The notes under the pieces were generated by a model that was not told the DNA's origin, searched no databases, and was given only the letters and a program-made list of their open reading frames with translations. Shown piece after piece: positions 1 to 64,000 of a DNA stretch of 64,000 bases (the first letter of the stretch is position 1; each line of letters opens with the position of its first letter). The stretch is from Mesonia phycicola (GTDB lineage Bacteria > Bacteroidota > Bacteroidia > Flavobacteriales > Flavobacteriaceae). The DNA lies in contig NZ_FQYY01000010.1 in the NCBI RefSeq assembly GCF_900141885.1, positions 1 through 64,000 on the forward strand. Reading direction: 5' to 3'. The translations under genes and the position numbers were made by a program.

Positions 1-216
1 TTTGAGGAAGAGAATTCTATAGTCAATAAAAAAGAACAGATCTATGGAATGTATTGGAATCAATTTGATGAATATCCAATAACAGACATCGAAAACGTAG
101 ATAAAAGACGAGCTGAATTTGACGTGCCGCCGCTTTGGTATATGAAAAAAGTCTATGGTATTGAATTACCATCTGAATATAAAAAACTGCAGCCAACACC
201 GTATAATTCCAACTAA
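1..216 (+). CDS. 3' end of a hypothetical protein (cut by window edge)
   Basis: An open frame runs from base 1 to the TAA at 214-216 and gives the last 71 residues of a protein whose start lies outside the window. The visible part is acidic and aromatic-rich (motifs YGMYWNQFDEYP and DVPPLWYMKKVYG) and I do not recognise it. The stop codon lies inside the following palindromic repeat, so the last four residues come from repeat sequence (TATAATTCCAAC). That suggests the cassette joint truncated or extended the original C-terminus. It is the last gene of a cassette whose left end is not visible. Confidence 0.6.
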   Translation, partial: FEEENSIVNKKEQIYGMYWNQFDEYPITDIENVDKRRAEFDVPPLWYMKKVYGIELPSEYKKLQPTPYNSN

Positions 217-322
217 GGTTTGGTTGTGTCCTGCGGACACAGACGCAAAAGTGTCAAAGTTAGCTCTTTTTACTATCTTTACTTCTAACCTTCCCTTAGC
301 TGGAAAATTATACAAAACCGTT
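195..322 (+). repeat. attC-like 128-bp palindromic repeat, copy 1
   Basis: Starts AAC-ACC-GTATAATTCC and ends TTATAC-AAAACC-GTT. The outer arms pair (GTATAATT..CC..ACTAAGG with CCTTAG..GGG..AATTATAC), with two extra bases on the right arm. Inside are two hairpins, TGTGTCC-TGC-GGACACA and a GACGC-AAAA-GCGTC type (GTGTC here). The copies at 3311, 5261, 6171, 7181 and 8075 have the same 128-nt length and near-identical sequence. The layout matches an integron attC site with its G|TT cleavage point at 320-322. Confidence 0.85.
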
Positions 323-400
323 AGGCTTCATTTAAAAAAAATCGTTCCCAATCACAATTTCAGGTTAAATTCATTATTTTTGATTATAAATAAATATGAG

Positions 401-622
401 ATGAATATTCAAACGGAAAAAATAGAATTGATAAAAATGCTTTTGGACACCGAAAATCCTAAAATCATTGAATCAATTAAAAACATCTTCAAAAAAGCAA
501 AAACTGCTGACTTTTGGGACGATTTATCTGTTGAACAACGTAAAGAAATTGAAACAGCTTCTCTTGAAATTGAAAACGGAGAAATAACGGATTACGAATT
601 TTTTATAGAAAAACACAGATAA
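401..622 (+). CDS. antitoxin-like component of a ParE/RelE toxin-antitoxin pair
   Basis: A 73-residue acidic protein beginning MNIQTEKIELIKMLLDT. The ATG at 401 is preferred over the in-frame extension to 155, because that extension reads through the palindromic repeat. The C-terminal part (SVEQRKEIETASLEIENGEI) matches the short helical antitoxin type often annotated as 'addiction module' protein in Bacteroidota. It probably binds and neutralises the product of the next gene, whose TTG start is one base beyond this stop. The pair is the only content of the cassette at 320-942. Toxin-antitoxin cassettes are common in large chromosomal integrons, where they stabilise the array; that role here is inference. 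Confidence 0.75.
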   Translation: MNIQTEKIELIKMLLDTENPKIIESIKNIFKKAKTADFWDDLSVEQRKEIETASLEIENGEITDYEFFIEKHR

Positions 623-623
623 A

Positions 624-926
624 TTGAGTAGAAAAGTTGTTATTTCAAAAACAGCCGAAAGGAAATTAGAAGAACTTTTCGAGTATTTAATAGAAAAATG
701 GTCTATAAAATTAAAAAAGGATTTTGTTGAAAAATTAGACTCCTCAATTGAGATAATTAAAAACCAGCCTGAAATATTTCCAGAATCTAAAAAAGGTAAA
801 TCTTTAAGAAAATGCGTAATCACAAAACAAACTACTTTATATTATCGCTATAATTCCAAACGGATAAATATTGTTACATTATTTGACACAAGACAAAATC
901 CGAATAAACTGACTAAAGAAATATGA
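624..926 (+). CDS. ParE/RelE-family toxin
   Basis: A 100-residue basic protein of the RelE/ParE superfamily, either an mRNA interferase or a gyrase poison. Family features are the N-terminal helix with AERKLEELFEYL, then FVEKLDSSIEIIKNQPEIFP, the strand LRKCVITKQTTLYYRY and the closing INIVTLFDTRQNP. The likely start is TTG at 624, translationally coupled to the antitoxin. Antitoxin-first order and the single-base gap are typical. Which biochemical subtype it is cannot be read from the sequence. The reverse complement of the cassette's own left end (AAGCCTAAC, 934-942) follows 7 bases after the stop. Confidence 0.85.
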   Translation: MSRKVVISKTAERKLEELFEYLIEKWSIKLKKDFVEKLDSSIEIIKNQPEIFPESKKGKSLRKCVITKQTTLYYRYNSKRINIVTLFDTRQNPNKLTKEI

Positions 927-939
927 AAAACGAAAGCCT

Positions 940-1062
940 AACAATGTTTATAATTAATGGCTAGTACTCGCCTACTTACGAAAATCCTCGCGGATTTTCT
1001 ATTCGGTTTTTATTTGCTAAATTAGGTGCTTAAACACGCCACTAATCATACATAAAACCGTT
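940..1062 (+). repeat. attC-like 123-bp palindromic repeat of a second family
   Basis: It has the same ends as the 128-bp family (AACAATGT..TATAATT at left, CATAAAACCGTT at right) but different internal sequence, including the perfect hairpin GAAAATCC-TCGC-GGATTTTC at about 978-998. It sits between the toxin cassette and the S41-peptidase cassette exactly where the 128-bp repeat would be expected. Shared ends with divergent centres is how different attC sites relate to one another. Confidence 0.75.
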
Positions 1063-1090
1063 GTGTGCAAGTTGAAAAAAAACGAAATTG

Positions 1091-3297
1091 ATGAATAAAA
1101 TACTCATTACCTTATTAACAATAATTTCTTTGAATTGTCAAGGGCAAGAAACCGAAAAATACAATCTTGGATTTGAAAAACAAACAGACGAAAATTCACT
1201 TTCTGACGATTGGTTCAAATGGGAAACTATAATTTGACAATAGAAAATGTTGCTCATTCAGGCAAAAAATCGGGTAAAATCACATCAGACCAAACAGGAA
1301 GTTCTTTTGGAAGTATAGCCTATAAAATTCCAGCAAATTATGAAGGAAAGAAAATAAAACTTGAGGGTTTTATGAAAATTAAAGATGTTGAAAACGGTTT
1401 TGCAGGTTTGTTGTTGCGAGTTGACGGAAATGGTACTTCTTTGGCATTTGACAATATGCAAAATCAAAACATATCGGGAACTAAAGATTGGCAGAAGTAC
1501 ACTATAAAACTTGACTATCCAGAAGAAGCAGAAAATATTTTTATTGCAGGAATACTTTCGGGAAAAGGAGAAGCTTGGTTTGATGATTTTGTTTTATCAA
1601 TTGATGGTAAAAATGTTCAAACCCTGAAAGAAGTCGAAAAACAATTGTCAAAAGCACAGCTTGACAAGGAATTTGATAATGGGTCTTTAATTGAGTTTTC
1701 AAATTTAGCCACCGAAAAAATAGAAAACCTCGAATTATTAGGCAGAGTTTGGGGATTTCTCAAATATCATCATCCAGAAATTGCAAAAGGGAACTACAAT
1801 TGGGACTATGAACTTTTTCGATTTTTACCAAAATATATTAAGACAGAAAACACTATTGAAAGAGATAAACGTATTGTTGAATGGATTAACTCTTTTGGTC
1901 AATTAAAAGAATGTGCAAAATGTGAACCAACAGATGAAAATGCTTATTTAAAACCCAATATGGAATGGATTAACAATCAAAGTACAGATTTGAAGAACAA
2001 ACTACTCTTCATATATAACAACCGTTCACAAGGCAAACACTATTACATTGGAATGACAGCCAATGTTGGCAATCCAAAATTTAAAAATGAAAATCCATAT
2101 TCAAATATGTCATTTCCCGATGATGGATTTAGACTACTATCACTTTATCGATATTGGAATATGATAAACTATTTTTTCCCTTATAAACACTTAATGGATG
2201 AAGATTGGAATAAGAAACTAAAAGAATATATCCCTCTATTTATTAATGCTAAAGATGAATTAGAATATGAATTGGCTGCTATTCAACTTATTGGAGATAT
2301 TCAAGACACGCACGCAAATCTATGGGGAGGAGCAGACAAAATTGATGAATGGAAAGGTTCAAACTATCCTCCTATACACGTTCGTTTTATCGAAAACCAA
2401 TTGGTTGTCATAGATTATTACAATCAAGAATTAAAAAACGAAGTTGGATTAAAAATTGGTGATGTAATTACCAAAATAAATGATATTCCTATCGACAAAA
2501 TAGTAAAAGAACAATCGAGATATTATCCTGCCTCAAACGAACCAACAAGACTACGAGATATTTCGGCAGACCTTTTACGCTCAAATTCAAATAATATTGA
2601 AATTGAGTTTGTTTCGGGTAATTCCAATCCTCAAACAAAGAACCTCAAACTATACTCAAAAGATAGCCTTGACATATATCGTTGGTATAGAAAAAGTAAT
2701 GTTAAATCCTTTAAAATGTTAGATAACAAAATAGGCTATGTCACACTTCAGACAATCAAAGAAGATGATATTGCACAAATCAAAGATGAATTTAAAAATA
2801 CGAAGGGAATCATCATTGATATCCGCAATTATCCGTCAACTTTTGTTCCTTTTAGTTTGGGTTCTTGTTTTGTTTCCTCATCAACACCTTTCGTGAAATT
2901 CACAAACGGCAATGTTAACAACCCAGGCGAATTTACATTTACAGATAACTTAAAGATTCCGAGTAAAGGAAAAACATATAAAGGAAAGCTGATTGTTTTG
3001 GTTAATGAATTAACTCAAAGTTCAGCAGAATACACTTCAATGGCATTTCGAGCAGGCGATAATACCACAATTATTGGAAGTACAACGGCAGGAGCAGATG
3101 GAAACGTATCCCCTATTTTTCTTCCCGGTGGATTAAGAACAATGATTTCGGGAATTGGAGTGAATTATCCAAACGGACAAGAAACTCAACGAGTAGGAAT
3201 AGTTCCAGACATTGAAGTTAAGCCAACAATTGAGGGTATCACAAAAGGAAAAGACGAACTTTTGGAAAATGCGATTGAAATAATTTTAAAAGAATAA
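1091..3297 (+). pseudogene. S41-family peptidase with N-terminal binding domain, frameshifted
   Basis: The natural start is the ATG at 1091 (MNKILITLLTIISLNCQGQ, a signal or lipoprotein peptide). That frame stops shortly after FKW at about 1221, and the protein continues in the +1 frame from GNYNLTIEN to 3297. The neighbouring paralogue reads KWGNF with four Gs where this gene has three, so a single G has been lost at 1221-1223. After the break there is a domain of about 130 residues (YKIPANYEG..WFDDFVLSIDG) shared with the next cassette, a PDZ-like segment (IGDVITKINDIP) and an S41 protease core with the nucleophile region LTQSSAEY. The mature protein would be an exported carboxyl-terminal-processing-type protease. 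A TTG or ATG near 1210-1219 could still start a truncated, leaderless product. Sequencing error in the G run is possible. Confidence 0.75.
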
Positions 3298-3310
3298 AAA
3301 ACCTGCACAC

Positions 3311-3438
3311 AACAATATATAATTCCCACTAAGGTTTAATTGTGTCCTGCGGACACAGACGCAAAAGCGTCAAAGTTAGCTCTTTTTACTATCTTTACTC
3401 CTAACCTTCCCTTAGCTGGGAAATTATACAAAACCGTT
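3311..3438 (+). repeat. attC-like 128-bp repeat, copy 3
   Basis: Starts AACAAT-ATATAATTCCC and ends AAAACCGTT, with both internal hairpins intact (TGTGTCC/GGACACA and GACGC/GCGTC). The 10 bases to its left (TGCACACAAC) are the reverse complement of the left end of the S41 cassette (GTTGTGTGCA at 1060). The 10 bases at its right end (GTTAGCAACA) pair with the right end of the next cassette. Confidence 0.85.
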
Positions 3439-3470
3439 AGCAACAATCCGAAAAAACATTCATTCAAAAT

Positions 3471-5246
3471 ATGAAATTTATAAATCAAACATTTTACTTT
3501 TTAGTTCTTCTATTCTTAATACCAAAAAATTTAAATAGTCAAAATAAATACAATTTAGACTTTAACGAATTTAATCAGGAAAAACAAAAAATGCCTACAG
3601 GATGGATTAAGTGGGGAAATTTTGAAAATTTAATGGGAGAGTTAATTAGCAATGGTAATTCTGTTGGAAAAATTGTTTCCGATAAAAATGGAACGTTTGG
3701 CTGTATTACTTATAAGATTCCAGCCAATTATGTTGGAGATACCATTGTACTATCTGGTAGAATTAAATACGAAAATGTAAAAGGGTCTGTAGGGCTTTTG
3801 ATGAGGATTGACGGACATTCAAAGAAAAGTTCTTTAGCATTTAAATCAATGCAAGGTCAACAACTAAGAGGTACAAGTGATTGGAAAGAATATTCAATAA
3901 AATTACCTTTTCCTGATAACGCAAAAATAATTTATGTAGGTGGTATTTTGGGTAAAAAAGGTATTGCTTGGTTTGATGATTTTAAAGTAACTATTGACGG
4001 TAAAGATATTCAAGAATTAAAGGAAACAAAAAAAATAACTTTAGAAAGCTATAATTCTAATGAACTTGAATCGGCATTATCAAAATTATCTAGAAAATTG
4101 GACTTTTCCAACGAAGAAAATCTGTGTAATAGTTTAGATCCATTGATAGAAAAAATAGGTAACAAAAAGATAGTTGCTATAGGGGAAAGTACTCACGGAA
4201 CCTCAGAATTTTATCGACTTAGAGAAATCATAACAAAAAGACTGATAAAAGAAAAAGGATATCGCCTTGTGGTGTTAGAAAACCCATACGATGATATTGA
4301 AATCTTAAACAGAGATTTACATAAAATATCATTAGATAGTTTAATGCATAAACACTTATTTTCCATTTATCAAACTCAAGAAATTAAATCTTTTTTACAA
4401 TGGTATAAGGATAATAAACCGGAATATAATATTGAGTTTAAAGGTTGTGATGATTCATATTGGGTTTTCTATGAATTACTAAAAGACAATATTAATTCAA
4501 TTAATGACAAGGTATTGAATAAGCATCTAGAAGAATTAAAATCAAATATTTCAAAAAGTTCAACTGATAATTCAGAAAAAAAATATAAAGTCAATAACTC
4601 AATTTACAATAACATATTAGAAATTGAAAATTATTTAGAATCAACTAAAAAAATAACCAAATCAATCAAAGAAATTTTATTCAATGGCAAGAACACATAT
4701 ATCAATTATGTAAACATTAAAGACCAAAAACCATTTCAAAGTCGAGATGAAATAATGGCTGATAGAATATCATTTTTAGCAAAAAATTCGGGTAGTAAAA
4801 TTATTGTATGGGCTCACAATGCACATATTTCAAACGAAATTATCACAGATAATGAAATAGGGATTATGGGCAGAGATTTAAAAAAAGATTTTAATCAAGA
4901 TTATTATACCATTGGACTTACGACCTTAAAAGGCAGTTATTCGTATATGAATGAAAAAATTATAAATGGAGACCATCTTTATACGGAAAAACTTAAAACC
5001 GAATTGTTACAACCTGTCGATAGCTTGTTTTGGGAAAATAAACTATTAATAAATGGCAACTCGTTTGCTATAGATATGCTAGACTTAAAAAATGAATTAA
5101 ACACAGATGAAATAATTGGAGCTACAAGATTAATTGGCTATTCAAAAGAATCGGAAAAGGATATTTATTATCTTCCATTAATCAAAAATTTTGATACCAT
5201 GATTTTTATTGAGGAAACTAATTCGACCAAATCATTATTCGAGTAA
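3471..5246 (+). CDS. erythromycin esterase family protein with N-terminal binding domain
   Basis: A 591-residue exported protein. The signal peptide (MKFINQTFYFLVLLFLI..NSQ) is followed by a domain of about 160 residues, homologous along its length to the N-terminus of the preceding S41 gene (YKIPANYVGD, LLMRIDG, SLAFKSMQGQQLRGTSDW, GIAWFDDFKVTIDGKD). From about residue 220 comes an erythromycin-esterase-type domain with GESTHGTSEFYRLR and a downstream VWAHNAHI motif that supplies the conserved Glu and His residues. Such domains occur in macrolide esterases but also in many uncharacterised hydrolases, so resistance should not be assumed. It is the only gene in the cassette 3436-5263. Confidence 0.85.
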   Translation: MKFINQTFYFLVLLFLIPKNLNSQNKYNLDFNEFNQEKQKMPTGWIKWGNFENLMGELISNGNSVGKIVSDKNGTFGCITYKIPANYVGDTIVLSGRIKYENVKGSVGLLMRIDGHSKKSSLAFKSMQGQQLRGTSDWKEYSIKLPFPDNAKIIYVGGILGKKGIAWFDDFKVTIDGKDIQELKETKKITLESYNSNELESALSKLSRKLDFSNEENLCNSLDPLIEKIGNKKIVAIGESTHGTSEFYRLREIITKRLIKEKGYRLVVLENPYDDIEILNRDLHKISLDSLMHKHLFSIYQTQEIKSFLQWYKDNKPEYNIEFKGCDDSYWVFYELLKDNINSINDKVLNKHLEELKSNISKSSTDNSEKKYKVNNSIYNNILEIENYLESTKKITKSIKEILFNGKNTYINYVNIKDQKPFQSRDEIMADRISFLAKNSGSKIIVWAHNAHISNEIITDNEIGIMGRDLKKDFNQDYYTIGLTTLKGSYSYMNEKIINGDHLYTEKLKTELLQPVDSLFWENKLLINGNSFAIDMLDLKNELNTDEIIGATRLIGYSKESEKDIYYLPLIKNFDTMIFIEETNSTKSLFE

Positions 5247-5260
5247 AAAGGGCTGTTGCT

Positions 5261-5388
5261 AACAATGTATAATTCCAACTAAGGTTTGGTTGTGTCCTGC
5301 GGATACAGACCCAAAATCGTCAAAGTTAGCTCTTTTTATTATCTTTACTCCTAACCTTCCCTTAGCTGGGAAATTATACAAAACCGTT
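5261..5388 (+). repeat. attC-like 128-bp repeat, copy 4
   Basis: Ends as in the other copies (AACAATGTATAATTCC, AAAACCGTT). The second internal hairpin is slightly damaged (GACCCAAAATCGTC). It is flanked by TGTTGCTAAC on the left, pairing with 3436, and by GTTGGCAGTA on the right, pairing with 6164-6173. Confidence 0.85.
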
Positions 5389-5402
5389 GGCAGTAATATG
5401 TA

Positions 5403-5609
5403 CTAAACCCAATCTGAATCTTCCAAAGTAAAGATTTCGCTAATTTCAACGTCGAAAATTTGAGCTAATCTTAAAGCTAAAACTGTTGACGGAACGTATT
5501 TCCCTAATTCCATTGCATTAATTGTTTGTCTACTAACTTTTGCCAATTTTGCTAATTCAGCTTGAGTAATATTCTTTTTTGCTCTTTCAACTTTAATACT
5601 ATTCTTCAT
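5403..5609 (-). CDS. small XRE/Cro-type transcriptional regulator
   Basis: A 68-residue protein that is essentially one helix-turn-helix domain: RAKKNITQAELAKLAKVSRQTINAMELGKYVPSTVLALRLAQIFDV. The recognition helix is around VSRQTINAME and the ending EISEIFTLEDSDWV is typical of the YgzD/Cro-like family. Its start overlaps the end of the upstream membrane-protein gene, so the two are co-translated. HTH-plus-small-membrane-protein pairs of this kind are common in Firmicutes and Bacteroidota. It reads against the rest of the cassette array. Confidence 0.88.
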   Translation of the reverse strand: MKNSIKVERAKKNITQAELAKLAKVSRQTINAMELGKYVPSTVLALRLAQIFDVEISEIFTLEDSDWV

Positions 5610-6081
5610 AATTAGCTGATTTTTTTAATTTGGAAATTCGCCAATTAAATCTGATTATAAAAAACAATAAAACTGTGAACATATTGAATATCATAACCCA
5701 TAAAAAGGATAAATCAAAAATAAACAGAAACGAAAATAAAAGAATTCCGTAATTAAAATAAACTGCCCAAACCAACGATTCTAATCTGATTTTAGATATA
5801 TATTCATCTTCTGATTTTTCTTTAGAAAAAGCGACAATTAAGGAACTTATTATAATTAAAATACCGAAAATTTCGTTTAGAACATTATTATTTACCATTC
5901 TAAAAAATTTCTTACTTTCCGAAAACTTGAGTTCATTAACTAAAATAGCAGGAACATTGAAATCTAAAAAGCTTGGTTCATATTGGTAAACAAGTGTTAC
6001 CAAACCAATAATTGCAGATGGAATAAGAATAAACCAACCTATTCTTTTAAACTTATTAGGAAATAAATAATTTGTTTTCAT
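5599..6081 (-). CDS. four-helix membrane protein paired with XRE regulator
   Basis: About 160 residues from the ATG at 6081 (MKTNYLFPNKFKRIGW). The longer frame back to 6117 adds a 12-residue leader without support. Hydrophobic segments lie at roughly residues 15-35 (FILIPSAIIGLVTLVY), 80-100 (ILIIISSLIVAF), 110-130 (VYFNYGILLFSFLFIF) and 132-150. The family is not recognised. The 3' end overlaps the regulator's start by 11 bases, so this gene comes first in a two-gene operon that fills an inverted cassette (5386-6173). A membrane sensor or a target of the XRE protein is plausible inference. Confidence 0.75.
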   Translation of the reverse strand: MKTNYLFPNKFKRIGWFILIPSAIIGLVTLVYQYEPSFLDFNVPAILVNELKFSESKKFFRMVNNNVLNEIFGILIIISSLIVAFSKEKSEDEYISKIRLESLVWAVYFNYGILLFSFLFIFDLSFLWVMIFNMFTVLLFFIIRFNWRISKLKKSANYEE

Positions 6082-6170
6082 AATATTCGAATTTAAACTT
6101 AAATAAATGTAAAACAAAGAAAACTATTTGACAAATAAACTTTACATTTAGTAAAATAAATACTACTGCC

Positions 6171-6298
6171 AACACTGTATAATTCCAACTAAGGTTTGGT
6201 TGTGTCCTGCGGACACAGACGCAAAAGCGTCAAAGTTAGCTCTTTTTACTATTTTTACTCCTAACCTTCCCTTAGCTGTGAAATTATACAAAACCGTT
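6171..6298 (+). repeat. attC-like 128-bp repeat, copy 5
   Basis: Complete copy with AACACT-GTATAATTCC on the left and AAAACCGTT on the right, both hairpins intact. Flanks: TACTGCCAAC on the left pairs with GTTGGCAGTA at 5386, and GTTGCCAGTA on the right pairs with TACTGGCAAC at 7174-7183. Confidence 0.85.
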
Positions 6299-6326
6299 GC
6301 CAGTAATTTAATATTGATCCAAGAAT

Positions 6327-7169
6327 ATGAAAAGACTACAACTACTACTATTACTTTTTTTAACTTTTTTTAGCTGTAAATTTTCAGAAGACAATAAAAA
6401 GAAAAAAATTAATATTCTATTAATTGGTAATAGTTTGACTTATTTCCATAACATGCCTGAAACACTTCAAAAAATGCTTAGTGAAAATTCAGAAAATTTT
6501 AATGTTGAACAAAGTACTTTTCCTGGAATGTCTTTAGATGCTCATTTGAATAGTATTATAATGTCTAGTGATAATGAAAATAATATTTATACTAGAACCA
6601 AAAAACCTAACGAAATTACCGAAACAGAGAAAAAAATAAAGGAAAAAAAATGGGATATTATTATCCTTCAAGAAAGCTCTACTCGTTTTCTTATTCCAGA
6701 GATAAGAAAACTTAAAGTCGAAAAATCCATATCAAAAATTAAAGGGTTAGTAAGAAATGAAAAATGCAAATTCATTTTATTTAAAAATTGGCCTAGTAAA
6801 AAAGATTTTCCTAAACAGTTTTGTCGTCAATCTAGTATAATTGACCCAAGAATTGAAAAAGAAAAATGTTGTTCACCTAAAATAAAAAATTTAACACAAG
6901 AGTTTTCATTAATCAATCAAGCTTACGATTCAATTGTTCAAAATCAGAACCTCTTAATATCATCAAACGGAGACTATTTTTACAAATCACTTAGTGGTAA
7001 AATTGATATTAATCTATATGAAGACAATATTCATCCTAATGAAAAAGGATCTTTCCTAAATGCTTGTCATTTTTATAAAATAATTACTAATAATCACCCG
7101 AGTCAAATAAAATATATTGGAAATTTAGAGAATGATATAGCCTCTAAAATAAAAAAAATGACTGATTAA
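6327..7169 (+). CDS. SGNH/GDSL-hydrolase-like lipoprotein
   Basis: 280 residues with a lipoprotein signal peptide (MKRLQLLLLLFLTFFSC, Cys at about residue 17). The first block INILLIGNSLTYFHNMP carries the SGNH family's Ser in a GNSLT context. Near the C-terminus DNIHPNEKGSFLNA supplies the D..H pair of block V, and WDIIILQESS fits the central region with its conserved polar residues. Such proteins are esterases or deacetylases acting on carbohydrates or lipids; the substrate is not visible. It is the single gene of cassette 6296-7183. Confidence 0.75.
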   Translation: MKRLQLLLLLFLTFFSCKFSEDNKKKKINILLIGNSLTYFHNMPETLQKMLSENSENFNVEQSTFPGMSLDAHLNSIIMSSDNENNIYTRTKKPNEITETEKKIKEKKWDIIILQESSTRFLIPEIRKLKVEKSISKIKGLVRNEKCKFILFKNWPSKKDFPKQFCRQSSIIDPRIEKEKCCSPKIKNLTQEFSLINQAYDSIVQNQNLLISSNGDYFYKSLSGKIDINLYEDNIHPNEKGSFLNACHFYKIITNNHPSQIKYIGNLENDIASKIKKMTD

Positions 7170-7180
7170 AAACTACTGGC

Positions 7181-7308
7181 AACAACGTATAATTCCAACT
7201 AAGGTTTGGTTGTGTCCTGCGGACACAGAAGCAAAAGCGTCAAAGTTAGCTCTTTTTACTATCTTTACTCCTAACCTTCCCTTAGCTGGAAAATTATACA
7301 AAACCGTT
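7181..7308 (+). repeat. attC-like 128-bp repeat, copy 6
   Basis: Complete copy (AACAAC-GTATAATTCC ... AAAACCGTT). The first hairpin TGTGTCC/GGACACA is intact and the second is slightly changed (GAAGCAAAAGCGTC). The right flank GTTGTAAAAC pairs with GTTTTACAAC at 8068-8077. Confidence 0.85.
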
Positions 7309-7346
7309 GTAAAACATTAAAAAAACAACCAATTAAAAATCAATTT

Positions 7347-8066
7347 ATGAAAAACAAAATTAACTACTTATTTGCCATTCTTTTATTAATGTTTCAAATT
7401 CAAATAACAATGGCTCAAACGACATTCGAGTGGGAAACCGCTACTGACAATGGAGATAATGTTACAGAAACGATTGATGGAATTACTGCAACCTTTTCGG
7501 GTTTACCAGACCTAACAATAACGAATTGTGGAGGATGTTTTGGATCGTCAAATAATTTGGTGGTATCGGATGGCACAAATAATGGAATGAGTGTTACTTT
7601 TGCATTTAGTGAAACTGTAAATGTTAATACAATCTTAGCTATTGACGGAAACGGTGCAAATATTGATTATACTTTCACACCAACGGGAGGAAATAATTCA
7701 ATTGTTGTGGCATCGTTGACAAACGGAAGTGCATCTGTAGACCTAAATTGGACTGATGTAACGTCATTTACAGTTACTTCGTCAGGTTCGTTATTTGGTT
7801 TCGATAATTTATTTATAAATGGTCAATTGTCAAATACGGATTTCAATTCTAACAATATCGTTTTCTATCCAAATCCAGTGCAAGATATTCTTTATCTGAA
7901 AAATATAGATAATTTAGAAGCAGTTAGTTTATATAACAATTTAGGCCAACGTATTTTAGAAATAAAGGGCGATAAAATTGATTTATCGAATTTTGATATT
8001 GGCACATATTTTCTAAAAATTAAAACTTCTGATGGGATAAAAACGACAACCATCTTGAAAAAATAA
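7347..8066 (+). CDS. secreted protein with type IX secretion sorting domain
   Basis: 239 residues: a signal peptide (MKNKINYLFAILLLMFQIQITMAQ), a Gly/Thr/Asn-rich beta-sandwich body of about 130 residues (NNGMSVTFAFSETV, DNLFINGQL), and a C-terminal type IX sorting domain starting at VFYPNPVQDILYLKN with LYNNLGQRILEIKG and TYFLKIKTSDG before the terminal KK. The C-terminal domain directs export through the Por/type IX system and surface attachment. The body is not assigned to a family. It is a single-gene cassette, so this array can carry surface-protein genes. Confidence 0.85.
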   Translation: MKNKINYLFAILLLMFQIQITMAQTTFEWETATDNGDNVTETIDGITATFSGLPDLTITNCGGCFGSSNNLVVSDGTNNGMSVTFAFSETVNVNTILAIDGNGANIDYTFTPTGGNNSIVVASLTNGSASVDLNWTDVTSFTVTSSGSLFGFDNLFINGQLSNTDFNSNNIVFYPNPVQDILYLKNIDNLEAVSLYNNLGQRILEIKGDKIDLSNFDIGTYFLKIKTSDGIKTTTILKK

Positions 8067-8074
8067 CGTTTTAC

Positions 8075-8202
8075 AACAATGTATAATTCCAACTAAGGTT
8101 TGATTGTGTCCTGCGGACACAGACGCAAAAGCGTCAAAGTTGGCTCTTTTTACTATCTTTACTCCTAACCTTCCCTTAGCTGGGAAATTATACAAAACCG
8201 TT
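8075..8202 (+). repeat. attC-like 128-bp repeat, copy 7
   Basis: Complete copy (AACAATGTATAATTCC ... AAAACCGTT) with both hairpins. The right flank GTTGTGCAAC pairs with GTTGCAAAAC at 10229-10238, with one mismatch in ten. Confidence 0.85.
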
Positions 8203-8271
8203 GTGCAACATTTAGATCAAGCATTATCGTAGAATAAATTGACCTTATTTTATGTCACTTTTGAAATAAGA

Positions 8272-8298
8272 TGTAACATTTTTTGATTTCCGCATCTA
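8272..8298 (+). promoter_or_regulatory. possible ECF-sigma-dependent promoter
   Basis: TGTAACATTTTT (8272-8283) and CGCATCTA (8291-8298) resemble the TGTAAC / CGTCT-type promoter of autoregulated ECF sigma factors. It lies 24 bases upstream of the hydrolase-sigma-membrane protein operon. The match is by eye only; no TAnnTTTG promoter is evident in its place. Confidence 0.4.
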
Positions 8299-8322
8299 AA
8301 GGGCAATCAAAACATAAAAACA

Positions 8323-9171
8323 ATGAAAAATCTTATTTTATTATTCGTTTCATTCGTATTTTCTTTATCTATTTATGCAAAAAATGAAAGTCAGACAATC
8401 AGTGTAGAAGTTACGGGAAAAGGTAAACCAATAGTATTAATTCCTGGCTTTACAGTTCCTGGCGACATTTGGAATCCACTTGTAAAGGAACTTGAAAAGA
8501 ATTACGAATGCCACATAATAACATTAGCTGGTTTTGGAGGAACAGAACCAATTGAATTCCCTTGGTTACCTAAAGTCAACGAGTCTCTAAAAAACTACAT
8601 ATTAGAAAATGATTTACAAAATGCTACCATAATTGGTCACAGCCTGGGCGGAACAATTGCCACTTGGCTTGCTGCACAAGACGAATTAAAACTTTCTAAA
8701 ATAATACTAATTGATGCGCTTCCTGCTTCTGGAGCATTAATGATTCCTAATTTCGACCCTGAAAACTTAATTTATGAAAGTCCTTATAACAATCAACAAC
8801 TAGCAATGGATGATGTAGCCTTTGAGCAAACTGCCACAGCAATGTCGAAAAGTATGAGTCTTAAAGAATCAGCTCAAGAAAAAATTAAAAATTGGATACT
8901 AGAATCTGACCGAAAAACATATGTTTACGGATATACAGATTACCTTAAATTAGATCTTAGAGAAAATTTAAAAAATATTTCGATTCCAGTTACTATAATT
9001 GCAGCGTCACAACCATATGGTGAGGAAATGGTTAAGCAAACTTATAAAAATCAATATGCAAATTTAAAAAATTACAATTTTATTATAGTGGAAGATAGTG
9101 CCCATTTTATAATGCTTGACAAACCCGAATGGTTTTTAAAACAAATGCAAACGATATTATCATCTAATTAA
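8323..9171 (+). CDS. exported alpha/beta hydrolase
   Basis: 282 residues with a signal peptide (MKNLILLFVSFVFSLSIYAK). It shows the oxyanion-hole region IVLIPGFTVPGDIW, the nucleophile elbow GHSLGGTIA (Ser near residue 108) and the catalytic His in DSAHFIMLDKP, as in the alpha/beta hydrolase fold. Its stop overlaps the sigma factor's start (TAATG at 9169-9173), so it is the first gene of a coupled three-gene operon. An exported hydrolase encoded with an ECF sigma and a membrane protein recurs in Bacteroidota; whether the hydrolase is the regulated output or part of sensing is unknown. Confidence 0.88.
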   Translation: MKNLILLFVSFVFSLSIYAKNESQTISVEVTGKGKPIVLIPGFTVPGDIWNPLVKELEKNYECHIITLAGFGGTEPIEFPWLPKVNESLKNYILENDLQNATIIGHSLGGTIATWLAAQDELKLSKIILIDALPASGALMIPNFDPENLIYESPYNNQQLAMDDVAFEQTATAMSKSMSLKESAQEKIKNWILESDRKTYVYGYTDYLKLDLRENLKNISIPVTIIAASQPYGEEMVKQTYKNQYANLKNYNFIIVEDSAHFIMLDKPEWFLKQMQTILSSN

Positions 9172-9662
9172 TGATTACAGAACAAGAATTTACTAACATC
9201 TATAATATACACGCTTCTAAAGTCCACAGGTTGTGTTTAGGATATGCATCAGGAAATAATGAGCTTGCAAAAGAATGGCATCAGGAGACTTTTATAAAAG
9301 TTTGGAAACATAGAAACTCATTTAAAGGAAAGTCGTCTATTGACACTTGGATTTATAGAATTGCCGTAAATGTGTGTTTAGGGGATTTACGTAAAACAAA
9401 AAAAAGCATCACTATTAATGAAGACTTATTGTCAAATAGTAACTATGATGATAATAAAAAAGATGATGAAAAAAATATCAAAAAAATGTATCACTGTATT
9501 GACCAACTAAATGAGCAAAATAAAGCATTGATATTATTAGAACTAGAAAACATACCACAAACTACTATTGCAGACACCGTTGGTTTAGCACACGGAACAT
9601 TGAGAACGCGCTTGAGTCGTATTCGAAAATCACTTTTAAAATGTATTACAAATGGAAAATGA
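9171..9662 (+). CDS. ECF-type RNA polymerase sigma factor
   Basis: 163 residues with the sigma-70 region 2 signature (EFTNIYNIHASKVHRLCLGYASG..EWHQETFIKVWKHRNSFKGKSSIDTWIYRIAVNVCLGDLRK) and region 4 (CIDQLNEQNKALILLELENIPQTTIADTVGLAHGTLRTRLSRIRKSLLKCI). It has the usual ECF length and no region 3. The start is the ATG overlapping the hydrolase stop, and its own end overlaps the next start by 11 bases. The membrane protein that follows is the expected anti-sigma or sensor partner. A sigma factor inside a cassette means the cassette can bring its own regulation with it. Confidence 0.92.
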   Translation: MITEQEFTNIYNIHASKVHRLCLGYASGNNELAKEWHQETFIKVWKHRNSFKGKSSIDTWIYRIAVNVCLGDLRKTKKSITINEDLLSNSNYDDNKKDDEKNIKKMYHCIDQLNEQNKALILLELENIPQTTIADTVGLAHGTLRTRLSRIRKSLLKCITNGK

Positions 9663-10200
9663 TAACTTAAATAAATTATGGGATATTCAAACTAATGATA
9701 TATCAAACTTTAATCCCAAAGAAATAATCACAAAAGCAAAGAAGCAACGTAACAGTCAATATATCAGCATCACTGTAATGTCGTTAACAGTGATGGTATT
9801 GATGATCTATGCTTTTTATTATGCATTTAGTCAATGGAATACCTTTAATCTAGGTTTAATTCTAATGATTTCTAGTCTTACATTACGAATTTTCTTGGAG
9901 TTCTATTCATTATATCGCAAAGAAAAACAACTAATCTCAATGGCTCAAAAAGCTTACCGCTCCTATCTGAAAAAGTATTACAAAGCTCGACAAATGATAA
10001 ACTTTGTTATTACACCAATCTGTATTGCAGTTTATATAGTTGGATTTTATTTGCTACTACCTTACTTTAAAGATTACTTTTCAAAAGGGTTTTACACTTA
10101 CATTCTAATTTCAGGTTTTCTTTCTCTTACTTTTGTTATTATTATAATTATTAAGAACATAATCAAAGAACAAAGCTTTTTAAGACAATTGCATAAATGA
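9652..10200 (+). CDS. membrane protein, probable anti-sigma partner
   Basis: 182 residues. A short soluble N-terminus (MENDNLNKLWDIQTNDISNFNPKEIITKAKKQRN) precedes about four membrane segments (VMSLTVMVLMIYAFYYAF, GLILMISSLTLRIFL, FVITPICIAVYIVGFYLLL, YTYILISGFLSLTFVIIIII). The order (cytosolic N-terminal helix, then membrane spans) and the 11-base overlap with the sigma gene suggest a sigma-sequestering role. That is inference from context, since no canonical anti-sigma motif is visible. Last gene of cassette 8200-10238. Confidence 0.65.
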   Translation: MENDNLNKLWDIQTNDISNFNPKEIITKAKKQRNSQYISITVMSLTVMVLMIYAFYYAFSQWNTFNLGLILMISSLTLRIFLEFYSLYRKEKQLISMAQKAYRSYLKKYYKARQMINFVITPICIAVYIVGFYLLLPYFKDYFSKGFYTYILISGFLSLTFVIIIIIKNIIKEQSFLRQLHK

Positions 10201-10235
10201 TAAAAAATATAAATTTGATAAAAAAAACGTTGCAA

Positions 10236-10364
10236 AACACCGTATAATTCCAACTAAGGTTTAGTTGTGTCCTTCGGAAATAGACTCAAAAGCGTCAAAG
10301 TTAGCTCTTTTTATTATTTTTACTCCTAACACTTCAATTAGCTAGAAAATTACACATAACTATT
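10236..10364 (+). repeat. attC-like repeat, copy 8 (weakly decayed)
   Basis: Left end AACACC-GTATAATTCC is intact. The first hairpin is altered (TGTGTCCTTCGGAAATA) and the right end has drifted to TACACATAACTATT, where the other copies read TACAAAACCGTT. It is the first clearly degraded copy when reading left to right. Confidence 0.75.
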
Positions 10365-10387
10365 ATATGTAATTGAATACAATTTAA

Positions 10388-10858
10388 ATGAAAAAAATTA
10401 AAGTAGTAAAAAAACAGATTTTACAACGAAAAGGTGATTTATACAGTAAATCTTATAAAGTAGAATCCGGCTTATTAAGAAGTTATACAATTGATGAAAA
10501 AGGAAAAGAGCATATTTTTATGTTCGGGCCTGAGGGTTGGATTGTTACAGACTATGTGTCACCTAAAGAACCTTGTGAATTATATATTGATGCTTTAGAA
10601 GATTCTGTAATTATTCCTATAGAAAAAACATCTACACAAGATATTGATTTAAAAAAGTTTATAAAACGAATTCGGGTATTACAAAACAGAGTAATTATGC
10701 TTATGAGTGCTTCAGCAGTTGATAGATATGAGCATTTTATATCTACCTACCCAAATATTATACAAAGAGTTCCGCAACATATGATTGCTTCTTATCTTGG
10801 CATTACACCCGAAGCTTTGAGCTCTCTAAAAAGTCAACGACTACGTTCAAAACAATAG
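10388..10858 (+). CDS. Crp/Fnr-family transcriptional regulator
   Basis: 156 residues. The N-terminal cyclic-nucleotide-binding-like beta-roll (LQRKGDLYSKSYKVESGLLRSYTIDEKGKEHIFMFGPEGWIV) is followed by a dimerisation helix and an HTH (VPQHMIASYLGITPEALSSLKSQR). Slightly short for the family (about 190), mainly at the N-terminus. No Fe-S Cys cluster is seen. It is followed by DoxX and two SRPBCC genes on the same strand, which it may control. Confidence 0.82.
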   Translation: MKKIKVVKKQILQRKGDLYSKSYKVESGLLRSYTIDEKGKEHIFMFGPEGWIVTDYVSPKEPCELYIDALEDSVIIPIEKTSTQDIDLKKFIKRIRVLQNRVIMLMSASAVDRYEHFISTYPNIIQRVPQHMIASYLGITPEALSSLKSQRLRSKQ

Positions 10859-10946
10859 TAGATTTCTTAATCTACATTAATGTATTTAAATTCACTTCTT
10901 CTGTTATTTACAGCTTAAATAATTTTAAACTAAAATACCAGAAAAA

Positions 10947-11312
10947 ATGAATATTACACTTTACATAGCACAAGGCTTATTAGGCTTTATATTCCTTATG
11001 GCAGGAATAATGAAAGTAACAAAAAATAAAGAGACACTTCGTGAAAAACTAGGAGATTGGACAGATAACTATTCTGAAAACAAGCTAAAATTAATAGGAC
11101 TTTTAGAAATTTTAGGTGCCATAGGTATTGTTTTACCTATATTTATTGGCGCTTTAGCAATACTAGTGCCAATTGCTGCAATTGGAATATCTATGATTAT
11201 GATTGGAGCGTTAATGATTCATCTTAAAAGAAAAGAAAAAGACAAAGTAGTTGTAAACCTTATTCTTTTATTACTAGCTCTATTTATAGTTTTAGGAAGA
11301 CTTTACGTATAA
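10947..11312 (+). CDS. DoxX-like membrane protein
   Basis: 121 residues with four hydrophobic helices: IAQGLLGFIFLMAGIMKV, LIGLLEILGAIGIVLPIFIG, ILVPIAAIGISMIMIGALMIH and VNLILLLLALFIVLG. The F..AG..K and E..GaiGl.lP patterns are those of the DoxX/DoxD-like family. Its role is unknown; family members are linked to thiol/redox homeostasis. It lies 88 bases after the Crp-type regulator. Confidence 0.82.
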   Translation: MNITLYIAQGLLGFIFLMAGIMKVTKNKETLREKLGDWTDNYSENKLKLIGLLEILGAIGIVLPIFIGALAILVPIAAIGISMIMIGALMIHLKRKEKDKVVVNLILLLLALFIVLGRLYV

Positions 11313-11382
11313 TCAGTACTTTAGAATATATCACTATCTAATTTGATGGTGTTTAAAAAAAATTTAATAGCAATCTAAAAGA

Positions 11383-11898
11383 ATGAAAAAATCATTTAAA
11401 TTTTCATTACTAATACTATTGATTACTATCAGTAGTCAACTTCAGGCTCAAAAAAATGTTTCAATAACTAAAACTATTGATATTCCTATAGGTAAGGATA
11501 AATTATTCAATTATATATCAGACTTAAATAACGATGTCGTGTGGAGAGCTGAAGTTGATAGCATGGTACAAATTACTTCACCAAAATATGGTAAAGGTTT
11601 TACCGAATATTCTTCGTTTGGAAAAAAGCGTACCATAACACCAACATATGTAACGGAAAATAAAGATCATAAAATTATTTATACGACTCCAGATACCTCT
11701 AAATATTACTTGCAAAGTATTAGAGAAGTAACTACACTCGAAAATGGAGAATCTAGATTTACTTACACTTTAATATTTGATAATAAAATGACCGGAGAAA
11801 CGGCTCCTTTTGTAATACCAAAATTTATGACCAAAATGTTTTACGGTAGCACAATGAAGAAGTATTTAAAAAGATTGGCAGAAGAATTGAATAAATAA
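11383..11898 (+). CDS. exported SRPBCC (START-like) protein
   Basis: 171 residues with a signal peptide (MKKSFKFSLLILLITISSQLQAQ) followed by a polyketide-cyclase/START-like domain (ITKTIDIPIGKDKLFNYISDLNNDVVWRAEVDSM ... GKGFTEYSSFGKKRTITPTYVTE ... FTYTLIFDNKM). Proteins of this fold bind hydrophobic ligands. Export of an SRPBCC domain is less common than the cytosolic form. Followed after 11 bases by a second SRPBCC gene. Confidence 0.75.
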   Translation: MKKSFKFSLLILLITISSQLQAQKNVSITKTIDIPIGKDKLFNYISDLNNDVVWRAEVDSMVQITSPKYGKGFTEYSSFGKKRTITPTYVTENKDHKIIYTTPDTSKYYLQSIREVTTLENGESRFTYTLIFDNKMTGETAPFVIPKFMTKMFYGSTMKKYLKRLAEELNK

Positions 11899-11909
11899 AA
11901 TTAATAGAA

Positions 11910-12341
11910 ATGAAAAAAAAGTTTATTCATAACATTGAATTTCAAACACCTGCTTCTGTCAATAAAGTGTATGATTTTGCGAAAAATGTTGAAAAAAGAA
12001 GCGAGTGGATTTCAATAATCCAAAAAGTAGAATTATTAGATAGTCCTATTAAGGTTGGCAGTAAATTTAAAGAGTATACTAATAAAGGAACTATGATTCT
12101 TGAATTTACAGCTCTTGAACCTAATAATAAAGTGGCATACAAAACCATTGAGTCTAAAGGGTTATTTGCTGACATAAATTGGGATATTGAAGAAACTAAT
12201 GGAGGAAGTTTTGTTAAAATTTCGTTCTCTTTTCAAGCTAAAGGATTTCTAAAAATAATATTACCAATAATGTTCAATAAAATTAAACAAGGAATAGACA
12301 ACGACATAAGACTACTTGAAGGTTTATTACTTAATAATTAA
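11910..12341 (+). CDS. SRPBCC-family protein
   Basis: 143 residues without a signal peptide. It opens IEFQTPASVNKVYDFAKNVEKRSEWISIIQKVELL and continues GSKFKEYTNKGTMILEFTALEPNNKVAYKTIESKGLFADINWDIEET, a full-length polyketide-cyclase-2-like fold. It is probably co-transcribed with the preceding exported homologue. It ends 15 bases before the cassette's AAC terminus at 12356. Confidence 0.78.
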   Translation: MKKKFIHNIEFQTPASVNKVYDFAKNVEKRSEWISIIQKVELLDSPIKVGSKFKEYTNKGTMILEFTALEPNNKVAYKTIESKGLFADINWDIEETNGGSFVKISFSFQAKGFLKIILPIMFNKIKQGIDNDIRLLEGLLLNN

Positions 12342-12355
12342 AATAAACGACATAC

Positions 12356-12483
12356 AACATCGTACAATTTCAACTAAATTTAGTTTATATCTTACAGTAA
12401 AAGACACAAAAGCTTCAAAGTTAGCTCTTTTTACTATCTTTACTCCTAAACTTGCCTTCACCAGAAAATTATACAAAATTGTT
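12356..12483 (+). repeat. attC-like 128-bp repeat, copy 9 (decayed)
   Basis: Still 128 nt with AACATC-GTACAATTTCAAC at the left and AAAATTATACAAAATTGTT at the right. The first hairpin is destroyed (TATATCTTACAGTAAAAGACA), while the central GTTAGCTCTTTTTACTATCTTTACTCC segment is almost unchanged. The left flank GACATACAAC still pairs partly with the cassette start at 10362 (ATTATATGTA). Confidence 0.72.
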
Positions 12484-12492
12484 ACCCAAAAT

Positions 12493-12597
12493 ATGAAAGT
12501 AACCTTGAGAATATTTTCGATTTTACTGATTTGTTTATTTTTTAGCAAATCTTATTCTCAAAAATTAATCAAGATTATTATGAAATTGCTACATTAA
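12493..12597 (+). pseudogene. signal-peptide remnant of a lost gene
   Basis: ATG at 12493 directly after the repeat gives MKVTLRIFSILLICLFFSKSYSQ, a complete signal peptide ending in the S-Q cleavage context usual here. Only 12 more residues (KLIKIIMKLLH) precede the stop. I read it as the 5' stub of an exported-protein gene deleted after the array formed. A genuine 34-residue peptide cannot be excluded. Confidence 0.5.
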
Positions 12598-12665
12598 AAT
12601 CTCTTATTAGTCTGTAAACAGAAATTAATTCTTCTTAATAATCACCACCAAACCTACCTCCTATT

Positions 12666-13352
12666 ATGATAAATCTTTTATTATTTAAAAAAAGTATTAA
12701 ATATTTATTTTTCTGTTTGCTTATTACTTCTTGTAAATCAAATTTTGACTTAACCGAAGTCAAATTTGGAGAAACTAACGTTAATGTTATTATACCTGAA
12801 AAAACAGAAAAAAATGACTATCAATTAGGTGATGATAAAATTAGAAGCTCAAGGTCTAAAGAAATATTAACTGTTAATAAAGTAGAACTACAAAACCAAA
12901 CTAAAGATACAAGTTTTTATAATTATGTTTCATTCAAGTACAATGAAAAAAATATTATTACAGAATATACATTAGCATATTATACCTTGAAAGAAGAACC
13001 TAAAATTGTTTATAATTTATTAAAAGATAAAATAGGATTACCTAGTTTTAGACACTATACAACCAATTATGACAAAGAGCATCAAAATTATGATGCCGTA
13101 ATTTGGGAAGACAAACAAAATAACAAACTCTATAGATTGAGATATCACTTATGGGAAGAAGAAGGTCTAAGAGAATTAAGGTTAACTGTTTTAATTAATA
13201 GCGAATCTAATATAGAAGATCCGGTATATTCTGGTCAACCGTTTTATTTCTGGAAAGATTATATAAATACACGTAATAGATTAGGTAACAATAATTATAC
13301 ATACCAAGAATTTATTAAAAGCGAAGGATCGTATAGTTTTTTTTCAGAATAA
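12666..13352 (+). CDS. hypothetical lipoprotein
   Basis: 228 residues with a lipoprotein signal (KSIKYLFFCLLITSC, Cys near residue 23). The body is rich in charged and aromatic residues (YDAVIWEDKQNNKLYRLRYHLWEEEGLRELRLTVLI) and has no family I recognise. It probably sits in the outer membrane facing the periplasm. It is the first intact gene after the decayed repeat at 12356, with no clear cassette end behind it. Confidence 0.65.
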   Translation: MINLLLFKKSIKYLFFCLLITSCKSNFDLTEVKFGETNVNVIIPEKTEKNDYQLGDDKIRSSRSKEILTVNKVELQNQTKDTSFYNYVSFKYNEKNIITEYTLAYYTLKEEPKIVYNLLKDKIGLPSFRHYTTNYDKEHQNYDAVIWEDKQNNKLYRLRYHLWEEEGLRELRLTVLINSESNIEDPVYSGQPFYFWKDYINTRNRLGNNNYTYQEFIKSEGSYSFFSE

Positions 13353-13472
13353 AACATAAGATAAGCTGCTAATCGTATTATTACAAAAATGTAAGTTTTC
13401 TTTCTTATTTTTAAAGGTTTTTTATTTCAATCTAATAAATCTTTTAGTTCTATCAGTAATTGGTGTAAATTT

Positions 13473-13817
13473 TTAAGCAAAGATTTTTTTTCTATGGTTA
13501 ACCCCCCAATTATATAACTCTAAAATAACTTTTTTTAAAGTTTTAGAGTATTCTGTAGGTGCATATTCTGTTCTTACAGGAAAACCATTTAACACAGTTC
13601 TTGTAATTAACTTATTTTCTTCCATATCTTTTAATTCTTTAGATAATACCTTTGTGCTTAATTTGGGAATACTACGTTCAATTTCTCTAAAATGTTTGTT
13701 TCCTTCCCAAATAGAAATTAAAATTAAAATTTTCCATTTACCACCTATTACATCTAATGTATCTCTTATAGGTAGTAATGCAGACATACATTCTTTATGT
13801 TCTTTTTTTTTCATCAT
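13473..13817 (-). CDS. HxlR-family winged-helix regulator
   Basis: 114 residues with the HxlR hallmarks CMSALLPIRDTLDVIGGKWKILILISIWEGNKHFREIERSIPKLSTKVLSKELKDMEENKLITRTV and PVRTEYAPTEYSKTLKKVILELYNWG. The Cys near residue 10 is in the position used for thiol or aldehyde sensing in some members. It is divergent from a DoxX-like gene, and three tandem palindromes fill the space between them, so it most likely represses both genes. An almost full-length protein with a normal start at 13817. Confidence 0.92.
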   Translation of the reverse strand: MMKKKEHKECMSALLPIRDTLDVIGGKWKILILISIWEGNKHFREIERSIPKLSTKVLSKELKDMEENKLITRTVLNGFPVRTEYAPTEYSKTLKKVILELYNWGVNHRKKIFA

Positions 13818-13828
13818 AATTCATTAGT

Positions 13829-13882
13829 GATTACCTTTTGGTAACTGATTACCTAAAGGTATCTGATTACTTATGGTAACCA
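13829..13882. promoter_or_regulatory. three tandem 18-bp operators between hxlR-type and doxX-type genes
   Basis: Three consecutive 18-nt units, GATTACCTTTTGGTAACT (13829-13846), GATTACCTAAAGGTATCT (13847-13864) and GATTACTTATGGTAACCA (13865-13882). Each contains an inverted repeat TTACC-N4-GGTAA or a variant. The exact 18-bp period and the position 11 bases from the HxlR start and 43 from the DoxX start point to cooperative binding by the HxlR protein. Confidence 0.75.
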
Positions 13883-13925
13883 AAAATAGTTAATTTTGGT
13901 TTATAATTTCTAACAAATATTTAAA

Positions 13926-14309
13926 ATGAAAAACAAAGTTCTAACAGTTTTATGCATTCTCTTTGGTTTAATGATGGTTAATTCTGGTTTAAACAAATTC
14001 TTCAACTATATGCCAATGCCAAAAATGTCTGAAGAAATGATGTTAATAATGAGTGCATTTATAACTATAAAATGGATCTTTCCTCTGGTGGCTATTGTTG
14101 AAATTATTGGGGGTATTTTAATAGCAATTCCTAAAAAAAGAGCATTAGGTGCAATTATAATTCTTCCTATTACGATAGGTATTTTTGTACATCATTTAGT
14201 TCATGATATAGCAAGTATTGCAATAGCTTTAATTTTATTAGTCATCAATATTTGGGCAATTATTGCAAATTGGCATAAGTACCAACCAATTATAAAAATT
14301 AATAGTTAG
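13926..14309 (+). CDS. DoxX-like membrane protein
   Basis: 127 residues with four helices. The N-terminal VLTVLCILFGLMMVNSGLNKFFNYMPMP is the DoxX-type 'GlnKFf' segment, followed by ITIKWIFPLVAIVEIIGGILIAIP, LGAIIILPITIGIFVHHLV and IAIALILLVINIWAIIANWHKY. It is divergent from the HxlR regulator. HxlR-DoxX pairs are frequent and usually respond to reactive electrophiles or disulfide stress; that role is inference here. Confidence 0.82.
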   Translation: MKNKVLTVLCILFGLMMVNSGLNKFFNYMPMPKMSEEMMLIMSAFITIKWIFPLVAIVEIIGGILIAIPKKRALGAIIILPITIGIFVHHLVHDIASIAIALILLVINIWAIIANWHKYQPIIKINS

Positions 14310-14319
14310 TTATACTATT

Positions 14320-14441
14320 AACAAACCATATAACTACAGCTAAGGTAGTTTTGTTTTTTGGGCACAAATAGGTAATTATTTATAGTTAGTTCTTTTTATA
14401 GTACCTTTATCACTAATCTTTCTTTCCCAAATAAAGTTGTT
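14320..14441 (+). repeat. strongly decayed attC-like repeat, copy 10
   Basis: AACAAACCATATAACTACAGCTAAGG at the left (residual similarity to the AAC-N3-GTATAATTCC-AACTAAGG arm), the middle block TTAGTTCTTTTTATAGTACCTTTATCACTAATCTTTC, and a poorly defined right end near 14439-14441 (GTT). Hairpins are lost. Boundaries are approximate. Confidence 0.45.
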
Positions 14442-14483
14442 TAAGAATGGTTAAAACAACCCAAAAAACAAGACTACCTTTCA

Positions 14484-15428
14484 ATGAAATCAAATAAATC
14501 AACAGCAATTTTATTAGGTGTATTATCTGCTTTATTTTTTGCAGTAACTTTTGTGCTAAATAGATTAATGTCTGTTGATGGTGGACATTGGATATGGAGT
14601 TCTTCACTACGTTTCTTTTGGATGATTCCTTTTCTTTTGATTTTAGTTCTTTTTAGAAAAAACTTCAAATCACTGCTAATAGAAATGAAGAAAAAGCCTT
14701 GGCAATGGATACTTTGGAGTACTATTGGCTTTGGTATTTTCTATGCTCCTTTAACTTTTGCTGCTGCTTATGGACCTTCTTGGCTTGTAGCAAGTACTTG
14801 GCAAATTACAATTGTAGCAGGTATGTTAATATCTCCTATTATAAATAAAACAAGTTTTAAAAATACCATATCTATACAAGCATTAGCTTTCTCGTTAATA
14901 ATACTGTTAGGTATATTAATAATGCAAATAAGTCAAGCTAAATCTATTTCTATAAATGAACTCTTGCTGGGTACAATACCTGTTTTAATAGCTGCATTTG
15001 CTTACCCATTAGGTAATCGTAAAATGATGCAGATTAGTAATGGTAAACTAAACGCTATACAAAGAACTTTAGGGATGACATTAGGTAGTTTACCTTTTTG
15101 GATGTTATTATCTATTTACGGCCTTAGCATAGATGAGTTCCCTAATGAGCCTCAAGTATACCAAACATTAATTGTTGCTATATGCTCTGGTGTAATTGCT
15201 ACAGTGTTATTTTTTATGGCTACAGATAAAGTACAAAAAGACGAAAAAGCCCTGGCTTCTGTAGAAGCAACGCAATCTGCTGAAGTACTTTTTGCTCTTG
15301 TTGGAGAAATTATTATTTTAAAAATTCATTTACCAGATATCTACTCTATTATAGGAATTGTATTAGTTATTATTGGAATGTTATTACATAGTTTTAAAAA
15401 AGAAAAAACTGCAACTACTAATGTATAA
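14484..15428 (+). CDS. EmrE/EamA-type multidrug or metabolite efflux transporter
   Basis: 314 residues with about ten membrane helices, starting LLGVLSALFFAVTFVLNRLMSVDGGHWIWSSSLRFFWMIPFLL. The two-halves layout (each about five helices, the second ending IYSIIGIVLVIIGMLLHSF) and the length fit the 'multidrug resistance efflux transporter' family within the DMT superfamily. The conserved WSSSLRFFWMIPFLLI and the later SVEATQSAEVLFALVGE segments support this. Substrate unknown. It lies between two decayed repeats, so it may be the oldest recognisable cassette of the array. Confidence 0.82.
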   Translation: MKSNKSTAILLGVLSALFFAVTFVLNRLMSVDGGHWIWSSSLRFFWMIPFLLILVLFRKNFKSLLIEMKKKPWQWILWSTIGFGIFYAPLTFAAAYGPSWLVASTWQITIVAGMLISPIINKTSFKNTISIQALAFSLIILLGILIMQISQAKSISINELLLGTIPVLIAAFAYPLGNRKMMQISNGKLNAIQRTLGMTLGSLPFWMLLSIYGLSIDEFPNEPQVYQTLIVAICSGVIATVLFFMATDKVQKDEKALASVEATQSAEVLFALVGEIIILKIHLPDIYSIIGIVLVIIGMLLHSFKKEKTATTNV

Positions 15429-15480
15429 CTTCCAACAAGTTCTTTTCATTATCTTCAAATAAAGAGAATTAGTTATACAT
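15420..15480 (+). repeat. shortened attC-like remnant, copy 11
   Basis: AATGTATAACTTCCAACAAG at the left, the conserved CTTTTCATTATCTTCA-type middle, and TTAGTTATAC at the right. The ends GTATAAC and GTTATAC still pair, but half of the unit is deleted. It overlaps the 3' end of the transporter gene. No attC-like sequence is seen beyond this point. Confidence 0.4.
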
Positions 15481-15656
15481 CATTTAATTTAGTTTTTAAA
15501 TATTTCTTGAAACTATTATTAAACTAAAACTTTACATCAAAAATATAAACAACTAAAAATCAATATATTAAAAGTAAATCAAAAAAGTAATTGTTTTAAA
15601 AATAAATAATTAAAACATAACTTTCATATATCTAGAATTATAGATATATTTAAAAT

Positions 15657-15959
15657 ATGAATTTAAAGATAGCAACAGAAATAGGAAAATGTTTATCTAA
15701 CCAAACTAGGTTTCAGATATTAGAATGGTTAAAAGAACCTGAAAAACACTTTCCGCCGCATGAAACATTAAAGCATTTTAATGATGGGGTTTGTGTAACT
15801 TATATTCAAGAAAAAACCGGATTATCACAATCAACTATTTCAACATATTTAACTAATATGGAAAAATGCGGATTGTTAATTTCTACCCGACACGGTAAAT
15901 GGTCTTATTTAAAAAGGAATGAAGAAATTATTAAACAATTTACAGATTTTCTTACTTAA
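15657..15959 (+). CDS. ArsR/winged-helix transcriptional regulator
   Basis: 100 residues: MNLKIATEIGKCLSNQTRFQILEWLKEPEKHFPP..HFNDGVCVTYIQEKTGLSQSTISTYLTNMEKCGLLISTRHGKWSYLKRNEEIIKQF. This is an ArsR-type HTH with the winged strand at TRHGKWSYLKR. The GVCV Cys could belong to a metal or thiol sensor, but no second Cys of a CxC pair is present. It is followed by a small membrane protein and an SDR gene, which it may regulate as one unit. The 200 bases upstream are AT-rich without other features. Confidence 0.85.
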   Translation: MNLKIATEIGKCLSNQTRFQILEWLKEPEKHFPPHETLKHFNDGVCVTYIQEKTGLSQSTISTYLTNMEKCGLLISTRHGKWSYLKRNEEIIKQFTDFLT

Positions 15960-16003
15960 AAAAATTTTAAAACTCATATCTACATTTCGCAATATATAAA
16001 ACT

Positions 16004-16273
16004 ATGAAGTTATTAATTGATATTTTAGGGTGGACAGGATCAGGGATTATTATTATAGCCTATGCCCTAACCCTATTTAAAAACAAAAAAAATATAGACT
16101 ATGCTAAGTATTTAAACTTATTAGGCGGAATTTTAATTGCTATAAATTGTTATTACTATAATGCAATTCCGCCATTTGTAACTAATTTAATTTGGAGCAT
16201 TATAGCTACTCTAACCATTTATAAATCAAGAAATAGAAATAATAAATGTAATAAAGAAAAATGTTTAACTTAA
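16004..16273 (+). CDS. CBU_0592-type small membrane protein
   Basis: 89 residues with three hydrophobic segments (LIDILGWTGSGIIIIAYALTLF, YLNLLGGILIAINCYYY, FVTNLIWSIIATLTIY). The GW.G..iii.AY.l pattern and the NLLGG..iaiN segment are those of the uncharacterised CBU_0592-like membrane family. It lies between the ArsR-type regulator (44-base gap) and the SDR gene (11-base gap), suggesting one operon. Confidence 0.72.
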   Translation: MKLLIDILGWTGSGIIIIAYALTLFKNKKNIDYAKYLNLLGGILIAINCYYYNAIPPFVTNLIWSIIATLTIYKSRNRNNKCNKEKCLT

Positions 16274-16284
16274 AGTTATAAATA

Positions 16285-16887
16285 ATGAAAATTTTAATTA
16301 TTGGGGGTAATGGAACAATAGGTAAAAAGGTAGTTTCTCATTTTAAAGAAAAAAATGAAATAATTATCGGTGGAAGAACTAATGGAGATGTCATTGTTGA
16401 TATTGCCAATAGTAAGTTTATAAAGTCTATGTTTGAAAAGATTGGTAAAATAGATGCTATCATTTGTATTGCAGGAGAAGCTAAATGGGAAAATTTTAAT
16501 AAACTTACCGAAGATGACTATTATATTGGTTTAAAAAGTAAACTAATGGGACAGGTAAACCTTGTACGCATTGGTCAGCATTTTTTAAAGCCAAATGGTT
16601 CAATTACATTATCTACAGGTATTTTAGCAGATGATCCTGTTGTAAAAACCACAAGTGCAGCAATGGTTAATGGGGCTATCCATAGTTTTGTTAAAGCAGT
16701 AACTCTAGAAATAGAAAATGGAATTAGAGTAAATGTAGTTTCTTCTGGGATGGTAGAAGATGCTTACAAAAAGTATAAAGATTACTTTCCTGGACATAAC
16801 CCTATCCCTATGAAAAAAGTAATTAACGGATATGTAAGAAGTGTTTTCGGAAAAGGAAACGGAGAAATAATTAGAATATACAACTAA
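16285..16887 (+). CDS. short-chain dehydrogenase/reductase family protein
   Basis: 200 residues. The Rossmann dinucleotide motif GGNGTIGKKV is at the N-terminus, DAIICIAGEA corresponds to the NNAG region, and STGILADDP to the catalytic Ser strand. In the active-site helix the usual YxxxK is replaced by SAAMVNGAIHSFVKA, so the catalytic Tyr is absent. That occurs in a short bacterial SDR subgroup and may mean altered chemistry or ligand binding only. It is the third gene after an ArsR-type regulator. Confidence 0.82.
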   Translation: MKILIIGGNGTIGKKVVSHFKEKNEIIIGGRTNGDVIVDIANSKFIKSMFEKIGKIDAIICIAGEAKWENFNKLTEDDYYIGLKSKLMGQVNLVRIGQHFLKPNGSITLSTGILADDPVVKTTSAAMVNGAIHSFVKAVTLEIENGIRVNVVSSGMVEDAYKKYKDYFPGHNPIPMKKVINGYVRSVFGKGNGEIIRIYN

Positions 16888-16944
16888 AATAAATTTAATT
16901 AAACTTTAGTTGGATAATGTTTAAATTCGCATTACAAAAAAAAT

Positions 16945-17655
16945 ATGATGAAAAATTTTAAAACAATTATTTTAATTCTGTTAAGTGTAATAAATCTTCA
17001 AGCACAAGATGACCATAAAAAAATAGACCCAATAATACAGCAATCTTTTGAAGCTATGGGTGGTATAGAGAATTGGAATAACACTCATTTTATACAATGG
17101 GATTTTGGAAAAAGAACTCTCTACTGGGATAAATGGACTGGTAATGTGAGAGTGGAAAATCCTAATGAAAATATGGTAGTGATTGTAAACATCAATACAG
17201 GAGAAGGAAAAGCTATTAAAGACGGAGAATTAATTACAGATACAAACACACTTAATCAAGTACTTGAACAAGGAAAAAAATGGTGGATTAATGATTCTTA
17301 CTGGTTAACTATGCCTTGGAAATTAAAAGATGATGGTGTAAAAATTAAATACCTACAAACAGAAAAATTACCAAACGGAAGTCTAGCTGACGTATTAGAA
17401 ATGACTTTTAATGGTGTAGGTGTCACTCCTGAAAATAAATATCATATTTATATAGATCAAAAAGATCATTTGGTAAAACAATGGGCATTTTTTGTTAATT
17501 ACACTGATGAAAAGCCAAGATTTATAAAAGCTTGGGATAATTATCAAAACGTAGGTAAAGTCTTATTATCATTTAACCGAAGTGAAAATGCAGGAGGACC
17601 AAAAAACGTAGTTGTTACAGACCAAATAACCTCAGACATTTTTACAAAACTGTAA
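16945..17655 (+). CDS. exported DUF6503-like protein
   Basis: 236 residues with a signal peptide (MKNFKTIILILLSVINLQAQ; the second ATG at 16948 serves equally well). Repeated Trp-rich strands (HFIQWDFGKRTLYWDKWTGNVRVE, WWINDSYWLTMPWKLKDDG, YLQTEKLPNGSLADVLEMTF, KYHIYIDQKDHLVKQWAFF) fit a LolA-like half-barrel seen in Bacteroidota proteins annotated DUF6503. Function unknown. A stem-loop resembling a terminator (TTCTT..CGTATT/AATACGGAAGAA) follows at about 17667-17702. Confidence 0.65.
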   Translation: MMKNFKTIILILLSVINLQAQDDHKKIDPIIQQSFEAMGGIENWNNTHFIQWDFGKRTLYWDKWTGNVRVENPNENMVVIVNINTGEGKAIKDGELITDTNTLNQVLEQGKKWWINDSYWLTMPWKLKDDGVKIKYLQTEKLPNGSLADVLEMTFNGVGVTPENKYHIYIDQKDHLVKQWAFFVNYTDEKPRFIKAWDNYQNVGKVLLSFNRSENAGGPKNVVVTDQITSDIFTKL

Positions 17656-17768
17656 TTAACTACAATTTTCTTCTTTCGTATTTTTTTAGAATACGGAAGA
17701 AATTAAATACAAACAATTGTAAAATAATTAAAGATTAAATAATTTATATACCTCACAATTAGAAGATA

Positions 17769-18416
17769 ATGAAAAATTTAAAAGAACAGACAGATGCTAA
17801 AATTGAAGCTGGAAGAAAAGCTAATCCAGACTTTATGAAAAAAGTTGATCAAATTATCGAGGAAGCAAAGTCTTTTCAGCAGGGAAAAAATGCCATTAAA
17901 ATTGGAGAAAAAGCGCCTGAATTTAAACTTCCAAATGCAAAAGGAGAACAAATAGTCTTATCTTCTCTCTTAGCACAAGGTCCAGTAGTAGTTACTTTTT
18001 ATCGTGGTAGTTGGTGTCCGTACTGTAACTTACAACTTAGAGCAATACAAGCTAAATTACCAGAAATTAAAGAATTAGGTGCTAATTTAATAGCTATAAG
18101 TCCAGAAGTACCAGATGGGTCATTGTCTGAGAATGAAATTAGTAAAATGGACTTTATTGTCTTATCAGATCAAGATGCAAAAATAGCATCAAAATATGGT
18201 GTTGCTTGGCAAGTACCTGAGTATTTAATGCAACATATGAAAGTTGATCGTAACCTTAATCTTGAAGAAATTAATAATGGAAACGAGAATATTTTACCAA
18301 TTCCTGCTACATTTATCTTAGGAAAAGACGGAATAGTTAAATGGAATTATGTTAATGTAGATTATAGAACTCGATCAGAACCAAATGAAATTATTGATGT
18401 TTTAAAAAATCTTTAG
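17769..18416 (+). CDS. AhpC/TSA-family peroxiredoxin-like protein
   Basis: 215 residues. A helical N-terminus of about 50 residues precedes the thioredoxin fold: IGEKAPEFKLPNAKGEQIVLSSLLAQGPVVVTFYRGSWCPYCNLQLRAIQ. The WCPYC motif puts two Cys in a CxxC, as in the peroxiredoxin-like subgroup rather than a typical 2-Cys AhpC. ATFILGKDGIVKWNYVNVDYRTRSEP closes the fold. It likely reduces peroxides or disulfides in the cytosol (no signal peptide). A strong terminator follows. Confidence 0.88.
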   Translation: MKNLKEQTDAKIEAGRKANPDFMKKVDQIIEEAKSFQQGKNAIKIGEKAPEFKLPNAKGEQIVLSSLLAQGPVVVTFYRGSWCPYCNLQLRAIQAKLPEIKELGANLIAISPEVPDGSLSENEISKMDFIVLSDQDAKIASKYGVAWQVPEYLMQHMKVDRNLNLEEINNGNENILPIPATFILGKDGIVKWNYVNVDYRTRSEPNEIIDVLKNL

Positions 18417-18433
18417 TAAGATTTTAATTAGTT

Positions 18434-18499
18434 AAAGCCTTAGTTACATTATTTCTTATTTACTCAATCTGGTATAAGAAATAATAACTAAGGTTTTTG
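18434..18499 (+). terminator. long stem-loop terminator
   Basis: AAAGCCTTAGTTACATTATT (18434-18453) pairs with AATAATAACTAAGGTTTTT (ending near 18498), with CTTA/TAAG extending the stem. The T-run lies on the right. It separates the peroxiredoxin-like gene from the next gene. Confidence 0.7.
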
Positions 18500-18529
18500 T
18501 TATAATAAAATATTTTATATTTTCAATTG

Positions 18530-19363
18530 ATGAAAGCTAAATTTATAATTCTATCTTTTCTATTTTATTATAACCTTAGTCAAGGTCAAAATGTATTTTG
18601 TTTAAAATCTTCAGAAAATAACTCTCCAATAAAATATGCATATATTTATGTAGATAATAAAATAACTACATATAGTGATTCATTAGGTATTTTTAAATTA
18701 AATGATAATCACTTAAACTCTAATATTAAAATTAAAGCACTTGGTTATAAAACACTGGATAGTCTTTCCTTAGAAAACCGTACTAAGTTTTTTATGGAAG
18801 TAGAGCCATTTACTCTTGATTCTGTATTTATAACACAAAAAAAACATTTAAAAAACTATAAATTAGGCTTAATAAAAAACGGAAATGTAGGTATTGTTTG
18901 TACAGCAGAACATAATAAAATATCTCAAGTTTCTAAACTGTTTTTAAATGAATTTGATAAGATAACTTATTTAGACAAACTGGAATTTAAGGCATTATGT
19001 TCAGATAAAAATAGAATAATATCAATTGTAGTTTATTCTGTAGGAAAAAATGGAAAACCAAATACCATTCTCCACAATAATAATCTTATTTGTTATTTAA
19101 AAAAGGGACATAAAAAATACGAAATAGATTTGAGTCACCTAAATATAATTTTTCCTAAAAACGGAGTTTTTATTGCCTTAAACTATATCTTTTTAGACCA
19201 AAATAAATCATATACAAATAAAAAGCATAATTGGTTTTATTATGAGCCTTCTTTAGATGCTATTAAGGTTAAAGATTATACAGATAGCTGGTATTATATA
19301 AATAATGTATGGGAAAAATCTAAAATCTATAGTCTAAGTATGCAATTAATACTAACTGATTAA
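18530..19363 (+). CDS. exported protein with carboxypeptidase-regulatory-like domain
   Basis: 277 residues from ATG 18530. The signal peptide (MKAKFIILSFLFYYNLSQGQ) is followed by a CarboxypepD_reg-like beta-sandwich (SPIKYAYIYVDNKITTYSDSLGIFKLN .. IKIKALGYKTLDSL). The remaining 170 residues (LKNYKLGLIKNGNVGIVCTAEH ... IFPKNGVFIALNYIFLD ... WFYYEPSLDAIKVKDYTDSWYY) resemble the C-terminus of the gene at 25394 in the same order of motifs, so the two are paralogues. Probably a periplasmic or outer-membrane protein; no TonB barrel is attached. Function unknown. Confidence 0.72.
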   Translation: MKAKFIILSFLFYYNLSQGQNVFCLKSSENNSPIKYAYIYVDNKITTYSDSLGIFKLNDNHLNSNIKIKALGYKTLDSLSLENRTKFFMEVEPFTLDSVFITQKKHLKNYKLGLIKNGNVGIVCTAEHNKISQVSKLFLNEFDKITYLDKLEFKALCSDKNRIISIVVYSVGKNGKPNTILHNNNLICYLKKGHKKYEIDLSHLNIIFPKNGVFIALNYIFLDQNKSYTNKKHNWFYYEPSLDAIKVKDYTDSWYYINNVWEKSKIYSLSMQLILTD

Positions 19364-19455
19364 AAAACTTTTTAAAAATTGAATTTATAGCTGTATATTA
19401 ATAATCTTATATACACGTTGGTAAAAAATTATATTAATAGGTAAACTAAAAAGTA

Positions 19456-19683
19456 ATGGAAAAATTTAGCAGAATTCTAACGGATAGTTCAATTATTGTA
19501 AATAGAATTGCTTATCTATTACAAGATAATAACATTGATTATAAAATAAAAGACAATGTAGAGTCTGCAAGATTAGCCGGTTTTGGTAGCCCTAATAATA
19601 ATGTAGAACTGTACGTTTTAAAAAATGATTTAGAAAAATCTAAAGTTTTAATAGATAATTTTTTAAAAGAAAATATCTCATAA
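19456..19683 (+). CDS. DUF2007-family protein
   Basis: 75 residues: FSRILTDSSIIVNRIAYLLQDNNIDYKIKDNV.. SPNNNVELYVLKNDLEKSKVLIDNFL. The pattern (two strands around a helix, with the 'v..a..l...L...gI.y.ikd' opening and the closing 'V...d...A..ll') is that of the DUF2007 'putative signal transducing protein' family, a PII-like small fold. Stand-alone gene. Function unknown. Confidence 0.72.
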   Translation: MEKFSRILTDSSIIVNRIAYLLQDNNIDYKIKDNVESARLAGFGSPNNNVELYVLKNDLEKSKVLIDNFLKENIS

Positions 19684-19988
19684 AAGTTTATTATCTACTA
19701 AAAAAAATCTGTAGTAAAACTTCTTTATTAATATCTTCATATATAAAACAGTCAACATTCTACTTCCTCTTTGTCTGTGTTTATAATCATTAATTTTAGA
19801 CGTTAAAAAATTAATTTGTTGAAGAACTTCTACAAAAAAAAATTCTTTATATAAAATTTCATTTAGGTTAACATATTAATTTTAAGAATAAAAAAAGTTT
19901 AATTAATCATAAAATGTATATATATATTAACTATTTTTAGGTTTTTAAAACCCTATTATTAACATAATATTAAATAAATTATTCTAAA
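19684..19988. other. 305-bp intergenic region
   Basis: AT-rich leader between the DUF2007 gene and the large T9SS gene. I see no ORF, hairpin of note or repeat; the sequence close to the start (19920-19988) contains several TA-rich boxes that could be a promoter, but none fits TAnnTTTG with a -33 partner well. Confidence 0.4.
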
Positions 19989-22900
19989 ATGAAGAAATAT
20001 TTACTCCTATTATTATTTTTTAATACTATCGCTTTTCAAGCCCAAAATATTGGCGATACCATTAAAGTGAAAGCCTTTAATTATGAAAGTCTCACTAGAG
20101 ATACTTTAGTTACCTTCCCTCCTGCTTCATCAAATACTTACGAAAAAATACTTCTTAAATATAGTATGCGTTGTAAAGATGGATTAGTTTCTAACGGATC
20201 TGATACTAATTTAGGTTGTGGTGAGTGGGATTATTCTAATAATACATATGTAGTAGATTCTACAAAAACAAACGATGTTAGTAAAACTGTATCTAGCCAC
20301 TTTATTACAAATTTTAGTGGTACAAGTTTTCCTTACAAAAATACTCCTGTTTACGATTATTATAGAAGCTCACAATCTAATGTACAAATAACATCTACCG
20401 TAAACGAGACGGTTGCTACTATTGGTACAAGTACAAACTCTTTAGATAAAGCTATAAACACAAGCAACTTAGCAGGTAAATCACATTATTTATTTACTGC
20501 TGCAGAATTAACAGCTGCAGGAATAACTGCTGGAGATATAGACGGCTTAAGCCTTAATATTTTACAAAATGCTGGTGAAGCTCAGTTTTTAAAAATAAAA
20601 CTTAAAGAAACCTCTAAAACAGATATTGACGGATCTATAGATACTACTGGATTTACAGAGGTTTTTTATGAAAACACAACTTTTACAGCAAACCAATCAA
20701 AAAGATTTCAATTTCACACTCCTTTTACTTGGAATGGTACCTCTAACTTATTAGTAGAATTTAGTTTTACTAATGTTAATGCTAGTACACTAACTCAAAC
20801 CACAGTAGAATCAACAACTACTAACTTTTATTCTGCTTTAAATGCGGTAAATGAAACTGACTTTTTATTTTCTAATAATAACTATATAGAAAGTAATACT
20901 TATAAAGGAATTTCTGGAAGTCAAAATAGAACCGTAGAAGCTTGGATTAAAACATCAAGTGCTTATGGTGAAATTTGTAGCTGGGGAAAAACAGCAAGCG
21001 AAGAAAAATGGACATTTAGATTAGATGCTGGTAGACTAAGGTTAGAAGTTAGTAACGGGTCTACTGTAGCTAGTAGTTATATAAATGATGGTGAATGGCA
21101 TCACGTTGCAGTAGTATTAGATGGAACTACCCTAAGTGATGTAAGTTTTTATTTAGATGGTGTTTTAGAAACCTATGCTACAACCAGTACTGTAAATGTA
21201 AACACAAATACTACAGATGAAAGTTCTTATAATGTAAGAGTTAGTAGAGGTACAAATAATAGATATTTAACTGGTTTAGTAGATGATGTAAGAATTTGGG
21301 ATACAGCATTAACCTCTACCACTTTAAACACTTGGAAAAATTTAAAATTAGATTCTTCACACCCTAATTACTCAAATTTAAAATTAAATTATGAATTTGA
21401 AGAAACAGGAACTAACGTTTTAGATAGCTCTCCTAACGCTAACGACGGTACTGTTTTTGGTAATGAGTTTAGAACATCTTTTAAAGATGGTGCTGGGTTA
21501 TTTAAAAATTTTGAAATAAACCGTGAAAGACCTAACATAAGTTTTTACCAAGGTACATATGTTAATAGCATAAGCACTACCACGGTAGATAGACCAGTAG
21601 ATAAAGATTTACAATATTTAATGGTTCAAAGATCAATCGTTTCTCAACAAGCCTTAAGTCTTACAGATATAATAAATGAAACTGCTCCTCAAGAAATTTG
21701 GACGTTAGATGAGAATATTTATGATGAAAGTACTGGAAATTTAATTTCTACAAATACTTTAACTCAAGATGGAGTTATTAATATCACAGATCTAAACTAT
21801 ATAGAAAGATCACCATATTATAACCAACTTGTATCTTTTGTTACCCCTTACGGTATCAATTTAGATTTAGGGATGGAAGGTAAATCTTGGATTATGGATG
21901 TAACAGATTACCAAACTATCTTAAATGGTGACCGAAGAATTTTAATGACGTTAGGTGGCCAATGGCAAGAAGATATGGATTTAGAATTCTGGTTTATTGT
22001 TGGTACGCCTCCACACGATTTAGTACAGTATGATCAATTATGGCAAGGGACAAATAATCTTGGTATAGCATCTATTACACAAATTTTAAATGATACTAAA
22101 TTAGAGCCCAAAACAGTAGCATTAGATGCAACTGCAACTAATTTTAAAATAAAATCTTCTATTACTGGTCACGGTAGCGAAGGTGAATTTAGTCAAAATG
22201 GAGGTACAATATATCACAAGTTATTAATTGATAATGCAGAATTATATAACTGGACAATTACCCAAGATTGTGGAGATAACCCTATATATCCACAAGGAGG
22301 TACTTGGGTTTATAATAGACAAGGTTGGTGCCCTGGTGAAGAAACATTGTTACAAGAGCATGATTTAACACCTAATGTTACCCCTGGTACTAATGTAACA
22401 ATAGATTATACCACTTCTACTCCACTTATAACAGACGGAGCTTATAACTATCACGTAGCACATCAACTTGTAGGATATGGACCAGCAAATCATACATTAG
22501 ATGCTGCTGTAGTAGATATTATCGCACCTAATAATATGGCTTTATATACTAGAGTTGGTACAATATGTGGTAACCCAATTATTAAAATTAAAAACACAGG
22601 TTCTACTAACTTAACATCTTTAACCATTAACTATTGGATGAATGGAGGTACAACTCCACAAACTTATACTTGGACAGGAAATTTAGAGTTTTTAGAAACT
22701 GAAGATGTTGAATTACCATCTACTACAAGTTTATGGCAAGATATATTAAGTGCAGATAACAAGTTTCACGTAGAAATAATGAATCCAAATAACGGAACAG
22801 ATGAATACGTATATAACAACAAGTACACTTCTAACTTTGATGTACCAGAAGCTTTACCAGATACGTTTATTCTAGAAATTAAAACCAATAATTACCCATC

Positions 22901-23441
22901 ACAAAATAGCTACCAAGTTGTAGATGTAGATGGAAATGTAATGTATTCTAACAGTTTAACTTCTGCTAATACAGTTTACCAAGAAACCATTCAAAATTCA
23001 GGGTGTTTAAAATTAGAGATTACAGATTCTGGAAGTGACGGATTGTACTGGTGGGCTAACTCTGCTCAAGGTACAGGTTATGCTGTTATAAAATCTACAA
23101 ATGGTACTGTATTAAAAACTATTAATCCAGATTTTGGTAATGAAGTGACTTATAGTTTTACAAGTAGCGGATTTTTATCTTATGAGCAGTTTAATTTATT
23201 AACTTCTTTAAGTGTTTACCCTAACCCTAGTTCAGATAGAGTTTCTATTACATCTAGTGAGTCTATGGCTAATGCTAAAATAGCTTTAATAAATACTTTA
23301 GGACAACGCTTTGAGGTTAATTCTAATCTAAAAGACGCAAATACCATCAATTTTGATGTAGATCGTTTCTCTACAGGTATGTATATTATCGAAATCTCTA
23401 TAGATAATATTAAAACTACAAGAAAATTAATTGTAAAATAA
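19989..23441 (+). CDS. secreted PNGase-F-like protein with LamG insertion and T9SS sorting domain
   Basis: 1150 residues with a signal peptide (MKKYLLLLLFFNTIAFQAQ). Residues about 20-130 (TRDTLVTFPPASSNTYEKILLKYSMRCKDG .. LGCGEWDYSNNTYV) and about 600-710 (GKSWIMDVTDYQTILNGDRRILMTLGGQWQEDMDLEFWFIVGTPP) match the two parts of a peptide-N-glycosidase-F-type N-terminal domain. Between them is a concanavalin/LamG module (NRTVEAWIKTSSAYGEICSWGK..DGEWHHVAVVLDG..YLDGVLETY..GLVDDVRIWDTAL). The C-terminus SVYPNPSSDRVSITSS..GMYIIEISIDNIKTTRKLIVK is a type IX sorting domain. A surface glycoprotein-processing or adhesion role is plausible; the glycan-cleaving residues were not verified. Confidence 0.82.
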   Translation: MKKYLLLLLFFNTIAFQAQNIGDTIKVKAFNYESLTRDTLVTFPPASSNTYEKILLKYSMRCKDGLVSNGSDTNLGCGEWDYSNNTYVVDSTKTNDVSKTVSSHFITNFSGTSFPYKNTPVYDYYRSSQSNVQITSTVNETVATIGTSTNSLDKAINTSNLAGKSHYLFTAAELTAAGITAGDIDGLSLNILQNAGEAQFLKIKLKETSKTDIDGSIDTTGFTEVFYENTTFTANQSKRFQFHTPFTWNGTSNLLVEFSFTNVNASTLTQTTVESTTTNFYSALNAVNETDFLFSNNNYIESNTYKGISGSQNRTVEAWIKTSSAYGEICSWGKTASEEKWTFRLDAGRLRLEVSNGSTVASSYINDGEWHHVAVVLDGTTLSDVSFYLDGVLETYATTSTVNVNTNTTDESSYNVRVSRGTNNRYLTGLVDDVRIWDTALTSTTLNTWKNLKLDSSHPNYSNLKLNYEFEETGTNVLDSSPNANDGTVFGNEFRTSFKDGAGLFKNFEINRERPNISFYQGTYVNSISTTTVDRPVDKDLQYLMVQRSIVSQQALSLTDIINETAPQEIWTLDENIYDESTGNLISTNTLTQDGVINITDLNYIERSPYYNQLVSFVTPYGINLDLGMEGKSWIMDVTDYQTILNGDRRILMTLGGQWQEDMDLEFWFIVGTPPHDLVQYDQLWQGTNNLGIASITQILNDTKLEPKTVALDATATNFKIKSSITGHGSEGEFSQNGGTIYHKLLIDNAELYNWTITQDCGDNPIYPQGGTWVYNRQGWCPGEETLLQEHDLTPNVTPGTNVTIDYTTSTPLITDGAYNYHVAHQLVGYGPANHTLDAAVVDIIAPNNMALYTRVGTICGNPIIKIKNTGSTNLTSLTINYWMNGGTTPQTYTWTGNLEFLETEDVELPSTTSLWQDILSADNKFHVEIMNPNNGTDEYVYNNKYTSNFDVPEALPDTFILEIKTNNYPSQNSYQVVDVDGNVMYSNSLTSANTVYQETIQNSGCLKLEITDSGSDGLYWWANSAQGTGYAVIKSTNGTVLKTINPDFGNEVTYSFTSSGFLSYEQFNLLTSLSVYPNPSSDRVSITSSESMANAKIALINTLGQRFEVNSNLKDANTINFDVDRFSTGMYIIEISIDNIKTTRKLIVK

Positions 23442-23467
23442 TTATAGTAATTTTCTTAATGTAAGTC

Positions 23468-23507
23468 AAACCCCTCTATTTTTAAAAAATTAGAGGGGTT
23501 TGTTTTT
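23468..23507 (+). terminator. rho-independent terminator
   Basis: AAACCCCTCTA (23468-23478) pairs with TAGAGGGGTTT (23491-23501), followed by GTTTTT. It is a strong terminator for the large T9SS gene. Confidence 0.85.
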
Positions 23508-23610
23508 ATAAATATATTTACAACATATTTATCTTATAAAAATCATATTCAATTATACATTCACATATCTGAATAAAAAATATATAATTAAAAGTTAAAA
23601 AATATTTTAT

Positions 23611-23690
23611 AACTAACCAATTGGTTAGTTTTGTATCAGAATATGAAAGAAAAATATTTTTTTAACTAATAACTAACCGAACGGTTAGAA
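23611..23690. promoter_or_regulatory. two TetR-type operators
   Basis: AACTAACCAATTGGTTAGTT (23611-23630) is a perfect 20-bp palindrome. CTAACCGAACGGTTAG (23673-23688) is a second copy with the same half-site CTAACC. Half-site and spacing are typical of TetR-family regulators. No TetR gene is near, so the regulator acts from elsewhere. They flank the probable promoter of the gene at 23725. Confidence 0.75.
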
Positions 23691-23724
23691 ATTTTAATAA
23701 TTATAAATTAAACAATTATAAGCT

Positions 23725-24282
23725 ATGACAACTCTAAAAGTACAAACTATTGAAAGCGCACCAGAAGCTAGTAAACCTTTATTAGAACAATCATTAAAAT
23801 CATTCGGGATGATTCCAGGTTTACACGGAGTATTAGCAAGTTCTCCACAAATATTAGAAGCATACCAAACGCTTCATAAATTATTTACTGAGTCTTCTTT
23901 TAATGCAGAAGAGCTTACAGTAGTTTGGCAAACTATTAATGTAGAGCATGAATGCCACTATTGTGTACCAGCACATACTGGAATTGCAAATATGATGAAA
24001 GTAGATTCAGAATTAAGCGAAGCATTAAGAAATAGAACTGCAATGCCTAATGAAAAACTACAAGTATTACATGATTTTACCCTTAAAGTAGTGCGTAATC
24101 GTGGGCACGTAACGCAAGAAGATTTAGATACTTTTTATGCTGCAGGATATGGAGAGCAACAAGTTTTAGAAGTAATTTTAGCTTTATCTCAAAAAGTAAT
24201 TAGTAATTACACTAATCATATTGCAAATACACCTGTAGATGAGGCTTTTCAGCAATTTGCTTGGAAACCAGAAACTATTTAA
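23725..24282 (+). CDS. carboxymuconolactone-decarboxylase/AhpD-family protein
   Basis: 185 residues of the CMD/AhpD helical fold. The motif VEHECHYCVPAHTGIA holds the redox CxxC with the downstream His, as in alkylhydroperoxidase-AhpD-type and YciW-type proteins, and FGMIPGLHGVLASSPQILEAYQ is the typical opening. It most likely acts as a thiol peroxidase. It is monocistronic, with two TetR-type operators upstream and a terminator downstream, so it probably belongs to a small TetR-controlled stress response. Confidence 0.88.
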   Translation: MTTLKVQTIESAPEASKPLLEQSLKSFGMIPGLHGVLASSPQILEAYQTLHKLFTESSFNAEELTVVWQTINVEHECHYCVPAHTGIANMMKVDSELSEALRNRTAMPNEKLQVLHDFTLKVVRNRGHVTQEDLDTFYAAGYGEQQVLEVILALSQKVISNYTNHIANTPVDEAFQQFAWKPETI

Positions 24283-24301
24283 TAAATAGTTTTTTATACT
24301 T

Positions 24302-24336
24302 AAAAAGGTTCAGACTTAATTGTTTGAGCCTTTTTT
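24302..24336 (+). terminator. rho-independent terminator
   Basis: AAAAAGGTTCAGAC and GTTTGAGCCTTTTTT pair around a TTAATT loop, with a T-run on the right; it lies 19 bases after the AhpD-like gene's stop. Confidence 0.75.
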
Positions 24337-24456
24337 GTTTTAACCTACTTTATAAATTCAATAATAAAAAAAACTTACTATACTTCTTTTTATATATTTA
24401 CGTTAGATATTTTTTACTAACATTCACTAACTATATTTACTAGTTACATTATTATA

Positions 24457-25335
24457 ATGAAGTTTCTATTACTAATATTCCCTATTTTAATAATAGCTCT
24501 ATTGTATTTCTTTTTTAAAAGAAAAAAACATACTAATTGGCTTATACCTACAAAAAAATTTAATTCAGATTGGAGAAAATTAATTTCTGAACACGTTATA
24601 TATTATAATTCTTTATCTGCAGAAGAAAAACTAAGATTTGAATATAAAATACAAGAATTTCTACTTAATTATAAAATACTTGGAGTAAATACTAAAATAG
24701 AAATTCTAGATAAATTACTTGTTGCTTCTAGCGCTATCATACCAATCTTTGGGTTTGATACTTGGAAGTACACTAATCTTCAGCAAATACTTATTTATCC
24801 TACCATGTTTAATGAAAATTTTGAAACAGATGGTGAGGGTAGAAGAATTTTAGGGATGGTTGGTAATGGTTATATGGAAGGTACAATGATACTATCTCAA
24901 GAAGCTTTACATCACGGATTTAAAAATGAATCTGATAAAAAAAATACAGCTATACACGAGTTTGTTCATTTAATAGATAAAACAGATGGACCAATTGATG
25001 GTTTGCCTTCTGCTCTTATGCAAAAACAATATGCTATTCCGTGGATAGATATGATTAATCAAAAAATGGAAGAAATTTATCAAAAAGAATCTGATATTAA
25101 TCCATACGGAGGCACAAATAAAGCAGAGTTTTTCTCTGTAGCAAGTGAATATTTTTTTGAAAGACCTAAATTATTAAAAAGAAAACACCCAGATTTATAC
25201 AACTGTTTAGAAAAAGTATTTAACCAAGATATGTCTGCTAGAAATTTAAAACCTAGTATTATAAACATACAAAGAAATAGCCCTTGTCCTTGTAACAGTG
25301 GTTTAAAATATAAAAAATGCTGCGGAATTGTTTAA
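24457..25335 (+). CDS. MtfA-type zinc peptidase with C-terminal SEC-C motif
   Basis: 292 residues with an N-terminal membrane anchor (FLLLIFPILIIALLYFFF). The M90/MtfA-like domain shows the helix AIHEFVHLIDKTDGPIDG, whose HEFVH fits the HExxH zinc motif, and AEFFSVASEYFFERP provides the downstream Glu region. The last 20 residues, RNSPCPCNSGLKYKKCCG, are a SEC-C zinc motif (CxC..CC/H type). The SEC-C addition is common to this subgroup in Bacteroidota. Inner-membrane-bound cytosolic peptidase; substrate unknown. Confidence 0.88.
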   Translation: MKFLLLIFPILIIALLYFFFKRKKHTNWLIPTKKFNSDWRKLISEHVIYYNSLSAEEKLRFEYKIQEFLLNYKILGVNTKIEILDKLLVASSAIIPIFGFDTWKYTNLQQILIYPTMFNENFETDGEGRRILGMVGNGYMEGTMILSQEALHHGFKNESDKKNTAIHEFVHLIDKTDGPIDGLPSALMQKQYAIPWIDMINQKMEEIYQKESDINPYGGTNKAEFFSVASEYFFERPKLLKRKHPDLYNCLEKVFNQDMSARNLKPSIINIQRNSPCPCNSGLKYKKCCGIV

Positions 25336-25393
25336 AGATGTATGCTTGCTAATTTTTGTGAAAAATAATTATACTCATTTAATAAAACTACTT

Positions 25394-26302
25394 ATGAAAA
25401 AATTACCATTTCTACTTATTTTACTTATTAGCAACTTTACTTTTAGTCAAATACAATCTGTTATTGTAAATAATAATACAAAAGAAGTAATTCCGTATGT
25501 AAATATTTGGGTAGAAAATGAAGATATTGGTACTACTTCTAATAATAACGGTGAATTTGAACTTAACATCAATAATTCTAAAACTATAATTTTTTCTGCC
25601 ATTGGTTTTGAGACTAAAAAAATAATTTCAGACTCTATTAAAAGCGTTATTACATTAAACCCTACAGTTACTCAACTAGAAGAAGTAATTATTCAAAATA
25701 AATTAGAAACAAAAGAAATTTCTATAGGAAAATTTAAAAAATCTAAAATTGATTTTTATTATTCTACGGGCAAAAAACCGTGGATTGTTGCTAGATTTTT
25801 TAAATATCAAGAAGCTTACAAAAACACACCTTTTCTTAATAAAATTAATGTTTTAACTAATAGTGATATCGATAATGCAAAATTCAATATCAGGCTCTAC
25901 AGTATAGATAGTAATGGTGAACCTGATGAATATATTTACCAGGAAAACATAATTGGCACTGCAGAAAAAGGAAAAAATATAACAGAAGTAGATGTTTCTA
26001 ATTTAAATATTCAGTTTCCAAAAGAAGGCTTTTTTGTTGCTATAGAGTGGTTAATAGTAGATGCCAATAAAAGAACGTATGAATACAATATGTACAATTC
26101 TGATGAAAAGAGAATTGGCTATTCTTATGAGCCAAGTATTGGAACTATCCCTTCTGAAACAAATGAAGATAATTGGATTTTCCACTTTGGTAAATGGAGA
26201 AAAAGAGAAAAAAATATTTCAACGCCTAAAAAAATTAATTATTCTAAAAGATACAGAGATAAATATAATTCTATTGCAGTAGAGCTTATTTTAACTAACT
26301 AG
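25394..26302 (+). CDS. exported protein with carboxypeptidase-regulatory-like domain
   Basis: 302 residues from ATG 25394 (MKKLPFLLILLISNFTFSQ); the frame open from 25328 only adds leader. The CarboxypepD_reg-like module is clear (IPYVNIWVENEDIGTTSNNNGEFELNIN.. IIFSAIGFETKKI), followed by EEVIIQN as in TonB-plug linkers, but no barrel follows. The C-terminal 180 residues share motif order with the gene at 18530 (GYSYEPSIG, FFVAIEWLIVD). Probably periplasmic or outer-membrane associated. A strong terminator follows. Confidence 0.75.
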   Translation: MKKLPFLLILLISNFTFSQIQSVIVNNNTKEVIPYVNIWVENEDIGTTSNNNGEFELNINNSKTIIFSAIGFETKKIISDSIKSVITLNPTVTQLEEVIIQNKLETKEISIGKFKKSKIDFYYSTGKKPWIVARFFKYQEAYKNTPFLNKINVLTNSDIDNAKFNIRLYSIDSNGEPDEYIYQENIIGTAEKGKNITEVDVSNLNIQFPKEGFFVAIEWLIVDANKRTYEYNMYNSDEKRIGYSYEPSIGTIPSETNEDNWIFHFGKWRKREKNISTPKKINYSKRYRDKYNSIAVELILTN

Positions 26303-26325
26303 AAATTAATATAATATACCTTCTC

Positions 26326-26367
26326 AATAGCTTTACTAAATAGTTTTTTAGTAAAGCTATTTTTTTA
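26326..26367 (+). terminator. rho-independent terminator
   Basis: AATAGCTTTACTAAA pairs with TTTAGTAAAGCTATT, then a run of Ts. One of the strongest hairpins in this region. Confidence 0.85.
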
Positions 26368-26517
26368 CAAATGTAATATCTGTAAAAATTTAGCATAGTT
26401 TTAAAACTTTTACAAAAATTCTACGTAAATATTTATGATTAGTAAGTAAAGCTAATATTTACCGACTATCTAACCTTATTACATAATTTTGTAAAAACTT
26501 AATCTGTTAAACAATTA

Positions 26518-27468
26518 ATGAAATATTTACCCCAACGTCTTTCTCTAAAAATTAAACATTACTTTTTTAATACTCTCTTATTTTTTTGTTTCTCTATTAC
26601 CATTGCACAAAATTCTACTTCTCCCCTACCTTTAATTATAGATGCAGATACAGCCAATGAGGTAGATGATTTATTTGCGATAGTAAGAGCTATTTTAGAA
26701 CCTAAATTCAATTTAATAGGTATAAGTTCTGCTCAATTTCATACTTCCCCTTTAGCTTCTAATAATTCGGTGAATGAAAGTCAGTTAATTAATAAAGATA
26801 TTATACAATTAATGAATGTAAAAGGTGTATCTCTACCTTTAGGTAGTAATAAACCTTTAATTGAATATGGTAAACCTGTTTCTTCGGAAGCTTCACGTTT
26901 TATTATTGAAACAGCTCATCAAATGGAGCAAAATCAGAAATTAAACATTGTAGTGTTAGGTTCTTGTACAAATATAGCTTCTGCCATTTTAGAAGATCCT
27001 ACAATTATCCCTAAAATAAAAATACATTACATAGGTTTTTGGCACACTCCTGCTACCAATATTTATAACAAAAAAGAGTTTAATTCTAGTAACGACCCAA
27101 TTGCTGTGGAAGTTTTACTAAACACAAAAAATCTAGATTTTAATGTAATGACGGCTACTACTAGTCAGCATTTAGTATTTACCAAAAACGAAGTAGATAC
27201 TTATTTAAAAGATAAAAAAGGGGTTGCACAGTACTTGGTAAATAGATGGGAAACTTATGATCGTTGGTGGACAAAAGAAGATCTTGAAAAAGAAAAATGG
27301 ATCATGTGGGATGTTGCTATAATAGAAGCTCTTGCACAACCAGAATGGTCTACCATAAAAGAGTTTACTACGCCTCCAGAAAATACACAGCGTAAAATTA
27401 ATATACATACCAATATTGATTCTGAAAAAATGAATATTGATTTTTGGAATACTTTAAAAACACTATAG
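26518..27468 (+). CDS. nucleoside hydrolase (exported)
   Basis: 316 residues: signal-like N-terminus (YFFNTLLFFCFSITIAQ) and the calcium-binding signature LIIDADTANEVDDLFAI, a variant of the DTDxGxDDA motif of inosine/uridine-preferring nucleoside hydrolases. Later family blocks NIVVLGSCTNIASAI and the second Asp region MWDVAIIEALAQPEW fit. It hydrolyses the N-glycosidic bond of ribonucleosides. First of four closely spaced genes (gaps of 12, 19 and 19 bases), with a sugar-kinase-like protein and a transporter, which suggests nucleoside salvage or catabolism. Confidence 0.82.
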   Translation: MKYLPQRLSLKIKHYFFNTLLFFCFSITIAQNSTSPLPLIIDADTANEVDDLFAIVRAILEPKFNLIGISSAQFHTSPLASNNSVNESQLINKDIIQLMNVKGVSLPLGSNKPLIEYGKPVSSEASRFIIETAHQMEQNQKLNIVVLGSCTNIASAILEDPTIIPKIKIHYIGFWHTPATNIYNKKEFNSSNDPIAVEVLLNTKNLDFNVMTATTSQHLVFTKNEVDTYLKDKKGVAQYLVNRWETYDRWWTKEDLEKEKWIMWDVAIIEALAQPEWSTIKEFTTPPENTQRKINIHTNIDSEKMNIDFWNTLKTL

Positions 27469-27480
27469 CCCCACATATTT

Positions 27481-28458
27481 ATGTTTATAGATCTACAAAG
27501 CCCTTTACATAAAGTTGAATCTTTTCTACATCAAATTGAATTTTTTAGCAATAAAAATGAAAAAATTACAGAAATAACCAAGCCAGGTGAAGGTAATATG
27601 AATGTGGTATTGAGAGTAAAAACTAATCTACGTTCATTTATTTTAAAGCAATCTCGCCCTTTTGTTCAAAAATATAAAGAGATAAAAGCTCCTATAGAGC
27701 GCATAGAAGTAGAACATCAATTTTATAAAGCTATAATAGCTAATAACACCTCATTAAATCAACATATACCTCAAGTTTTAAAATTTATTAAAGAGCATCA
27801 CCTTTTAATTTTAGAAGATTTAGGGAAGTGTGAAGATATGACTAGTTTATATTCTTCTTATAAAATAGAAAGAAATCAACTAAAATTACTTGTAAATATT
27901 GTTAGCAACATTCATAAAACCAAAGTGGCTAATAAATATCCTGAAAATAAAGAATTAAGAAAACTAAATCATCAGCATATATTTGAGCTTCCTTTTCTAG
28001 AAAATAATGGTTTTTCATTAAACAACGTGCAAGAAGGTTTAGAGAAACTTTCTATTCCTTATAAAAAAGATGAGTTACTAAAAGAGAAAATAAAAAAAAT
28101 AGGAGACAAATATTTATCCGAAGGAACTACACTTATACACGGAGATTTTTACCCAGGTAGTTGGATGTCTAAACAAGAAAATATTTACATAATTGACCCT
28201 GAATTTAGTTTTCTTGGTTTTGCAGAATTTGATTTAGGGGTATTAGCAGCACATTTTATTTTAATATCTAAAGATAAAGCTGTGATAGACACTATTGAAG
28301 ATTTTTATCCAACCACCATAGAGTCTGCCCTTTTAGCACAAGTAACGGGCATAGAAATTATGAGAAGGTTAATTGGTTTAGCGCAATTGCCTATTGTACT
28401 TACTCTTCAAGAAAAAGAAAATTTATTACAATTAGCTTATCAATTAATTATGAATTAA
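27481..28458 (+). CDS. aminoglycoside-phosphotransferase-fold kinase (methylthioribose-kinase-like)
   Basis: 325 residues. N-lobe GEGNMNVVLRVKTNLRSFILKQSRPFVQKYKEIKAPIERIEVEHQFYKAI has the glycine-rich loop and ATP-binding Lys in the KQ-motif. C-lobe LIHGDFYPGSWM is the catalytic HGDF loop and IIDPEFSFLGFAEFDLGVLAAH the metal-binding DPE segment. The 'GeGNmN.v.Rv' and 'KQ..P.v.Ky.e' wording follows 5-methylthioribose kinase most closely. Its position after a nucleoside hydrolase fits phosphorylation of a released pentose, but mtnA-type partners are not seen. Confidence 0.75.
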   Translation: MFIDLQSPLHKVESFLHQIEFFSNKNEKITEITKPGEGNMNVVLRVKTNLRSFILKQSRPFVQKYKEIKAPIERIEVEHQFYKAIIANNTSLNQHIPQVLKFIKEHHLLILEDLGKCEDMTSLYSSYKIERNQLKLLVNIVSNIHKTKVANKYPENKELRKLNHQHIFELPFLENNGFSLNNVQEGLEKLSIPYKKDELLKEKIKKIGDKYLSEGTTLIHGDFYPGSWMSKQENIYIIDPEFSFLGFAEFDLGVLAAHFILISKDKAVIDTIEDFYPTTIESALLAQVTGIEIMRRLIGLAQLPIVLTLQEKENLLQLAYQLIMN

Positions 28459-28477
28459 ACTCTACAACAATTTACAG

Positions 28478-28969
28478 GTGAACAAAGATTTATTAGCAAT
28501 AAAAACAAAGGTTTATGATTTACTAAACTTCAATTTTTCTGATTTTAAAGAAGAAGAAGAAAGTAAAGCATATGCTGCGTGTACATTTAAATTGAATAAT
28601 TGCTATGTTATTAGTAGAAATGGCAAAACTACTCCTAAAAAAAACGGCTACTTTGTTACTTTTTGGAAAAGAAATAAAGAAGGAAAAACACAAGCCTTTG
28701 ATCAACAAGATAAAGTAGATTTTTATATAGTAAATGTTAGAAATAAAAATGAAATAGCTCAATTTGTATTTCCTAAATCAATTTTAATAAAAAAGGGAAT
28801 TATTTCAACTCCCAAAAACAAAGGTAAAATGGGCTTTAGGGTTTACCCAAGTTGGTCTACTCTAAGTAGTAAACAAGCACTTCAAACTCAAAAATGGCAA
28901 TTAAATTATTTCTATAAAGTTAGCCAAGACATAGATTTAAATAAAGTTAAAGTATTATTCTGCAATTAG
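28478..28969 (+). CDS. MepB-family protein
   Basis: 163 residues starting at GTG 28478 (MNKDLLAIKTKVYDLLNF). It contains the MepB core YAACTFKLNNCYVISRNGKTTPKKNGYFVTFWKRNKEGKTQAFD and the end KMGFRVYPSWSTLSSKQALQTQKWQLNYF. MepB is named from a staphylococcal efflux operon and has no proven activity. Here it lies between a kinase-like gene and an MFS transporter in the same transcription unit. Confidence 0.85.
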   Translation: MNKDLLAIKTKVYDLLNFNFSDFKEEEESKAYAACTFKLNNCYVISRNGKTTPKKNGYFVTFWKRNKEGKTQAFDQQDKVDFYIVNVRNKNEIAQFVFPKSILIKKGIISTPKNKGKMGFRVYPSWSTLSSKQALQTQKWQLNYFYKVSQDIDLNKVKVLFCN

Positions 28970-28988
28970 TTATTTAACCAAACCATTT

Positions 28989-30161
28989 ATGAAGTATACT
29001 AGAAAAATACTACCAATTATTGTAATTTCTCAATTTTGTTGTACCTCATTATGGTTTGCAGGTAATGCAGTAATGAGTGATCTTATACTCAATTTTAATT
29101 TACAGAGTAATGCTCTAGGGCAATTAACCTCTGCTGTACAACTAGGTTTTATTTCTGGTACTTTACTTTTTGCCATCTTAACAATTGCAGATCGTTTTGC
29201 TCCATCTAGAGTATTTTTTACTTGTGCTCTAATAGGCGCTTTGTTTAATGCTGGTATTATATGGAATAATAATACTTTAACTACTCTACTTATTCTTCGT
29301 TTTTTTACAGGATTTTTCTTAGCAGGAATTTACCCTGTAGGCATGAAAATTGCTGCAGATTATTTTGAAAAAGGTTTAGGCAAATCTCTTAGTTTATTAG
29401 TAGCAGCACTAACAATTGGTACAGCTTTCCCTCATTTAACCAAAGAAATATCTAACTCACTCCCTTGGTATTATGTTATTTTATTCACGTCTTTTTTAGC
29501 TATTCTCGGCGGATTTTTAATGTTTTTTCTAGTACCAAATGGCCCTTTTAGAAAAGAAGCGCAACAGGTAAAGTTATTTGCTTTTCTTGATGTTTTTAAA
29601 AATAGAAAATTTCGCTCTATTGCATTTGGTTATTTTGGCCATATGTGGGAGTTATATGCTTTTTGGGCATTTATTCCTCTTATTTTAAATACCTATAAAA
29701 GCTTTCATTCCCACGCTACTTTTAATATTCCGTTATGGTCTTTTTTAATTATAGCTGCAGGATGTTTAGGCTGTATTGTTTGTGGTACACTAACAAAATA
29801 TATAAAAACCAAAAAAATGACAAGTATAATATTACTATTGTCTTGTATTTGTTGTTTAATTTCCCCTATAATGTTTAGTACAAACTCTTCCTCTTTATTT
29901 CTTAGTTTTCTACTTTTTTGGGGTATGGTGGTAGTTGCAGACTCTCCTCTATTTTCTACATTAGCTGCCAAAAATACTTCTGCAGAATTAACAGGTACCG
30001 CACTTACAATTATAAACTCTATTGGGTTTTTGGTAACTATTTTAAGTATACAACTATTAAGTTTTTTACAAAATAATTATAACCCAACTATTGTTTATGT
30101 GGTTTTAGCAATAGGTCCCATTTTGGGTTTAATAGCTTTAAATAAAAAAGCTACACAATAA
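28989..30161 (+). CDS. MFS transporter
   Basis: 390 residues with 12 predicted membrane helices, a standard MFS layout. The first half has GQLTSAVQLGFISGTLLFAILTIADRFAPSRVFF (motif-A-like loop between helices 2 and 3, with D-R in place of the canonical GxLaDrxGrr) and FTGFFLAGIYPVGMKIAADYF. The second half repeats with LIIAAGCLGCIVCGTLTKYIKTKKMTS. Substrate unknown; operon position after nucleoside hydrolase and kinase suggests a nucleoside, sugar or related export/import role. Confidence 0.85.
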   Translation: MKYTRKILPIIVISQFCCTSLWFAGNAVMSDLILNFNLQSNALGQLTSAVQLGFISGTLLFAILTIADRFAPSRVFFTCALIGALFNAGIIWNNNTLTTLLILRFFTGFFLAGIYPVGMKIAADYFEKGLGKSLSLLVAALTIGTAFPHLTKEISNSLPWYYVILFTSFLAILGGFLMFFLVPNGPFRKEAQQVKLFAFLDVFKNRKFRSIAFGYFGHMWELYAFWAFIPLILNTYKSFHSHATFNIPLWSFLIIAAGCLGCIVCGTLTKYIKTKKMTSIILLLSCICCLISPIMFSTNSSSLFLSFLLFWGMVVVADSPLFSTLAAKNTSAELTGTALTIINSIGFLVTILSIQLLSFLQNNYNPTIVYVVLAIGPILGLIALNKKATQ

Positions 30162-30200
30162 CTTAAAAGTATATGTGCTTTTTCTTATCAATTTATAATA

Positions 30201-30246
30201 TCACGGAATACAGTTAAAGAATATCCGTTTGATAAAGCCAAATTTG
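30201..30246 (+). promoter_or_regulatory. regulon promoter: 16-bp palindrome, 22-nt spacer, -7 box (site 1)
   Basis: TCACGGAATACAGTTA (30201-30216), exactly 22 nt, then CAAATTTG (30239-30246), a TAnnTTTG-like -7 box. It lies 21 bases upstream of the gene at 30268. Same geometry as 11 other sites in this window. Confidence 0.8.
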
Positions 30247-30267
30247 TATTAAACAAAAGATACAAAG

Positions 30268-30957
30268 ATGGATTTTAAAACAATGTTACAATTACCGGTA
30301 TTAGATACTAAAACCGTGATAAACGTACTTCAAGAAATTGCAGATATAGAAAGAAACGAAGAAAGACCTCAAATGCCTCAAGTAAGCATAACCACTTCTT
30401 CTAGCAGTGCAAATGGTTTTTTTGTGAATTACGACTCAGATAAGCATACTATTTTATTATGTGATATGTATGACCGCAAGGCACAATTTCAATATATAGA
30501 AGTACATTCTGTTGCTTCAATTACTGTAAGTAACATTAATAAATACAGCTATTTATTATCAGACGGAAATATTCCTTTTGTTCCTGAAGATGATGAGATA
30601 CCAACAGTACTTCAGCTTAAAAAAGATATCAAAGCATTAGAAGAGGAAGTAAAGGCAAATTTAGAAAAAGGATTTTCTATAGCTTTTAACTATAACGGTA
30701 CTCCTGAAGCTATAGATAAATTTTACGCTTCTAAAGTGATAAAATTATTACAAAAAACATTATCTAACATAGCAGCAGATAATTTAGCAAAAACAGCGTT
30801 TACAGATACTATAACTACTGTTAACTTCTGCTTAGGCTTAGAAAACAAAACCGTTCAAGAAAAAGAAGTTATCACAATAACTATTGATACTTCTAAAGGA
30901 TTAAAGAGTTTCCCAAAAGAAAAGCAATTACAAGAACAAATAGAAAAAGGTTTATAA
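30268..30957 (+). CDS. hypothetical cytosolic protein of the 12-site regulon
   Basis: 229 residues without signal peptide or membrane segment. The N-terminal half has alternating strands (QVSITTSSSSANGFFVNYDSDKHTILLCDMYDRKAQFQYIEVHSVASITVSN) and the C-terminal half is helical and charged (VLQLKKDIKALEEEVKANLEKGF). I do not recognise a family. It is preceded by regulon site 1 and followed after 16 bases by the Hcp/TssD-like gene, with which it is probably co-transcribed. A helper or adaptor for that tube-like protein is possible but only inference. Confidence 0.7.
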   Translation: MDFKTMLQLPVLDTKTVINVLQEIADIERNEERPQMPQVSITTSSSSANGFFVNYDSDKHTILLCDMYDRKAQFQYIEVHSVASITVSNINKYSYLLSDGNIPFVPEDDEIPTVLQLKKDIKALEEEVKANLEKGFSIAFNYNGTPEAIDKFYASKVIKLLQKTLSNIAADNLAKTAFTDTITTVNFCLGLENKTVQEKEVITITIDTSKGLKSFPKEKQLQEQIEKGL

Positions 30958-30973
30958 ATTTAAAACATATATT

Positions 30974-31366
30974 ATGCAAGATTCTAACGTAGTAAGTAAA
31001 ATTGAATTAATAATTAGAAAAGATAATAACGCTGAAAAAAAAGTTGTTTTAAGTCAATGTGATTATAATTTTAATAAAGATTTTTATTCAGAAGAAAAAA
31101 ACCCGATAGATATTAATTTCTCCGGAACTACTAAAATGATGAATGATTCTTTATTTATAGAGTGGCTTGCTAACACAGAAGCAGAATGGTCTGGTAGTGC
31201 AAAAGTATTTCATAGAGATCAAGAAGAAGCTTCTATTTCTTTAGAATTTGATAAATCTTTTGTAGTAAGCTTTAGCCAATCATTTTCTGAGTATAACTCT
31301 CATAATGATGCCTACTTTACTGTTATTCTTAAAGGTGTTTCTTTTAATAACATAAAATTGAATTAA
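30974..31366 (+). CDS. Hcp/TssD-like protein (Bacteroidota type VI tube family)
   Basis: 130 residues. The pattern KIELIIRKDNNAEKKVVLSQCDYNFNKD, GTTKMMNDSLFIEWLANTEAEWSGSAKVFHRDQEEASISLEFDKSFVVSFSQSF and FTVILKGVSFNNIKLN follows the Bacteroidota TssD/Hcp family (beta-barrel with central helix, 'l.eWl' helix start, 'G.i.f...d....l.i.F..a.c...s..f'). Length matches. No other type VI structural gene is visible in the window, so this is an orphan or accessory tube-like protein; a specialised member of the 30-64 kb regulon. Confidence 0.6.
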   Translation: MQDSNVVSKIELIIRKDNNAEKKVVLSQCDYNFNKDFYSEEKNPIDINFSGTTKMMNDSLFIEWLANTEAEWSGSAKVFHRDQEEASISLEFDKSFVVSFSQSFSEYNSHNDAYFTVILKGVSFNNIKLN

Positions 31367-31402
31367 AAAAACATCTTTTATTACAGCAAAGCATACAATA
31401 GT

Positions 31403-31438
31403 AAAAACCTTTAAGATAGTTTCTTAAAGGTTTTTTTA
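31403..31438 (+). terminator. rho-independent terminator
   Basis: AAAACCTTTAAGA and TCTTAAAGGTTTTTTT pair around TAGTT. Ends the 30268-31366 transcription unit. Confidence 0.8.
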
Positions 31439-31521
31439 TGAATATTACTTCTGTTTTAGTGTACAAAAAAAGGGAAAAACCACAGTAGCTTCTCCCCTAT
31501 TTTTTTATTACAATTATATTA

Positions 31522-31917
31522 CTATAAATTGTTTTCTAAATATTCACGTATTACTAAATCTGTATAATAACCGCTGTGATGACCACCCCAACAAGCCGTT
31601 AAAGAAAATACTCCATTCTCTAATTTAAGATCTTTCTTAGCTTCTGCATCTTCATTTGGTATACAAAAAACCTCTATTGAGTTTACGCTTTCTTGTATAG
31701 CCTCTTGCCCCATATCGTCTTTACAAACCTCTTTTAATCCGTCTGTAAGACGTTGTAAACACACACTTGGCACAAACTTTATAAAATCTAACTCAAAAGT
31801 ATCCCAATTAATGTTGATAGGTAACTCTTTTCCTACAATTTCATTAATTTCTTTTTGGTAATCTCCTAAATATTGTTCTTCTATAGATTTTGCTGCTCTT
31901 TTCTCTTGTAAGCCCAT
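31522..31917 (-). CDS. hypothetical protein of the 12-site regulon
   Basis: 131 residues from ATG 31917 (MGLQEKRAAKSIEEQYLGDYQKEINEIVGKELPININWDTFE). The longer frame to 32001 would run through its own promoter, so it is rejected. Charged, cytosolic; conserved-looking C-terminus VFSLTACWGGHHSGYYTDLVIREYLENNL. Family not recognised. It is transcribed away from the lipoprotein gene at 32064, each with its own regulon site in the shared intergenic region. Confidence 0.72.
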   Translation of the reverse strand: MGLQEKRAAKSIEEQYLGDYQKEINEIVGKELPININWDTFELDFIKFVPSVCLQRLTDGLKEVCKDDMGQEAIQESVNSIEVFCIPNEDAEAKKDLKLENGVFSLTACWGGHHSGYYTDLVIREYLENNL

Positions 31918-31941
31918 AATTTTATTTTTTAGTTTATAAAT

Positions 31942-31987
31942 CAAAAATATATTTCTCTTACCACAGTTAAGCAACACTATTAAGTGA
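31942..31987 (-). promoter_or_regulatory. regulon promoter (site 3, minus strand)
   Basis: Reading leftward: TCACTTAATAGTGTTG (31987-31972), 22 nt, then TATTTTTG (31949-31942). The palindrome is the weakest of the twelve (10 of 16 match the consensus), but spacing to the -7 box is exact and it fits the start at 31917. Confidence 0.65.
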
Positions 31988-31997
31988 ATATAAAAAC

Positions 31998-32043
31998 TCA
32001 CTGAATTCCGTGAGCGTTAAAAAAGGTTATAGTTTTAAATTTA
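31998..32043 (+). promoter_or_regulatory. regulon promoter (site 2)
   Basis: TCACTGAATTCCGTGA (31998-32013) is palindromic except for one base pair. After 22 nt comes TAAATTTA (32036-32043), 7 of 8 to TAnnTTTG. It serves the lipoprotein gene starting at 32064. Confidence 0.82.
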
Positions 32044-32063
32044 CTTTTTATATACATTTTTTT

Positions 32064-33053
32064 ATGAAAACTATTCTAATTGTTGGCTCTTGCCTTTTAC
32101 TTATTTTATTTCTTTTTACCAATTGCGCGCAAATAGCTGGTGGAATATCTAAAAAAAAAGCAGCTAAAAATATAGATGAATTTTTAAAGAAAGAATACAA
32201 AGGTAAACTTGCATATAAAAATTTGAGTAGAGCATTTAACACCGCTACAATGAACCCTAATTCATTTTTTATTCACGTCTACAATAAAAAAAATCCAGAA
32301 ATAGAATTTTATACCTACATAGATGCAAAAAAAATTGTGACTAACAAATATGCTACTTCTTATAAAATTAAATTGGAAGAGCAATACCAAAGAATTGTAG
32401 AATATTATAACACAGAACAAAAAGTAATAACAGAATTTAGTAATGATACTTTATCTGTAGACTTTTTAGATAACGAAATAATTGCTTTAAATTTTAATTA
32501 TGAAATTAACGCTGAAGAATTAAAAACCTTTTGCACTAAATTTTTAAATAGATTAAATGAATCTTATGAAATTTTACACAATGGTACCTCACGTAAACTA
32601 CTTGTAAAAACACCTAATTTTAATGATGGATTAGTATCTATTCCTTTACAAATAGAAGAACAACAACAGTGGTCTATAGGTTATTATTTTTTAGCAGAAA
32701 ACTTAGTTAATGCTGAAGCTTTTAAAACAAAAATTGAAAGTAATATACAAGCTAAACTAGACCAACATTACCCATATTACAAAATAAATGAATATAAAAA
32801 AGTGTTTTTAGACAAATCATCTTTATCTAAAGGTGCTTGGGTACAATATTTATTAGATACAAGAATTAATAATGAAGAAAATGAAAAATACGAAAATCCG
32901 CTAGTGGGAATTTATATAGTGTATTTTGATTTTGAAACAAACTTTATTTATCGAGGAGAAATGCTTACTGAAAATAATGGTGTAATTTCTTATGAAGAAG
33001 AAATAAACAAAATTAAAAAAGCCTTAAATGAAGAAGGCATTGTAACAGAATAG
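32064..33053 (+). CDS. hypothetical lipoprotein of the 12-site regulon
   Basis: 329 residues from ATG 32064 (MKTILIVGSCLLLILFLFTNC, lipobox with Cys near residue 21). A start at 32010 would lie within the regulatory palindrome. The body is rich in Lys/Glu/Tyr/Asn with no known domain (VEYYNTEQKVITEFSNDTLSVDFLDNEIIALNFNYEIN, KGAWVQYLLDTRINNEENEKYENPLVGIYIVYFDFE). It is the only clearly envelope-anchored effector candidate in the regulon. Confidence 0.75.
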   Translation: MKTILIVGSCLLLILFLFTNCAQIAGGISKKKAAKNIDEFLKKEYKGKLAYKNLSRAFNTATMNPNSFFIHVYNKKNPEIEFYTYIDAKKIVTNKYATSYKIKLEEQYQRIVEYYNTEQKVITEFSNDTLSVDFLDNEIIALNFNYEINAEELKTFCTKFLNRLNESYEILHNGTSRKLLVKTPNFNDGLVSIPLQIEEQQQWSIGYYFLAENLVNAEAFKTKIESNIQAKLDQHYPYYKINEYKKVFLDKSSLSKGAWVQYLLDTRINNEENEKYENPLVGIYIVYFDFETNFIYRGEMLTENNGVISYEEEINKIKKALNEEGIVTE

Positions 33054-33102
33054 CTAATTAAAACGGATTATAACATTATGCTTCCCCCGTTTTAATGTTA
33101 AT

Positions 33103-33738
33103 CTAATCAAACAAGCCAGATTCTATGGCAAATTTCACGGCTCCTGTAGTTGTTTTAGAGCCTGTTTTTAAAAGAATATTTTTTCTATGCGTTTCTACAG
33201 TGTTTACAGAAATAAATAACTTTTCAGATATTTCTTTAGAAGTTAGCTCTTCACCTAAAAGCTCTAAAACTTGCTTTTCTCTTGGAGAAAGTTCTATGTT
33301 TTTATACTTTTTACGTTCAAAAACACTCTCCATATAACGCTGTTTAATTAACTCAGAGAAGTATTGTTCGTCATTTAAAACCGTTCTTACTGCTTTTTGT
33401 AACTCTTCTTTACTTGTAAATTTTGGTACAAAACCATCTGCTCCTTTTTGTATAACTTTATGCACAGTTCTGTGGTTATCTAGCATACTTAACATAATAA
33501 TTTTTACGCCATTATGTTTCTTTTTAATTTCTGTAAGCAACTCTATACCATCCATTTTAGGCATACTAATATCACTTATAATTAAATGAATTTCAAACTG
33601 ATTTAATAGTCTAACTACCTGCTTCCCTTCTGTAGCTAAATGAACTTCATTAATCTCTTCCATATCACTTAAAATAGTATTAATACCTTCAAGAAACATT
33701 AAGTGATCGTCTGCTATAATTATATTTATCTTTTTCAT
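33103..33738 (-). CDS. NarL/LuxR-type response regulator
   Basis: 211 residues. Receiver domain INIIIADDHLMFLEGINTILSD .. LIISDISMPKMDGIELL (phospho-acceptor Asp in ISD near residue 56) with the conserved Lys region in GADGFVPKFTSKEEL. C-terminal LuxR HTH: IELSPREKQVLELLGEELTSKEISEKLFISVNTVETHRKNILLKTGSKT. Six bases downstream of the histidine kinase gene. It is the last gene of the operon beginning at 42232, whose promoter carries a regulon palindrome. LuxR-type dimers bind 16-18 bp palindromes, so this is the prime candidate for the regulon's activator. Confidence 0.92.
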   Translation of the reverse strand: MKKINIIIADDHLMFLEGINTILSDMEEINEVHLATEGKQVVRLLNQFEIHLIISDISMPKMDGIELLTEIKKKHNGVKIIMLSMLDNHRTVHKVIQKGADGFVPKFTSKEELQKAVRTVLNDEQYFSELIKQRYMESVFERKKYKNIELSPREKQVLELLGEELTSKEISEKLFISVNTVETHRKNILLKTGSKTTTGAVKFAIESGLFD

Positions 33739-33744
33739 AAGCTA

Positions 33745-35712
33745 TTAATTTATAGGTATATCTATCATAATAGAAGTTCCGCTCCCTAAGGTACTATCTA
33801 TTTCTAGTGTGCCTTTCATTTTATGAATTCTATCTTTAATATTACGTAGACCTATTCCTGGTTTTTTATTTTTCTGAAAACCTTTTCCATTATCGTTAAT
33901 AACAATATTGAGATGGTCTTCATGTTTAGTAAGCTGCACATCTGCCTCGGTAGCTTCTGCGTGTTTTAAAATATTATTAATTAGCTCTTGTACAATACGA
34001 TACACATCTGCTAAAATAGTATCTGATAACTGATCTACTTCTTCTTCTGGAAAGAAAAAAGTTTTAATAGTTAATTCTGATTTAACTGAAATTTGTTCAA
34101 TAAAATCATTTAAAAAACTAGTAAATCCTATTTTAGAAAATGATAAAGGGTGTAATTGGTGAGAGAGACTACGCACGTCTATACAAGCATTATTTATAGC
34201 TTTTGCAATTCTATTAGATTGTGCTTCGTTTTCATGATTTTCTACATAATGCTCAAATGCAATTTTAATTCCGGCCAAATCACTACCAATACCATCATGT
34301 ATTTCTCTTGCTAATCTAGCTCTTTCTTCATCTTGGCCTTCTTGGTAACGCTCTATAACAGATAATTTATGATCGTTAATCATTTGATTTATCTTTTGCT
34401 TGGCATTTTCTTCTTGTTGCTCTCCTAATTCTTTTTGTATTCGTAACCTTTTTACATAAGAAATTCTTAAAATAATTAAGGTTAACAAAATTAATACAAA
34501 GCCTGCTATTAAAACGTTTCTTACTAAGAGTTGTCTTTTTACTGTTAGTTCTGCTTTTTGTAATTCTGCTTCTCCTAATTTTTGTTCTTTTTCTAATAAC
34601 TGAATACGTGCTTCTTTTAATTCTGTTTCATAACGTTCTTGTATTTCTGCTACGTATTTTTCTTTATCCAGTGAGTTTTTCTCTTCTACAGTCGCTACTC
34701 CTTTCTGGTAATATTCTAAAGCTTTTTTATAATTATTTTCTTCTTCATATAAATTAGCTAAGTTTTTATATATATCAGAATTATAACGTAGTAAAGACTG
34801 GTTTTCCCCTATGGTTAGGGCTTGTTGAAAGTAATTAATTGCTAATTTTGTATGCCCAAGTTTAGATTCACATAAACCTAAATCATTTAAAACTATAGCA
34901 ATGTCTGAAGTAAATTGAAGTTCTTTTAAAAGCGACAATGTTTTTTTTAAGGGCTGTATAGCTTCTTCACATTTACCCTCTTCTACTAACATTTGAGAAA
35001 GGTTAATATTTATATAAGCTACAACTGCTTTGTTTCCTTCTTTTTCTCTATAATTTAAAACAGTTTGATAATGCTTTCTTGCTTGATCAAACTTACCTTC
35101 TTCTTTTAAAATATTAGCAAAATTAAATAGAGTAGTTAAAACACCATCATCGTCTCCCAATTCACGATACAAATTAGCAGCACGATCTAAATTTTCTGCA
35201 GATTTCTTATATTCTTTTTGCAATAAATAGAGGGTCGCTATATTTTGATATGCATTGGCTTCTTGAGTTTTATCATCTGTTATTTCAGCATAACGTAAGC
35301 ACTCCATAAAATTGTCTATAGCTTTAGGGTACTCGGCTATATTTTTATAGGCAGACGCTAATATATTATAACAAGCTGCTAAACCTTCTTGTATTTCTAG
35401 TTTTTTAAGTAATGTGATAGCATTGTTGGTAAAGTATATTGTATTTTTATAATCTCCCGTAACGTTACTTAAATTCCCTAAAGCATACAGCGCCCTCACT
35501 TCTTGCAAAGGTATGTTAGATGACTTACTTTCTTCTAACCATTGTAATGCCGCTTCTTTTGCTAATTGTGGTTTGGTATACAAGTTAGTTTGGTAAGCTT
35601 GAGATAAAGAGTCTATTAAAGACGTATTATCTGAAAGTTGAGACCAAGAAACCGTATATACGCCTAAAATTAGGCATAAGGTTAGAAAAATATGTTTTAT
35701 AGGTTGTGTCAT
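33745..35712 (-). CDS. TPR-containing histidine kinase
   Basis: 655 residues: signal peptide (HIFLTLCLILGVYTVSWSQ), about nine tetratricopeptide repeats (for example ACYNILASAYKNIAEYPKAIDNFMECLRYAE) in the periplasm, a coiled coil, one membrane helix (VLIAGFVLILLTLIILRISYV, about residues 400-420), then HisKA_3 with the phospho-acceptor His in ERARLAREIHDGIGSDLAGIK and a HATPase (VQELINNILKHAE .. IVINDNGKGF .. GIGLRNIKDRI). NarL/DegS-type partner of the response regulator downstream. Ligand or trigger unknown; the TPR sensor is typical for Bacteroidota. Confidence 0.92.
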   Translation of the reverse strand: MTQPIKHIFLTLCLILGVYTVSWSQLSDNTSLIDSLSQAYQTNLYTKPQLAKEAALQWLEESKSSNIPLQEVRALYALGNLSNVTGDYKNTIYFTNNAITLLKKLEIQEGLAACYNILASAYKNIAEYPKAIDNFMECLRYAEITDDKTQEANAYQNIATLYLLQKEYKKSAENLDRAANLYRELGDDDGVLTTLFNFANILKEEGKFDQARKHYQTVLNYREKEGNKAVVAYININLSQMLVEEGKCEEAIQPLKKTLSLLKELQFTSDIAIVLNDLGLCESKLGHTKLAINYFQQALTIGENQSLLRYNSDIYKNLANLYEEENNYKKALEYYQKGVATVEEKNSLDKEKYVAEIQERYETELKEARIQLLEKEQKLGEAELQKAELTVKRQLLVRNVLIAGFVLILLTLIILRISYVKRLRIQKELGEQQEENAKQKINQMINDHKLSVIERYQEGQDEERARLAREIHDGIGSDLAGIKIAFEHYVENHENEAQSNRIAKAINNACIDVRSLSHQLHPLSFSKIGFTSFLNDFIEQISVKSELTIKTFFFPEEEVDQLSDTILADVYRIVQELINNILKHAEATEADVQLTKHEDHLNIVINDNGKGFQKNKKPGIGLRNIKDRIHKMKGTLEIDSTLGSGTSIMIDIPIN

Positions 35713-35736
35713 CTTAAAATCGCAAACTTAATGCCT

Positions 35737-37995
35737 TTAAGCGAAATATTGGGTTCTTATTTTAGATTTCACACTATTTAAAGTTTCTAAGATGTTGTCT
35801 TCTAATTCTACATCTAATTTAGAGATGGTTTCTAATAAATTATGCTGAAGAAAAATTGCTTCTTCATAATGGGTTTGTGCTAACTCTAAATGCTCTAACA
35901 TTGCCATTTCAGACGGATTGTCTTTACTTAAAAACATTGCATTGTATTTCGTAAATTCTTCTATGTTTTCTAAACCTTTAGTAGCTTCTTTTACTGTCTT
36001 TAACATGATATGATAATCGTCTTTTTCAAAATTAAAAAAAGTGTATTCGGTATAACGTTGCATTACATCGTAATTTGCCACTAAACTCTCTTTATAGCGT
36101 TTTTCTTGTTGAAATGCATTGGCATAGTTGTAATCTACTTTCCAATTTCTGGCTTCTGGCACTTCTCTTTTTATCGTTTCACAGAGTTGAATTACGGCGT
36201 TATTATTAGTGCCATAGGTTAAACATTCTAAAGCTAGAGTTATATAAAACGCTTTATTGGTAGATAATTCTGCTGCCATTTTTAAAGATGCTGCTCCCGC
36301 AGTATAGTCATCTAGCATCCATTGTATAAATCCGTTGTTTCTGTATTCTTCGAAGGTTTTTGGGTTATCTATTAAATCTTCGGCTTTGGCTTCTCCTAAT
36401 GCTTCAGGATTTTCTAAAAAAGTTTGATAGCAAATCCATTGAAAAACGGGTTTTAACTCATCTAGTAAATACCCTTGCTCAAAATTATAGATGGCGTATT
36501 TATGGCATTCTTCATAATTTTTCATTTCTAGTAAGGCTTCAATACACATATTCATTGTATTAAAATAATCGGAATCACCATCTACATAAAAGTTGATTTC
36601 TGATTGCATATCTTCAAAAAACGCAGTGTAGTTATGATTGATTTTATGAATCACCATACGTAAGTTATACAACCAAGGTGCGTAAGAATGTGGTGGCAAC
36701 GGATAGTCTGAAAGGGCTTCATTAATCACTGTTAGAGCTTCTTCATAACGACCTAATTTTACCAAGGCTCTAGCTTGAAAAAATAAGGTTTTTAAGGTTG
36801 GGGTTTGTCTTCTATGAAATTGTACTACAATATCTAAAATACCTTGCCAGCTTTCTATTCTGCTATTTATAGTTAGTAAATTAAATAGATATTCGCTCAT
36901 TCGGAGGCCATTTTTAAATGCCTCGTGTTGAGCTGCTCCCGACTCATTATAATTTTGTTCTAATAAAAAATAATTAGATTTTAAAACTAAAAGCAATGGG
37001 TTTTTTGGGTTTAAAGCCAAGCCGCGTTCCACACAAATTTCTATGGTTGTGTTGTTTTTAGAATAATAATAAGAGGAATTACCTAATAACAAATATTGAT
37101 GCTGCGCCAATTGCCAACCCGAATTTACTAGCGCCTCCATATATTGTTCATATTCTGAAAAATTAATATAGTTTTCTTCAGGAAATTGAGGTTCTTCTGG
37201 AGCGCTTATAAGTTGAGAGACCATATCGTACATCATAAATGATTTGGCATAATCTGCTAATAATATACGGGTGTTATTATTTAATTCTAGATGCCTCCAT
37301 TCTGATATCCAACGTTTTTTATTTTCAGAGGCTTTGCCTTCCCATAAAGCTACCTGAATGGCTGCTAAATTTCTACTAGTTTGGTCTAAACGGTCTTCTA
37401 TTTCTAAACCTTTTAATACGGTGTTGTTATGGGTTGCAGAAGCTAATTCTAGTATTTCATTACAATCTTCTTCTTCGTTAGAATGGCATAAAACTTCTAA
37501 ATGTGCAGCTTCTATTTCCCAAAGTAAAAAACGGGCTTCTGTAAGTGCGGGATAACACTCTAAGATGTATTTTAATGTTAATATAGCCTCGTCGTAACGT
37601 TTTTCTGCTTGTAACTTTAACGCATAAAATAAGTGTAAAGTTTCGTTATAGGGATTGGTCATTAAAGCTGTAGTAAATATCCATTCACTACATTCTTTGT
37701 AATAGCTACAAACGTGTTCGTAATCTGATGGTAGTTCTTGCCCAATGCTAATTAAAGCTTGTAAATAAGACTCCATTGCTGTCATATTTAGCTCTTCATA
37801 CACACCAATGTAAAGCATATATATACGGTAATACCTTGCGTTTACTGCAGGGTATTTATCGCTTAGCATTTCAATATCTTCTTGAAGATTGGTAATTATT
37901 TCTTGTAAAGGACCGTAATTATAGGCCTTAAAAAGTGCTTCGGCACGCTCTAATTTTTTAATAAGGTCTTGTACTTCTAAACTCATATTTTCCAT
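35737..37995 (-). CDS. large TPR-like helical-repeat protein of the regulon
   Basis: 752 residues without signal peptide. It consists of TPR-like helical hairpins: AEALFKAYNYGPLQEIITNLQEDIEML, LFYALKLQAEKRYDEAILTLKYILECYPALTEARFLLWEIE, LFFQARALVKLGRYEEALTVINEALSDYPLPPHS, YNYANAFQQEKRYKESLVANYDVMQRYTEY. A cytosolic scaffold is likely. It overlaps the start of the gene's upstream neighbour by 13 bases (37983-37995) and is followed 24 bases later by the histidine kinase. Its family is not recognised beyond the repeat type. Confidence 0.72.
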   Translation of the reverse strand: MENMSLEVQDLIKKLERAEALFKAYNYGPLQEIITNLQEDIEMLSDKYPAVNARYYRIYMLYIGVYEELNMTAMESYLQALISIGQELPSDYEHVCSYYKECSEWIFTTALMTNPYNETLHLFYALKLQAEKRYDEAILTLKYILECYPALTEARFLLWEIEAAHLEVLCHSNEEEDCNEILELASATHNNTVLKGLEIEDRLDQTSRNLAAIQVALWEGKASENKKRWISEWRHLELNNNTRILLADYAKSFMMYDMVSQLISAPEEPQFPEENYINFSEYEQYMEALVNSGWQLAQHQYLLLGNSSYYYSKNNTTIEICVERGLALNPKNPLLLVLKSNYFLLEQNYNESGAAQHEAFKNGLRMSEYLFNLLTINSRIESWQGILDIVVQFHRRQTPTLKTLFFQARALVKLGRYEEALTVINEALSDYPLPPHSYAPWLYNLRMVIHKINHNYTAFFEDMQSEINFYVDGDSDYFNTMNMCIEALLEMKNYEECHKYAIYNFEQGYLLDELKPVFQWICYQTFLENPEALGEAKAEDLIDNPKTFEEYRNNGFIQWMLDDYTAGAASLKMAAELSTNKAFYITLALECLTYGTNNNAVIQLCETIKREVPEARNWKVDYNYANAFQQEKRYKESLVANYDVMQRYTEYTFFNFEKDDYHIMLKTVKEATKGLENIEEFTKYNAMFLSKDNPSEMAMLEHLELAQTHYEEAIFLQHNLLETISKLDVELEDNILETLNSVKSKIRTQYFA

Positions 37996-38642
37996 TCTTT
38001 AAACCAGTCGGCGTGTTGTATATGTAAACGTTGGTAGCATTCCCAAAGGGTTTCTGTTCCTGGAAATTTACTCATATCTTGCTCAGTTCCTCCTAAAACA
38101 TATTCGTCTCCTAAACATACATTACGATGAAATTCTCCCCAACTGGAAAAGTGAGATTTTATAATGTGGTTGGCTTCTTCTAAACGTAAAATCATTTCGT
38201 CTGTTTCTATAAATCCTAAGACGTGACCTAAGCGCATTTGAAATATGTAATACGCCATTTCATACCCAATAAGTTTTTGTTTTTTAAGTATAAAACGGTA
38301 TTTCCAAACCATTTTGTAAATGGTTTTAGTTTGTGGGTTTTGCTCAGCGTTGTATTTAGCATCAAAGTCGGTGCTTGTCATCATTCTAAACTCTAAAGCT
38401 AGTGTATGAAATGTATGAGATACCATTTGTCCGGTTTCATAACGTTGTAAACTATTACGTAAATGCAAACCCGATTTTATGCCAAATAGTTTTAAAAGGC
38501 GTTTGGCTTGTTTCACCTGCATTTCATCTTCTAATTCGAAACCTGACCAAGTAGTTAATTCGGCTTTTTTATAATTTTTCTTTAAAATCAAGGCCGATAG
38601 ATTTAATTGGTCTTGAATTTTGGGTGTAATTTCTTGTGTCAT
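37983..38642 (-). CDS. DUF1266-like protein
   Basis: 219 residues. The C-terminal part LIGYEMAYYIFQMRLGHVLGFIETDEMILRLEEANHIIKSHFSSWGEFHRNVCLGDEYVLGG follows the DUF1266 pattern (D/E-lxR..r.gyi...eAw......a......fsSW.ef...yllGr). The N-terminus ELTTWSGFELEDEMQVKQAKRLLKLFGI is also consistent. DUF1266 proteins (E. coli YbeR/YbeU type) have no known function but occur with DUF4132 and similar domains. Overlaps its downstream neighbour and begins 3 bases after its upstream one. Confidence 0.55.
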   Translation of the reverse strand: MTQEITPKIQDQLNLSALILKKNYKKAELTTWSGFELEDEMQVKQAKRLLKLFGIKSGLHLRNSLQRYETGQMVSHTFHTLALEFRMMTSTDFDAKYNAEQNPQTKTIYKMVWKYRFILKKQKLIGYEMAYYIFQMRLGHVLGFIETDEMILRLEEANHIIKSHFSSWGEFHRNVCLGDEYVLGGTEQDMSKFPGTETLWECYQRLHIQHADWFKEWKI

Positions 38643-38645
38643 TTT

Positions 38646-41132
38646 CTATGCATTTAATTGGTCTACCACTTGCAATAATGCAGTTGTTAACGCTTCTGAA
38701 TAGGCTCCAGATTTTGCCATAGCTTGTAATCCCATAGCATAAGATGCTGCCATTTTAGAGCCTTTTACTAAATGGGTAAATAAGCTTCGGCATAAGGCTC
38801 CGTATTTTTCGTGTTGGGTTTTTGGTGCAAGATTTGGGTCTAGTAATGCCATATATAGTGCTTGACTAAATCGGTTTTCAATTCCGGTTGTATCATTTGC
38901 TAACCAGATTTTTAAATCGTCTATCTTATCTTCAAAAACTTGTAACAGCTCGGTATTACAATCACCTTTGTCTTTATAATGCTCTAAATTGTGCAGTACA
39001 GCTTCTACATAATTTTTATTAATTTCTACAAACTCAATTTCAATTTTAGAGGTTGGTAATTGCTCAACATTAACTTTTGGAGCTGTTTGTGGTTCTTCTT
39101 TAAAATAAAAATCATAAAAACCATCAATAGCGGTAACTAATTCAGGATGATTTTTAAAATTAGCAACGTCATTTTCATTATAATTTTTAAGGTATTGTAC
39201 CGTATTTTGGTTTAGCTTATTTTCATTTAACTCTGTAAGAAAATCGGTTAAAAAGTATTCTATTTTTGTTGATATACCTCCTAAAACGTCATTTTCTGCT
39301 TGTTTTAGTTTCGATTTTCTATGAAATGTTATAATTCTGTTTAATGCGCGGTCTAAAAAGAAACGAACATCATCGTTGTAATGATTAAAATAGCTTGCCA
39401 TTTTAAACCCTTGCGTGCTTAACACATTTTCTACCCAAACGGCTTCTTGGGTGAAACTATAATAATAATCGGCTAAATAATTAAACCACGCCTGTACAAT
39501 GTGTAAGGTTAACGGATTGTTTTCATTAACATAGTGAGCGCGTGCAAAGTCGTTACATTGTTTGGTTACGCAAGTATCAATATCTTTTAAAGCCCAAATT
39601 TCATTAACTCGTGTAAAATTGCCAGATTCTACACATAGATTGCCTAATGTAGCTACAATTAATGGCAAATATTGTGTTCTAATATCAGTGTTAGCATCCC
39701 TTGCCGAGTATGCTAATTCTAACAAATACAACTGCAATATGTCTTGTTGTTCTGTGGAATAATGTTCTAATATTTCTTTGTCTGCATCATAAAAAGTGCA
39801 CACTAAAAACTGATTTAACGGATTAGAAATTCCTGCTTTAGTTAAGTGGTGAAGCCAAGCTTTTAAATTATCATTTATTTGAAACACCTCTTGAATTAAA
39901 AATGTACCAGTCACTTGAAAAGGTTCATTTTGAAAATACATTTTTGGTAATGTTCCCTTGGGGTCTTCCAACAATAACTTAGAAAAAATAGTGTTGTAAG
40001 TTTCCGTCTGTGTTTTAATGCCAGATTTAGGATGACATTTACTAAACCAAAATGGTATAAAATGCACGGGAAGCAATTCGGCAGTTTGCTCGGTGAGTAT
40101 TTTTTTTCCATAATCGTTAAAAGCTTCTGTGTAAAAATTACTTCCGCCATCAGCATTTAACCATTCTATAAATTGTTCGTAACAGATTTGTAAGTACTCT
40201 TGAGGTATGTTTTTATCACGATTACTAAATAACAACACATCTCCAGCATCCCAAGTTTTTGGTCCTAAACCCGCTATTAACGGATAAAAACCTTCTGAGG
40301 TTTGTAGGTTTAGTAATTCTAAACTTTTACTTTCTCCAAAAATAAATCGGTCTTTTAGCGCTTTATGAGCTTCATAAATAAGGCTTAGATTATTGTAGTA
40401 ATAATCGGCTAAATCTTCAGAAAACCAAGGTAGCATTAAGTCGTAAGCCCCTTTTGCATACACACGACCAACAGGTAATACGCGATGAAATTCTGCTATA
40501 AAATGTCGCCAATTATTATCAAAAAAATACTGAATAAAATCGTTGTCTATTTTAAACGGAAATTCGGTTATCGTATTATCTGTATTTACTACAGCATACG
40601 TTTGGTCTAAAATGTGGTGATTTATACAGTTTTGGATTAAGAAATCTGAATTTAGTACATCACGAATATCAAAAATACGCTGTACTAAAAATCGTGCTAC
40701 GGGTAGAGCAGCTACAGATTTACTTTGTACCAAAGCTTTTAACACTTGAAAAATTTGTGTTTTTAGTGTTTCTGAAATGGCATCAGAATTAAAATAACTT
40801 AAACTGAAATATAAAAATGTAATCAGTTTGTCGGTACTTTTTTCGTCTGGATAAAATCCGTGTTTCACCAACGGAAGCCAAGAAGCAACAAGCTCTAAAC
40901 CTTCTTGCTCGTTAGCATATATTCTCGGATGAAAATAGATAGACTGTGCTATTTGTTCTGTAAAATGTACTTCCTTTTCTGTAGCCTCACTACTATTTTT
41001 AAGCTTGTTATAAGCACTGGTTTCTGTAGCGTCCATTAATTCTAAAACCTGAAGTAACGCATTGGTTTCTGTAGTCTGTAAAGACTCAATTGTAATATTA
41101 GGGACTATATGTTCTTTAAAAATCGCAGACAT
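38646..41132 (-). CDS. hypothetical 828-residue protein of the regulon
   Basis: No signal peptide and no membrane segments. Mostly helical with acidic and aromatic residues; sections such as LPYFxxNxx-type repeats are not regular enough to call a repeat family. Distinct segments are RVLPVGRVYAKGAYDLMLPWFSEDLADYYYNNL and WLNADGGSNFYTEAFNDYGKKIL. I do not recognise a domain. Position: second gene of the six-gene operon, 44 bases after the SUKH-like gene and 3 bases before the DUF1266-like gene. Confidence 0.65.
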   Translation of the reverse strand: MSAIFKEHIVPNITIESLQTTETNALLQVLELMDATETSAYNKLKNSSEATEKEVHFTEQIAQSIYFHPRIYANEQEGLELVASWLPLVKHGFYPDEKSTDKLITFLYFSLSYFNSDAISETLKTQIFQVLKALVQSKSVAALPVARFLVQRIFDIRDVLNSDFLIQNCINHHILDQTYAVVNTDNTITEFPFKIDNDFIQYFFDNNWRHFIAEFHRVLPVGRVYAKGAYDLMLPWFSEDLADYYYNNLSLIYEAHKALKDRFIFGESKSLELLNLQTSEGFYPLIAGLGPKTWDAGDVLLFSNRDKNIPQEYLQICYEQFIEWLNADGGSNFYTEAFNDYGKKILTEQTAELLPVHFIPFWFSKCHPKSGIKTQTETYNTIFSKLLLEDPKGTLPKMYFQNEPFQVTGTFLIQEVFQINDNLKAWLHHLTKAGISNPLNQFLVCTFYDADKEILEHYSTEQQDILQLYLLELAYSARDANTDIRTQYLPLIVATLGNLCVESGNFTRVNEIWALKDIDTCVTKQCNDFARAHYVNENNPLTLHIVQAWFNYLADYYYSFTQEAVWVENVLSTQGFKMASYFNHYNDDVRFFLDRALNRIITFHRKSKLKQAENDVLGGISTKIEYFLTDFLTELNENKLNQNTVQYLKNYNENDVANFKNHPELVTAIDGFYDFYFKEEPQTAPKVNVEQLPTSKIEIEFVEINKNYVEAVLHNLEHYKDKGDCNTELLQVFEDKIDDLKIWLANDTTGIENRFSQALYMALLDPNLAPKTQHEKYGALCRSLFTHLVKGSKMAASYAMGLQAMAKSGAYSEALTTALLQVVDQLNA

Positions 41133-41176
41133 TTGCTGTGCATTATTTAAATTATAGATTGTGTATTATTGCAGTT

Positions 41177-42232
41177 TTAAGCAATATAAAACCATTCGTT
41201 ATCTTCTATTTCGCTATCGCTTCGTCTTAAACTCTCAAAAAAAGAAACAAGGTCGTCGGCTTCGATATATCCAATTTCTTGGTCGGCACCATAACGAATA
41301 ATTTGTCCGGCTTTACCTTTTGTATTCGGCGCAAAATCGAAGGCTAAAAAATTACCATTTTCTAAATCGAAAAACGGAATCCAATAAGGTGTGGTGTACA
41401 TTAATAAGGCTTTGCCTTCATTGGTAGAGTACGTATCTAACAACTCTTCTTGCGTCCAATCGTCATAAATATCTTTCCACTGTTTCCATTCGTTATAAAT
41501 ATCTTCTGCTCCCATAATGGCACATCGGTCTATCCCGTTATGTAGACTTAAATAATTTTTAATAATTTGCGGAAATGGGTAGCCTGCTTCTGCTTCAAAC
41601 TTTGCATATATAGCCTCGTTATTATTTGGTGGATGTATGGTTAATCGTTTTTCTGTAATTAACGCCATAAAAGATTGCACCAAGGCTTTCATATCTATTT
41701 CTGCATCAAGCTGAATAAACGGCGCTAAAAAATCAGATTTCTCTTTAGCTAATTGTTCGGCTATAAATTGATTTGGGATGAAATGATTTATAAAAGCACC
41801 AGTATGCTCTTGAAACGTGATGTTTTTTAAATTGCTAACCGGTTGTGAGCTAAAACTATTCTGTTTGAAAGAATACACAGAAGATGTTAGCGTTTTTTCA
41901 TCTGGGTCTTCATCTAAAATAGTGTCACACCATTCCTCAAAAAGTGGTGTTTTTTCAATTTCAAAGACGTAAACAATTTTACCTTCAAGATAGGCAATGC
42001 CATAAAATTTGTGAATATGGATGTTATCTGGCGTAATAAATAAGAGTTTAAAGACGGCTTTTTCTGTATGTTTTTCAACAGCTTCTAAAAGAGCGTCTCT
42101 AAATGTAAAACTGTTATTATAATGATACGGGTCTTCAAGAACAGGAAAAGTATTGATTTGAAGGCGTTCTACATTAAAATCGCTCCATTGTAAATCTTTA
42201 AAATTATCTGAATATGCGGTATAGTTAATCAT
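41177..42232 (-). CDS. SMI1/KNR4 (SUKH)-domain protein
   Basis: 351 residues. The C-terminal half is a SUKH domain: FEAEAGYPFPQIIKNYLSLHNGIDRCAIMGAEDIYNEWKQWKDIYDD ... PYWIPFFDLENGNFLAFDFAPNTKGKAGQIIRYGADQEIGYIEADDLVSFF. The N-terminal 160 residues are unassigned (FRDALLEAVEKHTEKAVFKLLFITPDN). SUKH proteins often serve as immunity or adaptor proteins in polymorphic toxin and similar systems. First gene of the operon that ends with the histidine kinase and response regulator, and preceded by regulon site 4. Confidence 0.82.
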   Translation of the reverse strand: MINYTAYSDNFKDLQWSDFNVERLQINTFPVLEDPYHYNNSFTFRDALLEAVEKHTEKAVFKLLFITPDNIHIHKFYGIAYLEGKIVYVFEIEKTPLFEEWCDTILDEDPDEKTLTSSVYSFKQNSFSSQPVSNLKNITFQEHTGAFINHFIPNQFIAEQLAKEKSDFLAPFIQLDAEIDMKALVQSFMALITEKRLTIHPPNNNEAIYAKFEAEAGYPFPQIIKNYLSLHNGIDRCAIMGAEDIYNEWKQWKDIYDDWTQEELLDTYSTNEGKALLMYTTPYWIPFFDLENGNFLAFDFAPNTKGKAGQIIRYGADQEIGYIEADDLVSFFESLRRSDSEIEDNEWFYIA

Positions 42233-42255
42233 TTTACGCTTATAAATTTAGATAG

Positions 42256-42301
42256 CTAAGGTAACTTGGATGCTTGAAGTTCTTATCACTGAAATTAGTG
42301 A
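42256..42301 (-). promoter_or_regulatory. regulon promoter (site 4, minus strand)
   Basis: Leftward: TCACTAATTTCAGTGA (42301-42286), 22 nt, TACCTTAG (42263-42256; 7 of 8 to TAnnTTTG). It drives the operon 42232 to 33103, which encodes the two-component system, so the regulator would be autoregulated. Confidence 0.82.
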
Positions 42302-42343
42302 TTTTGAAAACTACAGCATCTATTTTTTAAAAATGAATACGGA

Positions 42344-43480
42344 TTATTGTAGAGAAAGTTTCTTAATATCCTGACGTTTTGGTCCGTAACTACCGTATAC
42401 AGTTTTAAAATTTGTGTTTACTTTTTGAATCAAATTAGCATAAGAAAACCGAGGCAATTGGTCTAAACAAGTTATTACAAGATGTTTGTTGCTCTGCAAA
42501 TTTTGATGATGAATAGCATCGCAGCTTAACGCATAATTCAGTAATTCGGTAGCTAAAGCTTGTGTTCTAAATACACCTTGAAACTCGTTAGTCACATTTG
42601 CTTCATTTTCATTATTCTGAAGAGTTACAGGTTCGGTTTCTGCCATTGGGCCACTGCCGTGACGGGTTTGGTAACAACGGGTTACATAATAAATGTCTAT
42701 TTCAGAAATGGTTTTTAAATGCGATGTTATTTGCTGAACTGCGTTTTTAGACGTCGTGTAACTCCACGTGGTATGCGGATGAAAACCGTGCTGCGTATCG
42801 AGTAAAATACCTTGGCTGCCTTCAAAAATAAAATGCTCAAACTTAGAAGCTAGTTGAGAAAGAGCTGCCACATTATAAAACGGTTGCAGAGATTTGCAAC
42901 TTTCTAAAAAATAGGCTTCGTTATAATCTTTTAGCTCGTTTTTATAATAATCTTGTACCGCTTTTGGTTGATGCTCTAACTGTGTTTTGTAATAGGTTTT
43001 TATACTTTGCAAGCGTTGTTGTAAAACCCACTGAAACTGTAAATCGTTAGCATACAGGTAAACTTCATCTTTATTTCTGGCAATTGTAGTTCCAAATCCC
43101 AAACCACAAGAACCGTGCTGTTGTTGTTTTTCTATCGCTCTGTTATAAGCAATGTCGTAAAACGTGGTTATCATTGCTAACGGATGAACATACAATTTTG
43201 GCTGATAGGTTTTTAAGAAATTACCTTCATCTACAATAGCAGGCGGAAATAATGTGGTATGTTCTGAATAATAGGTTGGTACGCCCAACAAGCTTCCTGA
43301 ACCAAAATTACTAAAGGTATGCGTAAGCACCTCTGTAGTTACTGTATGCCCAATTTGGTGGCCACCCGAAAATCGAACTACAAGGCTTTCTTCAGGATGT
43401 TGTGATACCAGAAAATCGGTAGTTAACCCTTTTCCAGCATCACCAAATCCTAAATCTATTACTAAGCTACACTTTGGCAT
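42344..43480 (-). CDS. adenylosuccinate-synthetase-like protein
   Basis: 378 residues, about 50 shorter than PurA. It keeps the nucleotide-binding start (LVIDLGFGDAGKGLTTDFL for PurA's QWGDEGKGK), so the catalytic Asp of GDxGKG is present, and the catalytic His in GGHQIGHTV. FEGSQGILLDTQHGFHPHTTWSYTTS and TRCYQTRHGSGPMAETEP match the IMP/aspartate-binding segments. Missing are the Trp and Glu of the first loop. Its operon partners are a VWA protein and a coiled-coil protein, not purine genes, so a dedicated ligase or sensor function is more likely than housekeeping purine synthesis. Confidence 0.8.
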   Translation of the reverse strand: MPKCSLVIDLGFGDAGKGLTTDFLVSQHPEESLVVRFSGGHQIGHTVTTEVLTHTFSNFGSGSLLGVPTYYSEHTTLFPPAIVDEGNFLKTYQPKLYVHPLAMITTFYDIAYNRAIEKQQQHGSCGLGFGTTIARNKDEVYLYANDLQFQWVLQQRLQSIKTYYKTQLEHQPKAVQDYYKNELKDYNEAYFLESCKSLQPFYNVAALSQLASKFEHFIFEGSQGILLDTQHGFHPHTTWSYTTSKNAVQQITSHLKTISEIDIYYVTRCYQTRHGSGPMAETEPVTLQNNENEANVTNEFQGVFRTQALATELLNYALSCDAIHHQNLQSNKHLVITCLDQLPRFSYANLIQKVNTNFKTVYGSYGPKRQDIKKLSLQ

Positions 43481-44344
43481 TTATAACATATTTTCTACTT
43501 CAGAATCATCTGAAGATGTATTGGTATTGCTTGTAGCTGTATAAGGTTTATGGTTTTCTATCACCACATTTGCAATACGTTTAGCAACGGTTTTATAATC
43601 AGGAATTTTAATAAAATTTTCTCCCAAAAGTGTTTTCCAATTGCCTTTACGGCTTTCTTGTTTTGCCCATTCGTTATGTTCTAAATGCATATGGAACACA
43701 TTATATTTTTCTTGTGCTTCTGCAATAATAGCTTCTGTAGTAATGGTTTCTGCTTGATTAGTACAGGTATATCTTTTAATAATTTCTGCAGGAATGGTAG
43801 GAAAAACAGGTTCGTCTCCAATGGTAAATAAAAATCCTTTTTGTTGTCTTTTTTCCCAACAATCAATAGACGTATGGCGCGCCGCAAATAAATGTGCTAA
43901 ATTATAACCTTCTTGATTGTTTCCACCACCGCCTCCTTCAAGGTAAACACGAGTTAACCAACGGTCTAACAACTCGGCAGACGATTCAAACTGACCTACT
44001 TGCAAAGGTGCTCTGTCGTATATAAAATCACCAATCCCTAAAAAGAGTACTTGTGGGTCTTCAATTCCCGCTTCCATTAATGAGCCTATAAGGTCTGGTA
44101 GCGCTTCTTTTACAATATGTTCTGGCACAAACCCCATACTACCGGTAACATCTAAAGCTACAATAATAGATACACTTTCTGGATGCTCTTCAGAATCTCT
44201 AGATTCTCTAACAAGTGCTTTAACGGGGTCCATTTCTGGGTCTAGTGTTCTAGATGTAAATATTTCTTCTCTAGATTTATTACTGTAATTTTTTGCTTTT
44301 CTTAAACGTGCGTAGGCATCGTTACTAAATCTTCCTCCTCCCAT
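43481..44344 (-). CDS. VWA-domain protein
   Basis: 287 residues. The MIDAS motif is in IIVALDVTGSMG (D-x-T-G-S-M), with the later Thr/Asp pair supplied by the LEGGGGGNNQEGYNLA and FTIGDEPV regions. The N-terminal 60 residues (MGGGRFSNDAYARLRKAKNY) are basic and unassigned. VWA domains bind metals and other proteins and often work with MoxR-type ATPases, but no ATPase is seen here. The stop abuts the start of the PurA-like gene, so the pair is tightly coupled. Confidence 0.88.
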   Translation of the reverse strand: MGGGRFSNDAYARLRKAKNYSNKSREEIFTSRTLDPEMDPVKALVRESRDSEEHPESVSIIVALDVTGSMGFVPEHIVKEALPDLIGSLMEAGIEDPQVLFLGIGDFIYDRAPLQVGQFESSAELLDRWLTRVYLEGGGGGNNQEGYNLAHLFAARHTSIDCWEKRQQKGFLFTIGDEPVFPTIPAEIIKRYTCTNQAETITTEAIIAEAQEKYNVFHMHLEHNEWAKQESRKGNWKTLLGENFIKIPDYKTVAKRIANVVIENHKPYTATSNTNTSSDDSEVENML

Positions 44345-44346
44345 AA

Positions 44347-44697
44347 TTACAGTTCGTTTATTGTGGCACCAAATAAATGCGCATAACGCTTTTTGGCTAG
44401 TTCTAATTTAATTTCTAGGTTTCTAATTTTTACAGATAATTCTAAGTCTTTTGCTACATAATCTTTAGCATCAAAATCTGAAGCTAATACTAAACTGTTA
44501 GCATCTGTAGGACTCATATCTAACATATTATCTTGTTCGCGTTTTAAACGTTTTAACGCCAAGGCTAAATCTTCTGTTTCGCGCTTATACATTAATTGAG
44601 CATCTTCTGCTATAGCGTGAGCGCGGTCGTCTCTTATTTTTTCGTTGTTACGTTTTAGAGATTCTAAAAACGCAGCAGTTTTGGTGTTGTCTTCCAT
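44347..44697 (-). CDS. small coiled-coil protein of the PurA-like/VWA operon
   Basis: 116 residues, almost entirely helical: NNEKIRDDRAHAIAEDAQLMYKRETEDLALALKRLKREQDNMLDM and VAKDLELSVKIRNLEIKLELAKKRYAHLFG. No signal peptide. It is the first gene of a three-gene operon (gaps of 2 and 0 bases to VWA and PurA-like) controlled by regulon site 5. Probably an adaptor; family unknown. Confidence 0.78.
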   Translation of the reverse strand: MEDNTKTAAFLESLKRNNEKIRDDRAHAIAEDAQLMYKRETEDLALALKRLKREQDNMLDMSPTDANSLVLASDFDAKDYVAKDLELSVKIRNLEIKLELAKKRYAHLFGATINEL

Positions 44698-44713
44698 AAA
44701 AAAAGGTTTTTTA

Positions 44714-44759
44714 CAAAGTTAGCGGCTGTGGTCTTCATTTTTATCCCTGATAACAGTGA
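44714..44759 (-). promoter_or_regulatory. regulon promoter (site 5, minus strand)
   Basis: Leftward: TCACTGTTATCAGGGA (44759-44744), 22 nt, TAACTTTG (44721-44714), a perfect TAnnTTTG. Drives the coiled-coil/VWA/PurA-like operon. Confidence 0.85.
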
Positions 44760-44793
44760 TATTGTGTAGCGTTAAATTCTTCCGAAGAAAAAA

Positions 44794-44839
44794 TCACGGA
44801 ATACAGGCATTTACCGCTTAAATAAGCCGCTTATATTTG
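44794..44839 (+). promoter_or_regulatory. regulon promoter (site 6)
   Basis: TCACGGAATACAGGCA (44794-44809), 22 nt, TATATTTG (44832-44839), a perfect TAnnTTTG. It lies only 34 bases to the right of site 5, so two divergent operons share one control region. Confidence 0.85.
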
Positions 44840-44859
44840 TGACTCTTAAACACAGAGTT

Positions 44860-45765
44860 ATGATAGCATTATTTTTATCACCAAAAGGATTCCAAATCAA
44901 TGCGGAAACCATTACATTTCCGATACCTTTATCACAGTTAGAAGGATGTTTACACACCACATACAGAACATTAAATGGTAAAAATAATACGGTTTTTACT
45001 TGGGATGATTTAGGAATTACGGCGTATTCTAAAGATGGAAAAAGTATTGAGTCTCTTACTGTAAAATACCATCCCGAAACTTTTGATTTTAGTCCGAAAA
45101 ATGCGTTTTCTGGAATTTTTCACTTTAACAATCAAGACATTATTAGCTATTATAATTCTCATAAAAAAGAACGTGTAAAACTTTTTGAAGGTGATAGAAC
45201 TGGAGCTTTAGTAGCAAATACAATTTCTGCCTGGTTTAGTGTTAGAAAGAAAAACATTAACGCGATAGAAATTTCTTCTTACAATCCTTACGTACGTTGG
45301 GAAGGTATTCCGGAAGATAAATACAGTATAAAACCTTTAGAAGAAGAAGTACTTACATTTACAGATTTTGGATTTAAGCTATCTATTATAGAAGAGTTGA
45401 TGTATATGAAAGCGCTTATTGAACCTGTATTTGATGTATATGAATTTGCAAAATGGTACAGAGCAAGAGCAATAGATATTGATGAAGAAGGTTATGAACC
45501 CATTGCAGAAGTTACCCAGTATTTTAAAGATTTACCCATACCAAAACGTTTAGCTTCTGAAATTACCGATTTTTACCAAGACGGCGGAAACGATATTTAT
45601 ATGAATTTATGTCCGTTTTCTGGTGGTGCTGTTGAGTATTGGGATATAGAAACTGCCATAGATGCCAAACAATTTCCTAATCTTAAAAAAGTAACATTAT
45701 GCTATGCTACAGATGCAGCGTATAAGGAGTTTGAACAATCAGGGATAGAGACAGAATGGTTATAA
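44860..45765 (+). CDS. DUF6892-like protein of the regulon
   Basis: 301 residues from ATG 44860 (the frame open from GTG 44839 starts inside the -7 box). N-terminal FQINAETITFPIPLSQLEGCL..NTVFTWDDLGITAY and C-terminal FYQDGGNDIYMNLCPFSGGAVEYWDIETAIDAKQFPNLKKVTLCYA resemble bacterial proteins annotated as DUF6892 with an N-terminal beta-rich domain. Cytosolic and monocistronic; function unknown. Confidence 0.6.
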   Translation: MIALFLSPKGFQINAETITFPIPLSQLEGCLHTTYRTLNGKNNTVFTWDDLGITAYSKDGKSIESLTVKYHPETFDFSPKNAFSGIFHFNNQDIISYYNSHKKERVKLFEGDRTGALVANTISAWFSVRKKNINAIEISSYNPYVRWEGIPEDKYSIKPLEEEVLTFTDFGFKLSIIEELMYMKALIEPVFDVYEFAKWYRARAIDIDEEGYEPIAEVTQYFKDLPIPKRLASEITDFYQDGGNDIYMNLCPFSGGAVEYWDIETAIDAKQFPNLKKVTLCYATDAAYKEFEQSGIETEWL

Positions 45766-45784
45766 TTTAGCTGTAAATACTTAT

Positions 45785-45816
45785 AAAAGCACGCTTTAAT
45801 TGGCGTGCTTTTTTTT
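45785..45816 (+). terminator. rho-independent terminator
   Basis: AAAAGCACGC and GCGTGCTTTTTTTT pair around TTTAATTG; 20 bases after the DUF6892-like gene. Confidence 0.85.
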
Positions 45817-45867
45817 GCCTTTTATTTGTCTAAAATTAGATAAAATTGAAAACAGTATTTATAATTA

Positions 45868-45913
45868 TCATTGGTTTCAGGGATAAGAACAAACCGCATT
45901 AGCTCTAATTTTG
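45868..45913 (+). promoter_or_regulatory. regulon promoter (site 7)
   Basis: TCATTGGTTTCAGGGA (45868-45883), a drifted palindrome, 22 nt, TAATTTTG (45906-45913), a perfect TAnnTTTG. Drives the gene at 45940. Confidence 0.78.
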
Positions 45914-45939
45914 TCTTATAACAATAAAGCAAAAAGATT

Positions 45940-46587
45940 ATGGGATTAACAATTTCAAGTGGGATATTAGTAGATTTTAAAGACAATGAACCTGAAGCTT
46001 TTGAAGCTTACAAGGCGATTTTTGAAAATATAAATACTATTCTTGCAAAAAATGGTGTAGCGCCGTACGAAGAACCTATAGAGATGAATAAAGAGCCATT
46101 ACAATTTGGCGGCTTTCCTTATAGTTTTTTACACCATTTAAGACGATTTGCAGCACACGTTTGGGAACAGAAAGACAATGAAAATTGGGACTGGACCCCA
46201 ACACCATTTTCTATTGATGATGAACCTGGTGCAGATGCAATTTTAGAGGAGCATTATACGTATATGTCTAGTCATCTTTTAACACACTCTGATGCAGAAG
46301 GTTTTTATCTTCCTGTAGAATTACCAGAAGTTCTTTTTGATACAGAAGAAGCACCGGTACCTGGAGCTATGATTGGTTCGTCTTATGATTTGTTAAGTGA
46401 ATTAAAAAGTCTTACCGCACATTTAGGCATTGGTTTAGATGAAAATGACAACCTTACTAATGTGGATGAATTGAATGCAATTATAACTAACGAAGACAAT
46501 TTTTGGATCGAAATTTTAGTGTGTGTGACTCTTATAGATGCAGCAAAATTTAGTATTCAAAACAAAACAGCAATCCTTTTTAATTAA
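45940..46587 (+). CDS. hypothetical protein of the regulon
   Basis: 215 residues, acidic, cytosolic: MGLTISSGILVDFKDNEPEAFEAYKAIFENINTILAKNGVAPYEEP ... HHLRRFAAHVWEQKDNENWDWTPTPFSI ... FYLPVELPEVLFDT. I recognise no family. Monocistronic behind site 7. A small hairpin CCTGCAA/TTGCAGG at 46629-46648 follows without a T-run. Confidence 0.68.
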   Translation: MGLTISSGILVDFKDNEPEAFEAYKAIFENINTILAKNGVAPYEEPIEMNKEPLQFGGFPYSFLHHLRRFAAHVWEQKDNENWDWTPTPFSIDDEPGADAILEEHYTYMSSHLLTHSDAEGFYLPVELPEVLFDTEEAPVPGAMIGSSYDLLSELKSLTAHLGIGLDENDNLTNVDELNAIITNEDNFWIEILVCVTLIDAAKFSIQNKTAILFN

Positions 46588-46935
46588 TTTTCTAGTTGAA
46601 TTTTTCTTGAAATAAAACTCATCATAATACCTGCAATATTATTTGCAGGTGTAATTAAAAACAGGGAGTTGCAATGATTTTAACAGATAATCATTCTATA
46701 AATACCAGAAACCATTATGAAGATTTCCGTATGTTTTTCTGGAAAGAAGAGCCTGTTTTAAAATGGTAAAATATCTCTCATAGAGACCTAATTTTTTTCA
46801 TTTACATATTAAAATAAAAAATTTTTCCTGCTTGATTTTTACAAGTAGGCAAGCTTACTAGTGCTATAATATTTGATAAAATAATGCACTAAGTGGTTAC
46901 TATTCTTATAAAAACATTCACTAAAAAAAATTAAA
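46588..46935. other. 348-bp intergenic region
   Basis: Contains the hairpin CCTGCAATATTATTTGCAGG (46629-46648), a possible 31-codon ORF (46673-46768, MILTDNHSINTRNHYEDFRM...) and an AT-rich leader for the lipoprotein gene. I see no regulon palindrome here, unlike most spacer regions around it. The small ORF has an N-rich, aromatic composition and no recognisable relation. Confidence 0.4.
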
Positions 46936-48078
46936 TTGAAAAATCAATATTCTTATTTCGTATTATTATTAGTTATACTTTCTTCTTGTAGTAGTAAAAC
47001 ATATACGGCTTTATACCAAGAAACTGACGTTTCAGTTTCTAACCAAACTCCATATTATTTACCAAAAAATTTACTGCAATTAGAGGTAATTTATACTTTA
47101 AATGAGCCAAGAGTAGAAAAAAGTGGAATAGATCTACCTTTAAGCACTAGTACTACTAAAATTACTATTGAAGATCCCATAAAAATAACTAATTTGCTAG
47201 CTCCAGATACTTCGAGAAAATTTGTAATTACAGGCAAGCAATTAGCTAACTCGCAATTTATTAATGGTGATTCTGTGCAAAAAAATATTTATGTAGAAGA
47301 TACTACTACAATAACTCTTCAAAACATAAAAAATTCTACCTCTACCCTATCTGCAAATCTAACAGCCTCTGATTTAGAAACTGAAGCTTATAACGCAGTA
47401 TTAGAAATTCTGAATAACATTTCTAAAATTAAAACCAAAAAAGATTTAGAAATGACCTATAATTTAGTTTCATTTTACAAATCTCAGTTTCAAACTTTTA
47501 ATAATGACTTTAAACCCTACATAAAAAAATCAAAAATAAAATACACGGTAGTTATTGATCCTGCAAAACTATATACTGAAGAAGGTAAATGGTCTGAATT
47601 AAAAAACAATCAACTTTACCATACTGTATACCCCACGTATATTTTTAAAGAAAATACCGTTCTTTTAGATACCATAAAATTAACTACGCCTAAATTACCA
47701 GAACTTAAAATTTCTGCTTCTTCTAAAACAGAGCCAATAGAAGGTATTCTTTGTCTTCAAACTTCCCCTACTCTATTAAACACAGAAATTAACAGTATTA
47801 CGCTAGATACTCAAAATATAAATATTGCTCAGTACGGGGCTATAAAAAGAATTACCAAAGAAGATTTACAAGCTACTAACAAATCATTTCCTGTATTATT
47901 CAAAATAAATAATGCAGAACAAATAATTAATGATAAAGAAAATATAGAACCTATAGAATTTAATTCTTCTCAAACCATCACAGAATCTCAAATAGCTATT
48001 AAAAAAGCATATAAAGAAAAGTTACAAAATATCGATTTACTTATTAAAAAACTTGAAGAACGAAAAGCGGCATTATAA
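46936..48078 (+). CDS. hypothetical lipoprotein (DUF4831-like)
   Basis: 380 residues from TTG 46936 with a lipoprotein signal (NQYSYFVLLLVILSSC, Cys near residue 18). Segments YYLPKNLLQLEVIYTLNE and SITLDTQNINIAQYGAIKRIT resemble Bacteroidota DUF4831 lipoproteins, but the match is partial. No regulon palindrome precedes it, so it is not part of the 12-site regulon despite its position among those genes. Confidence 0.55.
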   Translation: MKNQYSYFVLLLVILSSCSSKTYTALYQETDVSVSNQTPYYLPKNLLQLEVIYTLNEPRVEKSGIDLPLSTSTTKITIEDPIKITNLLAPDTSRKFVITGKQLANSQFINGDSVQKNIYVEDTTTITLQNIKNSTSTLSANLTASDLETEAYNAVLEILNNISKIKTKKDLEMTYNLVSFYKSQFQTFNNDFKPYIKKSKIKYTVVIDPAKLYTEEGKWSELKNNQLYHTVYPTYIFKENTVLLDTIKLTTPKLPELKISASSKTEPIEGILCLQTSPTLLNTEINSITLDTQNINIAQYGAIKRITKEDLQATNKSFPVLFKINNAEQIINDKENIEPIEFNSSQTITESQIAIKKAYKEKLQNIDLLIKKLEERKAAL

Positions 48079-48096
48079 ACCGTTGAATATATAATA

Positions 48097-48142
48097 TCAC
48101 GGAAAACCGTTACCTAAAAACCTAAGTAAAGCTTCATTTTTG
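48097..48142 (+). promoter_or_regulatory. regulon promoter (site 8)
   Basis: TCACGGAAAACCGTTA (48097-48112), 22 nt, CATTTTTG (48135-48142; 7 of 8). Drives the five-gene operon 48170-51115. Confidence 0.8.
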
Positions 48143-48169
48143 TAATGTATCAGAAATAAAAATAACCTT

Positions 48170-48919
48170 ATGGACAAAGCTAAATTTGAAGAGATAGTTA
48201 AAATTGAAAAATATGATTTATATAAAAAAGAAGCGTATTTAAGGTCCATTATGTTGCCCTCTATTAAAATAGAACACGAAAACCGTAGCAAAGAAAATGT
48301 AGGTTTAAGTAAGCTAGGTGGTTTCCCTGAAGTACCTAAAGATTTTGAATGGCCTAAACACGAATTTGGCGATTACCATTTTGCGTTACAGATTAATTTA
48401 AGTGAAATTAAATTTGAAACCCCATTACCAAAAACAGGGATGCTAAGTTTTTTTATTGCAAATGACGATGATAAAAATGTGTTTTTTGGAGCAAAAGATT
48501 ACGCTAAAATTTATTATTTTGAAGAAGGTACTCCGTTAAAAACCTATGTTAACCCTAATTTAAATTACTCTAACATAGAATATTGCCTACGCATAGACTT
48601 GCACGAAAATGTTGATATACCTTATAGAAAAGATTTATTTAAAGAGAAAGGATTAAATAAAAAACAGATGGACTATGTGTGTGATAAGATACCAGATATG
48701 GTAAGCAAAAAAACATATAGCTATTTATTTGGATATCCGTATTACAACACCTTAGGTTACGATCCTCGTAAAACAGATGAATGGGTGTCTTTACTTACAT
48801 TACGTAGTGATATTTGTTTTTCCTGGGACTGGGATTGGGATGAGTTTCTAATGTTTTTTATTGAAAAAGACAAACTTGCCAAAGGCGACTTCTCTAATAT
48901 TAGAACCGATTTAGGGTAA
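48170..48919 (+). CDS. YwqG/DUF1963-family protein
   Basis: 249 residues: KENVGLSKLGGFPEVPKDFEWPKHEFGDYHFALQINLSEI, LPKTGMLSFFIANDDD and GYPYYNTLGYDPRKTDEWVSLLTL follow the DUF1963 pattern (GG.P.lp....WP......l.llaQi.l.e......LP..G.L.FF). Such proteins may be polymorphic-toxin-linked adaptors; activity unknown. First gene of a five-gene operon with a second DUF1963 protein two genes downstream. Confidence 0.85.
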   Translation: MDKAKFEEIVKIEKYDLYKKEAYLRSIMLPSIKIEHENRSKENVGLSKLGGFPEVPKDFEWPKHEFGDYHFALQINLSEIKFETPLPKTGMLSFFIANDDDKNVFFGAKDYAKIYYFEEGTPLKTYVNPNLNYSNIEYCLRIDLHENVDIPYRKDLFKEKGLNKKQMDYVCDKIPDMVSKKTYSYLFGYPYYNTLGYDPRKTDEWVSLLTLRSDICFSWDWDWDEFLMFFIEKDKLAKGDFSNIRTDLG

Positions 48920-48951
48920 TTATATAGCCTAAGTTTTAATAACATATACTA

Positions 48952-49377
48952 ATGAAAATAACCAAAGATAGGCTTAAAAAAGATTCACTAAGTGAAGATT
49001 GTTATAGAACAACAATTTTATCTGGACAGCAAAAAATTGATATCAGTCTAAATTTAGAAGACATTAGTTTAGAGGATATGATTGCTTTAGGAAATTCATT
49101 TTTAGACGACTTTGAGAATAAGGAGAAAAAAGCAACCGATGAAATTGTTAGTGCGTTTCACAAAAATTATAATGAAAATTGGGCAGATGAAGAGAATGGA
49201 TATCCAGAGTTAAGTGCGGAAGAATTCAGACAAAAATTAACAATAACAGCTATTCATTTTTACGCCAAAGATTTAATAGACGTCGTTTATAATGAAGATG
49301 GAATGTTTGGGAATCATTATTTAATCGCACAATCTTATGACGGTGAAAACTTTGACGATACCACAATGTTTGGATAA
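48952..49377 (+). CDS. small acidic protein, possibly DUF2262-like
   Basis: 141 residues, very acidic: ISLNLEDISLEDMIALGNSFLDDFENKEKKATDEIVSAFHKNYNENWADEE and the end VVYNEDGMFGNHYLIAQSYDGENFDDTTMFG. The helix-then-strand order with a DGxxFGxH tail resembles DUF2262, without certainty. 32 bases after the DUF1963 gene and 12 before the next. Confidence 0.5.
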   Translation: MKITKDRLKKDSLSEDCYRTTILSGQQKIDISLNLEDISLEDMIALGNSFLDDFENKEKKATDEIVSAFHKNYNENWADEENGYPELSAEEFRQKLTITAIHFYAKDLIDVVYNEDGMFGNHYLIAQSYDGENFDDTTMFG

Positions 49378-49389
49378 AAAACATAAAAA

Positions 49390-50097
49390 ATGACTGTAAA
49401 AGAACTTAAAAATAAAATATCTAAACCGATTACCAAATTTACCACAGGCGGCTTTAGACCCAAAAACACGATAGATGAAAGTTGGATAGGTAAAGTCTTT
49501 GCGTATCACGACGATGAAGAGATTCCGTTAGATAAAAACGGTAATCCAATGTTTCCGTTGGCGCAATTTTACCTACCTAATTTGCCATACGTTCATCCAA
49601 GTCTAAAGCATACAAAACTCATCACTGTTTTTGTTTCCGCAGAATGGCCAGAGTGTTTTGAAGAAATGGGAGATCGTTGGCTAATTAGAACATATGATAG
49701 CCTAGAAAATATTCAGATTAAAAATTTAGAAAACCCAAATTCATTTTTAAAAGCCTTTCCGCTACAAGCAGAATTAGACAACAATGATTTTCCGTTATGG
49801 GATGGCGGCGGTTTATCTTTAGAAGATGAAGATGAAATTTTAAAACTAGAAAACGAAGGCATTATTGATGATTATTTTGATATCACCGACCACATCTACG
49901 ATCATAAAATAGGCGGTTACCCTTCTTTTTGTCAATCAGGAATTGGCGATGCAGAGGGCTTTGGTGAAGGTTTTCAATTTGTGTTTCAAATTGTATCAGA
50001 TTATAAAGCAAATTTCAACGTGGTAGATGGTGGTAGCTTAATGTTCGCCAAAAACAACAATACCAACCAATGGAGTTTGTATTACGATTTTTATTAA
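49390..50097 (+). CDS. second DUF1963-like protein
   Basis: 235 residues. The segments LDKNGNPMFPLAQFYLPNLPYV, IGGYPSFCQSGIGDAEGFGEGFQFVFQIVSDYKANFNVVDGGSLMFAKNN match the DUF1963 layout (D..G.pm..laQ.....lP, GGyP.f.Q, F.fQi.SD). More divergent than the copy at 48170. Co-operonic genes of the same family but low sequence similarity suggest distinct partners. Confidence 0.68.
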   Translation: MTVKELKNKISKPITKFTTGGFRPKNTIDESWIGKVFAYHDDEEIPLDKNGNPMFPLAQFYLPNLPYVHPSLKHTKLITVFVSAEWPECFEEMGDRWLIRTYDSLENIQIKNLENPNSFLKAFPLQAELDNNDFPLWDGGGLSLEDEDEILKLENEGIIDDYFDITDHIYDHKIGGYPSFCQSGIGDAEGFGEGFQFVFQIVSDYKANFNVVDGGSLMFAKNNNTNQWSLYYDFY

Positions 50098-50153
50098 TTG
50101 AAAGTCTGACAAAAACAAGCACTAATTAAATTTTTAAAATCTAAACAAGAATT

Positions 50154-50663
50154 ATGATACTCGCTTTTGATACGTATTATTACGACGGAAAAGCCAAAAC
50201 CATTGCGGTAAGCTTTAAAGATTGGGAAGATGAAGCTCCAACGCAAATTTACACCGATATTATTGAAGGTGTAGCACCTTACGAACCAGGATCTTTTTAT
50301 AAACGCGAATTGCCGTGTATTTTAAGTTTACTAAAACAAGTGAATTTAGATGAGGTAGAATTAATTATTGTAGATGGTTACGTGATTTTAGAAGAAAAAC
50401 ACTTGGGTTTAGGTGGCTATTTGTACCAAGCTTTAGACCATAAAATTCCGGTTGTTGGTATTGCAAAATCTGAGTTTGTGTCTAAAACAGCGGTATTTAA
50501 AGAAGTGTTTCGTGGCGAAAGTAAAAAACCATTATATGTTACGACTATTGGTACGGACAGAGATAAGATTTGTAGCGCCATACAACGTATGCACGGTAAA
50601 TACCGAATGCCAACATTATTACAGATTGTAGATACAAAGACCAAAGAAAATACTAAGCATTAA
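50154..50663 (+). CDS. endonuclease V family protein
   Basis: 169 residues, shorter than Nfi (about 220) at the C-terminus. It keeps the first catalytic Asp region (LAFDTYYYDGKAK for GVDvaY), the wedge and Glu in YEPGSFYKRELPCIL (YvPGfL.fRE.P), the second Asp in LIIVDGYVILEEKHLGLGGYLYQ and the Lys in PVVGIAKSEF. Replacement of the family's AHPR by EEKHLG is unusual. Canonical EndoV cleaves deaminated (inosine) DNA or RNA. Operon position between DUF1963 and SUKH-like proteins points to a dedicated nuclease of this system. Confidence 0.75.
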   Translation: MILAFDTYYYDGKAKTIAVSFKDWEDEAPTQIYTDIIEGVAPYEPGSFYKRELPCILSLLKQVNLDEVELIIVDGYVILEEKHLGLGGYLYQALDHKIPVVGIAKSEFVSKTAVFKEVFRGESKKPLYVTTIGTDRDKICSAIQRMHGKYRMPTLLQIVDTKTKENTKH

Positions 50664-50683
50664 TACTTTAAAAAGTTATAACT

Positions 50684-51115
50684 ATGAATGAAAATTTAAT
50701 TATATCCTCAGTAGATGAACTAAAACCACTATTTAGAAAAAACTACAGGGAGTTTATTGCAGAAAAACCAAGGACTGTAATTTTTGAGGAAGAAGAATTT
50801 ACCTTATATAATTTTGAAAAGATGATGGAACGCACCAACATAGACGGAATGGAAGTTAGCCGTATTTACGCATTACATCCGTATGTTAAAACCTTAAGTG
50901 AATTTATGAACCCAACATTTAAAGATTTAGATGGGTACAGGTGGAGTTTAGAAAAATTAGCTTTAGGTAAAGCTATTGGTGCTAATTCTGAAGGTGATTT
51001 ATTGTTTTTTGGTTGCTATGATAATACTAAAGTACATATATTTCGTCACGATGATGGCAGTATAAAGAGAACTAAATTAACCTTGTTTGAAATTATAAAA
51101 CAATTTTCTGAGTAA
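50684..51115 (+). CDS. SUKH-like small protein
   Basis: 143 residues: ISSVDELKPLFRKNYREFIAEKPRTVIFEEEEFTLYNFEKMMERTN and the end KAIGANSEGDLLFFGCYDNTKVHIFRHDDGSIKRTKLTLFEIIKQF. The final strand-rich part with 'aig.n.eGD.l.f' is consistent with the SUKH fold, but the match is weak. Last gene of the operon, 20 bases after the EndoV-like gene. Confidence 0.5.
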   Translation: MNENLIISSVDELKPLFRKNYREFIAEKPRTVIFEEEEFTLYNFEKMMERTNIDGMEVSRIYALHPYVKTLSEFMNPTFKDLDGYRWSLEKLALGKAIGANSEGDLLFFGCYDNTKVHIFRHDDGSIKRTKLTLFEIIKQFSE

Positions 51116-51141
51116 ATTTTAGGTACGCATCGTAAATAATA

Positions 51142-51178
51142 AAAAATCCCAATTATAAATTTTATAATTGGGATTTTT
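51142..51178. terminator. bidirectional terminator
   Basis: AAAAATCCCAATTATAAA pairs with TTTATAATTGGGATTTTT. It sits between the converging genes ending at 51115 and 51199 and can serve both. Confidence 0.85.
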
Positions 51179-51198
51179 AGTTTTTTTTAAGACAGAAA

Positions 51199-51969
51199 TT
51201 ATTCGGTATATCTTAAAAATAAATGGTTTTTATTTTTAAGGATGTCTGCTAATTTTTCAAATTCTGATTCGGTGGTGTTATACAGTTTTGCTAAGTCGGC
51301 TAACAATGCTTTTAATTCATTGTCTTTTAAAGGCTCATTTCTAATAAATCCTAAAAAGGAAGCGCCTATGCCAAAAAGTTCAAAATTGTAGGTTTCAAAT
51401 AGGTGTTTTGATAGCGCGTAATTTTCAAAAGGACTAAAGTCGGCATCAAAATATCCATTAGGAAATCCCGTAAGTCCTTCGTATGATTGTTCTACTGGAA
51501 GAATTTTCAAAATAACTTGTGGGTCTAAAAAGGCTAATGGAGATTCGTTGATGTTTTCTAAATCGATAACATCGTCTTCAGCATTGCTTATGCCTTTTTC
51601 ACAAACCGTTTTAAAATCAATCCCTTTTGTTTGTTTTAAAAAGTTTTCTCGGATAATAAAATATTCCGATGGTGTAGAAAGATGCCCCAAATGTTCGTTA
51701 TCTTCATCATAACACGCTTCATCAAGTCCAGTTAAATCATAACCTTCTGTATCTAGCAGAGAATTGTAATCACAAGCGTGACCACTAGTATATTCGGCTT
51801 GACCTAAATCATCAAGGGTTAAGATTATAGTCTTGTCAGGATGATTTTGTTTATAGGTTTGGTAAACGTTCATAAGTTCCTCATACGACTTTATGTTTTC
51901 GATTAAGAAACTCTCAAATAATCTTTCTTGGTAAGGCTCCCGAGTTTTAATTAATTTTTCTATGTTCAT
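51199..51969 (-). CDS. hypothetical protein of the regulon
   Basis: 256 residues, acidic, cytosolic. NPDKTIILTLDDLGQAEYTSGHACDYNSL and TGFPNGYFDADFSPFENYALSKHLFETYNFELFGIGASFLGF are distinctive, the latter with an alternation typical of proteins that partner DUF4253-like or SUKH-like genes. I cannot assign a family. Last gene of the operon beginning at 54758. Confidence 0.6.
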   Translation of the reverse strand: MNIEKLIKTREPYQERLFESFLIENIKSYEELMNVYQTYKQNHPDKTIILTLDDLGQAEYTSGHACDYNSLLDTEGYDLTGLDEACYDEDNEHLGHLSTPSEYFIIRENFLKQTKGIDFKTVCEKGISNAEDDVIDLENINESPLAFLDPQVILKILPVEQSYEGLTGFPNGYFDADFSPFENYALSKHLFETYNFELFGIGASFLGFIRNEPLKDNELKALLADLAKLYNTTESEFEKLADILKNKNHLFLRYTE

Positions 51970-52002
51970 AGTTTTGTTTTAAATAAGAAACAACCTCAAA
52001 AG

Positions 52003-54378
52003 TTAGGCACTGGCTTCTTTGCTAAACTCTTTTTTCAATTCTGTATAACCTGGCGTTATTAAGTTGTTGTATTTTTTTGGATTCATATTATATCCGTCAA
52101 AACCAGAGATGTAATATTTAAGTTCTTTCAGTTGTAGTTTCTGAAAATATTCTGGTACGGCATTTTCAAACTTACAACCATCAATATCTAAGCGTTCTAA
52201 ATGGGGTAAATCGGCTATCCAAGTAGGTAAATCTACAAAGTCATTTCCGCCTAAGGATAAGGTTTTTAAAGTTTTAATCTGCTGAATGTATTCTGGTAAA
52301 GCGTCGTATTTGTGTCCAATTAAAAATTCGGTAAGCTTTAATTCTGTAATACTTTCAGGAATGCTATTTACGTTATCACTAATGCCCAAAAGGGTTAGTT
52401 TTTGTAAAGCTTTAAACTGATTTAATTTCGCATACCCTTGCATTCCAAATTGGTAACTTAAGGCAATATATAACGATTCTAAAGCCGGAGCTTCTAAAGT
52501 TTCCAGTGTTTCAAAAGAGGTATAACTTAAATCTAAAGCTTTTAAATTCGGCAACGTTACTTTAGGAAACGTAGTTGAAACGTCATAATGTGCCATATTT
52601 AAGCCCTCTAAATTGGGCATATTTTTAATAATAGATTCTAAGTTGTCGCCTTTATAAAAATCTAATTTAAAATATTTTAATTGAGGCGCAGGTTTAGACG
52701 TTAAAAGCACAAGACTAGCTTCGTTATTATCTAAATGTAAATGTTCTAAATTAGTACAATAGTGAAGTACATTTTGAAAATGACCCGTATTGGTATAAGC
52801 CTTTAGAGTAGCCAATACTTCCGGTTTTGGCAAGTATTGTATTAAGTCTTCTTCTGTGTTTTCGCATTCATTAATACCCGAAAAATGAAGTGTTTTCGCA
52901 ATTAGGTTACTAAATAACATTTTAGGATTTTCAATCGCTAAATTCCCAAAATAAGCCTGTTCTGTTTCTAATAATTTTTCAGAAGCAACATATTCTTGTA
53001 TGTCGAATACGTGTAATTCTTTAATTTTAGAAGGTAAATTAGCAGCATTCAATATTAATTCACGACAACTATTGAAACTTACATAGTCTAAATGTTTCAG
53101 GTCTTTTAAACCTTCAGGAATACTTTCTATGCTGGCGCCATACAATTTTAAATAATTGAGTTGCTTACATTTTTCAATATCTTGAAACAAGGTCTCCATT
53201 TGGGTTCCTTGATGAATATCGATAGCTTTAAGTGTTGTTAATTGTCCGAAACCGAGCGTTACAGCAGAAAAATCTGTGATGTATTGAATAATTATTTTTT
53301 CTAGATGCGTAAAACGTTCTGGATGCGATAATATGTAGTTTAAGATTTTTACATCTCTAACTAATAATTCTGTATTTAAAATTGGCGCATTTCCGGGTAC
53401 AATTTCTAAACCATCATCTAAAGTGATGTATTCGCAGCTCTTGGTAAATATTTGATGGTCTGTGATGGTTTTAATTAAAGGAATGGCTTTAAACTTAAGA
53501 ACAAAAAGCTTATCTAATTGATGGAATCCGTTAGGAATTTCAATAAGATTTGGACATTTAAATAAGTTGAATTTTTCAAGGTTTACAAGTGTAGAAATAC
53601 TAGCGGGCAGTTTTGTGAGGTGCTCTAGTCTTATAAAATCTAATTCTTTTAAACTCGAAGGCAGTTTAAGTTGAGACGTGTCTTTTAAATTGACTTCGTA
53701 GAAACCTAATTCTTCTAATTTGGTGAGTTTTTCTAGCTGAAGCGATGCTTGAAAATCCGTTTCTATGTCACTTAATTCTAACTCTTTTATGTTTTTTAAA
53801 GACCAAAACGATTCTGGAAATGAAGCCAATTGTGGTAACTCCAAACTAAGCTTTTCTAAACGGTTTAAATTTCCAATATGGCTAGGTAACTTCTGGTAAT
53901 CGCCTTCAATTTCTAAAGCTGTTAAAGAGGTAATATCACAAATTTCTTTTGGGAAACCGTTGGTAAACACATCTTCTATTGTTAGATGGGTAATACCGTT
54001 TAAACTTGAAATAAGATCAGGTTGCTTTTCAAGTAGTTCTGCAATCGCCTCATCTCTAATAGAAAGTCTTGAAAACTCTAGCATAGTATAAAGTTTCCCG
54101 ACAGGAAACAATGGGTCTTTAAGTCCGAATTTAAGTAAGGTGCCTAAAACCTTCCCTGAATTTTCACCATCTTCAGGCAGCTTATTTCGGGTATTAAAAG
54201 CAGCATTAAGTTTTGGTGTCCCAAAACGCTCTAAGGTTTCTGTAATTTCTGCAACTATATTTTCGTCTCTAGAGATTTTTCCTACTAGAAAAAGCTCGTA
54301 TAAAAAGGCTTCTGGGTATTTGGGTGCAGTCTTTACATTTTTATAATAACTACTAAGATATTCTATTTTAAAATCCAT
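52003..54378 (-). CDS. large leucine-rich-repeat protein of the regulon
   Basis: 791 residues. The region from about residue 130 to the end consists of LRRs of 22-24 residues, for example LTALEIEGDYQKLPSHIGNLNRLEKLSLELPQLASFPES and LKTLSLGGNDFVDLPTWIADLPHLERLDIDG. An N-terminal helical part (FLYELFLVGKISRDENIVAEITETLERF) precedes them. No signal peptide, so it is cytosolic. It is preceded (6-base gap) by a small helical gene. LRR scaffolds of this type accompany DUF4132 proteins in other bacteria. A second LRR gene of the regulon begins at 63214. Confidence 0.85.
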   Translation of the reverse strand: MDFKIEYLSSYYKNVKTAPKYPEAFLYELFLVGKISRDENIVAEITETLERFGTPKLNAAFNTRNKLPEDGENSGKVLGTLLKFGLKDPLFPVGKLYTMLEFSRLSIRDEAIAELLEKQPDLISSLNGITHLTIEDVFTNGFPKEICDITSLTALEIEGDYQKLPSHIGNLNRLEKLSLELPQLASFPESFWSLKNIKELELSDIETDFQASLQLEKLTKLEELGFYEVNLKDTSQLKLPSSLKELDFIRLEHLTKLPASISTLVNLEKFNLFKCPNLIEIPNGFHQLDKLFVLKFKAIPLIKTITDHQIFTKSCEYITLDDGLEIVPGNAPILNTELLVRDVKILNYILSHPERFTHLEKIIIQYITDFSAVTLGFGQLTTLKAIDIHQGTQMETLFQDIEKCKQLNYLKLYGASIESIPEGLKDLKHLDYVSFNSCRELILNAANLPSKIKELHVFDIQEYVASEKLLETEQAYFGNLAIENPKMLFSNLIAKTLHFSGINECENTEEDLIQYLPKPEVLATLKAYTNTGHFQNVLHYCTNLEHLHLDNNEASLVLLTSKPAPQLKYFKLDFYKGDNLESIIKNMPNLEGLNMAHYDVSTTFPKVTLPNLKALDLSYTSFETLETLEAPALESLYIALSYQFGMQGYAKLNQFKALQKLTLLGISDNVNSIPESITELKLTEFLIGHKYDALPEYIQQIKTLKTLSLGGNDFVDLPTWIADLPHLERLDIDGCKFENAVPEYFQKLQLKELKYYISGFDGYNMNPKKYNNLITPGYTELKKEFSKEASA

Positions 54379-54383
54379 ATTTT

Positions 54384-54758
54384 TTATACTGCAATACGAT
54401 TAATAGCTTCCATTCTTTTTAAAATAATAGGCACAAACAAGGCAAACTTAGCATTAAACTCTTCTTGAGTTTTGGCAGTGTTTAAATTGCTCCCCATAGA
54501 TATCCAAGTATTGTAAAGCGCTTCTTCCCTATTCTCTTCTTGTGTATCTATATTTAAGGCTTTAATTATATGAAAGTTTTCATCTTGATTGTAAAAGCCT
54601 GTTTCTCTTACAATTTCAAAAACAAGTTCAAAAATGCTTCTGGTATCTAATAGTTCACTTACTTTTATTTCTGATTCTTTTGATGTACTTATGGCATCAA
54701 AAACATCTACCATTAAATTTTGTACTCTACCGTTAATACTAAAGTCTAAATATTTCAT
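54384..54758 (-). CDS. small helical protein upstream of LRR gene
   Basis: 124 residues, all-helical: QNLMVDVFDAISTSKESEIKVSELLDTRSIFELVFEIVRETGFYNQDENFHIIKALNIDTQEENREEALYNTWISMGSNLNTAKTQEEFNAKFALFVPIILKRMEAINRI. Family not recognised. First gene of the LRR operon, with regulon site 9 at an unusual distance (79 bases of leader after the -7 box). Confidence 0.68.
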   Translation of the reverse strand: MKYLDFSINGRVQNLMVDVFDAISTSKESEIKVSELLDTRSIFELVFEIVRETGFYNQDENFHIIKALNIDTQEENREEALYNTWISMGSNLNTAKTQEEFNAKFALFVPIILKRMEAINRIAV

Positions 54759-54837
54759 TTTTAATCGTTTTAATTTTTACTGTAATGCTTATTAAAAGGT
54801 TATAAATACCCCTCTCATTTTGCATTTTAATAGAGTT

Positions 54838-54883
54838 TAAAATTATAAAAGCACCTTGTTATTTTTATCACGGGATTCAGCCA
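54838..54883 (-). promoter_or_regulatory. regulon promoter (site 9, minus strand)
   Basis: Leftward: TGGCTGAATCCCGTGA (54883-54868), 22 nt, TAATTTTA (54845-54838; 7 of 8). Right half-site is strong (CCGTGA), left weak. Drives the operon 54758 to 51199. Confidence 0.75.
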
Positions 54884-54942
54884 TTTAAGAATTTAATTAT
54901 TACGATTCATCTACTAATTTTTTTAATTTTAAGAAATAAAAA

Positions 54943-54974
54943 AAAAGATACTTACAACTATGTAAATATCTTTT
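54943..54974 (-). terminator. terminator of the gene at 55018
   Basis: AAAAGATACTTACA and TGTAAATATCTTTT pair (one mismatch) around ACTA, with a T-run when read leftward. Confidence 0.65.
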
Positions 54975-55017
54975 AAAGAAGCGTAATTGCTATTAAAGCA
55001 GCTTTTACTTTATATAT

Positions 55018-55632
55018 TTATAATGAAATATGCCCAACAATAGCACCATCTTTTACAACAAAAAGAGCATTAATGATGGGAGCATTTCCAAAACTATCGT
55101 CATTCCAAGTATGGTTGTGTAAGTAAACAAATTTGTTCACCGTATCTTCATCGGCGGTTTTAGAGATCACCATCATACAAGAACGTCTTGGAATTGAAAC
55201 TAATAATTCTTCGGCTTCTAACATAGCGTGCGCTTTTAACATATGCGATTTAGAAAGAATACGTTCACTAGAAAAATCATTTCCGCTAGAGGCAAGAGCT
55301 TTATTGTTAAGTGCTTCAACAAATTCGAAATCTGTATGATAAGCTTCTAAATTGGTAAAAGCCTCTTGGGTAATCTGTTTAGCATCCATAGTCTCTAAAT
55401 GCTGTTGCGTTAAAAATACAAAGTTGTCTGGTGTATCCATACCGTACCCAATCACAACTTCAGCACCATCTGCAGACGGAATTAAAGTAGAACTCAAAGC
55501 CCCAGCTTTTAAGCCAACCCAGTTGCCTGGTTTTAAAATTGGATAGATTTTTTTATCGCTATTTTCAGTTTGTTCTACTATTTTAGCTATTTCTTCTGGT
55601 GTTTTTTCTGGGCCGTAAATTGTACTACTCAT
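55018..55632 (-). CDS. hypothetical protein of the regulon
   Basis: 204 residues, cytosolic, mixed alpha/beta: YGPEKTPEEIAKIVEQTENSDKKIYPILKPGNWVGLKAGALSSTLIPSADGAEVVIGYGMDTPDNFVFL and a C-terminus IPRRSCMMVISKTADEDTVNKFVYLHNHTWNDDSFGNAPIINALFVV. Overall arrangement resembles small adaptor or immunity-like proteins, but I recognise no named family. Monocistronic behind site 10. Confidence 0.68.
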   Translation of the reverse strand: MSSTIYGPEKTPEEIAKIVEQTENSDKKIYPILKPGNWVGLKAGALSSTLIPSADGAEVVIGYGMDTPDNFVFLTQQHLETMDAKQITQEAFTNLEAYHTDFEFVEALNNKALASSGNDFSSERILSKSHMLKAHAMLEAEELLVSIPRRSCMMVISKTADEDTVNKFVYLHNHTWNDDSFGNAPIINALFVVKDGAIVGHISL

Positions 55633-55656
55633 AAGATTGTATTTTATTGTGTATTA

Positions 55657-55702
55657 CAAAACTAGAGAAGCCTTTCAATCTATTTCTCACGGTATTCAGC
55701 CA
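55657..55702 (-). promoter_or_regulatory. regulon promoter (site 10, minus strand)
   Basis: Leftward: TGGCTGAATACCGTGA (55702-55687), 22 nt, TAGTTTTG (55664-55657), a perfect TAnnTTTG. It drives the gene 55018-55632. Confidence 0.82.
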
Positions 55703-55826
55703 TTTAAAGATTTAATGGATTATTTAAACAAGTTTTTTAAATGATAATCTTATAGAAAAAGTTCTGACAGATAAATAGTACGTTTTAGTTATATAAGAGA
55801 ATTAGCGGATGAAAAATTGGAGTTAT

Positions 55827-56528
55827 TTATGGACAATCTAATGACGATATTAAATACTGTTGGTCTTTATTTTTAATAATTGAGATACTACGAGTAATAC
55901 CTCTCCCTTTAAAATCGTATTTGTTGTCAGTCTTTTTTATAAACTCAGGCATTAAAATAAAATTTCCTTTTGGAGTGACATCAATTTTAGGATTATGAAC
56001 AGGCAATTGGTGATAGACTTCAGGTAGTGTCATATACTTATACAAGCAAGTATGCTCAAAACAATCTCCAAAATTAGTGTAAGTATGGATTACATTTTCA
56101 TAGGTGGTTATTTCTTCTTCTATTTCGTATTCGTGGTTATTAAATACTTCTATTCTCTTATTTGTTGTTTTTTGTATAATTTTTCCTTTAAAATCAGGAA
56201 TACTTATATCCTCATAAATAGGCTCTAACTTAGGTTTAAATCTTGTCAAATCTGAACTGTGAATAAACCCTGAATATATTTGATTTTTTACTTGAACAAA
56301 GTTGCCGGTAAGCTGAAATCTAGTCCCAATATATATGGTTTGACTTATTTTAAGCGTTTTATTTGCTAAAATGCTCTCACCAATTTTAATGTTTTTAATA
56401 ACTTTAGAATCTAAGGTAGGTTTTTCATAAAGATTTGCTCCAAAAACATTGATGACAAAAAATATATTCTCATTATTTTTTTCTTCGGAAGAATGATGCT
56501 TACTGCTTTTAATTAATCTACGGATCAT
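55827..56528 (-). CDS. hypothetical SH3-like protein
   Basis: 233 residues. Residues about 25-95 (VFGANLYEKPTLDSKVIKNIKIGESILANKTL.. GTRFQLTGNFVQVKNQIYSGFIHSSDL) have the layout of a bacterial SH3 domain (n-y-kP...s-v...l..G......w..V...g..Gwi). The rest is unassigned. No signal peptide, unusual for SH3b proteins. Follows the GNAT gene by 4 bases. No regulon palindrome immediately upstream. Confidence 0.55.
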   Translation of the reverse strand: MIRRLIKSSKHHSSEEKNNENIFFVINVFGANLYEKPTLDSKVIKNIKIGESILANKTLKISQTIYIGTRFQLTGNFVQVKNQIYSGFIHSSDLTRFKPKLEPIYEDISIPDFKGKIIQKTTNKRIEVFNNHEYEIEEEITTYENVIHTYTNFGDCFEHTCLYKYMTLPEVYHQLPVHNPKIDVTPKGNFILMPEFIKKTDNKYDFKGRGITRSISIIKNKDQQYLISSLDCP

Positions 56529-56532
56529 TTTT

Positions 56533-57048
56533 TTAGTACTCTAAATACATAATATGATTGGGATTAGTATGCGTTTCTGATATTTTAAAATCAAAAGCGC
56601 CTACAATTTTAAATCCCATTTTTTTATAAAATTGAATTGCTTTTTTGTTTTCTACCCAAACGGCAAGCCAAATGCCATTTTGTTTATTTGCTTTAGATAG
56701 TTTTACATTAAAATTAAAAAGTTCTACGCCTAGTTTTTTTCCGTGAAAAGTTTCTAGAAGATAGATTCTATCTAACTTGGTAATTACTGAATCTTTTATG
56801 TTTTTGTTGGTCGTATTTAATATGATTTTTGAAAATCCAGCAATAACATCATCACAATAAATCAGGTGATAATGTACATTATCATTTTCAAACTCTTTAA
56901 TAATTAATTCTTTACGATAGGTTTTAGAGATGTAATCTTCAATATCTTTTTTGGAAGCACTATGACCGTGAGATTCAAAAAAAGTTTGCTTTCCTAGTTC
57001 TGCAATTAAATTGGAATGTGTGGAATTTGCTTTTATAATTTTAACCAT
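56533..57048 (-). CDS. GNAT N-acetyltransferase
   Basis: 171 residues. GNAT core: VIAGFSKIILNTTNKNIKDSVITKLDRIYLLETFHGKKLGVELFNF (acetyl-CoA motif around HGKKLGVELF in place of RGxGxG) and AVWVENKKAIQFYKKMGFKIVGAFDF (late motif NKKAiqFYkkmGF). Substrate unknown. Probably co-transcribed with the SH3-like gene. Confidence 0.85.
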   Translation of the reverse strand: MVKIIKANSTHSNLIAELGKQTFFESHGHSASKKDIEDYISKTYRKELIIKEFENDNVHYHLIYCDDVIAGFSKIILNTTNKNIKDSVITKLDRIYLLETFHGKKLGVELFNFNVKLSKANKQNGIWLAVWVENKKAIQFYKKMGFKIVGAFDFKISETHTNPNHIMYLEY

Positions 57049-57119
57049 TACAATTTGTTTTTCTTTTTATGTGAAATAACATTTTTTGGTGAAATTATAT
57101 TTTATTTCTTCGAAACAAT

Positions 57120-57446
57120 TTAATTCTCATCTAGAATTAAAGTTTCTAGCATTATAGTTTTAGTATCTAAAATTTGAAAGCTTCCAGCTCCCGAAATTTG
57201 TTTTGTAAATAACTGATGATTGTCGTTATAAGAAACGCCAGTATTAACATCAAACGTGAAGGCTGCATTTTTAAATTTAAAGTTCTTTTTTGTGCTGTTT
57301 ACTAAGATATTGATAGAATTTAACGTCACATCCCAATAGCTAGATGCAGTGTTTCCTAATTCTGATTTGGCAAGTAAATTTCCCCACGTTTTATTAGAAT
57401 TTGAAATTTGATTTGCCAATTGGTCTTGTATCTTTTTGGTAGTCAT
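57120..57446 (-). CDS. hypothetical protein
   Basis: 108 residues from ATG 57446 (MTTKKIQDQLANQISNSNKTWGNLLAKSELGNTASSYWDVTLNSINILVNSTKKNFKFKNAAF); the upstream MVNFKI start overlaps the preceding gene. Beta-rich C-terminus. Small partner gene of the DUF4132 region, 11 bases after the gene at 57458. Family unknown. Confidence 0.65.
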   Translation of the reverse strand: MTTKKIQDQLANQISNSNKTWGNLLAKSELGNTASSYWDVTLNSINILVNSTKKNFKFKNAAFTFDVNTGVSYNDNHQLFTKQISGAGSFQILDTKTIMLETLILDEN

Positions 57447-57457
57447 TATTTTAAAGT

Positions 57458-57871
57458 TTACCAATACGTACCGACTAAAAATGTCATTCTGATAAAAGCA
57501 ATAACACTTTCTGGTGTTAGTTGTAATGGTTTTTTTACATCGGTTATTTCCTCATCGTCTACAAAAACCACGAATAAACCATCTTTAAAAGCAAGTAATA
57601 CATTCTCTATGGCTTTGTCTAAATTTGCTAAATCTGTGTTATTAATTTCTCCAAAGTCTACTTTACCGCTTTGGGCTTGTTCTTGAATTTCGGCTGGTGT
57701 TAAAAATCCAATCACATTAACTTCTAAACGTTTTTTATTAAAAGCTTCCACTTGGTTTTTTACACAACCAATTAACAATTCTTCCAAGTTTTTTGGTGTT
57801 TCTTCTAATGTAAAAGGGATTTGTTTGACCTTTTTTTTACCTAATCTTTTAAGTTGTAACGTAAGTTCCAT
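57458..57871 (-). CDS. small protein downstream of DUF4132 gene
   Basis: 137 residues from ATG 57871 (MELTLQLKRLGKKKVKQIPFTLEETPKNLEELLIGCVKNQVEAFNKKR); the longer frame to 57916 runs into a GC-rich element. Ends in LTPESVIAFIRMTFLVGTYW. A protein of this size and opening accompanies DUF4132/DUF5724-type genes in other bacteria to my recollection, but that needs a search. Probably co-transcribed with the DUF4132 gene. Confidence 0.65.
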   Translation of the reverse strand: MELTLQLKRLGKKKVKQIPFTLEETPKNLEELLIGCVKNQVEAFNKKRLEVNVIGFLTPAEIQEQAQSGKVDFGEINNTDLANLDKAIENVLLAFKDGLFVVFVDDEEITDVKKPLQLTPESVIAFIRMTFLVGTYW

Positions 57872-57888
57872 TGGTGTACGTGTGTTTT

Positions 57889-57975
57889 GCGTTAGGGATT
57901 GCCGTGGAAAGCCCACAGTGCGACAGCACGAGGACTTGCAACAGAAAGCCCGCCCTCACCTAAGTGAGGGAACGC
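57889..57975. other. GC-rich intergenic element
   Basis: The 87 bases between the DUF4132 gene and the next gene are far richer in G+C than anything nearby. They contain GCGTTAGGGATTG, GTGGAAAGCCCAC, and the hairpin CCCTCAC-CTAA-GTGAGGG (57953-57970). The 'GGATTG..GGAAAGCCCG' wording is a recurrent intergenic element in Flavobacteriia as I recall it. It could be a terminator, an attenuator or a small mobile palindrome. Confidence 0.55.
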
Positions 57976-57991
57976 CTTAATGCTGTTAAAG

Positions 57992-60900
57992 TTAGCTATT
58001 TATTTGTGCTAAAATGGTTGGGTCTTGAATTTTATTATCTTCGGAAAGTAATTTCATTTTAGAAATAATTTCTGCCGATTTTGGGTCGTCGTCTACAAAT
58101 GGCAAGAACATACGTCCGCGATGTTGGCTGTGCACCGGAATAATAGATAATGCTAATCCGTTTTTGCTCACCATACCGCTGCCTAAATGAATGCTGTATT
58201 CGCCAAGTTTTCCTTTAATAAATACGTGACGCTCTTTAACCGTAATGTTAGCAAGCTTGAATAGTTTTGCAGATTCTTCGGCTAATGCTGCACGCATTTG
58301 CATTGTGCTATGGCTAGCTTCTGGGTCTACACCACCCACGTGAGCCACGCTAACTACTAAGTCGATATCTCGCATAATTTCGCTAAACACAACTTCTGGA
58401 ATTTCGGTTAACGGAATTCGCTGATAGGTGTCTATTGCGTGGAAACAGATATCTTCTAAGGTTGGTGCTTCTGCCTCTGAGGGCGAATACCAATCTGCCA
58501 TTGCATACATTGTGGCAATGAAACCACGTTTGTGATATACTTTTTGCAATCCATCTTCCATACTTACCGTCCAACCACGACCACGTAAAAGTGCTACGGT
58601 TTTTTTAGGTTGAATCTGGTAACCTTGGTAACGTTCTGAGCGGTTGCTGTGTTCGCGCTCATCGTCTGTAATGAGGTACAATTCTCTAAACACTTGTTTA
58701 AATGGTTGCACTAAACGTTCTGCAAATAGGTGTTTTTGATACGTATCCCATTCTACAGTTTTGTATAAATGAGAAGCGTGAGCTATACGTAACACATCGG
58801 TTTCTGCCAATGCGTGTGTTTTTCCTGTTGGATTGGTTAAGACACCTTCTTTGTAAAATCCTGTAATTTCTTTTTCTGGAACGTACATTACCAATTTGCT
58901 AAGAATAGCTTTAACAATGGGATGCTGCATCATTTTTTGAATTTCTGATGCTGTAAATTCATCTTCGTTTACCATTGCATTTTCTAGAGATAAACGCGTT
59001 CTGCTATATTGTCTAGACAGATAGGTTTTATGGTCTTTTAAAGTAATAACTTGCTTGTCTTTGCGCAATTTAGCAGGAATATTTTTTAGAGATTTACCCG
59101 CTTTAGTCACTTTTATTTCTGCTTTACCAAGCTCGTTTATTATAAGTTCTATTTCTGTTACTTCTATGGTGATTTTAGCATTCTGCATAATGGTTTGTGT
59201 GGCTTTTGCCTCCATAGCCCAACTAAAACGTACACGGTCTGTATAGCCTGCCGTACGCGATAAATTATCTAGTGCAATTTCTACAGCAATAGCTTCACTC
59301 TCTTGACGTTGCGCACCAAACTGCTTACTTTCTTTAAGGAAGTCTTGCAATAAGTTGTAACGCTTTAAAAGGTCTTTTTCTGGTACGGTTTTACTTAACG
59401 GAATTAAACCTAAAGCACGCACATAATCTTTATCGCGCTTGTCTTTAATTTTCTTCAACGTTTCGGTAATTTTAACTTCACCAAGCATAACACTAGAATA
59501 GAGTTTTACTTGACGGTGTCCGTTACCATCAGAAATATATTTGGCCGCATCGTGAAGTAATTTCCAATTAGATTTACCAATGGCTGTATACACTTTATTA
59601 AACCAATCTACATCTATTGCACCAAGAGCAAAATCACTTTTAGGGATGTTAGAATAGCGTGAAATAATGGTTTCTTTCTCCGAATTCATATAATCTGAAG
59701 CGTGAGCCTGGAACCACCAAACGGCACTTTCTAAATTTTCTAGACCTAGATATTCGCCCACAACACCTGTCCATTGCGTAGCATAACACGCCAACTCTAC
59801 CAAGCGTTTTTTAGTGATTTTAGAGGTATCTGCCAGTTGAGCAAAATCGGCATAACTTTCGGTATCTTTAAAGGCTGTTTTCTTTAAAATATTGCTGAAA
59901 ATTGTTTTTCTGCTATCGCCATAATAACTGTAACCGCGCTCAAAATTATCTTTACCTAAACGTTCTAATATTCTGAATACATAATTTACACCTTCTACAC
60001 GATGAATCCCTGACATATATCCTGTAGCCGTAGTTGTTATATCGCCTCGTTCTAATTCGGTCTCTAATAAATTAGCTTTTAATGGCTCGATAACGTGTTT
60101 AGGAATAGAGCCACGTTCTATTAATTTATAATTCATTCTATAATTAAACCCGCCATCCATAATCACCATTAACTCGTGTGAGTTTAAGGCCTGAAAACGT
60201 AAATCGTCATCATTAATTAAACCTGCTTTATAAAGTTTTAAAGTGACTTCTAATTTAGGAAAAGGCACAACACCAGGTCTTTTCTCCTGTTCTGTAATCA
60301 CTTTAACGTCTGTAGTAGCTGTAGGATGATTAATATCTTGCGCCACTAAATACATATAAAGCCCCCAATACCTTTGTAATTGTTCTGAAGATAAATAGTC
60401 TAAATTTGTATTGCTTAATCCTGGTGCTAGTGGTAATACCACATTGGCCCAATTATAAGTCTTGGTATTGTAACGATAATTAGAAGACTGAAACTGTACG
60501 AGTTTTAGATTATTAGGGAAATTGGCAATCATATCTTCCATCACATCTAATTTAAAAGAAATGATGGTTTTCATATCTGTATACACTTTAGCCAAACGTC
60601 TTAAAATGGTTTCGTACGAATCTGAAGTGGTATAATATTGCCTAGCATCACCTAAATTTAAACCGTTTAAATCTGGATAATATTGTCTTGCAAAAGGCTC
60701 TAAATCTTTATAGTCTCCAAACGGATTATTACGATTAGCGATATAGCGAATGGCTGCATACATTTCAAAATCGTTAAGTTTACTTTGCTCGTACCAAGCA
60801 ATCCAAACCTCTGCCAATGGGATATTGTGTAAGCGTTCTTCTGCAGTTGCATTATCCCCTAAATTTTTAATATCTCTTATCCCTTTTGCTATATAGGTAG

Positions 60901-62995
60901 TTGCTATTTCGCCTTGGTAAACTTCGGTTTGATATTCGTGATTTTTATTTTGGGTTACTAAATCTATAAGCCCATTTACTTCTTTTATAATTTTGTTGGT
61001 ATCTATAAATTCTTTGAACTTGAATTTAGAAGATTCAGATAGTGAAATGCCCAACTTATCAAAGAAACTCGTCTTCGTTTCAAAACGAGATACGGGCTGA
61101 TATAGTGGCGTTAAATTATCGTAATCTATGGCGCCAAAACCATTACTATAGTTAAATTCTTCTGCATTTTCTGAAAACTTATCTAGGTAAACTTGTTCGT
61201 TTTTAGTAATTTTTGGACGCGCGTTATATGTTTTAATCTGTTCTTCAACAAAATTAGATTGCCTATTACTATCGTGTAAAAGGGTTAACAATTCTAAGCC
61301 TGCTAAACGTTGGTCTATACTTTTTGAAGTTACTAGATTAATAGTAGTATTTCTTAAATCATCTACCGTTAACTTTAGTATTATTTGTAGTAATGTAGTA
61401 CGTAAATTTTTATGTTTTCGTTTTAACAAATCTTCTACAATTTGTAAATCTTCTTCGTACAAATGCATTCTACTAAATAAATTGAGTCCGGTAGCCATTA
61501 ATATTTCATTTCTATTACAAATGATAGTTCTGGCTAAAGCACGTTTCCAATTATATTTGTCTAAATTTAAACGTTCTCTTTTTTCTGCATTTAGATTTAA
61601 ATTATAAAACGAATAGCTATATTGTTTAGGGTACACTTTACGTATATATTCTTCTCTAAACTCTGTAGGGAATACCTCTACATCTTTAGCCATTAACTCT
61701 AATTGTGCTTCTGTAGCGCTATAAATTAAAAAGCGAAAGAAGTAATAAGAAGAAGGTGTAAAACTCCACCACGAGAATATTTTACTCTCAAAGGTTTTAC
61801 CTTTTTCTTCTGCTGTTTTGGCAACCTCTAGCAATTTTTGAAGAGTAGTATCATCTAATGGAGTTTCTGGTAAGTTTACCGCCAACCAATGGTCTACAGC
61901 GTAATCTTCGCCTAAGTGTTCTGTAAAATAAGGCACTAAAGCATCATTAGTTCTATCTGTTTTACTAATAAAGTATAAGGCTAGAATTTTTTTGTGACGA
62001 TCTTTAGACTCCAACACAATATCTATTGCCTTTCTATTAGCCGTGTCTACATCTAAAATTGCAATAGACCACAACCCAATCAAGACTTCTAAATTATCTT
62101 TACTTTTTAAGTAAGTATCTACGTCTTTTACATTTAAAATTAACGTGTGTGCTAATTCTAGCACACGATTAATTACCGATTTTTTAGGCGTATCCCAATT
62201 TAATCCAAACCACGCGCTTACTGCTTTGGTAACACTTGTAAAACGCGTAAGGTCGTTATCTAAAACAACCTTAATCATATATTTTAATGCACTAAGTCCC
62301 GCTTCGTCTAAAGACTCTAAAATGGTTTGTCTTAAGCCTTCTTGACGTTGTGCTGCCAATAATAACTTGGCTACCATTTCCCAGTGTTTTTCTTCTTTAG
62401 AAAACAACAAGGCTTTAATAATGTCTGAACTTATTCCTCCAACTTCATCTTCTCCCTGAATAATATCGTCTAACAGTTCATCAAACATTCCATTGCCGTT
62501 ATGGAGTAAAGTAGCTAGAAAATAACTATTTCCGTGCGGGAAATAGGTGCTGTATTGAAAATGTTCTTGTAAAGATAATCCGCCAAAACCTTTTCTACTT
62601 AAACTTAAGAAATGTGTAAAAACTTGAAGTTTATTACGCAATGTATCTTCCGTTTTTACAGACCTAAACGCTTTTCTATTATAACCTTTTTGGTAAGGTA
62701 AAGTATCTATAAAGTCCCACATATCTGCTAAGTATGGTGCTTGTATAATACCAAATAATTGCATCCCTAAACGCATTCCTTCTTCGTTACGCCAAGGGTT
62801 ATTATTAATGGCATCTTCAGAAACCGCAATGTAATCTGTAGTGGTATAATAATCTCTTCTTTCGCCTTTATCAATGCGACCTAAAATTTTAGCTAGTACT
62901 CTATAAGGCTCAGAAAATGCACGAAATTCAAAACGGTCTACTTCTGGTTTTCTATGGATGTGAATATGCTTTTCAGCTTCTTCTATTGGAATCAT
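57992..62995 (-). CDS. DUF4132 (with DUF5724-like N-terminus) giant protein
   Basis: 1667 residues. The last 350 or so carry the DUF4132 domain: RELYLITDDEREHSNRSERYQGYQIQPKKTVALLRGRGWTVSMEDGLQKVYHKRGFIATMYA and VVSVAHVGGVDPEASHSTMQMRAALAEESAKLFKLANITVKERHVFIKGKLGEYSIHLGSGMVSK. The N-terminal 1200 residues are helical and repeat-like, as in DUF5724-DUF4132 proteins. No signal peptide or membrane segment. E. coli MolR and YehI belong to this family; no function is established. It is the largest gene of the window and of the regulon (site 11). Confidence 0.88.
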   Translation of the reverse strand: MIPIEEAEKHIHIHRKPEVDRFEFRAFSEPYRVLAKILGRIDKGERRDYYTTTDYIAVSEDAINNNPWRNEEGMRLGMQLFGIIQAPYLADMWDFIDTLPYQKGYNRKAFRSVKTEDTLRNKLQVFTHFLSLSRKGFGGLSLQEHFQYSTYFPHGNSYFLATLLHNGNGMFDELLDDIIQGEDEVGGISSDIIKALLFSKEEKHWEMVAKLLLAAQRQEGLRQTILESLDEAGLSALKYMIKVVLDNDLTRFTSVTKAVSAWFGLNWDTPKKSVINRVLELAHTLILNVKDVDTYLKSKDNLEVLIGLWSIAILDVDTANRKAIDIVLESKDRHKKILALYFISKTDRTNDALVPYFTEHLGEDYAVDHWLAVNLPETPLDDTTLQKLLEVAKTAEEKGKTFESKIFSWWSFTPSSYYFFRFLIYSATEAQLELMAKDVEVFPTEFREEYIRKVYPKQYSYSFYNLNLNAEKRERLNLDKYNWKRALARTIICNRNEILMATGLNLFSRMHLYEEDLQIVEDLLKRKHKNLRTTLLQIILKLTVDDLRNTTINLVTSKSIDQRLAGLELLTLLHDSNRQSNFVEEQIKTYNARPKITKNEQVYLDKFSENAEEFNYSNGFGAIDYDNLTPLYQPVSRFETKTSFFDKLGISLSESSKFKFKEFIDTNKIIKEVNGLIDLVTQNKNHEYQTEVYQGEIATTYIAKGIRDIKNLGDNATAEERLHNIPLAEVWIAWYEQSKLNDFEMYAAIRYIANRNNPFGDYKDLEPFARQYYPDLNGLNLGDARQYYTTSDSYETILRRLAKVYTDMKTIISFKLDVMEDMIANFPNNLKLVQFQSSNYRYNTKTYNWANVVLPLAPGLSNTNLDYLSSEQLQRYWGLYMYLVAQDINHPTATTDVKVITEQEKRPGVVPFPKLEVTLKLYKAGLINDDDLRFQALNSHELMVIMDGGFNYRMNYKLIERGSIPKHVIEPLKANLLETELERGDITTTATGYMSGIHRVEGVNYVFRILERLGKDNFERGYSYYGDSRKTIFSNILKKTAFKDTESYADFAQLADTSKITKKRLVELACYATQWTGVVGEYLGLENLESAVWWFQAHASDYMNSEKETIISRYSNIPKSDFALGAIDVDWFNKVYTAIGKSNWKLLHDAAKYISDGNGHRQVKLYSSVMLGEVKITETLKKIKDKRDKDYVRALGLIPLSKTVPEKDLLKRYNLLQDFLKESKQFGAQRQESEAIAVEIALDNLSRTAGYTDRVRFSWAMEAKATQTIMQNAKITIEVTEIELIINELGKAEIKVTKAGKSLKNIPAKLRKDKQVITLKDHKTYLSRQYSRTRLSLENAMVNEDEFTASEIQKMMQHPIVKAILSKLVMYVPEKEITGFYKEGVLTNPTGKTHALAETDVLRIAHASHLYKTVEWDTYQKHLFAERLVQPFKQVFRELYLITDDEREHSNRSERYQGYQIQPKKTVALLRGRGWTVSMEDGLQKVYHKRGFIATMYAMADWYSPSEAEAPTLEDICFHAIDTYQRIPLTEIPEVVFSEIMRDIDLVVSVAHVGGVDPEASHSTMQMRAALAEESAKLFKLANITVKERHVFIKGKLGEYSIHLGSGMVSKNGLALSIIPVHSQHRGRMFLPFVDDDPKSAEIISKMKLLSEDNKIQDPTILAQINS

Positions 62996-63063
62996 ATCTT
63001 ATTGTGCTTAATCTCTTATTTAAATGTAAAATATTAGCCTATATAAACAGGCAATATTGGCTT

Positions 63064-63109
63064 GCAAGATAAATGTAATCTTAAATTTTGAACTCACGGT
63101 ATTTAGTGA
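63064..63109 (-). promoter_or_regulatory. regulon promoter (site 11, minus strand)
   Basis: Leftward: TCACTAAATACCGTGA (63109-63094), 22 nt, TATCTTGC (63071-63064; 6 of 8). Palindrome is strong, -7 box weakest. It drives the DUF4132 gene at a distance of 68 bases from the -7 box. Confidence 0.75.
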
Positions 63110-63144
63110 TTTTTTCTATTTATGGATTTTTTCGGCTTGTAATA

Positions 63145-63190
63145 TCACAGAATACAGTGACAAATAACACTGTGTTTTAAAATAGGTTTG
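63145..63190 (+). promoter_or_regulatory. regulon promoter (site 12)
   Basis: TCACAGAATACAGTGA (63145-63160), close to a perfect palindrome, 22 nt, TAGGTTTG (63183-63190), a perfect TAnnTTTG. Drives the LRR gene starting at 63214. Confidence 0.85.
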
Positions 63191-63213
63191 TAAAACCAAA
63201 ATTAAACTGCCTT

Positions 63214-64000
63214 ATGATATTTGCTAAACACGAACTTGGTTTCAATTTTAATAATGATGAAGAATCTTTTGAAAAAATTAAAGGATGTGAAAATTACCCA
63301 GAAGATTTTTATTACGAGATTTTTGTACTTGCTAAATCTACTAAAAACAAGCAGATTAGAACCGAATGTGCCAATATCATAAAAAAGCAGGCGCCAGAAG
63401 CTTTACAATTAGCTTTTAAAAGTCGAAAAAAAATTACGCTGATAGAAGATTCTTCTTCTTTTGACAAGAAGCTGATTGCTATATTGGAGTACGGTGTACT
63501 CTCCGAAGACTTAGACCTTTGTAAACTATACACACTTGTTTGTAAGCGTTTATCACTTTCCATTACATATTCAAAAAAAGAAGTGGTTCAACTTTTTATA
63601 GAAACACCACGTCTTTTAAGTCAGTTTAATGGTATTAAAGAATTAACAATTAGCACCTCTAGACAGAAAGAAGGTTTTAGTAGCGTTGTAAACAACATCA
63701 CGCAACTTACCTCATTAGAAAAACTTGAGCTTGAAACTGATTATAAATATATACCAGAAGAACTAGAGCGATTAGTTAACTTAAAAGAGTTTATTCTAAC
63801 AGCACCTAACTTGGTATGGATTCCCGTAGGAATAACCAAGTTAAAAGCACTTAAAAAGTTGGAGTTTAGGGGGAGTTTTCCTTATGGTGAAGACGAGCCT
63901 AACCCTAACATAGTTAACTTTACTTGGCTTACAGAACTTACCAGTTTAAAGCATTTAAGAATAGGTTCTTTTACGGTACAAGATCTCTCTGCTGTAGAGC
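63214..64000 (+). CDS. leucine-rich-repeat protein, 5' part (cut by window edge)
   Basis: ATG 63214 opens a frame with no stop before the end of the window (262 residues seen). Helical N-terminus (MIFAKHELGFNFNNDEESFEKIKGCENYPEDFYYEIFVLAKST) and, from about residue 140, LRRs: LTSLEKLELETDYKYIPEELERLVNLKEFILTAPNLVWIPVGITKLKALKKLEF. It is the second LRR gene of the regulon and the same architecture as 52003-54378. No signal peptide. Confidence 0.82.
   Translation, partial: MIFAKHELGFNFNNDEESFEKIKGCENYPEDFYYEIFVLAKSTKNKQIRTECANIIKKQAPEALQLAFKSRKKITLIEDSSSFDKKLIAILEYGVLSEDLDLCKLYTLVCKRLSLSITYSKKEVVQLFIETPRLLSQFNGIKELTISTSRQKEGFSSVVNNITQLTSLEKLELETDYKYIPEELERLVNLKEFILTAPNLVWIPVGITKLKALKKLEFRGSFPYGEDEPNPNIVNFTWLTELTSLKHLRIGSFTVQDLSAVE

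Follow-up and report, generated by a model that had tools for sequence, protein, structure and literature searches.

Response regulators of the NarL/FixJ family are the described activators closest to the arrangement considered here. Their class II regulons include those of VraR, of UhpA and of the LuxR type, where the activator takes up its class II position at a lux box located at about −42.5. The Mesonia phycicola locus described here has in common with these regulons a receiver joined to a GerE/LuxR helix–turn–helix (HTH) and a palindrome centred at about −42.5. It differs from them in its Bacteroidota TAnnTTTG box, a kinase with TPR repeats, mostly uncharacterised genes and a near-constant spacing of 22 nt that holds over dozens of sites and in several paralogous systems. 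The PorXY–SigP cascade likewise places a gene set of Bacteroidota under two-component control. However, PorX reportedly acts through an ECF sigma factor, whereas the present regulator is of NarL type, with the palindrome directly at TAnnTTTG promoters. The sigma-A promoters of F. psychrophilum (SM1–SM6; PMC9723704) share TAnnTTTG at −12 to −5 with the present sites, one of which resembles SM5, TAnnTTGY. SM1–SM6 are, however, sigma-factor motifs, and the main text of that paper has no words beginning with 'palindrom'.

Flavobacteriaceae have unusual promoters, and their activator geometry is little described. Among the titles listed from the open-licence literature, none describes the motif, the regulon or its genes, in line with the original prediction, which knew of none. 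NarL-type class II activation is known; the regulon and its strict spacing appear to be undescribed.

Geometry of the twelve sites

The window, that is, the whole stretch of DNA analysed, comprises 64,000 nucleotides of the 3.28 Mb M. phycicola genome (contig NZ_FQYY01000010.1). Twelve palindromes had been reported in its 30–64 kb part, each exactly 22 nt from a TAnnTTTG-like box and followed by a gene start. On extraction and orientation, all twelve were present at the coordinates and on the strands given (Table 1). Read directly in the direction of transcription, the gap from the palindrome end to the octamer was 22 nt at 12 of 12 sites, and the ORF table places a start codon downstream of every box. 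By arithmetic on that table, this codon lies 16–27 nt past the box at ten sites, 68 nt past it at 63094(-) and 79 nt past it at 54868(-), with an internal ATG taken as the start of the ORFs listed at 31522, 32010 and 44839. The box is an exact TAnnTTTG at six sites (31972(-), 44744(-), 44794, 45868, 55687(-) and 63145), carries one mismatch at five (30201, 31998, 42286(-), 48097 and 54868(-)) and two at 63094(-). Compared with TCACNGAATNCNGTGA, nine palindromes have 0–2 mismatches. Those of 31972(-), 44744(-) and 45868 have four and would not stand alone; 44744(-) and 45868 are conserved in a genome of another genus, G014.

Table 1. Palindrome–box sites of the window with their putative targets, and the two genes proposed to control them. 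The palindrome and box of each site are 22 nt apart.
Feature	Position	Strand	Palindrome; box	Putative targets	Remarks
Site 30201	30201..30246	+	TCACGGAATACAGTTA; CAAATTTG	30268-30957 (229 aa), 30974-31366 (TssD/Hcp-like)	Conserved in 7 further genomes; all 8 boxes are CAnnTTTG
Site 31972(-)	31942..31987	-	TCACTTAATAGTGTTG; TATTTTTG	31522-31917 (131 aa, uncharacterised, 69-89% conserved)	Weakest site
Site 31998	31998..32043	+	TCACTGAATTCCGTGA; TAAATTTA	Lipoprotein-like gene, likely start about 32064, end 33053	
Site 42286(-)	42256..42301	-	TCACTAATTTCAGTGA; TACCTTAG	Inferred operon: 41177 (SMI1/KNR4), 38646, 37983 (DUF1266), 35737, kinase 33745, regulator 33103	
Site 44744(-)	44714..44759	-	TCACTGTTATCAGGGA; TAACTTTG	44347, 43481 (VWA-like by eye), 42344 (adenylosuccinate-synthetase-like)	Counterpart of a target gene has gap-22 sites in G014, G236, G257
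Site 44794	44794..44839	+	TCACGGAATACAGGCA; TATATTTG	DUF7738/DUF6892 gene, likely start 44860	
Site 45868	45868..45913	+	TCATTGGTTTCAGGGA; TAATTTTG	45940-46587	Conserved in G014
Site 48097	48097..48142	+	TCACGGAAAACCGTTA; CATTTTTG	48170 (DUF1963), 48952 (DUF2262), 49390 (DUF1963), 50154 (Endonuclease V family), 50684	Conserved in G014
Site 54868(-)	54838..54883	-	TGGCTGAATCCCGTGA; TAATTTTA	54384, 52003 (LRR), 51199 (weak DUF4253)	
Site 55687(-)	55657..55702	-	TGGCTGAATACCGTGA; TAGTTTTG	55018-55632 (DUF1444)	Conserved in G014, G294
Site 63094(-)	63064..63109	-	TCACTAAATACCGTGA; TATCTTGC	57992-62995 (DUF5724/DUF4132/DUF7737) and following genes	Box fits TAnnTTGY; identical box in G014 and G100 counterparts
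Site 63145	63145..63190	+	TCACAGAATACAGTGA; TAGGTTTG	LRR protein genes from 63214 (837 aa), continuing past the window	Conserved in G014, G236
NarL/LuxR-type response regulator (Response_reg + GerE)	33103..33738	-			Candidate palindrome reader
Sensor histidine kinase, TPR repeats (HisKA_3, HATPase_c)	33745..35712	-			Pfam

The fixed arrangement of palindrome and box is real and far beyond chance. With up to four mismatches allowed, the composite of the two elements gave 16 oriented placements at a gap of 22, against 1–6 at each of 25 other gaps in the range 10–35. With up to three, it matched ten times in the whole genome, nine of these in the 30–63 kb block region, and the reversed control did not match at all. 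The palindrome alone, also with up to three mismatches, was not enriched genome-wide (303 matches vs 432 for the reversed control), indicating that it is the fixed spacing that carries the signal.

The spacers of the twelve sites showed no strong letter pattern. As no −33 element was identifiable in F. johnsoniae (PMC7366714), the lack of one here is no extra evidence. In F. psychrophilum, the box is placed at −12 to −5 (PMC9723704); on that placement, the palindrome spans about −50 to −35 and is centred at about −42.5, rather than near −41, the position put forward originally. A site at one fixed upstream distance, a feature of class II activation, is found here at 22 nt in 12 of 12 cases, with a peak at 22 in other genomes as well.

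Genome-wide distribution

A sequence-only matrix model was built from the twelve 46-mers, and the best 150 of 5386 first-look candidates in the genome were scored; as 150 candidates were scored per genome, very weak sites may escape the scan. Sixteen matches were retrieved at E≤1: the twelve training sites (E from 1.7e-4 to 0.16, the weakest being 31972(-) with 15.2 bits), a site on another contig (C22:196390, E 0.044) and three more with E of 0.38–0.98, one of them overlapping a known site. Among the candidates scored, only the training sites and C22:196390 fell below E=0.3. The whole-genome scan that had been proposed thus finds the motif not at random genome positions, with a single extra match below this value. 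Likewise, nothing below E=1 was detected in the 1–30 kb part of the window with filters off, in agreement with the earlier reading by eye. Six genomes without the cluster yielded 0–2 matches each (eight in total, best E 0.12). In G014, which was outside the training set, there were 12 matches, which include ten distinct sites of a single cluster, although that cluster is in places almost identical to the window. Among the divergent clusters, the matches at E≤1 numbered six in G294, three in G236 (two overlapping), three in G257 (one in the cluster) and two in G100.

The site on the other contig consists of TCACGGTTTACCGTGA, 22 nt and TAATTTTG, and lies upstream of an alpha-2-macroglobulin gene, with a PBP1C-like gene after it. 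The alpha-2-macroglobulin gene was present in 8 of 12 genomes searched. With both strands scanned, a gap-22 site was found directly upstream of it in M. phycicola and G001 and one or two genes upstream in G248 and G019, while none was found in the stretches examined in G119, G121, G250 and G294. G001, G248 and G019 have this site, yet lack a regulator at least 91% identical to that of the window. The original view of the block as one system has to be amended in two respects: a site occurs on another contig, and the same geometry is common to paralogous systems elsewhere.

Conservation of the block, the palindrome and the spacing

The gene block is also present in G014, G236, G257, G100 and G294. 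Among the matches listed, the block around the regulator also occurs in Winogradskyella wichelsiae, Flavobacterium frigidarium DSM 17623 and Leeuwenhoekiella aestuarii, and in a much more divergent version in Mesonia hippocampi; named-species carriers number at least four. Many block genes are 92–100% identical between M. phycicola and G014, a genome of another genus, while others are only 47–78% identical, and the former values indicate that the block moves. In the two sampled genomes of the same genus as M. phycicola, G053 and G273, neither DUF5724 nor a match to the regulator (E≤1e-50) was found.

In nine other cluster loci, palindromes with up to two mismatches were picked without looking at the boxes, giving 58 oriented placements. 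A box with at most one mismatch lies at a gap of 22 in 22 of these 58, compared to 0–3 at each other gap between 5 and 44. When palindromes are counted once each, a gap-22 box with up to two mismatches accompanies 27 out of 37, and eight of the remaining ten are two-mismatch palindromes with 3–6 box mismatches. For two orthologous promoters, each compared across 8 genomes (the first being that of site 31998), the mean pairwise identity was 92% and 84% in the palindrome, 30% and 38% in the spacer, and 69% and 85% in the box. The palindrome and its distance from the box are conserved; the letters of the spacer are not. The reading of the twelve sites as a regulon of constant geometry, as originally put forward, is thus backed by the matrix scan, by gap-22 sites in nine other genomes and by the conservation of both palindrome and spacing.

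The other two of these ten are perfect palindromes that depart from the 22-nt distance. The one at G100 1601754 has its nearest box at a gap of 21, and that at L092:692, in Mesonia, has boxes at gaps of 27 and 29 and none at 22.

The kinase–regulator pair and its paralogues

The regulator and the adjacent kinase are the only recognised regulator pair among 30 Pfam-scanned block proteins. By Pfam, they are a NarL-type two-component pair, with a receiver and a LuxR-type HTH in the one and a HisKA_3 domain in the other, and the closest solved relatives of the regulator are VraR, NarL and RcsB. In the M. phycicola genome, its only match at E≤1e-22 is itself. It is 82–93% identical in eight other genomes, four of which came from searching with the regulator itself; the kinase is 57–78% identical there, and outside G014 the identity of the remaining neighbours lies between about 25% and 91%. 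A regulator of at least 91% identity is present in 5 out of 299 genomes of the family, and all five contain a composite site, compared to 24 out of the 294 others. Excluding M. phycicola, the association still holds (4 of 4 genomes, p=6e-5). These observations make the regulator the best candidate for the predicted reader of the palindrome. Its gene ends the run that starts at site 42286(-), in which the ORF table shows short or no intergenic gaps.

The cluster in G294 has gap-22 sites (TCACTGATTTCAGTGA, TGGCTGAATACCGTGA and others) and no close orthologue of the regulator. The best one in that genome, 41% identical, is encoded about 100 kb from the cluster, which is itself flanked by a distantly related pair (regulator about 25%). 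Either the 41% paralogue has taken over there, or the palindrome is read by a regulator other than the local one.

Eight paralogous loci were chosen by regulator similarity (40–47%). A gap-22 site lies directly upstream of the kinase in two of them (G294 and G019 C12), and none was found there in G119, G248, G001 C22 or the second G236 copy. G019 C22 has a weak, distant site, and the sites of G001 C12 all lie in its adjoining cluster. A site also directly precedes the kinase gene at the loci of G250 (regulator 36–37%) and G238 (40%), both of which were picked up by way of the motif. In the strictest setting, paralogue loci gave seven placements at a gap of 22 vs at most two elsewhere, a pattern that is partly circular, having been chosen after some of those sites were seen. 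Two sister clusters, G001 C12 and G011 C20, carry their own 47–48% regulator at one edge and the palindrome variant TCCCTGWWWWCAGGGA. They contain seven and five oriented palindrome–box pairs at a gap of 22, respectively (6 and 4 distinct palindromes), and 0–2 at each other gap. In a tree built without G011, nine regulators of at least 82% identity form one clade and nine 40–47% paralogues another, with that of G250 apart.

An extension of the 22-nt rule to the NarL regulators of Bacteroidota at large was rejected, as 76 loci with 31–40% identical regulators showed no peak at that gap (2 placements at 22 vs 6 at 23 and 4 at gaps 12 and 19). A looser setting gave six at 22 and a heterogeneous 13 at 24.

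As a separate observation, identical TACCCTGAAGAGGGTA-N22-TAnnTTTG sites lie near regulators in Pedobacter and in a Chitinophagaceae MAG (L130, L158).

Occurrence in 299 genomes

The strict pattern TCAC-N8-GTGA-N22-TANNTTTG, with no mismatch, had 21 matches in 18 of the 299 genomes, against four for the reversed control. Many of the 21 have unrelated cores. A definition of the regulon by its outer half-sites alone was therefore rejected. The relaxed pattern TCMCTGNWWNCAGKGR-N22-TANNTTTG with at most one mismatch gave 44 matches in 20 genomes, three of them in M. phycicola, vs two in the reversed control, while the composite with up to two mismatches gave 48 (six in M. phycicola) vs 22. Most genomes with a single composite match probably owe it to chance.

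DUF5724 exceeded the cut-off in 13 of the 299 genomes, and a composite site occurs anywhere in 8 of these 13 genomes, compared to 21 of the 286 others. The DUF5724 unit has gap-22 sites without a regulator of at least 91% identity in G119, G033, G220 (some 540 nt upstream) and G294. One site of doubtful orientation was found at the unit of G297, and none at those of G127, G050 and G259.

A putative activator regulon and its alternatives

We consider it probable, at roughly 77%, that the twelve sites are the operators of one class-II-type activator regulon read by the NarL-type regulator together with its TPR kinase. The kinase would activate the response regulator, a dimer of which would bind the 16-bp palindrome centred near −42.5 and recruit RNA polymerase to the adjacent −7 box. 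The 22-nt spacing may put activator and polymerase on the right face and at the right distance from each other. As the genes for kinase and regulator close an inferred operon that begins at one of the sites, activation is likely to be self-reinforcing, with positive feedback. The predicted output comprises about 30 block genes, in putative operons, and the alpha-2-macroglobulin/PBP1C locus on another contig, so that about 30 mostly uncharacterised genes and an alpha-2-macroglobulin would be assigned to one switch. The combination of palindrome, 22 nt and TAnnTTTG also provides a testable rule for finding directly activated regulons in Flavobacteriaceae.

The palindrome might instead be read by another activator encoded elsewhere, such as a NarL paralogue or a Crp/Fnr-type dimer. 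In that case, the local pair would be only a passenger or a target. This would fit the persistence of the G294 sites without an orthologous regulator, the alpha-2-macroglobulin site in genomes lacking the regulator, and the outer TCAC/GTGA half-sites, which look Crp-like. We nevertheless regard it as unlikely, given that the regulator is highly conserved, co-occurs with the sites and is the single member of its subfamily in M. phycicola at the threshold used, that sites precede some paralogous kinase/regulator operons and that sister clusters pair a changed palindrome with their own regulator. There is also only a small chance that a repressor uses the palindrome as its operator, immediately upstream of the core promoter. 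Promoter-adjacent palindromes are often operators, and the sign of regulation is here predicted from sequence, but the spacing is a constant 22 nt and the centre at −42.5 is outside the core promoter. Constant spacing with such a centre is typical of class II activation, whereas repressor sites usually vary in position.

An alternative sigma factor reading a long upstream element at a fixed spacing from a variant −7 box is more improbable still. The spacing is indeed fixed and some boxes deviate, TATCTTGC fitting TAnnTTGY, the SM5 motif of F. psychrophilum (PMC9723704). However, the element is a two-fold, dimer-like palindrome, six boxes are canonical, and there is no sigma factor among the 30 Pfam-scanned proteins, whose Sigma70_r4 matches correspond to the HTH of the regulator. 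Finally, a dispersed mobile promoter-like repeat, or chance, could be suspected from the clustering of the sites in one block that itself moves, but is strongly disfavoured: spacers and flanks differ among sites and drift among orthologues, while palindrome and spacing stay.

Gene content and possible function

Pfam families identified in the block include TssD/Hcp, SMI1/KNR4 (SUKH-1), DUF1266, an adenylosuccinate-synthetase-like protein, DUF7738/DUF6892, DUF1963 (twice), DUF2262, the Endonuclease V family, LRR, DUF1444, GNAT and DUF5724/DUF4132/DUF7737; the VWA-like reading of 43481-44344 was made by eye. The TssD-like protein has a weak match to Hcp1 among solved structures (E 0.004). As the T6SS sheath protein VipB/TssC (PF05943) was found in none of six cluster genomes, this Hcp-like protein is an orphan. 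Searches of solved structures with the 1667-aa and VWA-like proteins and of NCBIfam with 10 block proteins returned nothing informative, and no paper on DUF5724 was found in the open-licence literature, where at least one paper names DUF4132 and MolR together and at least two name pairs of DUF1266, DUF4132, DUF1963, DUF6892, YwqG and DUF7737. Nine proteins compared with PADLOC-DB had no anti-phage defence match beyond generic domains, namely CARF models in the regulator's C-terminal part and a TPR model in the kinase.

The orphan immunity arrays of polymorphic toxin systems are a known class with which this content can be compared. As in such arrays, SMI1/KNR4 (SUKH-1), DUF1963, LRR and a weak DUF4253 match occur together here in one block, whereas the present block has no toxin domain recognised by Pfam, comes with no T6SS sheath protein in the six cluster genomes and contains many other families. 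The immunity-like content, together with the alpha-2-macroglobulin, hints at immunity or protection against envelope attack, and the regulon may respond to envelope damage or attack. A broader and rather doubtful possibility is that Flavobacteriaceae possess diversifying, inducible 'counter-attack' regulons, in which paralogous TPR-kinase/NarL pairs, each with its own palindrome variant and the same 22-nt rule, would answer envelope attack by inducing immunity-like arrays (SUKH-1, DUF1963, LRR, MORN-like), the DUF5724/DUF4132 giant protein and alpha-2-macroglobulin, with clusters and regulator moving between genera.

Near other gap-22 sites, we found a DUF1963 relative, LRR-like proteins and a weak SUKH match below the cut-off (E 0.006). 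MORN-like proteins of one family (855–892 aa; 854 aa in G172) are encoded close to gap-22 sites of G001, G220 and G172. In G164, such a site has a homologous partial frame nearby.

Possible cluster exchange and conserved components

Gene identity between the window cluster (30268-62995) and that of G014 (C1:2563605-2597065), a Flavobacteriaceae genome from a different genus, ranges from 92-100% for many genes to 47-78% for several, and this mosaic between genera points to putative recent transfer and recombination of the cluster. The -7 octamer of the DUF5724 promoter, unchanged in G014 and in another family member, G100, matches TAnnTTGY, motif SM5 of F. psychrophilum (PMC9723704). The 131-aa product of 31522-31917, of no known family, shares 69-89% identity across eight other genomes, with an invariant TACWGGHHSG stretch; its conservation almost equals that of the NarL-type regulator.

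Promoter box and sister clusters
Feature	Location	Strand	Sequence
-7 box, DUF5724 promoter	window 63064-63071	(-)	octamer TATCTTGC
Sister cluster	G001:C12:757656-775612		palindrome TCCCTGWWWWCAGGGA at 22 nt
Sister cluster	G011:C20:100635-116598		palindrome TCCCTGWWWWCAGGGA at 22 nt

Related sites in other genomes

Both sister clusters, from further Flavobacteriaceae, encode secreted, LRR and weakly SUKH-like proteins, and alongside each lie a TPR kinase and a NarL regulator of its own. In G121, of the same family, two TCACCCNNNNGGGTGA-like sites (C1:3205134 and 3207633) lie 22 nt from TAnnTTTG; the kinase/regulator pair close by is distantly related, at about 23% identity. L130:7962 and L158:10659 share an identical palindrome, TACCCTGAAGAGGGTA, with TAnnTTTG 22 nt downstream, close to NarL regulators of Pedobacter agri and a Chitinophagaceae MAG.
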